Source: a virus
Length of the DNA: 28,132 nucleotides
IMG/VR virus record: IMGVR_UViG_3300042261_000575
Span: 1-28,132 of that record
Reading direction: 5' to 3' (one strand)
Position numbers and translations under genes: made by a program. Positions 1 through 28,132 of this stretch are shown here, one piece after another. The notes under the pieces were generated by a model. It ran no database searches and was not told the DNA's origin. It was given only the letters and a program-made list of their open reading frames with translations. Each line of letters starts with the position of its first letter. Position 1 is the stretch's first letter.

Positions 1-1
1 T

Positions 2-160
2 CATGATGTCAAAAGCGATTGCAATCTTGCCGAAAAACTCCTTGCCTATATTATCCGGTATCCTTCTGAAATGGCGCGTTATGCAATTGATAGATTAGTT
101 CTGGATTGTCCCGACCTTGTAAAGTGTTCAGCATATATTAATTGGTCAAATAAAAAATAG
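2..160 (+). CDS. C-terminal fragment of an unidentified protein
   Basis: An open frame enters from the left edge and ends at TAG at 158-160, leaving 52 codons (HDVKSDCNLAEKLLAY and so on). The start lies outside the window. The codons are GC-richer than most of the window (for example gcc, ctt, cgg, ccc), matching the 169-aa gene downstream. A strong hairpin terminator follows 25 bp after the stop, which supports this being the real end of a rightward transcription unit. I do not recognise the family; too little sequence is present. Confidence 0.6.
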   Translation, partial: HDVKSDCNLAEKLLAYIIRYPSEMARYAIDRLVLDCPDLVKCSAYINWSNKK

Positions 161-185
161 TAAAATTTCACAACTAGTTCTTGAC

Positions 186-219
186 AAGGGTGCCTAACAA
201 GCACCCTTTTTAGTTTTTT
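186..219 (+). terminator. Rho-independent terminator
   Basis: An 8-bp stem, AAGGGTGC (186-193) with GCACCCTT (201-208), closes a 7-nt loop and is followed by a T-rich run. It ends the transcript of the partial gene at 2-160 and insulates the tandem promoters to its right. Confidence 0.85.
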
Positions 220-257
220 CCACACTTTTAAAAACTTTAAAATTTCAAAAATATCTG

Positions 258-286
258 TTGACACCCTAACCATATTGTGGTATTAA
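258..286 (+). promoter_or_regulatory. Sigma-70-type promoter 1
   Basis: TTGACA at 258-263, a spacer of exactly 17 bp ending in TGG, then TATTAA at 281-286. It is the first of three tandem promoters reading toward the 169-aa gene. Confidence 0.75.
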
Positions 287-329
287 CAAAAACACTTTCC
301 AAAAACTTTAAAATTTCAAAACATTTGTG

Positions 330-358
330 TTGACTTTCCAATTCAATAATGGTATAAG
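330..358 (+). promoter_or_regulatory. Sigma-70-type promoter 2
   Basis: TTGACT at 330-335, a 17-bp spacer ending in TGG, then TATAAG at 353-358. It has the same architecture as promoter 1, 72 bp downstream of it. Confidence 0.7.
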
Positions 359-420
359 CCAGCAAAGATTTGGAAAGAATTGGAAAGCTTTCAAAAACTT
401 CAAAATTGTTGAAAGTCTTG

Positions 421-449
421 TTGACTATTTGAAGATGGTTTGATATGTT
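421..449 (+). promoter_or_regulatory. Sigma-70-type promoter 3
   Basis: TTGACT at 421-426, a 17-bp spacer, then TATGTT at 444-449. It is the nearest promoter to the gene at 501, and would give a leader of about 45 nt. Confidence 0.6.
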
Positions 450-500
450 ATTGTCTCTTGAACGAAACAAGGAATCAAAAGAAAAGAAAGGAATAAAATT

Positions 501-1010
501 ATGAATACTATCAGCAAGGTTGAAATGGTTAAGCTTTTGGAAGGTGTTAAGGGAACTACTTTTGTCGGAGTGGATTATTGCGCCCCTGTTGAAATGAGGA
601 AGACAGGCAATCCTTATGTTGGGCACGATGTCACCAAGACCACAAGCTTGACAGGACAGTTTGGCGGTGATTATGAAAATTGGGTTAACAATCAGCGCGA
701 ACGGGAGGGCAAGTCTGCTGACTTCGATGCCGCCTCCCGCACTTGGGGCGAAAATCTTGGAAAGGGGATTATACTTAACCCAAAGACCGGAGAAGTCAGC
801 ATACAGTTAATTATGACTAATGCGCCCTCCGATACAGTCTACCGCATTGATGGCGAACAGGTTGACAAGACGGTACTAGAGCCTTTCCTGCCCGTCAAGA
901 AGGTCAATAAGGAGAACCAAGGCACCGACAAGACTGTTGTGGTCCGTACCCTTAGAACCGATAGAATTAAGGTGCTACGTGTCAACGGGGAGGCATACGT
1001 TATAGTATAG
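501..1010 (+). CDS. Conserved phage hypothetical protein, early-type
   Basis: This 169-aa protein starts at ATG 501, behind an AAAGGA ribosome site and three tandem strong promoters, and a terminator follows it. The expression signals therefore suggest a monocistronic, strongly expressed early gene. The segment around residues 32-72, with RKTGNPY and then NNQREREG, resembles a conserved protein I recall from many large phages with no assigned function. I see no signal peptide, membrane segment or catalytic motif. Base composition is clearly richer in G+C (gcc, cgc, ccc and aag codons) than the genes from 1521 onward, suggesting either codon selection for high expression or a different origin. 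Function unknown. Confidence 0.85.
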   Translation: MNTISKVEMVKLLEGVKGTTFVGVDYCAPVEMRKTGNPYVGHDVTKTTSLTGQFGGDYENWVNNQREREGKSADFDAASRTWGENLGKGIILNPKTGEVSIQLIMTNAPSDTVYRIDGEQVDKTVLEPFLPVKKVNKENQGTDKTVVVRTLRTDRIKVLRVNGEAYVIV

Positions 1011-1032
1011 AATACCCCGTCCTAACTTTAAC

Positions 1033-1065
1033 AAAATCCCCTGCCTAATGGTGGGGGGTTTTTTT
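1033..1065 (+). terminator. Rho-independent terminator
   Basis: AAATCCCC (1034-1041) can pair with the G-run and T's at 1053-1062 across a short loop, followed by more T's. It ends transcription of the 169-aa gene 23 bp after its stop codon. Confidence 0.75.
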
Positions 1066-1070
1066 GTTCT

Positions 1071-1117
1071 AAAAACTTTACAATTTGCTTGACATATACA
1101 ACAGGTTGTGGTATATG
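1071..1117 (+). promoter_or_regulatory. Fourth copy of the A-tract/sigma-70 promoter module
   Basis: AAAAACTTTACAATTTG at 1071-1087 repeats the upstream element of promoters 1-3. It is followed by TTGACA (1089-1094), a 17-bp spacer ending in GTGG, and TATATG (1112-1117). The element starts 18 bp before the -35 box instead of 28-29, i.e. about one helical turn closer. It reads toward the operon starting at 1521. Confidence 0.7.
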
Positions 1118-1274
1118 TAAAATTTTATGAATTTTAATGTCAAGTACCAAAGTTTTTTCAAATTTGAGAAAATAGGGGGAGTGGGTATTTTGGGCAATTG
1201 CCGTCTTAAAAAATTTTTTTATAATTTTTCGAATTTTTTATATAAGAAAAAATTTTAAAATCTTTATACTTTTT

Positions 1275-1346
1275 AAAATCTTTATAATTTTTAAAAACTT
1301 ATTAAATCTTTAAAATCTTTATAATTTTTAAAAACTTATTAAATTT
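1275..1346. repeat. Tandem AT-rich direct repeat, 33 bp identical, period 37
   Basis: The block beginning AAAATCTTTATAATTTTTAA at 1275 recurs from 1312, with 33 identical positions (1275-1307 and 1312-1344). A partial, diverged copy (AAAATCTTTATACTTTT) precedes it at 1257. The repeat shares the ctttAAAAtcttt flavour of the promoter A/T elements but has no -35/-10 pair. Confidence 0.75.
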
Positions 1347-1473
1347 TTATAATCTTATTAAACTTTTATTATTGATTTAAAATTTTTTTTTAATTTTTTT
1401 AAGGGGGATTAATATAGGAATTTTGATTGTATTGGGAAGTTAGGCAAAATAAAAGTTTAGATATAGTGGGTAG

Positions 1474-1501
1474 TTGAAAAGGTTATAAAGTTTGGTAATA
1501 T
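1474..1501 (+). promoter_or_regulatory. Possible sigma-70-type promoter for the 1521 operon
   Basis: TTGAAA (1474-1479), a 16-bp spacer and TAATAT (1496-1501). The start point would fall almost on the ribosome site (GGAG at 1509-1512), so this is less convincing than the promoter at 1089-1117. Confidence 0.35.
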
Positions 1502-1520
1502 AGAGGCAGGAGATAAAAAA

Positions 1521-2054
1521 ATGAAATTAATAGAACATGCTAAGAAAGAGTTGGAGTTAAGTGGATTGTTTGATAAAAACAGCGATTATAATGGTATGCT
1601 TGGTGAAAACGTTATAGAATTAATAGAAACATTTAGTAAACAAGGGCACAGTGGACATACTGCATCCATAGTTTCTGATTTGTTTAATAAATTATCTAGA
1701 TTTAAACCTATTTCTCCATTAACAGGAAAAGACGATGAATGGTGCGAAATCGAAAATGGAGTTTATCAGAATAGACGTAATAGTGCAGTATTTAAAGCTG
1801 GCAAGGATGGTAGAGCATATTTTATTGATGCATACGTCAAAAGAACCCCAAATGGAAATTATTGGAGCGGAAGATTAGAATTTAAGGACGGTAGAAGCAT
1901 TGGAAAATGTTATATTAAAGACTTTAACGACATGCCAACTATAACAATTAACGTATTGGAAAGAGAAGTCAACAAAGATGATTGGGAAAGTTGGATTGAA
2001 GATGAAAGTCAGTTAGAAAAATTGGCAAAGCATTATGAGTTTGAGATAAAATGA
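1521..2054 (+). CDS. Conserved phage hypothetical protein
   Basis: This 177-aa soluble protein starts at ATG 1521 with a good GGAG site 8 nt upstream. Its N-terminal segment (AKKELELSGLFDKNSDYNGM) and the stretch SKQGHSGHTASIV resemble a conserved hypothetical I recall from many large phages, found in operons of early or nucleotide-metabolism genes; no activity is known to me. I see no metal-binding or nucleotide-binding motif. The gene overlaps the next one by 4 nt (ATGA), so the two are probably translationally coupled. It is the first gene of a four-gene rightward operon that ends with the ATP-grasp gene and a small hypothetical. Confidence 0.85.
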   Translation: MKLIEHAKKELELSGLFDKNSDYNGMLGENVIELIETFSKQGHSGHTASIVSDLFNKLSRFKPISPLTGKDDEWCEIENGVYQNRRNSAVFKAGKDGRAYFIDAYVKRTPNGNYWSGRLEFKDGRSIGKCYIKDFNDMPTITINVLEREVNKDDWESWIEDESQLEKLAKHYEFEIK

Positions 2055-2347
2055 AAATAATCAGACCTGAAGCACCTAAAAATGAAACTCGTGAAGCCCC
2101 AATTTGTAAAGTATGTCCTAAGCACTGCAAAGTTTCGGATTTAAAGGTTACTGGAGAAAACAAGGTTGAATGTAAGGATTTTATCACTAGGGGTGATATG
2201 ATGACAGAACAGAATCTTGAATCATTAGGATTTTGGGATTGTAAATGTGGTCATAGAAACATAATACCTAGAGACACCATAACAGTTAAGTGTGATGCAT
2301 GTGGGAAACCAAGAAAATTTGATATTATAGATAGGGAAATAACATGA
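2051..2347 (+). CDS. Small Cys-rich protein with zinc-finger-like pairs
   Basis: This 98-aa protein starts at an ATG overlapping the previous stop (ATGA). It has two cysteine clusters: C19, C22, C26 and C41 in the N-terminal half, and C64/C66 with C81/C84 (CKCGH then CDACG) in the C-terminal half. The second looks like a zinc ribbon, so I expect a metal-binding protein that may contact nucleic acid or protein. An internal ATG pair at about residues 50-51 (preceded by a GGGGTGAT site at 2190-2197) could start a shorter zinc-ribbon-only product. No closer family recognised. Confidence 0.7.
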   Translation: MKIIRPEAPKNETREAPICKVCPKHCKVSDLKVTGENKVECKDFITRGDMMTEQNLESLGFWDCKCGHRNIIPRDTITVKCDACGKPRKFDIIDREIT

Positions 2348-2400
2348 GCGATAAAATCCTAATCCCAGTGTATGAATATTAAATCGTGGTGATATTAAAA

Positions 2401-3087
2401 ATGAGCATAATACCTAAAAATTATAAAGGGTTTGAGATATACAGTAAGATGTCACAAGACTTTGAAAGTCAGGCAATTATATTAATTTGTGTGATGGACA
2501 GGATTAAGTATAAAATTATAAGAAATATTAAAGAGCATGAGGAAGGATACATACCAATAGGTGGGATAAAATTCATACAGGGGATATTAGGAAGGGTTAT
2601 AAAGCCTGATTATTATCCTACATATTTAAAAGGTTATTTAAGGCGTAGCATATGGGAAACTGACAAATGGCCTATTGGTAGAAGGGTATTTATAAAGCCT
2701 AGTGACGAGCACAAGAGGTTTAATGGAATTATTACGAATGGTGGATGGAAGGGGAAGAAGCGTGGGCCTTACATATGTTCAGACATTATAAAGATCAAGA
2801 ATGAGTGGAGGTATTACATATTAAATGGGGAGATAATATATTCAAGGTGGTATAAAGGTGAGGAAGAGGATAAAGTTAGTCCGAATCTTGGTATTGAGTT
2901 TGACAAAGATTTAATAAGTTGTTTAGACATGGGGGAAGATTATGAAGGCAATTTAATATTGATAGAGAGTCAGTCACCTTTTAGTTGTGGTTGGTATGGG
3001 TCTAATAATTATGAATGTGCTAGTAAGTATGTTAAATGGATAAGTTATGGATGGGAGCAAATAGAAAGGAAATATAAAAATGTTTAA
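2401..3087 (+). CDS. ATP-grasp domain protein, R2K-type
   Basis: This 228-aa protein looks like the phage R2K-clade ATP-grasp family (DUF4343-like), predicted ligases that couple a carboxylate to an amine using ATP. Visible signatures are FIKPS (residues about 97-101) as the first nucleotide-binding lysine, a glycine-rich GGWKGKKRGPY segment, the EWRYYILNGEIIYSRWY strand pair (about 138-154), and an acidic LIESQSPFSCGWYG ending near E189, which fits the metal-binding Glu and the terminal loop. A GTG 15 nt upstream is in frame, but GGTGAT lies 8 nt before ATG 2401, so I chose 2401. It overlaps the next gene by 8 nt. The substrate cannot be told from sequence; such phage enzymes have been proposed to modify proteins or peptides. 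Confidence 0.7.
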   Translation: MSIIPKNYKGFEIYSKMSQDFESQAIILICVMDRIKYKIIRNIKEHEEGYIPIGGIKFIQGILGRVIKPDYYPTYLKGYLRRSIWETDKWPIGRRVFIKPSDEHKRFNGIITNGGWKGKKRGPYICSDIIKIKNEWRYYILNGEIIYSRWYKGEEEDKVSPNLGIEFDKDLISCLDMGEDYEGNLILIESQSPFSCGWYGSNNYECASKYVKWISYGWEQIERKYKNV

Positions 3088-3484
3088 TAATTCTATAAAT
3101 AATAGAACGCAGTATATACCTTATGAAAAGAGTGTAAAGATACAACATGCTCCTACAGATGAAGGATTAAAGTTATTACATGAGATGGAGCAAAAGATTA
3201 AGGACAATTTAATAAATTCTATAAAGGTTGAGGGGAATGTTTTTAATTTTAAAAGCATGATATTTTTGACATTTAATTCTTTTAATTATTATGGCATGTT
3301 AGGATATACTTTAAATGGTAAAGAGGAAACGATAGATTTTGAAATTCCTTATGAAATAAGACGTATGGAATTTAAGGAAAAGTGTAAAACAGTATATGAC
3401 ATTTTGGTTAAGTTGATAGCAGAAAGGCTTGCAAGGGATATAACCTTAGATATAATTGAAAAAAATAGTAATATGTTTAAATAA
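3080..3484 (+). CDS. Hypothetical protein, end of early-type operon
   Basis: This 134-aa soluble protein starts at ATG 3080 inside the end of the ATP-grasp gene, with an AAAGGA ribosome site about 12 nt upstream. Predicted character is a helical N-terminal part (GLKLLHEMEQKIKDNLINSI), a beta-rich middle (NVFNFKSMIFLTFNSFNYYG) and a helical C-terminus. It resembles small conserved phage proteins of unknown role. Its last 8 nt overlap the end of the convergent 891-aa gene, with no terminator hairpin between them. No function can be given. Confidence 0.75.
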   Translation: MFNNSINNRTQYIPYEKSVKIQHAPTDEGLKLLHEMEQKIKDNLINSIKVEGNVFNFKSMIFLTFNSFNYYGMLGYTLNGKEETIDFEIPYEIRRMEFKEKCKTVYDILVKLIAERLARDITLDIIEKNSNMFK

Positions 3485-6152
3485 TTTCTTTATAGAGTTT
3501 ATAAAAAATATTATTATTTATAAAGCTTTCTGAAACTTTAGTTTTCTTCGTTTTTTTAATTTCTTCATTAAATTGTTCTTCTGTAAGGGGTACTCCATTC
3601 AAATACCATTCTTTTGTTCCATCTGCCCTTTCAATAGCCGGACCATCCTCACGATGCCATTTACCATTCAAATACCATGCCTTTGTTCCATCTGCATATT
3701 CACAAGCCGGACCATCCTCACGATGACACTGACCATTCAAATACCATACCTTTGTTCCATCTGCCCCTTCATAAGCCGGACCACCCTCACGATGCCATTG
3801 ACCATTCAAATGCCATTCTTTTGTTCCATCTGCATCTTCAATAGCCGGACCATCCTCACGATGACATTGACCATTCAAAAACCATTCTTTTGCTCCATCT
3901 ACACTTTCATAAGCCGGACCGTCCTCACGATGCACTTTGCCATTCAAATACCATATCTTTGTTCCATCTGCCTCTTCAATAGCCGGACCGTCCTCACGAT
4001 GCAATTGCCCATTCAAATACCATTTTTTTGTTCCATTTGCATATACTTTCATTTCTGGTTCTTGTTTATTTGTTTTCAAAGGTTCTTTTATGGGTTTACC
4101 TGTGAAAAATATATTTATTTGATTGGTATTATAGACAGAATTCAATACAACTTTTATTAATTGTGGGTATTTTTCTTCTATTAAATCCTTTTTTTCTTTA
4201 TATGAGTTTGTTAAATAATCTAATAAAAGGTCTGTATATTCTGCATTTTTTGGGTCTTCAAAAGGTGATATAAAATAGTCGGGAATATTTTTCTTATTAT
4301 AATTATCATATAAATATCTGCCTAATATACTATATATTATAGAAATTGGTAAATAATCTTTATTATTTTTCATATATGATATAAATATTTTTGGAATACT
4401 TTCAAAGTTATAATTGCTTATTGGTGCATAATACATAAAAAAGTTTTTAATAAAATGTTCGTCTTTGTCTTCAATAGAAAAAAGCTCATTTAATAATATT
4501 TGTGGAACAGTGGTAATATCTTTTGTAGAAAATAAAATATCATGTATACAATCATAGGTAGAACTTTTGTGTTTGGTTAAATTTTCTAATATCTTTGAGA
4601 ATTTTTTTTCTATTATTTCAAAAGATTTTGGAATTTTAAATAAACATCTAACAATATGTGTTATTAAATCTTTTTGTACATAAGATGGATATTCTTCTAA
4701 TAAACGTATTATATTTTCTGGCAATTCTTTCAGAATATTAAAACATTGATCAATTGATTTATAATCGGTATATTTTGTACTATTTGTTATTAAACATATT
4801 ATTACATCATAAATTTTATGTTTATGAATAATGAAATCTTGTAATACTGGTGGAAATTTATTTAAATCTTTAAAATTTGAATAAAGTATATTTATAAAAT
4901 TATGAGTTATTTTATTTTCATTATTATTCAATAAAGCAGAATATATTTTTATTTGAGTTTTTTTGTCATAATTTTCAAAATTTTTAAAATCAGTAAAATT
5001 TTTGGTAATTTTTTGTAAATAAGAAAATGCTTTTTCTGGTATTTTTAATATTTCGTTAAACTTATCTTCGAGTGATATTCCGATGAAATTTTTTATATAA
5101 TATTTTGAAAAATCTTGTAAAATAGGGGATGAGACTTTAATAATATCATTATAATAATCTTCTGAATAGGATTTCAAATCCAAAAGTTCTTTTATCCATT
5201 CATAACCGTGATGATAATATTTTTCTAGTTTATTAAAAGCTGATCCAGTGTTGTGTTGGGCATGATAAGCTCCATCAATGGCATTTATTTTAAAAACTAA
5301 TTCTTGATTTTTTGAATTATTTAATATTAGCCAAGCATTACAAATTCTTGCCCATGCTATTCCTCCGAAGCTTCGACTTAGTTGTATATTAAGATATAAC
5401 CATTTAGCAAATTCTATAAATTGTTTTTCTGATATTTTAAGAGCTTCCAAGGCTCTTGTTATTTTTGCTACTCGATCATAATAATGTTTGTCTTCTTCTA
5501 TTTTATATTTCCCGTTTTTATAAGTTGATAAGAAATTTTTTGGTTTAGTTTTAATCTTTTTTATACTACTATTCGGATTAAATACTTGTTTTGTATATAA
5601 AAAGAATTTTTTAAATGCTGGTGTATTAAAATAAGGTGGTAAATATGTTGTTAAATCTTTATTTTTATCTATTTCTGATTCTTCTGATTCTTCATCATTA
5701 TTGGTAGATTCTTCATCTAAATCAATTGGTCCAGATTCTCTATATTGTATTTGATGTTCTATATTAGTATCAAATAATTGACTTAATTTAGAAATATCAT
5801 TATAATCAAAAACGTGTACATATTCGCAACATATAGACCAAAACAAATCATCTTTTAATTCTATTAATAATGAATCACAAAGTTTTTCCAACATTTCAAC
5901 TCTTTGTTTTTCAACATTTTCAAATCTTTCTGAAAATGTTAAAGGGTTTACGTCTCTGGCTACTACGCTTTCGTCATCTGTTTCTAATTTTGGTTTAGGT
6001 TCTCTTCGTCCGGCTTCTCCTTCTAGTGGCAGACTTAAATTATTAAGATTTGAAAGGGTATAAAAATCTATCATTTTTTGTCTTGGAGTATTTGGAATAG
6101 TATAAACAAATTGTCTTGCTTCTGTTAGAATATAGCTTTTAAAAGATTTCAT
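3477..6152 (-). CDS. Large virion-type protein with C-terminal HREDGPA repeats
   Basis: This 891-aa protein starts MKSFKSYILTEARQ, a leader like the capsid-targeting peptides of T4 internal proteins, with ILTE as a candidate prohead-protease site. Residues about 250-310 hold a conserved-looking patch (SFGGIAWARICNAW, then HNTGSAFNK) that I associate with internal or structural proteins of large phages. A long Asn/Lys/Ile-rich helical region follows. Residues about 700-865 contain six complete and one terminal copy of a 23-residue repeat, W-Y-L-N-G-x-x-H-R-E-D-G-P-A-x-E-x-x-D-G-T-K-x, similar in spirit to MORN or YwqK-type repeats. The start lies only 8 nt from a late promoter box and has no Shine-Dalgarno sequence. 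I infer a late, probably capsid-associated protein; its biochemical function is unknown. Confidence 0.75.
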   Translation of the reverse strand: MKSFKSYILTEARQFVYTIPNTPRQKMIDFYTLSNLNNLSLPLEGEAGRREPKPKLETDDESVVARDVNPLTFSERFENVEKQRVEMLEKLCDSLLIELKDDLFWSICCEYVHVFDYNDISKLSQLFDTNIEHQIQYRESGPIDLDEESTNNDEESEESEIDKNKDLTTYLPPYFNTPAFKKFFLYTKQVFNPNSSIKKIKTKPKNFLSTYKNGKYKIEEDKHYYDRVAKITRALEALKISEKQFIEFAKWLYLNIQLSRSFGGIAWARICNAWLILNNSKNQELVFKINAIDGAYHAQHNTGSAFNKLEKYYHHGYEWIKELLDLKSYSEDYYNDIIKVSSPILQDFSKYYIKNFIGISLEDKFNEILKIPEKAFSYLQKITKNFTDFKNFENYDKKTQIKIYSALLNNNENKITHNFINILYSNFKDLNKFPPVLQDFIIHKHKIYDVIICLITNSTKYTDYKSIDQCFNILKELPENIIRLLEEYPSYVQKDLITHIVRCLFKIPKSFEIIEKKFSKILENLTKHKSSTYDCIHDILFSTKDITTVPQILLNELFSIEDKDEHFIKNFFMYYAPISNYNFESIPKIFISYMKNNKDYLPISIIYSILGRYLYDNYNKKNIPDYFISPFEDPKNAEYTDLLLDYLTNSYKEKKDLIEEKYPQLIKVVLNSVYNTNQINIFFTGKPIKEPLKTNKQEPEMKVYANGTKKWYLNGQLHREDGPAIEEADGTKIWYLNGKVHREDGPAYESVDGAKEWFLNGQCHREDGPAIEDADGTKEWHLNGQWHREGGPAYEGADGTKVWYLNGQCHREDGPACEYADGTKAWYLNGKWHREDGPAIERADGTKEWYLNGVPLTEEQFNEEIKKTKKTKVSESFINNNIFYKLYKEII
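3592..4041 (-). repeat. 69-bp tandem coding repeat array (HREDGPA units)
   Basis: About six and a half copies of a 69-bp unit encode the C-terminal repeats of the 891-aa protein. The DNA is conserved as well as the protein: the codons for HREDGPA (cat cgt gag gat ggt ccg gct) are nearly invariant and GC-richer than the rest of the gene. This points to recent duplication or gene conversion rather than old repeats kept only by protein selection. Confidence 0.9.
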
Positions 6153-6160
6153 AGTATAAA

Positions 6161-6169
6161 TATTTATTA
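6161..6169 (-). promoter_or_regulatory. Late promoter box for the 891-aa gene
   Basis: On the minus strand this reads TAATAAATA, close to the T4 late box TATAAATA. Only 8 nt separate it from the ATG, so the transcript would be almost leaderless. The plus strand of the same palindromic block reads TATAAATA at 6155-6162, so the site may fire both ways. Confidence 0.6.
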
Positions 6170-6205
6170 TTTTTGATAATTTTTACAACAAATCTTGTAA
6201 TAATT

Positions 6206-6213
6206 TATAAATA
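6206..6213 (+). promoter_or_regulatory. T4-type late promoter box for the HAD gene
   Basis: A perfect TATAAATA ends 16 nt before ATG 6230. A second perfect copy is at 6155-6162. With initiation about 6 nt past the box, the leader would be near 10 nt, and no Shine-Dalgarno sequence is visible in it. An overlapping TTGTAA/TATATT pair (6195-6222) could also act as a weak sigma-70 promoter. Confidence 0.65.
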
Positions 6214-6229
6214 TGATATATTATAACAC

Positions 6230-6673
6230 ATGAAAACTAAAATAATATTTATTGATGTAGATGGCGTGCTTAATAATAGTCACACTACTGATACAACACC
6301 TGATGGATTTAATGGTATTGATCCAGAAAATGTAAAAAATTTAAAAAAAATCTTAATTAAAACTGATGCAAAAATTGTATTATCTTCTCAATGGAGATTA
6401 GCGGAAAAAGATAAAGATTATTTATGGGAGCATACAGGAGAATTTATTAAAAGCAGATATATTGGTGATACTCCAATAAGACTTAATCCAAATAGATTTT
6501 TAGAAATATCAGAATGGTTGGATAAAAATAAAGACATTGTGGATGATTATATTATTTTAGATGATAATAAGGTTTGGGGGCTTGAACATAAACTTATATT
6601 AACTGATGATGATGAAGGACTTACAGGAGAAATCGCATATAAAATAATTAAACTTTTAAATGAAAAAGAATAA
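6230..6673 (+). CDS. HAD-family phosphatase (RNA-repair-type HAD domain)
   Basis: This 147-aa protein consists of a single HAD domain. Motif I is IFIDVDGVLNN (residues 6-16; nucleophile D9, acid D11), motif II is IVLSSQWR (S52/S53), and the final acidic motif is YIILDDNKVW with two Asp residues near 106-107. The DGVLN start, SSQWR and ILDD pattern matches the small HAD domains often found with RNA-repair proteins (HAD_SAK_2 type), which remove phosphates from nucleic acid or nucleotide ends. It is one of two HAD domains in the window; the other is fused to a transglycosylase at 19964-21049. It overlaps a 58-aa gene at its 3' end. Phosphatase fold is confident; substrate is inferred. Confidence 0.8.
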   Translation: MKTKIIFIDVDGVLNNSHTTDTTPDGFNGIDPENVKNLKKILIKTDAKIVLSSQWRLAEKDKDYLWEHTGEFIKSRYIGDTPIRLNPNRFLEISEWLDKNKDIVDDYIILDDNKVWGLEHKLILTDDDEGLTGEIAYKIIKLLNEKE

Positions 6674-6836
6674 AAAAATACCATATTATTTGATAATAGG
6701 TTTAAAATTTTTCAAATTATTTAAAAAGGATAAAAAATTAGCTAAATTATATGGTTGGACGATAGATTATGGATTTGGGACAGACAGTCCACATTTTCAT
6801 ACACCTTGGGGCAATTTATATTGGAAAGATTATTAA
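6660..6836 (+). CDS. Small 58-aa protein overlapping the HAD gene
   Basis: An ATG at 6660, inside the last codons of the HAD gene (14-nt overlap, different frame), opens a 58-aa frame ending at TAA 6834-6836. The product begins MKKNKKIPYYLIIGLKFFKL (basic and hydrophobic), and its C-terminal half (YGWTIDYGFGTDSPHFHTPW) is rich in Trp, Tyr, Gly and His, unlike random AT-rich translation. It fills the whole gap up to the convergent 223-aa gene, with which it shares a TTAA stop overlap. I therefore think it is real. No clear Shine-Dalgarno sequence is present, so translation may be coupled to the HAD gene. Family unknown. Confidence 0.5.
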   Translation: MKKNKKIPYYLIIGLKFFKLFKKDKKLAKLYGWTIDYGFGTDSPHFHTPWGNLYWKDY

Positions 6837-7504
6837 GGCATTACATCTCTTTTAAGAGTTTTTTTAGAGTGTTTAGTAATTATTTCAGGAGCCAGTTCAG
6901 CCTTTGGAATTGTTTCTTCGGTTTTAAATACATCAACAGGTGTTTCTGATTTTGTTTCAGATTCTAATTCTTTTTCAATTTTTTGATTCAATTTATTTAA
7001 AATAAATTCAACAGAAATTTTATCTATTTTATTATTTAACAAGGCATCCATGATGGCTTTTCGTGCAGCACAACTTACAGCCAAATGAAGTGATGGAACT
7101 GAATATCCTGCTTCTGTTTTAGAAATAGGAATATCAAAATTATAATATTTATTTAAATATCTAATTATAAACAATTTAGTAGGTTGTGTGACTCCTAAAA
7201 ATACACTTTTAAAAACAAATTGTCTCCATAATTTTTCAATTTTATAAAGCTCAACTTCTAATGTTTTAGGATTTCTTGAAAAAAATGGCATATTCATTTC
7301 AAAATTATTATAAGTGTTTATACATCTTTTAATAGCTTCTATAGCAAATGGCTTTTGGTCTTTTTCTTCTTTTATTTTAATTGCACCAACATTATGAATT
7401 TTTGAAAGGTTTTTTTCTTTTGTTCTTTCTACATCAATATTTTGTTTAATCTCCAAATCGAATTGTTTGTCTGGAGTAAATGTAAGTTTTTCAAAAATAT
7501 TCAT
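6833..7504 (-). CDS. Unidentified late protein, 223 aa
   Basis: This protein starts MNIFEKLTFTPD, behind AAAGG and a late promoter box (ACTAAATA) ending 15 nt before the ATG. It lies directly downstream of the metallopeptidase/VWA gene on the same strand. The central part is helical (KPFAIEAIKRCINTYNNFEM, LWRQFVFKSVFLG). A conserved-looking segment TEAGYSVPSLHLAVSCAARK spans residues about 130-150. The last 50 residues are charged and disordered (Glu, Lys, Pro rich). I see no catalytic motif and no membrane span. The promoter suggests a late, possibly structural role; function unknown. Confidence 0.7.
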   Translation of the reverse strand: MNIFEKLTFTPDKQFDLEIKQNIDVERTKEKNLSKIHNVGAIKIKEEKDQKPFAIEAIKRCINTYNNFEMNMPFFSRNPKTLEVELYKIEKLWRQFVFKSVFLGVTQPTKLFIIRYLNKYYNFDIPISKTEAGYSVPSLHLAVSCAARKAIMDALLNNKIDKISVEFILNKLNQKIEKELESETKSETPVDVFKTEETIPKAELAPEIITKHSKKTLKRDVMP

Positions 7505-7519
7505 AATAAACCTTTTAAT

Positions 7520-7527
7520 TATTTAGT
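7520..7527 (-). promoter_or_regulatory. Late promoter box for the 223-aa gene
   Basis: ACTAAATA on the minus strand, followed by ATTAAAAGG. The same ACTAAATAATT core recurs before the genes at 12451, 21854 and 25940, so this looks like a phage-specific late box variant. Confidence 0.55.
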
Positions 7528-7531
7528 AAAT

Positions 7532-9439
7532 TTAAAAATAAACAGAATAATCATTTAAATTATATACCGTTCCGACGTTTGCAAAAATATTATATTTTGC
7601 TGGATTAAAGTAAGTTTTATTTTTTGTAGAGGTGTCTAATGTTGTTAATAAGAATATAATTCTCATTCCGTCATCAGTAAAACTTTTTAAGCTATTATAT
7701 TCGCTTTGCATAAAATCACCATCTGTAAAAACTATAACAAGTGCTGGTCTTGGATATAATTTTTTAGTAGCAGTAAGTGCCGATGTAATATCAGTTCCTC
7801 CACCAGTTTTATCAAATTTAAAATTGGCAAATTGTACTGGCATTTGTTCAAAAGGCATAATAAATTGTCTTGGGATCATTGTGGTTTTTTTACCTTGTTC
7901 AATAGATGCAATAGACTCAAATTGATCGCCACTTGAAGAGAATACTCTTTCGGATTGTATTCTAGTATTAAATGTTACTAATCTTACATTACATTTACCA
8001 TTTAATTCTTTACCAATACTTGCGACTTCCCCGAAAACCTTTTTAACAACCCTATCTGGCATTGAACCTGAAACGTCAACCAAGAAACAAACCTCATTAA
8101 TGGTGAATCCTGTCATTCCTGGGAATAATATTCCTGATCTTTCGCCTTCTGATGAAAGTCTTTTGTTAGTTCTTTGATATGAACGTCTTTCGGCACTTGG
8201 AGAATTTATAAATTCTCTTAATATTTCTAACCAATTAAGTTTGGTTTCTTTTACTAATGAATCTTTCCAATCTCCTATACCTAAACGATTTCTTGCTGCA
8301 TCATAGCTTACACCACGTTTTTGGGCTGCTTCTTCCATTCTATCAGCATCGTTTCTTGCTTCTTCGATTTGTTGTTCGTGTTCTGCCATAGCATTTTGTT
8401 GATTCTTAACAGTAACATTTGGATCGGCTTTGATTTCCCCTGTTTTTTGATATTTGTCTATAACATTTTGAGGAACATCTAAAGATTCCTCAATTTCATC
8501 CTGTGTCTGTGGGGCGTTTTGAGGAGTTGTTTTGCCTTTTTCTTTGGCTTTTTTCATTGTTTCTTCTGCTTGTTTTATAAAATCTTTAAATTTGGGTAAA
8601 TTTAATTTTTCGTCGCCTGTTCCAAAACCCCTACCTTCCCCCTCGCCCTCTCCTTCTCCTTCTCCTTCACCCTCTCCTTCTCCTTCTCCTTCGCCCTCTC
8701 CTTCCCCTTCCCCTTGGTCTTCTCCTTCCCCTTCGCCTTGGTCTTCCCCTTCTCCTTCGCCTTGGTCTTCCCCTTCTCCTTCGCCTTGGTCTTCCCCTTC
8801 TCCTTCGCCTTGGTCTTCTCCTTCGCCTTGACCTTCTCCTTCAGTATCTTCAGTATCTTCAGAATCTGGCGGTTCACCTTGATATTTTTTTATAAGTAAA
8901 TTAAAATATTGTTTAGCATTTAAACCTTCTGGTAAATCTTTATATTCACCTTTACCCGCTAAAATTAATCCGCCTTCAATAAATCCTGCACGATTTTTTA
9001 ATAAATGATTAATTGCTAAATCGCAAGCAATATTAACAATATGCCATAAATTTTTATTTTTTGGATCAATATGAGAAAATGCAATATGATGTGCAAAAAT
9101 AATATGAAGAATTTCGTGTGTAACTATTGTAAATACTGAATCTATTGAAAGTTTATTTACAAAATCTGGATTATAAAATAAATGTTTACCATCTGTCTGC
9201 ATTGTTTTAATATCAAATCTTGCCATTTTATTTCTATCGTCGGGCAACATTTTTATTAAAGTAGTATAAAAGAATGGGTCAACTTGATCAACTAAACTAT
9301 AAGATTGTTCAAGTTTTCGTTCTGCATTTTTTATTATTTCTACCCGTTGTGGATCAATTCCTGCAAATCTATTAACATTTCCACGAATAGCTTCATATAA
9401 ATTCATTAAATTATTTTTATCTTTTTCTGCTAAGATCAT
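7532..9439 (-). CDS. Putative metallopeptidase with C-terminal VWA domain (DUF2201-type)
   Basis: This 635-aa protein combines two domains. The N-terminal part carries a zinc-metallopeptidase motif, THEILHIIFAHH (H108, E109, H112), with a downstream ACD (D140) as a possible third ligand. The C-terminal part is a von Willebrand A-like domain with a MIDAS motif DVSGSMPD (about 453-460) and GGGTD near 546. Between them lies a long Gly-Glu(-Asp-Gln) repeat (residues about 198-268). This is the DUF2201 arrangement, seen in bacteria next to MoxR AAA+ ATPases; no such ATPase is in the window. A late box (27 nt upstream) and an AAGGAA ribosome site precede it. The NLMNLYEAI segment near residues 10-18 resembles the capsid-targeting motif of its neighbours. 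Role in the phage unknown; possibly a chaperone-like or proteolytic maturation factor. Confidence 0.85.
   Translation of the reverse strand: MILAEKDKNNLMNLYEAIRGNVNRFAGIDPQRVEIIKNAERKLEQSYSLVDQVDPFFYTTLIKMLPDDRNKMARFDIKTMQTDGKHLFYNPDFVNKLSIDSVFTIVTHEILHIIFAHHIAFSHIDPKNKNLWHIVNIACDLAINHLLKNRAGFIEGGLILAGKGEYKDLPEGLNAKQYFNLLIKKYQGEPPDSEDTEDTEGEGQGEGEDQGEGEGEDQGEGEGEDQGEGEGEDQGEGEGEDQGEGEGEGEGEGEGEGEGEGEGEGEGEGRGFGTGDEKLNLPKFKDFIKQAEETMKKAKEKGKTTPQNAPQTQDEIEESLDVPQNVIDKYQKTGEIKADPNVTVKNQQNAMAEHEQQIEEARNDADRMEEAAQKRGVSYDAARNRLGIGDWKDSLVKETKLNWLEILREFINSPSAERRSYQRTNKRLSSEGERSGILFPGMTGFTINEVCFLVDVSGSMPDRVVKKVFGEVASIGKELNGKCNVRLVTFNTRIQSERVFSSSGDQFESIASIEQGKKTTMIPRQFIMPFEQMPVQFANFKFDKTGGGTDITSALTATKKLYPRPALVIVFTDGDFMQSEYNSLKSFTDDGMRIIFLLTTLDTSTKNKTYFNPAKYNIFANVGTVYNLNDYSVYF
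8635..8844 (-). repeat. Gly-Glu coding microsatellite and polypurine tract
   Basis: About 210 bp inside the metallopeptidase/VWA gene encode GE dipeptides and then five GEGEGEDQ-type octapeptides (24-bp period). The minus strand is almost entirely purine. Such tracts are prone to slippage and length variation, so the number of units probably differs between relatives. They also give long false frames (poly Ser-Pro) on the other strand. Confidence 0.9.
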
Positions 9440-9466
9440 ATTGATTCCTTTATATAATAGTATAAC

Positions 9467-9475
9467 TATTTATTA
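9467..9475 (-). promoter_or_regulatory. Late promoter box for the metallopeptidase/VWA gene
   Basis: TAATAAATA on the minus strand, 27 nt from the ATG, with AAGGAA in between. It is divergent from the late box of the 723-aa gene 18 bp away. Confidence 0.6.
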
Positions 9476-9492
9476 AAAAAAAGTCAAATATT

Positions 9493-9501
9493 TAATAAAT
9501 A
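9493..9501 (+). promoter_or_regulatory. Late promoter box for the 723-aa gene
   Basis: TAATAAATA followed by ATTAAAA, ending 11 nt before ATG 9513. The resulting leader would be about 6 nt, with no Shine-Dalgarno sequence. Confidence 0.6.
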
Positions 9502-9512
9502 ATTAAAACATT

Positions 9513-11684
9513 ATGAAAACAAAAAATTTATTAGAATCTTTATATAAAAATATACTTTTAACGGAAATGAATAAAAAGTATATTGCAATGGTTGAAGATA
9601 TTAGAGATGATTTGCCATTTGATAATATATTTGGAGATGATTTGCGAATTATTATATCTTTTTCAGAAAATGCAAAATATCAAGAATTAAAGGATGAATT
9701 ATCTAAAATGAATGGTTTTATATCGTTCAATCCTGTTAAAAAGGAAGTTATTAGAAAAGTTAAAATAAAGACTCCACAAGGCGAAGGAACTAAGGATCAA
9801 GTTTTAAATATTGGAAAGGCTATAAGCAGTTTAAAAATACCAGAAGAAAAGAAAAAAAAATTATTAAATTGGTTTTCTAATTATAGTAGTAATATAGGGG
9901 AATTGGAAAAATTAAGTGATTATAGTATAGTTTTAAGTAGGCATCCAATAGATGTTCTAAGAATGAGCGATGTTGGAACCATACAATCTTGTCATGCGGA
10001 AGGTGGCATGTATTTTCATTGTGCTATACAAGAAGCCAAAAGTGGCGGACCTATTGCTTATTTAGTCAGAACAAAAGATTTAAAATCTCTGGATAATAAT
10101 AAATTTCAAAAAGATGAAATATTTGAAGATCGTGATAGAGATGTGGATGGTATAAGGGCTATAACTCGTTTAAGAATAAGACGTTATACTGACAAAGAAA
10201 ACAATGATTATGCAATTCCCGAAACACGAATTTATGGTGTTGGTATGGCTGGATTTTTAGATAGTGTTACAAAATTTTTAAAAGAAAAACAAAAGAATAT
10301 AATTGAATCACCAGAAAACGTTTCAACTTTATTTAATAATAAAAAGATAGTTAAACGTGGAGGAACTTATAGTGATTCTAGTGATTCGGCATTATTTAAT
10401 CATTTTTTTAATACTAATACTTTTTTTGGAAGTTTAAAACATCATACTTCTGATGAAGACGAAGAAAGTGAAGAAGGTGGTCAGAGTAGAGCAGATCAAT
10501 TCGAAGAAGAACTTAGTGATATGAAAGAAAGATATTCATATGATCATTCTTATGTTGATTATAATGTTGAAGGTGGAGATCATATGGAAGAAGTTTATTA
10601 TACTGCACATGGTGGAACAACTTTAGATTTACCAGAAATAGATTTAACGCAAATTGATTTTCCAGAAATGCGTGATCCCTATGATTTTAGTTATTATTAT
10701 AATATAGCAACTGAAAAAAATAATACATCAAAATGGTATTTGACTGGTCAAAGACATAGTGAGGATGGTCAGGCTCGTGAATATGCAGATGGAACAAACT
10801 ATCGTACAAAAAATTTACCAGAAGATGAAAAAAGACATATTATACAAATTTCTAAATTTTTACAAGATTTTCTTAAACTATCCAAAATTGATTATTATGA
10901 AATAAGTGGTATTTATATACACAATAAAAGTTCTTCATCAAGAGAAACTTTTGATAAAAGAGATCAAAGTGTTCAAATAATGTGGCATTTTGGAGAAGAT
11001 GAAAGTGATATTAGTGTAAATACTGATGATTTTTCGTATTTTTGTAGAGAAGTAAAAAGATTTGATGATAAATATGACGAAATAAAAGCAGCCTTTATTA
11101 AAGCTTTATATCGGTCTGGATTATTAAAAATTGATAATATTTCTAGTGGTAAAAAAGAATTAACAAATTATGAACAGTTTATGAGCGAAGAAGGTTTTGA
11201 ATTTAAATATTTTGCTTATGATGAAACTTCAATAAATGCAAGTAAATCCCTTAATATGTTAGTAAACGATATGCAATATAATAATTTTATAAACAATGCT
11301 AATATTGTTCCTGAAATTGAAAAAAACATTGAAGAATTATATAAAAAGTTTAAAATTAGTAAAGCAAAAAATTCTAGTGAACAAATGACATTTAAATCAT
11401 TTGTTGAAAGTTTAAATTTAGATCAACCTATAGATATTACAATATCTTTAAATTTGCGTGATGATTATAATGGTAATCAGTGGGTCGTGTTTTATATAGA
11501 ATTAGACCCTGCACAATTTACTCCTGATTTTGTAGATTTTATGATATATTTTGATCAATCTTTTGATAGTTTTGTTAATGTTAATATAAAAGCAATTGTC
11601 TTAAAAAATATACCAGATGAACATTTAAGCGATGAACAAAAACAAGAAAAAGAATATTTGTTAAAAAATTTGATAAATAATTAA
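9513..11684 (+). CDS. Large virion-type protein with one HREDGPA-like repeat
   Basis: This 723-aa protein begins MKTKNLLESLYKNILLTE, matching the LYxxILxE capsid-targeting-type motif of neighbouring genes; LLTE is a candidate prohead-protease site. Residues about 140-180 contain VLSRHPIDVLRMSDVG then SCHAEGGMYFHCAI, a Cys/His-rich patch that I recall in large-phage structural or internal proteins, without known activity. An acidic linker (DEDEESEEGG) lies near 312. Residues about 408-429 (WYLTGQRHSEDGQAREYADG) are one copy of the repeat found seven times in the 891-aa protein. The remaining C-terminal part is beta/alpha mixed with no motif I recognise. The near-leaderless late promoter suggests late expression. 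Probable virion or internal protein; function unknown. Confidence 0.7.
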   Translation: MKTKNLLESLYKNILLTEMNKKYIAMVEDIRDDLPFDNIFGDDLRIIISFSENAKYQELKDELSKMNGFISFNPVKKEVIRKVKIKTPQGEGTKDQVLNIGKAISSLKIPEEKKKKLLNWFSNYSSNIGELEKLSDYSIVLSRHPIDVLRMSDVGTIQSCHAEGGMYFHCAIQEAKSGGPIAYLVRTKDLKSLDNNKFQKDEIFEDRDRDVDGIRAITRLRIRRYTDKENNDYAIPETRIYGVGMAGFLDSVTKFLKEKQKNIIESPENVSTLFNNKKIVKRGGTYSDSSDSALFNHFFNTNTFFGSLKHHTSDEDEESEEGGQSRADQFEEELSDMKERYSYDHSYVDYNVEGGDHMEEVYYTAHGGTTLDLPEIDLTQIDFPEMRDPYDFSYYYNIATEKNNTSKWYLTGQRHSEDGQAREYADGTNYRTKNLPEDEKRHIIQISKFLQDFLKLSKIDYYEISGIYIHNKSSSSRETFDKRDQSVQIMWHFGEDESDISVNTDDFSYFCREVKRFDDKYDEIKAAFIKALYRSGLLKIDNISSGKKELTNYEQFMSEEGFEFKYFAYDETSINASKSLNMLVNDMQYNNFINNANIVPEIEKNIEELYKKFKISKAKNSSEQMTFKSFVESLNLDQPIDITISLNLRDDYNGNQWVVFYIELDPAQFTPDFVDFMIYFDQSFDSFVNVNIKAIVLKNIPDEHLSDEQKQEKEYLLKNLINN
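10734..10799 (+). repeat. Single copy of the HREDGPA repeat unit
   Basis: By hand alignment these 66 bp match the reverse complement of 3681-3746 (a unit of the array in the 891-aa gene) at about 58 positions, including a 45-bp stretch with only 4 mismatches. Such DNA-level similarity between two genes about 7 kb apart and on opposite strands suggests recent copying. Confidence 0.8.
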
Positions 11685-11718
11685 AATATGATAATATATT
11701 TTTATTGAGGAGAAATCT

Positions 11719-12159
11719 ATGGGAGAAGATATTAGTTTAATTCAACGATATTTAGATATCTGCAATGAAAATTCTGAAACTATAAATGAGTCATTAGGAA
11801 TAGAAAATAATGTTGTAAGATTTATTATTCCTAGTAGAATAGATTTTTCATTATCACAACCAGAAATACAAGAAGCTTATCCTTTAGATGAATTTAGACA
11901 AGACATAGAATCTAAAATGCCTTATATAAAGATTAAAAGAAAATTAATTTATAGAATAGAACAAATGGCCACAGAACGTTTATCAGATTTAAATGTTAAA
12001 AGCGAAGGATTTCAAATAACACCACAAGAAATGCCAAATGCAGAAACTGCAAGATGGTTTAGAACCTCACCAACTCAAATATTAAATTATTATAAAAAAG
12101 AAATTGAAAATATTAAAGAAGATGAGGAACTTATTGATGAACCTGAAAAAACTGTTTAA
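11719..12159 (+). CDS. Hypothetical protein, 146 aa
   Basis: It starts at ATG 11719 behind a strong GAGGAG site and is the first of a group of small rightward genes (11719-15120). The N-terminus is helical (SLIQRYLDICNENSETINES), the middle reads like a small mixed alpha/beta domain (VVRFIIPSRIDFSL), and the C-terminus is acidic. It has no cysteines beyond C15 and no membrane span. Its end overlaps the next gene by 23 nt. No promoter box is obvious directly upstream, so it may be read from the 723-aa gene's promoter. I do not recognise the family. Confidence 0.7.
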   Translation: MGEDISLIQRYLDICNENSETINESLGIENNVVRFIIPSRIDFSLSQPEIQEAYPLDEFRQDIESKMPYIKIKRKLIYRIEQMATERLSDLNVKSEGFQITPQEMPNAETARWFRTSPTQILNYYKKEIENIKEDEELIDEPEKTV

Positions 12160-12433
12160 AAAAACAAACAACTTAAAAAGAAATGTATATGCAGTTGAAA
12201 CAGGGTTTTTGATAGGAAATTTCCTGACTATTATAGATTTTGATAATATTAATAAAAATTATCAAGTTTTAGCTTGTAAAATAGACGAAGATCGCCCAAA
12301 AGCATTAGAAATATCGGAAAAAGATATACATGAAGGCATTAAAAATGGTATATTGAATTATGTAGAAACCCTTAATAAGAAAATTTATAAAGGATGTAAA
12401 AAGGAATATAATTTAATAAAAAACACTAAATAA
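12137..12433 (+). CDS. Hypothetical protein, 98 aa
   Basis: I place the start at ATG 12137 because GAGGA at 12124-12128 lies 8 nt upstream; a TTG at 12104 and an ATG at 12122 are also in frame. The product is basic at the N-terminus (MNLKKLFKKTNNLKRN), followed by a beta-rich core (VYAVETGFLIGNFLTIIDFD) and a charged tail. It overlaps the previous gene by 23 nt, and its stop codon lies inside the late promoter box of the next gene. No family recognised. Confidence 0.65.
   Translation: MNLKKLFKKTNNLKRNVYAVETGFLIGNFLTIIDFDNINKNYQVLACKIDEDRPKALEISEKDIHEGIKNGILNYVETLNKKIYKGCKKEYNLIKNTK
12425..12432 (+). promoter_or_regulatory. Late promoter box for the 219-aa acidic protein
   Basis: ACTAAATA followed by ATTGAAAGGA, which also supplies the ribosome site. 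It overlaps the stop codon of the preceding gene and ends 18 nt before ATG 12451. Confidence 0.6.
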
Positions 12434-12450
12434 TTGAAAGGAAATATATT

Positions 12451-13110
12451 ATGAAAAAATTTAATGAATTTATGGAAGCCGTTTTAATTGCAAAGGTAGT
12501 ACCTACATCTGACGCAGTTGCACCAGTAGAAACCTGTGATGCTTGCGGAAACACCCCCCAAAAAGATATGTTTAGCAATGCTACAGACGATTTTATGAAA
12601 GAATTGGGATTTGAGGACAATGTTGAAGGACAAGAAAATATTATCCAACCTGATGATAATGTTGGAGAAACTGGCGAAATAGAAAGTGACGAAGAAACTT
12701 CCACATCTAATATAGAATTAGAATGTTTAGGTGAAGAAGGATTACAAATTAAGTTTAATGGTTTAACATTTGTATTACCTAAAGATGTTGTAGAAGCTAT
12801 TAAAGGTTATGAAACTGATGAATCTGCACCACACGAAGAAAGTGAAACAGAAGAACAACACGAACAACATGAGGAATCTGAAACACCAGAAGAAGAGGCA
12901 GCGGAACATTCAGAAGGAGAAACTGAATCAAACGAAGACGAAGAAGCCGAAGAAGAAAAGAAAGAAGTTACAGAATCTGTTAAAAAAGGCAAAGCAGTAA
13001 ATCCCTGGGCGGTATGCAATAAATCTACAGGTGGCAAGAAAAAAGCAGGTAAAGAAAAGTTTGAACGTTGTGTAACTGGTGTAAAATCTGAACATAAAAT
13101 AAAGAAATAA
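12451..13110 (+). CDS. Acidic protein with capsid-targeting-like leader and NPWAVC tail
   Basis: This 219-aa protein has three parts. It starts MKKFNEFMEAV, like the leaders of other putative capsid cargo in the window. The middle holds a CDACG pair (C29, C32 only) and a very acidic, Glu-rich disordered region (about 125-170). The C-terminus, ESVKKGKAVNPWAVC at residues 175-189 followed by KFERCV, is basic and matches a short motif that recurs in many phages and some bacteria, usually as a small free-standing protein or as a C-terminal tail. An acidic body with a basic Cys-containing tail would suit a scaffold, core or DNA-binding internal protein. It is expressed from its own late promoter. 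Function is inferred only. Confidence 0.65.
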   Translation: MKKFNEFMEAVLIAKVVPTSDAVAPVETCDACGNTPQKDMFSNATDDFMKELGFEDNVEGQENIIQPDDNVGETGEIESDEETSTSNIELECLGEEGLQIKFNGLTFVLPKDVVEAIKGYETDESAPHEESETEEQHEQHEESETPEEEAAEHSEGETESNEDEEAEEEKKEVTESVKKGKAVNPWAVCNKSTGGKKKAGKEKFERCVTGVKSEHKIKK

Positions 13111-13111
13111 T

Positions 13112-13504
13112 ATGGATAAGTTTAGACAAATTTTTAAAGAAGATTTTGAATTATCAAAAGCTTTTGGTCAAAGAGTATCATCTGGTCAAGGGTCTGTTGG
13201 ACCAGCTTCAACAAATTTTAATAGTTTATTTCAAAGTGTTGCCGAAGCTATTCCAGAAGAAGAAAATCGTAAATCACATGATACTAAAATGCTTCCTTTT
13301 CCTTTAGATAGAATTGTTGATCAATTGGCTGATAATTACGAAACTTTAGTTAAAACACGTTTAACCCTACAACAAACTTTAAAATCTACTATAACATTAG
13401 ATCAAACAGAGAAAAATTTAATTAAAGAAGATATTGGCTATATTAATAAGTGTATTAATGTAATTAAAAAAATATCAAGAGATATAGAACAAATGAAGAT
13501 ATAA
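13112..13504 (+). CDS. Small helical protein with capsid-targeting-like N-terminus
   Basis: This 130-aa protein starts one base after the previous stop. MDKFRQIFKEDFELSKAF resembles the MKxFxxFIxE leaders of nearby genes. The rest is a Gly/Ser linker (about 24-36) and a helical, partly coiled-coil C-terminal half (PFPLDRIVDQLADNYETLVK and onward). No enzymatic motif. It probably shares the transcript of the acidic protein upstream, and may be a packaged or core-associated protein. The ribosome site is weak (AAAGAAA), consistent with coupling to the upstream gene. Confidence 0.65.
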   Translation: MDKFRQIFKEDFELSKAFGQRVSSGQGSVGPASTNFNSLFQSVAEAIPEEENRKSHDTKMLPFPLDRIVDQLADNYETLVKTRLTLQQTLKSTITLDQTEKNLIKEDIGYINKCINVIKKISRDIEQMKI

Positions 13505-13508
13505 AATC

Positions 13509-13536
13509 TTGACATTTATAATTATCATGATAATAT
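13509..13536 (+). promoter_or_regulatory. Possible sigma-70-type promoter for the membrane protein
   Basis: TTGACA (13509-13514), a 16-bp spacer and TAATAT (13531-13536). A start about 7 nt downstream would coincide with ATG 13543, giving a leaderless mRNA; there is no Shine-Dalgarno sequence in this gap. Confidence 0.4.
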
Positions 13537-13542
13537 ATTAAT

Positions 13543-13956
13543 ATGAAACATAATATAATATTATTTTTATTAAGTCTAGGATATACAGTCTTACCAGCCT
13601 TATTTATATCATTAGGAATAGGATTACTTACTGGACAATATTTATCCACCTTTTTAGTGTCTTTAGGATTAGTTTTTATTTTTGGAATCTTATCTAATGA
13701 TTGGATTCAAAATAGAACATTAAGACAATTATCAATTTTAGAATTAAAAAAGAAAGAAATTGATAATCAACAAAGTGTTGAAGTTACTTGCTCATATTGT
13801 AAAGCAAGAAATATTATACCTGTAAAATTATCAAATCGTAATACTTTTGATTGCAAAGAATGTAAGAAAACTAATTTAATTATTTTTAGTTTTGCTACAG
13901 CAATTATTACAGAACCTTTAAAACTTCCACAACTTGGGGAAAAAATTAATGTCTAA
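13543..13956 (+). CDS. Inner-membrane protein with zinc ribbon
   Basis: This 137-aa protein has two predicted membrane helices (residues about 5-29 and 33-51) joined by a short loop. A coiled or charged segment follows, and then a cytoplasmic-type zinc ribbon with C83, C86, C104 and C107 (CSYC and CKEC). There is no Shine-Dalgarno sequence before ATG 13543. The gene ends in an ATGTCTAA overlap with the next gene. The architecture fits a membrane-anchored protein that binds a partner or nucleic acid on the cytoplasmic side. I know of no specific homologue. Confidence 0.75.
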   Translation: MKHNIILFLLSLGYTVLPALFISLGIGLLTGQYLSTFLVSLGLVFIFGILSNDWIQNRTLRQLSILELKKKEIDNQQSVEVTCSYCKARNIIPVKLSNRNTFDCKECKKTNLIIFSFATAIITEPLKLPQLGEKINV

Positions 13957-14389
13957 TAGTCCGATTCTTCCGTTAGATTTTATTGAGGACGTTACAAATA
14001 AAACTCAATTTATAAATCATAAATTACCTGTTTTACAACCAAATAATATTCCTGTACTTACAACAATGGGATCAGAAGAATATTGGACTAAAAAAGGGGT
14101 TCAACAATTTTATAACAAAGGATTAATGTTAGGAAATGGTGAAAATAATCCTGATTTAGAATCTTTTTTAAAGCAATTTAGAAAAGTTTTAGAAGAAATT
14201 ATACGAACTGAACTTTTAAAAAACGAAAAAACTTCTGAAACATTTAAAGATGATTTTAAAATTATTGAACATACTTATAATAATTTAATTTATAAATTAA
14301 AAACAGATAAAACATCTACAAATAATGATAGAGTTTTATCTACTTTACATGGATTTATTAATTCTTTTGTAGGTTCGAACCATGTCTAA
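13949..14389 (+). CDS. Hypothetical protein, 146 aa
   Basis: The start at ATG 13949 is chosen because GGGGA lies 8 nt upstream and the ATG overlaps the preceding stop (ATGTCTAA); a TTG at 13934 is also in frame but lacks support. The N-terminal 40 residues are Pro-rich and extended (MSNSPILPLDFIEDVTN); the remainder is helical (LESFLKQFRKVLEEIIRTEL). It ends in another ATGTCTAA overlap with the zinc-finger gene. The tight packing with its neighbours suggests a co-translated set. Function unknown. Confidence 0.7.
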   Translation: MSNSPILPLDFIEDVTNKTQFINHKLPVLQPNNIPVLTTMGSEEYWTKKGVQQFYNKGLMLGNGENNPDLESFLKQFRKVLEEIIRTELLKNEKTSETFKDDFKIIEHTYNNLIYKLKTDKTSTNNDRVLSTLHGFINSFVGSNHV

Positions 14390-14804
14390 AAAAGTTCGTT
14401 GTAGTTTCTGTGGCACTATAGTAGATATGCGGAATAAACCGTATAGAATCAATTTAAAACGGTTTAATGTGACTTCCGTAAAACAATTAAGCAATGTTTA
14501 TTTATGCATGGTGTGCAGAAGGATAAAAAGATTTTTTGATACTCCTGAATATTTAAAAGTTTCTGGTCCTTATAAATATTTAAAATTTTTATTACAACAA
14601 GAAGTTAATAATTATGTAAAAAGAGGGTTAAACGATCCAGTAGCACAAAAAAACTTTGTAGAGAATGTAAAACACTTGCTTGACAAAAGACACATAAAAG
14701 AATATGATTTCCTTATAGCTAATAACGAATTAGTGGGTATTTTATTGAAGAAAATACCATTTTTTAATGAAGTAATGATAGAATTAAAATCAAAAGGAAA
14801 ATAA
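14382..14804 (+). CDS. Small zinc-finger protein
   Basis: This 140-aa basic protein begins MSKKVRCSFCGTIVDM. C7/C10 and C42/C45 (LCMVC) form a treble-clef-like or ribbon zinc site of about 40 residues. It is followed by helices (YLKFLLQQEVNNYVKRGLND). The high Lys/Arg content and zinc site suggest nucleic-acid or RNA-polymerase binding, which is inference. It overlaps the preceding gene by 8 nt and is followed immediately by the 104-aa gene. I cannot assign it to a named T4 gene. Confidence 0.7.
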   Translation: MSKKVRCSFCGTIVDMRNKPYRINLKRFNVTSVKQLSNVYLCMVCRRIKRFFDTPEYLKVSGPYKYLKFLLQQEVNNYVKRGLNDPVAQKNFVENVKHLLDKRHIKEYDFLIANNELVGILLKKIPFFNEVMIELKSKGK

Positions 14805-14805
14805 T

Positions 14806-15120
14806 ATGAATAACAAAATATCAATAGAAAGTTTAGATAAAGATAGTGAAGCTCGATGGATAACATTATTATCAGCAATAGATACATTGGATAGATTCTG
14901 TACACAAAATAATAAAAGTTTTGATGATATAGACTTTAAAATTCCAGCAATTAAACATTATATGGAAGATACCATAGAATATGTTAAACAGTTGCAAAAA
15001 GAAGATGATGTTTTAAAAAATGAAAAATCTATTAATAGTATACGTTCGAAATTAGCCCAAAATTTCTTTAATAATGTTATAACAGATAAAAAACATATAA
15101 GAACTTTACAATTAAATTAA
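14806..15120 (+). CDS. Small helical hypothetical protein
   Basis: This 104-aa, all-helical protein starts one base after the zinc-finger gene's stop, behind AAAAGGAAA. It has one Cys and no motifs. The position, last gene before the leftward block that precedes terminase, makes a small DNA-packaging or accessory role conceivable, but nothing in the sequence shows it. Its stop shares the four bases TTAA (15117-15120) with the convergent 546-aa gene. Confidence 0.65.
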   Translation: MNNKISIESLDKDSEARWITLLSAIDTLDRFCTQNNKSFDDIDFKIPAIKHYMEDTIEYVKQLQKEDDVLKNEKSINSIRSKLAQNFFNNVITDKKHIRTLQLN

Positions 15121-16757
15121 CCTTTTTTCATATAGAAATTTTCACCAACTTTATAAAGCATTATACCTGTATTACCTAATTTTTTAATAGGTTCTTGATC
15201 GGTAAGCTGATTGGTTGGTGGAAATGCTTGAACTAACATATCAACTATATTAATTGTTTCGCCAGATGGCATAGTTATTAAACCTAATTTAACTGGATTA
15301 AATGATGGTCTAGCTAAATAAGGTTTTAAAAATTTGTCAACAATTCCTCTATTTGGGTCAATTGATTTATAATCTGGAATAACTTTGCCATCTTTTCTAT
15401 TTTGAATTTTTAAAGAAGGTGGTTCTGGTTCTTTAATTTTAATTTTTTCATCTGCTTTTTCTATGGGTTTTGAATCTTCTCTTAATACAAATTGTTTAAA
15501 AGATTCGTGTGTTGGTTTCATTCCTTCTTCTGCGTCTCTTGAATTTTTAGCTGGATAATGTGTTATTTTATAAGCGTCTTTATCTTTAATAAGATTTTTA
15601 TGTCCAATAACAGGAAATCCGTGTTTTTTTAATATTTTTTCTGCTGCTATCTTTGCTTCTTTGTTGCTAACCCACCAATATATTATTTTTGTAGCTGGTA
15701 AATATCTAAAATTACAATAATCTTCTATATTATCTTCCATCATGCCTAAAGTGTAATGGTCGTTGTCTTTTTCCCCTTGATGTAGATAAATATCACCAGT
15801 TTTCTGTTTAAAATGTCCAAAAATTACTGTATCACTATGTATTTTTTGTCCACCTGTAAAAGATTCAATAGCTTCACTGAAAAGTTCGTTTTCTGCTTTA
15901 GAAATTTTTTCAATATCTTTAATATCAATTTTTTCATCATCTTCTAATATTTTTTCAAGTCTTTTAATAAAATCCCAATAATAATATTTTTCCAATAGTT
16001 TATAAATCACATTAGAAGGCAATTTGTTGCGAGATTGAAATTTTTCTATTTCATCAGGCGAAAGAGGTCTTGTAAAATCTTCTTCTCTTTTCTTTTTTAT
16101 AGTCTTTTTAAAATCTACTAATTTTTCAATATCTTTATTAATTTCATAAATTTTACTTTGCAACATTTGTTTTAAATTTTTAATTTCATCTTTATTAAAT
16201 GTTGTCAATTCTTTAAAATCTATAATATCTCTACGCAATTTAGCAGTTACTAAGTCTATTCTTGATACAACATCTTGAAACTTTTTTAAATATTTTCCTA
16301 TATTTATATCTAAATCTTTGGTTTGTTTTATCCATCGTTGATTAATTATATCATATATAGCATCATAACGATGTTCATCAATTTCATCATCAGAAACATT
16401 TATATAATAATTAATTGGATGTGTTGTTCCAATTGCTAAACTACCATTTAATTCATTTATAAATTTTAATAATTTTGTTTCTAATATATCGTTTACATTT
16501 TTTTCATATACATCTACAGTTATATCAATATCACAATCTTTGTTGTAATGTCTGGATAAAATACTTCCAACCATATAGAATCTTCTTACGGGTACTATTT
16601 CTTCAATTCTATCTATATCTTTAGCAATTTGTACTCTTATTCCGGTTTTTAATGTGGGTAATTTATCATCATAAAAATCAAAAACAGTGGCATCAAGGCT
16701 TTGCTTAGGAATATCTATAATAGATTCTTTAATAAATTCTGAAAAGATTTTTTTCAT
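15117..16757 (-). CDS. Nucleotidyltransferase-like protein with capsid-targeting-type leader
   Basis: This 546-aa protein starts MKKIFSEFIKES, a leader shared with other putative capsid cargo. Residues 58-82 read RRFYMVGSILSRHYNKDCDI and on to DIT: the G64-S65 and D76-x-D78 signature of the polymerase-beta nucleotidyltransferase fold. The usual third acid falls in HPINYYINVSDD (about 113-124), where Asn/Tyr occupy the expected strand, so activity is uncertain. A long helical region follows (about 160-300), then a domain with RYLPATKIIYWWVS near 352-365. At about 415-427 a second leader-like motif, ESFKQFVLREDS, appears inside the protein, before a C-terminal module. A late box lies 7 nt from the ATG and there is no Shine-Dalgarno sequence. 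Likely a late, packaged protein; substrate unknown. Confidence 0.7.
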   Translation of the reverse strand: MKKIFSEFIKESIIDIPKQSLDATVFDFYDDKLPTLKTGIRVQIAKDIDRIEEIVPVRRFYMVGSILSRHYNKDCDIDITVDVYEKNVNDILETKLLKFINELNGSLAIGTTHPINYYINVSDDEIDEHRYDAIYDIINQRWIKQTKDLDINIGKYLKKFQDVVSRIDLVTAKLRRDIIDFKELTTFNKDEIKNLKQMLQSKIYEINKDIEKLVDFKKTIKKKREEDFTRPLSPDEIEKFQSRNKLPSNVIYKLLEKYYYWDFIKRLEKILEDDEKIDIKDIEKISKAENELFSEAIESFTGGQKIHSDTVIFGHFKQKTGDIYLHQGEKDNDHYTLGMMEDNIEDYCNFRYLPATKIIYWWVSNKEAKIAAEKILKKHGFPVIGHKNLIKDKDAYKITHYPAKNSRDAEEGMKPTHESFKQFVLREDSKPIEKADEKIKIKEPEPPSLKIQNRKDGKVIPDYKSIDPNRGIVDKFLKPYLARPSFNPVKLGLITMPSGETINIVDMLVQAFPPTNQLTDQEPIKKLGNTGIMLYKVGENFYMKKG

Positions 16758-16764
16758 ATGTAAA

Positions 16765-16773
16765 TATTTATTA
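16765..16773 (-). promoter_or_regulatory. Late promoter box for the nucleotidyltransferase-like gene
   Basis: TAATAAATA on the minus strand, followed by TTTACAT and then the ATG. The 7-nt gap leaves an essentially leaderless transcript. Confidence 0.6.
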
Positions 16774-16791
16774 AATTTTTATATATTTCCA

Positions 16792-16823
16792 ATAAAAAAC
16801 CCACTAGATGTTTCCAGTGGGTT
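16792..16823 (-). terminator. Rho-independent terminator after the 293-aa gene
   Basis: AACCCACT and AGTGGGTT (16816-16823 and 16798-16805 on the plus strand) form an 8-bp stem with a 10-nt loop. Read on the minus strand it is followed by TTTTTTATT. It separates the 293-aa gene from the downstream nucleotidyltransferase-like gene, which has its own promoter. Confidence 0.85.
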
Positions 16824-16855
16824 AAAAAATTTTAAATATTTTTATTTAATTTATT

Positions 16856-17737
16856 TTATTTTATGAATGAATTATTTCCGCCTTTTGCAATTGGGCCTGT
16901 TCCGCCGACTGTTAGTGACATCTTAGGACCAAACTTGGTTTCTGGTGCCTTGGAAAGTGTTCCAGAGCGATCTTTTCCAGCAGGAGTGTTTGCTTTACCT
17001 GCACCAGATTTGCCAATATTATTCTTAGGATTTTTGCTCATTTTGGGATCAAATGATGTTTTCTTGGCAACTTTAGGATTAGAGGGTTCGGGAATTTTAC
17101 CAACAGAGGCAGATTCCTCTACTAGTGGCTTTTCAACATCTTCCATACCTTCCATGCCTGTTTCATCTTCACCCATATTATCAAGGTCTAAATCTTCATC
17201 ACCAGCAGGGGCTTCACCCATTCCACCGCCCAATTTGTCAGCAATGGCTAAGATGTTGTTTGCTAATTCACGAAAAGCTTGTGCAACATCAATTTGTTCG
17301 GGTTCTCCTGTTAATGATTCGTCTTCCATTGGACCTTCTTCAAAATCACCAGAATCTGTATCAAATGATTTGTCTTCTACATCACCAGCAGGAGTAATTT
17401 CTTCTGGAAGTTCTTCCTCTTTTAATATAGATGTATAAAGCTTATCAAAGGTTAAAGGAATTTCTTCGCCTTCCTTTTGAACCTTTTTCTTGGGAATGTC
17501 TTTTGAAACGGGGGCAGGTTTGCCTTTGCCGTCTGCTACGCTGTTATCGCCTTGTGATGGACCAGCTACGGGTTTCTTAATGTCACCCTTTGCATTTTCC
17601 ATATTATCATTTACTGGTTTGCCTTTTTCTTTGGCACCTTCGAAAGATTGGCCTGACATATCCTTGCCAACTGTTCCTTCTTTATTTTCTAATATTAATT
17701 TATAAGCGTCAAAAATTGCATCATTTGTTTTATCCAT
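16856..17737 (-). CDS. Low-complexity core-like virion protein
   Basis: This 293-aa disordered protein is rich in Gly, Pro, Lys, Asp and Glu. It begins MDKTNDAIFDAYKLILENKE and has an internal copy of the same kind of motif, LTFDKLYTSILKEEELPEE (about 94-112). Both fit the LYxxILxE pattern that may mark prohead-protease cleavage. An acidic middle (SFDTDSGDFEEGPMEDE) contains one likely helix (VAQAFRELANNILAIADKLG, about 149-168). The C-terminal 80 residues are basic and Gly/Ser/Lys rich. It has a strong AGGAG site, a late box 27 nt upstream, its own terminator, and GC-richer codons than its neighbours, all signs of high expression. A prohead-core or scaffold role is plausible by composition and context only. 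Confidence 0.65.
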   Translation of the reverse strand: MDKTNDAIFDAYKLILENKEGTVGKDMSGQSFEGAKEKGKPVNDNMENAKGDIKKPVAGPSQGDNSVADGKGKPAPVSKDIPKKKVQKEGEEIPLTFDKLYTSILKEEELPEEITPAGDVEDKSFDTDSGDFEEGPMEDESLTGEPEQIDVAQAFRELANNILAIADKLGGGMGEAPAGDEDLDLDNMGEDETGMEGMEDVEKPLVEESASVGKIPEPSNPKVAKKTSFDPKMSKNPKNNIGKSGAGKANTPAGKDRSGTLSKAPETKFGPKMSLTVGGTGPIAKGGNNSFIK

Positions 17738-17764
17738 AAGTTTTTCTCCTGTTGTCCTTTCAAT

Positions 17765-17773
17765 TATTTATTA
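17765..17773 (-). promoter_or_regulatory. Late promoter box for the 293-aa gene
   Basis: TAATAAATA on the minus strand, followed by ATTGAAAGGA and a separate AGGAG at 17746-17750 (plus-strand numbering). The 27-nt gap to the ATG equals that of the metallopeptidase/VWA gene. Confidence 0.6.
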
Positions 17774-17830
17774 ATTTTTAAACTAATTCTACAAAAATTC
17801 TATTGATTTGTTGTAAAATTAATACGTTTG

Positions 17831-17844
17831 TGTAAATATTTATA
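17831..17844. promoter_or_regulatory. Palindromic late promoter block before terminase
   Basis: TGTAAATATTTATA reads TGTAAATA on the plus strand (24 nt from the terminase ATG) and TATAAATA on the minus strand (17837-17844, about 100 nt upstream of the 293-aa gene). It may serve both divergent genes. Confidence 0.45.
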
Positions 17845-17862
17845 AAATTTGAGTGTATTTCT

Positions 17863-19563
17863 ATGGAAGATAATGATAAAAATCAATATTATTTAAATAA
17901 TCCTGCCTTACCTACGTCTAATTATGTATGTGAGTGGACTCCAGATCAAATAAAACAATTAAATAAAGCTAATTTAGATATTGTTTATTTTGCAGAAACT
18001 TTTTTCTATATTGTTAATTTGGATCGTGGTAAAGAAATTATTACACTTTATAAGGCACAAAAGAAAATATTAAAAGCTTTAGCCAAAAATAATCGTGTTG
18101 TTTTATTAGCTGCAAGACAGAGTGGAAAAACTACGTTGTTTACAATATTTGCTTTATGGTATACTTGTTTTCAAAAAGATAAAAGCGTTTTAATTGTTGC
18201 AAATAAAGAAAAAACAGCAGTAGAAATATTAAGTCGTATTAGAACTGCTTATGAATTTTTACCAAATTGGATTAAACCTGGTGTAAAAGATTATGCTAAA
18301 ACTGAAATAAAGTTTAGCAATGATAGTAGAATTATGGTAAGTACTACTGCGGCATCTGCTGGTCGTTCTGCATCAATAAATTGTTTATTAATTGATGAAT
18401 GTGCTCATATTGAGAAACATAAAGAACAAGAATTTTTTACATCTGTGTTACCAGTTATTTCGTCTTCTAAACAATCAAAAGTTTTTCTTATTTCTACAGC
18501 AAACGGTACAGGGAACTTTTTTTATAAAATTTATGCAGGAGCAGAACGAAAAGAAAACGAATGGCATTCGGAAAGTATATCTTGGCAGGATGTCCCCGGA
18601 AGAGATGACAAATGGAAAAAACAAGCATTGTCTGACTTGGGGGGTGATTTAATAAGATTTAAACAAGAATATGAAAATATATTTATAGAAACTGGAGAAA
18701 CTGCTGTAGATGGGGAATATTTAAAAGAATTGTTAATCAATGTAAGAACTCCTGAGATTATAAATACACAAGATTATAAAGTTTGGGAAAAACCAGATGC
18801 TAAAAAGATTTATGTGCTTGGTGTTGATATATCAGATGGAGTCGGAAGTGCGTCCTCTTGTATTCAGGGTTTAGACGTAACTGATCTTACTAATATTAAA
18901 CAAGTATGCTGTTATAGTAATAAATATATTGATACTACAAATTTTGCAAAAGAATTATTTAATATTTCAAAACAATGGGGAAAACCTTATTTATTAATTG
19001 AAAGAAATGCAATGGGTGGTGAAGTTCTTAATGCATTGGCAAATCCCCCTTATAATTATGAGCGTATAGTATGTTATAGCTCTGATCAACAGATAGATTA
19101 TGAAAAAAGAGGAATATTTAATTCTACTAATGTAAAATATGAAGGTGTTTCAAATATGAGATATTGGATGAATACCTTACGTGCTGTTAGTATATATGAT
19201 ATAGCCACCGTTCAAGAATTGCAAACCTTTACAAAAAGACCTAATGGTACTTGGGGTAAAGTTAATAGTGTTGGAGTTTTTGATGATCGAGTAATGGCAT
19301 TAATATGGGCATTATTTGCGTTACATATACCAATCGCTGAAAATATTTTTGAGGTTTTACAATATGATGAATATGGCAAACCTTTAAAAATAGCAAAGGG
19401 TTATTATGATAATGATAAAATTTTTAGTGTTGATCAGTATAGAAGAGATTGGGGAGATGCTGAATTTGTACCCTCTTTCGTAGGAATTAAAAGTGATATG
19501 GGAACAAATTGTGAAGTGGAAGACATGCTTCAAGATGGCTGGTTGATGTTTGAATCGAGATAA
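17863..19563 (+). CDS. Large terminase subunit (T4 gp17-like)
   Basis: This 566-aa protein is the ATP-driven motor and nuclease that packages DNA into proheads, acting with the portal and a small terminase. The ATPase domain shows Walker A AARQSGKTT (residues 83-91), Walker B LLIDECAH (D178, E179) and a coupling-motif-like LISTANGTG segment (about 211-219). The C-terminal RNase H-type nuclease shows GVDISDG (D322, D325) and FDDRVMALIWAL (D474/D475). The length is close to gp17-family proteins (T4: 610 aa). It has no strong Shine-Dalgarno sequence. No small terminase subunit is recognisable in the window, and the portal gene is not seen either. The stop lies 3 bp from the convergent SleB-type gene. 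Confidence 0.95.
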   Translation: MEDNDKNQYYLNNPALPTSNYVCEWTPDQIKQLNKANLDIVYFAETFFYIVNLDRGKEIITLYKAQKKILKALAKNNRVVLLAARQSGKTTLFTIFALWYTCFQKDKSVLIVANKEKTAVEILSRIRTAYEFLPNWIKPGVKDYAKTEIKFSNDSRIMVSTTAASAGRSASINCLLIDECAHIEKHKEQEFFTSVLPVISSSKQSKVFLISTANGTGNFFYKIYAGAERKENEWHSESISWQDVPGRDDKWKKQALSDLGGDLIRFKQEYENIFIETGETAVDGEYLKELLINVRTPEIINTQDYKVWEKPDAKKIYVLGVDISDGVGSASSCIQGLDVTDLTNIKQVCCYSNKYIDTTNFAKELFNISKQWGKPYLLIERNAMGGEVLNALANPPYNYERIVCYSSDQQIDYEKRGIFNSTNVKYEGVSNMRYWMNTLRAVSIYDIATVQELQTFTKRPNGTWGKVNSVGVFDDRVMALIWALFALHIPIAENIFEVLQYDEYGKPLKIAKGYYDNDKIFSVDQYRRDWGDAEFVPSFVGIKSDMGTNCEVEDMLQDGWLMFESR

Positions 19564-19566
19564 TAA

Positions 19567-19962
19567 TTACCAATATTTTAATTCTATAAATATATGATTA
19601 CCAATTATTTCACCCTTTTGTCCTCTTGCCCAATTTGGACATTTTGATGAACTATATAAAGATACAGTAAGATAATTTGTGGGTTTAATATTAATAAAGG
19701 GATAACATATAAAAGTTTTGCTTAACATATCATTTGCTATTTTTTCACAAATTTTATAAATTTTTGGTTCTTTTATAACAATATCATTAACATCATTCCA
19801 ACAACTAAAAGCTTTAGGTTTTAGACAAACTTGTGCCATTTTTGACGTATCGCCTTTTGCTCTATTATAAATAACAGTTGCAACTGCTTGAATCCCTTTT
19901 AATTGCTCACCCCTGGATTCTGCGTATAATGTTTTTGCAATTATTTCTAAATCTGTTTTCAT
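19567..19962 (-). CDS. SleB-type cell wall hydrolase
   Basis: This 131-aa protein is a compact member of the SleB/Hydrolase_2 family, which cleaves peptidoglycan glycan strands. Family signatures are IIAKTLYAESRGEQ (catalytic Glu likely E15), AVATVIYNRAKGD (27-39), CLKPKAFSCWND (46-57) and a final GNHIF motif. There is no signal peptide or membrane anchor, so export would need a holin or delivery within the virion. It lies 1 bp downstream of the HAD-transglycosylase gene on the same strand, has no clear Shine-Dalgarno sequence, and is probably co-transcribed with it. It could be the endolysin or a virion-associated wall-degrading enzyme. Confidence 0.85.
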   Translation of the reverse strand: MKTDLEIIAKTLYAESRGEQLKGIQAVATVIYNRAKGDTSKMAQVCLKPKAFSCWNDVNDIVIKEPKIYKICEKIANDMLSKTFICYPFINIKPTNYLTVSLYSSSKCPNWARGQKGEIIGNHIFIELKYW

Positions 19963-19963
19963 A

Positions 19964-21049
19964 TTAATTTTTTGCTAAAAATCTTATAACATCTTGTGCA
20001 TAAATAATGGCATTTTGTTTATTTGTACCTTGTGGACCACCGTTCCATATTGCAGCCAATTCTCTGTGTGTTGGAGGTCGTCCGTGTTTTTGTTTAAAAT
20101 GTTTTCCCCAATATGATAGATATTTTACAAGAACATCTACGGCTTTTTGTGGATTAAACATTTCATGATGTTTATAAGATGTTCCATAAATGGTATTAAC
20201 ATCTTTTACTACTTCTGGATGTATTTGATATTTTCCAAAGGCTACACCTTTATCGCCTATTGCATTATTTGGATTTTTTAAATGTCCGGTTTCTTTTTTT
20301 GCAATAGCAGGTATAAGAGTTTTAATTTTAGATTCTAATGTACTATCCAATTTTTTAAGTTGTTTTAAATTTTTTTCTTTTGATGTGGGATATAATCCAT
20401 GATGTCTTGGAACATTTTTTATATTATGTTGTGGAGTGTTTCTTTGTTCTATTTTTCTATAAAAATCTTCAGTTTCTTGTTTTCTTTTCTCTTCTTCGTC
20501 CTTTTTTTCAAAATCTTGAGCAACTTTATTTTTAATATGTTCAATTTGTTCTGGACTTAATTTTTGCTGTTTGGGGTGAAATAATGAGTAAGGAGTTAAT
20601 GCTGAAGCCCCTAAACCAGCAATTGCCGCCCCTTTTCTTAGTGATGATTTCCAATCTTCTTCAATAATATTCGAATATGTGTCGTAAAATAAATTTTCTC
20701 TTATTTTATCTTTTTTATCTATTACTGGTATTCCTTTATTTTTTTTAATTTGTATAGCTTTATCATCATAAAAAACTTCCATATCAGGAGTTTTAATGTT
20801 TGTAATTTCTAAATCTGGTAAATTATTTTCTTTTAACCACTCTTTAATGGCTTTTACATCTTTTTTATCATTCGCTCTTGCTGTGAAAATTTTAACTGTT
20901 TTGCCTTCTTCGATCCATTTTTTAACATTTTCCAACATTGCTGGAATAGGTTTGCCTATTACACCTTTTTTATAGGACGTATAATGGGCTAAAGTTGCAT
21001 CAAGATCGACAGCAATACTTTCTTTAATAAAATGTTTAAAAGTTATCAT
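19964..21049 (-). CDS. HAD phosphatase fused to lytic transglycosylase, with capsid-targeting-type leader
   Basis: This 361-aa protein has four parts. Residues 1-11, MITFKHFIKES, match the leader motif of other putative cargo. Residues 12-115 form a HAD domain: AVDLDATLAHY (D15, D17, T19), KIFTARAND (T57) and FYDDKA (D95, D96). Residues 119-155 hold a second leader-like motif (LFYDTYSNIIEED) and a short hydrophobic stretch (AAIAGLGASALTPYSLF), followed by a charged linker. Residues 240-361 are a lysozyme-like transglycosylase (SLT-type) with IPAIAKKETG (E253 likely catalytic), GKYQIHPEV and AIWNGG. A late box lies 8 nt from the ATG and no Shine-Dalgarno sequence is present. Domains are clear; the joint role is inferred, perhaps wall degradation on entry plus a separately released phosphatase. 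Confidence 0.8.
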   Translation of the reverse strand: MITFKHFIKESIAVDLDATLAHYTSYKKGVIGKPIPAMLENVKKWIEEGKTVKIFTARANDKKDVKAIKEWLKENNLPDLEITNIKTPDMEVFYDDKAIQIKKNKGIPVIDKKDKIRENLFYDTYSNIIEEDWKSSLRKGAAIAGLGASALTPYSLFHPKQQKLSPEQIEHIKNKVAQDFEKKDEEEKRKQETEDFYRKIEQRNTPQHNIKNVPRHHGLYPTSKEKNLKQLKKLDSTLESKIKTLIPAIAKKETGHLKNPNNAIGDKGVAFGKYQIHPEVVKDVNTIYGTSYKHHEMFNPQKAVDVLVKYLSYWGKHFKQKHGRPPTHRELAAIWNGGPQGTNKQNAIIYAQDVIRFLAKN

Positions 21050-21057
21050 ATTTTAAT

Positions 21058-21066
21058 TATTTATTA
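21058..21066 (-). promoter_or_regulatory. Late promoter box for the HAD-transglycosylase gene
   Basis: TAATAAATA followed by ATTAAAAT on the minus strand, 8 nt from the ATG. It is back to back with, and partly overlaps, the late box of the rightward gene at 21093. Confidence 0.6.
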
Positions 21067-21072
21067 TAAATA
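21065..21072 (+). promoter_or_regulatory. T4-type late promoter box for the 219-aa tube-like gene
   Basis: A perfect TATAAATA, 20 nt before ATG 21093, with AAAAGGAA between. Together with the minus-strand box it makes a compact divergent late promoter. Confidence 0.65.
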
Positions 21073-21092
21073 CTTATAAAAGGAATGGTAAA

Positions 21093-21752
21093 ATGATAGA
21101 AAATCCACAACAAACAATTTTAAATAAAACCAAACAGGATAAATTTATACTTATTATTAATACTCCTCCAGCATTAAAATCTATTCAAACAAATAGTGAA
21201 AGAACTAATAATCTTATGAATTTGGATAAAATGCAATATTCTGTTTGGGGTGTAAATGTTCCACCACATTCAATAAGTGAAATTGAAACCCCTTTTATGG
21301 GTCAGACAATGCATGTTACAAGTCAAACTCGTCAGAAATATCCACCTATTAAGGTAAATTTTAATATTGATTCAAATTTTGATAATTATTTTTATATTTG
21401 GAAATGGCTGACTATTCTAAACGATCCAAGAAACTCTGGAATGGATGAACATTTTGCAGAATTTACAACATTAAATGAAGTTTCTATAGATAATATGAGA
21501 AAAAACATAAATAATGAATCAACCAAATATAAACACATAAAAATGAAAAATAATTATGACGATTATCAAACTATAATGAGTCTTTATGGTTTAAGAGAAT
21601 ATAACGAAAAAATTATTAAATGGGATTTTTATAACTCATTTCCCACCATTTTAGAGGGGTTTGACTATAATTACCAAAATAGCGAAGATATTACCTGTTC
21701 GTTTAATTTTGCATATGGACAGGTTGATATAAGTCTCGTTGATCCTATATAA
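21093..21752 (+). CDS. Tail-tube-like protein (gp19-family paralogue)
   Basis: This 219-aa protein sits directly before the sheath gene. Its core pattern is an extended FILIINTPPAL strand near residue 19, VWGVNVPPHSISEIETPF (about 51-68), a TSQTRQKYPPIKVNFNID strand, and an aromatic NYFYIWKWLTIL helix (about 98-109). This resembles the tube fold shared by gp19, gp48 and gp54, where the PPHSI loop and the kW helix recur. A C-terminal FAYGQVDI strand would complete the barrel. It is longer than T4 gp19 (163 aa) and distinct from the true tube gene at 25940. Alternatives are a tail-completion or terminator protein. It has its own late promoter and an AAAGGA site. Confidence 0.6.
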   Translation: MIENPQQTILNKTKQDKFILIINTPPALKSIQTNSERTNNLMNLDKMQYSVWGVNVPPHSISEIETPFMGQTMHVTSQTRQKYPPIKVNFNIDSNFDNYFYIWKWLTILNDPRNSGMDEHFAEFTTLNEVSIDNMRKNINNESTKYKHIKMKNNYDDYQTIMSLYGLREYNEKIIKWDFYNSFPTILEGFDYNYQNSEDITCSFNFAYGQVDISLVDPI

Positions 21753-21791
21753 CTATTTTTTAATAAATTTAATAGTTTCAATTTAGAAAAA

Positions 21792-21838
21792 ACTAAATAA
21801 TTGTAAGGAAATAAAAAAATTTACCGATTTTATAAATA
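21792..21838 (+). promoter_or_regulatory. Tandem late promoter boxes before the sheath gene
   Basis: ACTAAATA at 21792-21799 and a perfect TATAAATA at 21831-21838, 39 bp apart, both rightward. The second ends 15 nt before ATG 21854 and is followed by AAGGAG. Two boxes fit the high output expected for the sheath. Confidence 0.7.
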
Positions 21839-21853
21839 TTAAGGAGAACAAAT

Positions 21854-24034
21854 ATGGCAAGAACAATTGAAGCCCCTGGCGTTGAAATTAAAGAAATTGA
21901 TTTAAGTTTGGTAGCATCTAATCCAGTTGGTACTAAGGTTTTATTACACGGATTTGCGAAACAAGGTCCGACAAACGAATTAATTCAAGTATCTACAAAG
22001 GAAGAACTTGATCAAATTTTCTTTGGTGGTGCTGATGCTGGTCCTACTAATGCAGCAGAACGTTATTTTTATCATTCCGCATCTGAAATTTTAAATTCAC
22101 CTGCAACACTTTATGTAACACGTTTACCTTATGGTAGCGGTGGTGGTACTGGATTCGATGGTGAATATACCGCACTTTGCTATCCAATCAGTGGGGATAC
22201 GAATCTTTTTACAACTGCTACTGCTTTGGAAGTGCTTGCGCCTACTATAGTACCTTTAACAGAGTCTGATTATGAAAACCTAGTTAATAATGAAATTACA
22301 TGGTCTACAAGCACTTATGCAACAACTGCAAATGCTATTACTGGTATTAATGCAATTGGTAATGCTGGTATGGTTATCGTAAATAAGACCAAGACAACAA
22401 TTGATGAAAAACAACAAGGTTATTATGTAGTAATTGCCGATAATACCACAATGAAAGATAATTATCTAAGTGGTTATAACTCTGTACAATCCGTTAAAAG
22501 CTTTTTAGGAGCTACAAATGGTGCAACTTATACAACTACTGCACTTTCATCATCTGTTCTAGGTTTCTCTTTAACAGGCGATAATACATCTACTGGAACA
22601 ATTTCAGAAATTGTTGAAACAGCATTTAATTATGATTTCACCGATCCTTCTTTCAATGATTCAATAATTGTTTACCTGTTCCGTCTAAGAACTTCTGAAT
22701 ATTCAGATGATAAAAATAAGTTATATTTCACCCCTGTAGAACGTTATGCTGGTGCGTTAGAATCCGCTGATGTACGTGTTGATGGATTAACAAAAACATC
22801 ACAAAGTTTCTACATTGCTAATAAAATTAATAACGAATCTGCTTATATCAGCATGTTTGTTAATACAAATATTGCAAATTTAGCAACTGTTGAATCTATT
22901 ACAAATAATACAGCTAATCAAGTTCTAAATCCTTTAGGAAAATATAAAACTTGCAAAACAACTTCAAATACGTCAGAATATGTTGGTACAATACCTGACA
23001 AAATTGAACGCGCTTTAGTACTTGCTGAAAGTTTATTAGATTTGGATATTGATATCGTATTAGATGGTGGTTTAAGCACAATTTGGACTTATGCTGCTGC
23101 ATCTTCTAATGGTACTGGTAATGCCAACTTCGATGATACTGCCGATAGTTCAGTAATTATGGACGCTCTTAGAGCTTCAGATGGTGATCAAAGCACTTAT
23201 GCTGGATATCATAAGACAATATTCAATCTGTATAATAACTTCTGTCAAAATACTCGTAAGGATTGTGTGCATATTTCCGATCCTATTCGTGGTATTTTCG
23301 TACAAGGAGAAAATAGCAAAACATTGGCAAGCAAGAGCAAAAACTTTTCACAACATGTTTATGCTCCTTTAAAGAATTTGTACAATTCTTCAAATTCTAA
23401 TTATTCTGCTGCTTATGCAAACTGGATACAAATTTATGACAATACTGCCAAGAAGTTTGTATGGATGCCATTCTCTGGTTGGCAAGCTGCAATCATGGCA
23501 CGTTTAGATTCATTACTGTATCCTTGGTCTGCTCCAATGGGATTAAATAATGGTATAATTCGTAATATTACAGATATTGCCGTTCGTCCTAATCAAAAAC
23601 AACAAGATCAAATTTATAAAATTGGTATAAATCCTGTTGTTTTCTTTACAGGTGATGGATTCGTTGTATGGGGGCAAAAAACACTTCAAAAGAAACCTTC
23701 TGCCTTCGATAGAATTAATGTTCGTAGATTGTTCTTAACATTAGAAAGATCAACTCTAAAAACATTAAGATATTTCGTAGCAGAACCTAATACTATTTTC
23801 ACTCGTACAAGAGTTGTAAATACTTTGAAGCCTTTATTCGAACTTGCAAAAAATAATGAAGGCGTATACGACTTTCTTATCATTTGTTCGGAAAAGAATA
23901 ATGACGCACAAACTATTGATAATAACGAAATGAAAGTAGATATTTATCTTAAACCAGTGAGAACCGCAGAATTTATAATTTGCACCTTCTATGCAACCCG
24001 CACAAATGCTAATTTTGCAGAATTGGCTGGTTAA
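21854..24034 (+). CDS. Tail sheath protein (T4 gp18-like)
   Basis: This 726-aa protein is the contractile sheath subunit that surrounds the tail tube. The N-terminus ARTIEAPGVEIKEIDLS is the typical sheath start, which in the family contributes an exchanged strand. The region YFYHSASEILNSPATLYVTR near residues 71-90 is characteristic. The C-terminal third has the conserved sheath pattern: WMPFSGWQAAIMARLD, ALM-type elements, VRRLFLTLERS, and the terminal VDIYLKPVRTAEFIICTFYA strand. It is somewhat longer than T4 gp18 (659 aa), with the extra length in the middle (Thr/Asn-rich, 120-260), the usual variable protruding domain. It has a strong AAGGAG site, tandem late promoters and a strong terminator, as befits an abundant protein. 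Confidence 0.92.
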   Translation: MARTIEAPGVEIKEIDLSLVASNPVGTKVLLHGFAKQGPTNELIQVSTKEELDQIFFGGADAGPTNAAERYFYHSASEILNSPATLYVTRLPYGSGGGTGFDGEYTALCYPISGDTNLFTTATALEVLAPTIVPLTESDYENLVNNEITWSTSTYATTANAITGINAIGNAGMVIVNKTKTTIDEKQQGYYVVIADNTTMKDNYLSGYNSVQSVKSFLGATNGATYTTTALSSSVLGFSLTGDNTSTGTISEIVETAFNYDFTDPSFNDSIIVYLFRLRTSEYSDDKNKLYFTPVERYAGALESADVRVDGLTKTSQSFYIANKINNESAYISMFVNTNIANLATVESITNNTANQVLNPLGKYKTCKTTSNTSEYVGTIPDKIERALVLAESLLDLDIDIVLDGGLSTIWTYAAASSNGTGNANFDDTADSSVIMDALRASDGDQSTYAGYHKTIFNLYNNFCQNTRKDCVHISDPIRGIFVQGENSKTLASKSKNFSQHVYAPLKNLYNSSNSNYSAAYANWIQIYDNTAKKFVWMPFSGWQAAIMARLDSLLYPWSAPMGLNNGIIRNITDIAVRPNQKQQDQIYKIGINPVVFFTGDGFVVWGQKTLQKKPSAFDRINVRRLFLTLERSTLKTLRYFVAEPNTIFTRTRVVNTLKPLFELAKNNEGVYDFLIICSEKNNDAQTIDNNEMKVDIYLKPVRTAEFIICTFYATRTNANFAELAG

Positions 24035-24035
24035 T

Positions 24036-24075
24036 AAATTTAAAAAGCAAGATTAATTTCTTGCTTTTTAAATTT
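24036..24075 (+). terminator. Strong hairpin after the sheath gene
   Basis: A perfect 17-bp stem (24036-24052 with 24059-24075; core AAAAAGCAAGA) closes a TTAATT loop. The A- and T-rich arms give a U-run, so it could work as a terminator on either strand. It separates the sheath from the homing endonuclease gene. Confidence 0.85.
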
Positions 24076-24106
24076 GAAAATATATAATTAAGTTAGGAGA
24101 TCATTA

Positions 24107-25903
24107 ATGGAAAATCATAACTTAATAGAAACAATTAAAAACACACTTTTTACAAAGACTAATAAAATTAATGCTGCTATTATTAGACCTGATAGATTTA
24201 ATAATACTGAATTATATGATAAAATATTAAAAGCAACAACGAATATTAAAAGTAATAATATATCAGAAAAAATATATTGTATAATTAATAATATAACAGA
24301 AAGTCCTGTTTGTCCTATATGTGGAAAATTATTAAAATTTAAAACATATCAAAGTGGTTATTCTAAATCGTGTATGAAAATGTTTTGTATTAGAAAAATT
24401 TATACTTTTGCTAGTTCATCAAAAACAAAAAAACAAGCATCTTTAGATATTAAAACAAATTTTTTTAAAAATTATAAAAACTATATTGTAGATGATATCT
24501 CACTTGAAAATGTATATAATTTTATTGATAAAAGACTACAAGAGACAAATTTTGGAATAGATCACCAATATATTAATTTATTAATTTTACAAAAAGAATA
24601 TAATATATTATATAAAATAATAAAACTAACAGACCATTTATTACCATTTAATAGTATAGAGGATTTTAAATGGGGGGAAAGATTTTGGATTATAAAAAAT
24701 GATATAAAAGAAATTAAATCTTGTATACATTGTAATAATAAAACATCTTTTATTGGATTTAAAAAAGGATATCAACCTTTTTGTAGTAAAAAATGTTTTT
24801 ATAAAAACGAATTATATAATATTGAAAATAATATTATTTCGCAAGATTTTATTATTTTAAATAAAATAAATAGTGCTAGTATAGATTTATATAAGATTCA
24901 ATGTAAAAAATGTAATACAATATTAGAAAAAGATTTATCTGATGGTAAATCACAAAATATTTATTGTAAAGGTTGTTATGGAAATCATCAAATTTCAAAA
25001 GAGGAAAAAGATTTAGTCAAATATTTAAAAGGAATAACAAATTTAGAAATATTAGAAAATTATAAACTTGAAAATAGAGAATTAGACATTTATATTCCAG
25101 AAAGGAAATTGGCTATTGAATATAATGGATTATATTGGCATTCTTATGATGATATTACAGAAGAATCTATTAAAAAATATAATCATTTAAAAAAATATAC
25201 TTTATGTTTAAAAAATAATATTAATCTAATTCAAATATTTTCAAATCAATGGGAAAATATTAGAACTAAAAATATATGGAAATCTATAATAAATAATAAA
25301 TTAAACATAAATATAACTAAAATTCCAGCAAGAAAATGTATTATTAAAGAAATAGATAATACAACAAAAAATGTTTTTTTAAATACAAATCATTTACAAG
25401 GAGAAGATCGAAGCTCGATAAAACTAGGTTTATATCATGATAATGAATTGGTATCAGTTATGACCTTTTCTAAGAGTAGATATAATAAAAAATACGAATA
25501 TGAAATGGTAAGATTTTGTAATAAACTCAACACTATAGTACAGGGTGGTGCTTCTAAATTATTGAATTATTTCGAAAAAAAATATAATCCCAATTCATTA
25601 ATAACTTATGCTAATAAATGTTACAGCAATGGTATATTATATAATAAATTGAATTTTAGTTGTATTGATGAAACACAGCCAAACTATATATATTGGAACA
25701 AAAGTAATAAGCAATTTGTAACAAGAATTAAAGCACAAAAACACAAATTACAAAAATTATTAAAAGAAAATTATAATGACAGATTAACAGAAGCCCAAAA
25801 TATGTTTAATAATAAATATAGAAGAATTTGGGATTGTGGTAATTATGTATTTGTCAAAAAATATGATAAAGATAATAAAATTGATGTACATAATACTAAA
25901 TAA
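24107..25903 (+). CDS. Freestanding homing endonuclease-like protein with zinc fingers
   Basis: This 598-aa protein has three Cys-pair zinc modules: C69/C72 with C89/C94, C206/C209 with C226/C230, and C266/C269 with C287/C290. A Vsr/EDxHD-like nuclease core follows: RELDIYIPERKLAIEYNGLY then WHS (D327, E338, H near 345), and Trp/Gln-containing QIFSNQWEN. A C-terminal domain with VSVMTFSKSR and YEYEMVRFC resembles domains seen with phage homing endonucleases. Such enzymes cut related genomes and spread their own gene. It is inserted between the sheath and tube genes, which are adjacent in T4, and is even more AT-rich than its surroundings, both signs of a mobile gene. It has its own TAGGAGA ribosome site; no late box is obvious upstream. 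Confidence 0.75.
   Translation: MENHNLIETIKNTLFTKTNKINAAIIRPDRFNNTELYDKILKATTNIKSNNISEKIYCIINNITESPVCPICGKLLKFKTYQSGYSKSCMKMFCIRKIYTFASSSKTKKQASLDIKTNFFKNYKNYIVDDISLENVYNFIDKRLQETNFGIDHQYINLLILQKEYNILYKIIKLTDHLLPFNSIEDFKWGERFWIIKNDIKEIKSCIHCNNKTSFIGFKKGYQPFCSKKCFYKNELYNIENNIISQDFIILNKINSASIDLYKIQCKKCNTILEKDLSDGKSQNIYCKGCYGNHQISKEEKDLVKYLKGITNLEILENYKLENRELDIYIPERKLAIEYNGLYWHSYDDITEESIKKYNHLKKYTLCLKNNINLIQIFSNQWENIRTKNIWKSIINNKLNINITKIPARKCIIKEIDNTTKNVFLNTNHLQGEDRSSIKLGLYHDNELVSVMTFSKSRYNKKYEYEMVRFCNKLNTIVQGGASKLLNYFEKKYNPNSLITYANKCYSNGILYNKLNFSCIDETQPNYIYWNKSNKQFVTRIKAQKHKLQKLLKENYNDRLTEAQNMFNNKYRRIWDCGNYVFVKKYDKDNKIDVHNTK
25895..25902 (+). promoter_or_regulatory. Late promoter box for the tube gene
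   Basis: ACTAAATA followed by ATTACAAG, overlapping the stop codon of the endonuclease gene and 37 nt before ATG 25940. It would let the tube be expressed independently of the inserted gene. Confidence 0.5.
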
Positions 25904-25939
25904 TTACAAGATATAATATAATTTTTAAGGAGAATAATT

Positions 25940-26446
25940 ATGGCTAATGGAATGCTAGGCTTTTATGATACTGCAAAACAACGTGAATTTGCAAGAGATT
26001 TTCAATTTAGGGTTGTAAGTTTAGGGCCACTAGATGAAAAGGATTTAATTTATTTACAAACTGCTAAATTACCTGGTAAAGAAATTTCTAATCAGGCTGT
26101 AAATTATATGGGACTTCAATTTAATGTTCCAGGAACGGTGAAATATACTGGTTCTGATGCATGGGACGTACTTTTCTGGTCCGACGAAGCAAATAATCTG
26201 CGTTCAAAAATGAATGCTTGGATGACAGAAATCTTTGATGTGAATACATCTACTGGTAAATATGGTGTACCTGTTGAAGAGGCTACATTTGATTTACTTG
26301 ATAAATCTTTTAAAACTATTCGTAGATATAATTTAATTGGTATATATATCTCAAAAATTGCTGAAGTTCCTTATGATATTAAGGGTTCTGGAAAGCCACA
26401 AGAGTTTACTGCTACAATGGCTTATCAATATTGGCAAGAGATTTAA
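25940..26446 (+). CDS. Tail tube protein (T4 gp19-like)
   Basis: This 168-aa protein is close in length to T4 gp19 (163 aa) and forms the stacked hexamers of the inner tail tube. Visible family features are FARDFQFRVVSLGPL (about 17-31), the loop LQTAKLPGKEISNQAVNYMG (45-64), FNVPGTVKYTGSDAWDVLFW (67-86) followed by the acidic DEANNLRSKMNAWM helix, the RRYNLIGIYISKI strand, and the terminal FTATMAYQYWQEI. It follows a strong AAGGAG site. The hairpin after it is a terminator, so the gene is probably monocistronic and abundantly expressed. The neighbouring genes, sheath on one side (beyond the homing gene) and tube initiator on the other, support the call. Confidence 0.9.
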   Translation: MANGMLGFYDTAKQREFARDFQFRVVSLGPLDEKDLIYLQTAKLPGKEISNQAVNYMGLQFNVPGTVKYTGSDAWDVLFWSDEANNLRSKMNAWMTEIFDVNTSTGKYGVPVEEATFDLLDKSFKTIRRYNLIGIYISKIAEVPYDIKGSGKPQEFTATMAYQYWQEI

Positions 26447-26466
26447 AACTATATTATATAAAATCG

Positions 26467-26499
26467 AAAACACTGTTATTAATTTAACAGTGTTTTTTT
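26467..26499 (+). terminator. Rho-independent terminator after the tube gene
   Basis: A 12-bp perfect stem, AAAACACTGTTA (26467-26478) with TAACAGTGTTTT (26485-26496), has a TTAATT loop and a continuing T-run. The loop is the same hexamer as in the post-sheath hairpin. Confidence 0.9.
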
Positions 26500-26508
26500 A
26501 TCTTTTAG

Positions 26509-26516
26509 TATAAATA
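26509..26516 (+). promoter_or_regulatory. T4-type late promoter box for the tube-initiator gene
   Basis: A perfect TATAAATA right after the terminator, 15 nt before ATG 26532, with AAAGG at 26521-26525 as the ribosome site. Confidence 0.75.
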
Positions 26517-26531
26517 TTTAAAAGGTTTAAT

Positions 26532-28132
26532 ATGTTAAATTTAAATGTTAAAAGTGTGGTAGAAAATGCATTAAGAACGCAGGAGCAACCTTTTGTATAT
26601 GAACAAGGTGTTAATCAAACTAAAACTAGAGGACTTTTAACGCCTGATAAACTGTTTTCCAAGCGGAATTCATTACCTCAGACAGAAGATGTAACTAAAA
26701 ATGATTTTGTTGGTTTACAAACACAATTTTTAACAAAGTTTCTAGCGAGTAAGCATGGTATACCTTTAAATACTTTATGGGTTGTTAATATTGAAAACTC
26801 CAATGATCTTAAAAATAATATATATGCAACATTAAAAGAATTTGAAAATTGGCACAAATATGATGATAAGTCAATAAACATTTCGTCTCTTGGCGGAATA
26901 TCTCCTAGTATGGGATTACATATTGCACAAGGTGTAAAAATTGTAGGAGAAACTATTGATGTAGACAGAATATCAACAACATTAAAAAGTGGATATGTAC
27001 AGGGGTTAGTGGGAACTGGTCGGACAGGATTTCCTGCTTTGGAGTTATCGCTTTTAGAAAATAATACTTCTTTTATTGATGGATTTTTAAGACCTTGGAC
27101 AATTGCTGTATCACATAAAAGTTTAAAAGATTTCTCATTAAAAATTGATATAACTGTTTATATTTTAAGTAAAGCTGGTGTATTGGTTCCGAGTATACCT
27201 AGAAAAATTATCACATATAGAAATTGTTGTCCTATTGATATAGATACATCTGAATTTAATTATACTGCTGATAATGCACCTAAATTACGACCTATAAAAT
27301 TTGTATTTAGTCATTATGAAGTAGTTGAAATGAATAAACATTTTGATCAATTATTAGATGAAACTATAAAAATTGAAAACTTTGAAAAAAATGTGGCAGA
27401 ACCTACATTAGTTCAAAATTTAATAAATCGTGGAACAAATTTTGCAAAAGATTTGGCATATGGGGCTGCACAAAGAGTTGTAAATAACACAATTGGTAGT
27501 GTTTATGATAAGTTTACAGAAAAACTAATTGATATTGAACAGATTATACGTTCACCCGTTGATAATGCTGTTGAATCAGTAAATGATATAGTTAATAATG
27601 CTGTTGGCAAAAATTATAAAAATAGTGGAATTTCTTTAAATTCTTATAATCAGAAAGAGACAGACTCTAATGATAGTTTAGCTAAACGTAATATAAATTA
27701 TGTAGTTAAAACAGGTGATTCAACTGTTATAAATGTTAATAAACCTATTAATGAAAATGATACACCAGATCATAAAACTGATGTTAAAATTATTAAAACT
27801 AATGAAAATGATGTACCTACACATTCTACGCCAGTTGTTTTAAAAACTATAAATCCTGATGATGCTCCATTATTGGACAAAGATTTAATAAAATTTAAAG
27901 TTGTTCCAAATCCTCCTATAGATGATGCAAGACGAGGACAACTTATTAAAGATGATAAAAAAAGCGATCAAAATGATTATATAGACGGTAAAAATATTTT
28001 ACAACAATTATTACCAAATTCTAATCAAAATGATTATGTTGAAGGTAAACAATTGAAAATGAACGACTTGCCTAATCCTACCAATGATGCTTTTGAAGGT
28101 AAAACAGTTAAATTTATCTTTAAAACTACCAA
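26532..28132 (+). CDS. Baseplate tube-initiator-like protein (gp48/gp54-type), 5' part
   Basis: An open frame of 533 codons runs to the window edge without a stop. It starts MLNLNVKSVVENALRTQEQP behind AAAGG and a perfect late box. Residues about 60-290 show the tube-like fold of baseplate proteins that start tail-tube assembly: LWVVNIENSND (about 82), LELSLLENNTSFIDGFLRPW (173-192), IAVSHKSLKDFSLKIDITVY, and KIITYRNCCPIDID followed by EFNYTADNAPKLRPIKFVF. FLRPW plus the NCCPI strand is typical of gp48/gp54-like proteins in large phages. The region beyond about residue 380 is disordered and repetitive (NENDTPD, NENDVPT, NPDDAPL, QNDYIDGK, QNDYVEGK), an extension not expected in T4 gp54. The protein continues outside the window. 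Confidence 0.75.
   Translation, partial: MLNLNVKSVVENALRTQEQPFVYEQGVNQTKTRGLLTPDKLFSKRNSLPQTEDVTKNDFVGLQTQFLTKFLASKHGIPLNTLWVVNIENSNDLKNNIYATLKEFENWHKYDDKSINISSLGGISPSMGLHIAQGVKIVGETIDVDRISTTLKSGYVQGLVGTGRTGFPALELSLLENNTSFIDGFLRPWTIAVSHKSLKDFSLKIDITVYILSKAGVLVPSIPRKIITYRNCCPIDIDTSEFNYTADNAPKLRPIKFVFSHYEVVEMNKHFDQLLDETIKIENFEKNVAEPTLVQNLINRGTNFAKDLAYGAAQRVVNNTIGSVYDKFTEKLIDIEQIIRSPVDNAVESVNDIVNNAVGKNYKNSGISLNSYNQKETDSNDSLAKRNINYVVKTGDSTVINVNKPINENDTPDHKTDVKIIKTNENDVPTHSTPVVLKTINPDDAPLLDKDLIKFKVVPNPPIDDARRGQLIKDDKKSDQNDYIDGKNILQQLLPNSNQNDYVEGKQLKMNDLPNPTNDAFEGKTVKFIFKTT

Follow-up and report, generated by a model that had tools for sequence, protein, structure and literature searches.

Leaders resembling the T4 capsid-targeting sequence on unrelated proteins of a T4-like phage suggest a varied capsid cargo

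Introduction

The capsid-targeting sequence (CTS) of phage T4 and the internal proteins IPI, IPII and IPIII were reportedly treated by Mullaney and Black in 1996 and by Repoila in 1994. Amber suppression of the IPIII leader MKTYQEFIAE has assigned targeting to residues 4 and 7 and processing to residues 8 and 10, and it is proven that this CTS can bring foreign proteins into the head (PMC9026906). Maturation cleavage of T4 gp23 removes 65 residues (PMC9958956), and the region of this cleavage, AFGSFLTE/A, has the same shape as the leaders described below. Both IPI and Alt act in the host (PMC9958956, PMC12373910). Alt is a packaged enzyme whose short leader is cut after Glu and which undergoes another cut at LTE-619, close to its C-terminus (PMC5694885). 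Both the tag and the role that it has on the internal proteins of T-even phages are already known.

Two further groups of phage proteins are close to this system. Polyvalent proteins, multidomain chains with ADP-ribosyltransferase (ART), GNAT, nucleotidyltransferase or lysozyme domains, have been proposed to be capsid-packaged; they are, however, defined by domain architecture, and the accessible portion of that paper describes neither a T4-type leader nor copies of one at domain joints (Iyer et al. 2017, PMC5512222). Virion enzymes of cyanophages, including a cytidylyltransferase/NMNAT, a SAM hydrolase and a kinase, carry the leader or a close form of it, whereas the accessible portions of the corresponding reports do not link presence in the virion to the leader (PMC10665884, PMC9602691, PMC9146016). 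A literature search, which was not exhaustive, returned no account of the tag being spread over dozens of families in environmental T4-like phages, of its link to cyanophage virion enzymes or of leader copies at fusion joints.

Here we analyse a stretch of 28,132 bases (the window), a fragment of a T4-like myophage with a GC content of 28.6% whose sequence record is a viral contig only. As in T4 IPI, IPII and IPIII, its proteins exhibit N-terminal leaders of 10–12 residues with aromatic or aliphatic residues at positions 4, 7 and 8 and Glu at position 10, and unrelated bodies stand under one leader and are swapped between relatives. Unlike these T4 proteins, which are small GmrSD inhibitors (PMC12373910), the bodies in the window, among them putative enzymes, are up to 891 aa long, and copies of the leader lie inside fused proteins. 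Comparison of leader spacing, bodies, relatives and published virion proteomes makes it very probable that these leaders serve as capsid-targeting sequences like those of the T4 internal proteins.

Results and Discussion

The locus and its leaders

Codon-based gene calling gave 27 genes in the window, all seven N-termini quoted in the preliminary description being present in the sequence, so that its claim of at least five genes with a similar short leader stands. The leaders and the landmark gene of the locus are as follows:

6117..6152, minus strand: leader MKSFKSYILTEA of the 891-aa repeat protein (gene 3477-6152; seen in the sequence and in the motif count)
9513..9566, plus strand: second-type leader MKTKNLLESLYKNILLTE of the 723-aa protein (gene 9513-11684; seen in the sequence)
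12451..12480, plus strand: leader MKKFNEFMEA of the acidic 219-aa protein (gene 12451-13110; the ortholog in relative G001 keeps MKKFNQFMEA)
13112..13144, plus strand: leader MDKFRQIFKED of the 130-aa protein (gene 13112-13504; seen in the sequence and in the motif count)
16722..16757, minus strand: leader MKKIFSEFIKES of the 546-aa putative nucleotidyltransferase (gene 15117-16757; G001 ortholog MKTFSEFINES)
17678..17737, minus strand: second-type leader MDKTNDAIFDAYKLILENKE of the acidic 293-aa protein (gene 16856-17737; conserved in homologs)
17863..19563, plus strand: large terminase of the T4 gp17 type (PF03237 and phrog_2)
21017..21049, minus strand: leader MITFKHFIKES of the 361-aa protein (gene 19964-21049; seen in the sequence and in the motif count)

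The genes of the 546-, 293- and 361-aa proteins flank the large terminase, and sheath-like and tail-tube-like genes as well as a putative homing endonuclease lie elsewhere in the window. The latter (24107-25903, 598 aa) is situated between the sheath and tube genes, with a different, shorter gene at its place in G001. A 635-aa protein at 7532-9439, kept in G001, combines a DUF2201 metallopeptidase and a VWA part with a long (GEGEDQGEGE)n linker.

Two relatives were used for comparison: G001 (248,016 bases), a close relative that is collinear with the window in reverse orientation and whose terminase is 72% identical, and G003 (236,294 bases), whose terminase is 47% identical. In both, a prohead protease of the gp21 type and a capsid protein of the gp23 type score above the Pfam cut-offs; the window's own head cluster, including the protease gene, falls outside the 28-kb record, and gp21 and gp23 are thus seen in the relatives only.

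Leaders of the T4-like form are not a product of chance

The leaders place hydrophobic residues and Glu at the key positions of the T4 CTS, some with one inserted residue, and the Glu is followed by a small or acidic residue. The leaders of the 891-, 546-, 361-, 723- and 293-aa proteins contain L/I-x-E, whilst those of the 219- and 130-aa proteins contain F-x-E and depart from the T4 L/I-x-E cleavage rule; the G001 ortholog of the 130-aa protein begins with MNKFRTALKED, a weaker motif match. A looser motif, [FY]..[FYILM][ILMVF].{1,2}E[ASDENGQT] starting in residues 2–10, was found at the N-termini of 4 of the 27 genes. Its frequency in the interior of the encoded proteins predicts 0.20 such genes and the shuffling of N-termini 0.10, with never more than 2 in any of 500 shuffles. 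Across the G001 genome the enrichment is modest, with 6 matches against 1.3 expected.

A strict rule taken from T4, M-x-x-[FY]-x-x-[FYIL]-[ILMVF]-x-E, selects ipII and ipIII in T4 and nothing else, with the leaders of IPI and Alt (Alt: MELITELFDE) failing it; Alt differs from the window proteins in this off-rule spacing, and no ADP-ribosyltransferase was found in the window. Two window genes conform to the strict rule (130 and 361 aa), those of the 891- and 546-aa proteins being offset by one residue, and no match was obtained on reversed sequences of the window, the two relatives and T4. In G001 there are three credible matches, all within 7 kb and adjoining the large terminase, as well as a fourth at 80,768 that is absent from the codon-based gene calls. 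In this relative, the motif is hence not found equally on early enzymes, the pattern that the preliminary description had set against packaging: the three credible G001 matches cluster at the terminase. Across the scan set as a whole, location of tagged genes near the terminase did not exceed expectation (13 against 11).

The low GC content of the window and the occurrence of the looser motif inside proteins as well are what would be anticipated if an AT-rich genome simply yielded look-alike N-termini rich in K, F, I and E. This explanation is hardly credible given that shuffled N-termini gave at most 2 matches, that reversed genomes gave none under the strict rule, and that the permuted-codon patterns and the 48% GC cyanophage described below also speak against it. 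For the T4-like form, the shuffles and the permuted controls refute the chance reading, a result that does not extend to single LYxxILxE cases: the T4-like leaders of the window are real.

The related LYxxILxE forms reported previously, LYKNILLTE (residues 10–18 of the 723-aa protein) and AYKLILENKE (residues 11–20 of the 293-aa protein), are indeed present, but constitute a looser, separate class of the shape N-x-hydrophobic..Y..[IV][IL]xxE, for which the statistics are weaker than for the T4-like form. In case of the 293-aa protein, Y..[LV][IV]LE is kept in G001, G003 and the contigs L007 and L011; a search pattern for this class returned 7 loci, a suggestive but small number. A second N-terminal motif, M..EN.LIFE.Y, was observed on unrelated bodies in other contigs (L006:176-1886, L206-L211), with L006 exhibiting three such genes in tandem directly before the large terminase, one of them weakly Tpt1/ART-like.

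The T4 late-promoter box TATAAATA occurs 20 times in the window, compared to 9.9 expected. Exact boxes at 21831-21838, 21065-21072, 26509-26516 and 6206-6213 lie 23–28 bases before four gene starts, none of which belongs to a leader gene.

The leader is widespread in viral contigs

A degenerate DNA pattern encoding M-K-T-F-x-x-F-I-x-E retrieved at least 120 stretches with at least 126 matches from viral contigs, while control patterns with the same codons in permuted order retrieved 6 and 2 stretches. Among the matches listed, 118 of 126 are gene starts (in-frame stop at most 20 codons upstream), 101 of 126 have Q or E at the free position 6, where T4 has E, and the codons for the fixed leader residues vary synonymously. 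Since position 6 is biased towards Q or E and synonymous codons vary freely, selection acts on the protein. Once stripped of their leaders, 124 bodies among the matches listed group into 55 clusters that share no detectable similarity with one another; the representatives of these bodies match, among other Pfam families, Zeta-toxin-like and other P-loop kinases, ADP-ribosyltransferases (ADPrib_exo_Tox, ART-PolyVal), GNAT, cytidylyltransferase-like proteins, glucosaminidase and adenylate kinase. T4 core genes are present on 83 of the 120 leader loci listed, in comparison to 0 of 6 control loci.

The strict rule and virion presence in three cyanophage proteomes

In the T4-like cyanophage S-CREM2, 52 of 219 ORFs make up the published virion proteome (PMC10665884). 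The strict rule is matched by 4 of the 52 virion proteins and by 0 of the 167 other ORFs (Fisher p=0.0029), namely a SAM hydrolase, an APH-like kinase, a cytidylyltransferase and ORF136, three of which are annotated enzymes; under the looser rule the counts are 5/52 and 3/167 (p=0.02). S-CREM2 has a GC content of 48%, and all four of its strict matches being virion proteins is not what base composition would produce. The majority of its non-structural virion proteins lack the strict rule. In S-SCSM1, two annotated genes match, of which the NMNAT is marked as a virion protein and the other, of 106 aa, is not; a third match falls inside the polymerase gene. Neither of the two S-SZBM1 matches (105 and 165 aa) was detected in a proteome that lists only 30 proteins; the virion cytidylyltransferase of this phage bears the offset form MRFRQFIIEA. 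Pooling the three proteomes, with the S-SCSM1 gene total taken as about 285, 5 of 8 strict matches are virion proteins compared to 1.5 expected (p=0.008). The tag is informative on virion presence, yet it is neither complete nor error-free. A leader-like RFASFMAEAAVDQ was also seen about 17 residues from the annotated start of S-CREM2 gp12 (L174:7704-10313), a virion protein annotated as a Cas9-type nuclease.

Virion proteomics cannot separate the head interior from the tail, and these data would also be compatible with a leader that targets a non-capsid site, e.g. the tail, the membrane or a replication compartment. We consider this very unlikely: the leader matches a T4 CTS that loads foreign proteins into the head (PMC9026906), T4 core genes accompany it at most of the loci listed, and the S-CREM2 matches are largely annotated enzymes.

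Exchangeable bodies and internal leader copies

In order of position within the protein chains, the features that bear on the bodies of the 361-, 546- and 293-aa proteins are:

20732..21016, minus strand: HAD-like phosphatase domain, residues 12–106 of the 361-aa protein (phrog_1238, E=2.5e-13; tblastn)
20654..20701, minus strand: internal leader copy RENLFYDTYSNIIEED, residues 117–132 of the 361-aa protein, between the HAD and transglycosylase parts
20003..20323, minus strand: SLT transglycosylase domain, residues 243–349 of the 361-aa protein (PF01464, E=4e-4, near the cut-off)
15474..15506, minus strand: internal leader copy ESFKQFVLRED, residues 418–428 of the 546-aa protein, before its C-terminal part (G001 keeps ESFKHFMFLED)
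17411..17449, minus strand: internal site FDKLYTSILKEEE, residues 97–109 of the 293-aa protein (FDKL....L.EEE invariant in five homologs)

In most tblastn alignments of the 361-aa protein with HAD homologs from other phages, similarity sets in at residue 11–13, just past the leader. No HAD was found in the corresponding slot of G001, which instead holds two genes beginning with MKTFKQFILES (192 aa) and MKTFKQFMLES (126 aa, GNAT above the Pfam cut-off). The transglycosylase half is a stand-alone gene in G001 with the N-terminus MKTDMRQNEFYKNYKEVIEEDW, which corresponds to the internal RENLFYDTYSNIIEEDW of the 361-aa protein. Unrelated, exchangeable bodies under one leader are therefore seen both at this slot and in the 55 clusters among the matches listed. 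With regard to a possible likeness to polyvalent proteins, which would place several conflict-type domains in one packaged chain, the 361-aa protein joins HAD and SLT domains, and the 546-, 723- and 891-aa proteins are mostly without assigned domains.

The nucleotidyltransferase assignment of the 546-aa protein is tentative, its Pfam matches lying below the cut-off. A GS...DxD motif is visible by eye. The AlphaFold model of the whole protein was too poor to use (pLDDT 45); for the N-terminal 300 aa, modelled with five homologs, the fold matches in the PDB are AadA/AAD(9)-type aminoglycoside adenylyltransferases, which are non-significant (E≥0.05) and stem from a low-confidence model (pLDDT 54), and a profile search of the PDB gave nothing relevant. 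Homologs of the 546- and 293-aa proteins were not found in annotated phages. Nucleotidyltransferase homologs of the G003 group (L031:5753-6649, L007:320-1228, L011:5999-6904) have the first Asp of DxD replaced, so that activity may have been lost in this group.

In G003, the counterpart of the 546-aa protein is a 299-aa nucleotidyltransferase gene followed by a separate 162-aa gene starting with MKTFEQQIVNENLKRF, whose C-terminus looks similar to that of the 546-aa protein on visual comparison. The seven leader proteins make up 40% of the residues and contain 7 of the 8 internal motif matches in the window (p=0.009), a pattern that the preliminary description had missed. These internal copies probably mark the joints of fused, separately tagged genes, and they may serve as extra protease sites. 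It is conceivable, though we would not favour it, that the leaders delimit cargo polyproteins in which tagged genes fuse, leaders stay at the joints and one packaged chain delivers several effectors; ESFKQFVLRED and LFYDTYSNIIEED are the candidate joint stretches. Such a chain would be loaded as a single unit, after which the prohead protease would cleave it wherever a leader has been retained, and the cut of Alt at LTE-619 offers a precedent for such internal cuts.

Variable cargo and conserved components

By tblastn, neither G001 nor G003 contains the body of the 891- or the 723-aa protein, and no relatives of the 723-aa protein were found in viral contigs. The 891-aa protein carries a C-terminal array of WYLNGQxHREDGPAxExADG repeats, a single related unit of which is present in the 723-aa protein. 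The 293-, 219- and 130-aa proteins are conserved in G001, the 293-aa protein also in G003; its five homologs are otherwise about 31% identical, with FDKLYTSILKEEE among the best-kept stretches. Since they are conserved and two of them (293 and 219 aa) are strongly acidic, these three proteins may be parts of the prohead core that carry the same signal, rather than injected cargo.

The same conservation, together with the short leaders of T4 gp24 (MAKINELLRES) and gp2 (MAIFQIINES), could be taken to mean that the leader is generally an element for interaction with the prohead core or scaffold and that the tagged proteins are head parts, not injected effectors. As a general explanation this is unlikely: tagged bodies elsewhere are mostly enzymes and unknowns that change between relatives, and two T4 proteins with leaders of this kind, IPI and Alt, exert their action in the host (PMC9958956, PMC12373910).

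A varied, tagged capsid cargo is thus the reading that we prefer, in agreement with the earlier proposal that the phage packs varied proteins including enzymes: the spacing of the T4 CTS, the selection of IPII and IPIII by the strict rule, the four out of four S-CREM2 matches in the virion and the presence of gp21 and gp23 in G001 all support it, whilst the sequences themselves exhibit a common N-terminal motif on unrelated bodies that is kept or re-used as the bodies change. The tagged enzymes of the window phage are most likely capsid cargo, and by analogy with T4 the variable tagged proteins (the putative nucleotidyltransferase, the HAD and transglycosylase protein and the 891- and 723-aa proteins) are likely to be injected. 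On the T4 model, the leader would bind the prohead core late in infection and the tagged protein would become enclosed during formation of the gp23-type shell; cleavage after Glu by the gp21-type prohead protease would then release the mature protein, which would stay with the packaged DNA and enter the next host alongside it.

Conclusions

In T-even phages, a 10-residue tag is known to serve in the loading of a few small anti-restriction proteins. Our findings show that this tag is common among uncultivated T4-like viruses, where it stands on dozens of protein families, many of them enzyme types of bacterial conflict, and in one published proteome, that of S-CREM2, it picks out packaged enzymes. 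A short sequence rule thus offers a route from genome sequence alone to proteins that may be injected, and the question of what T4-like phages bring into the host at infection becomes testable in cultured cyanophages.
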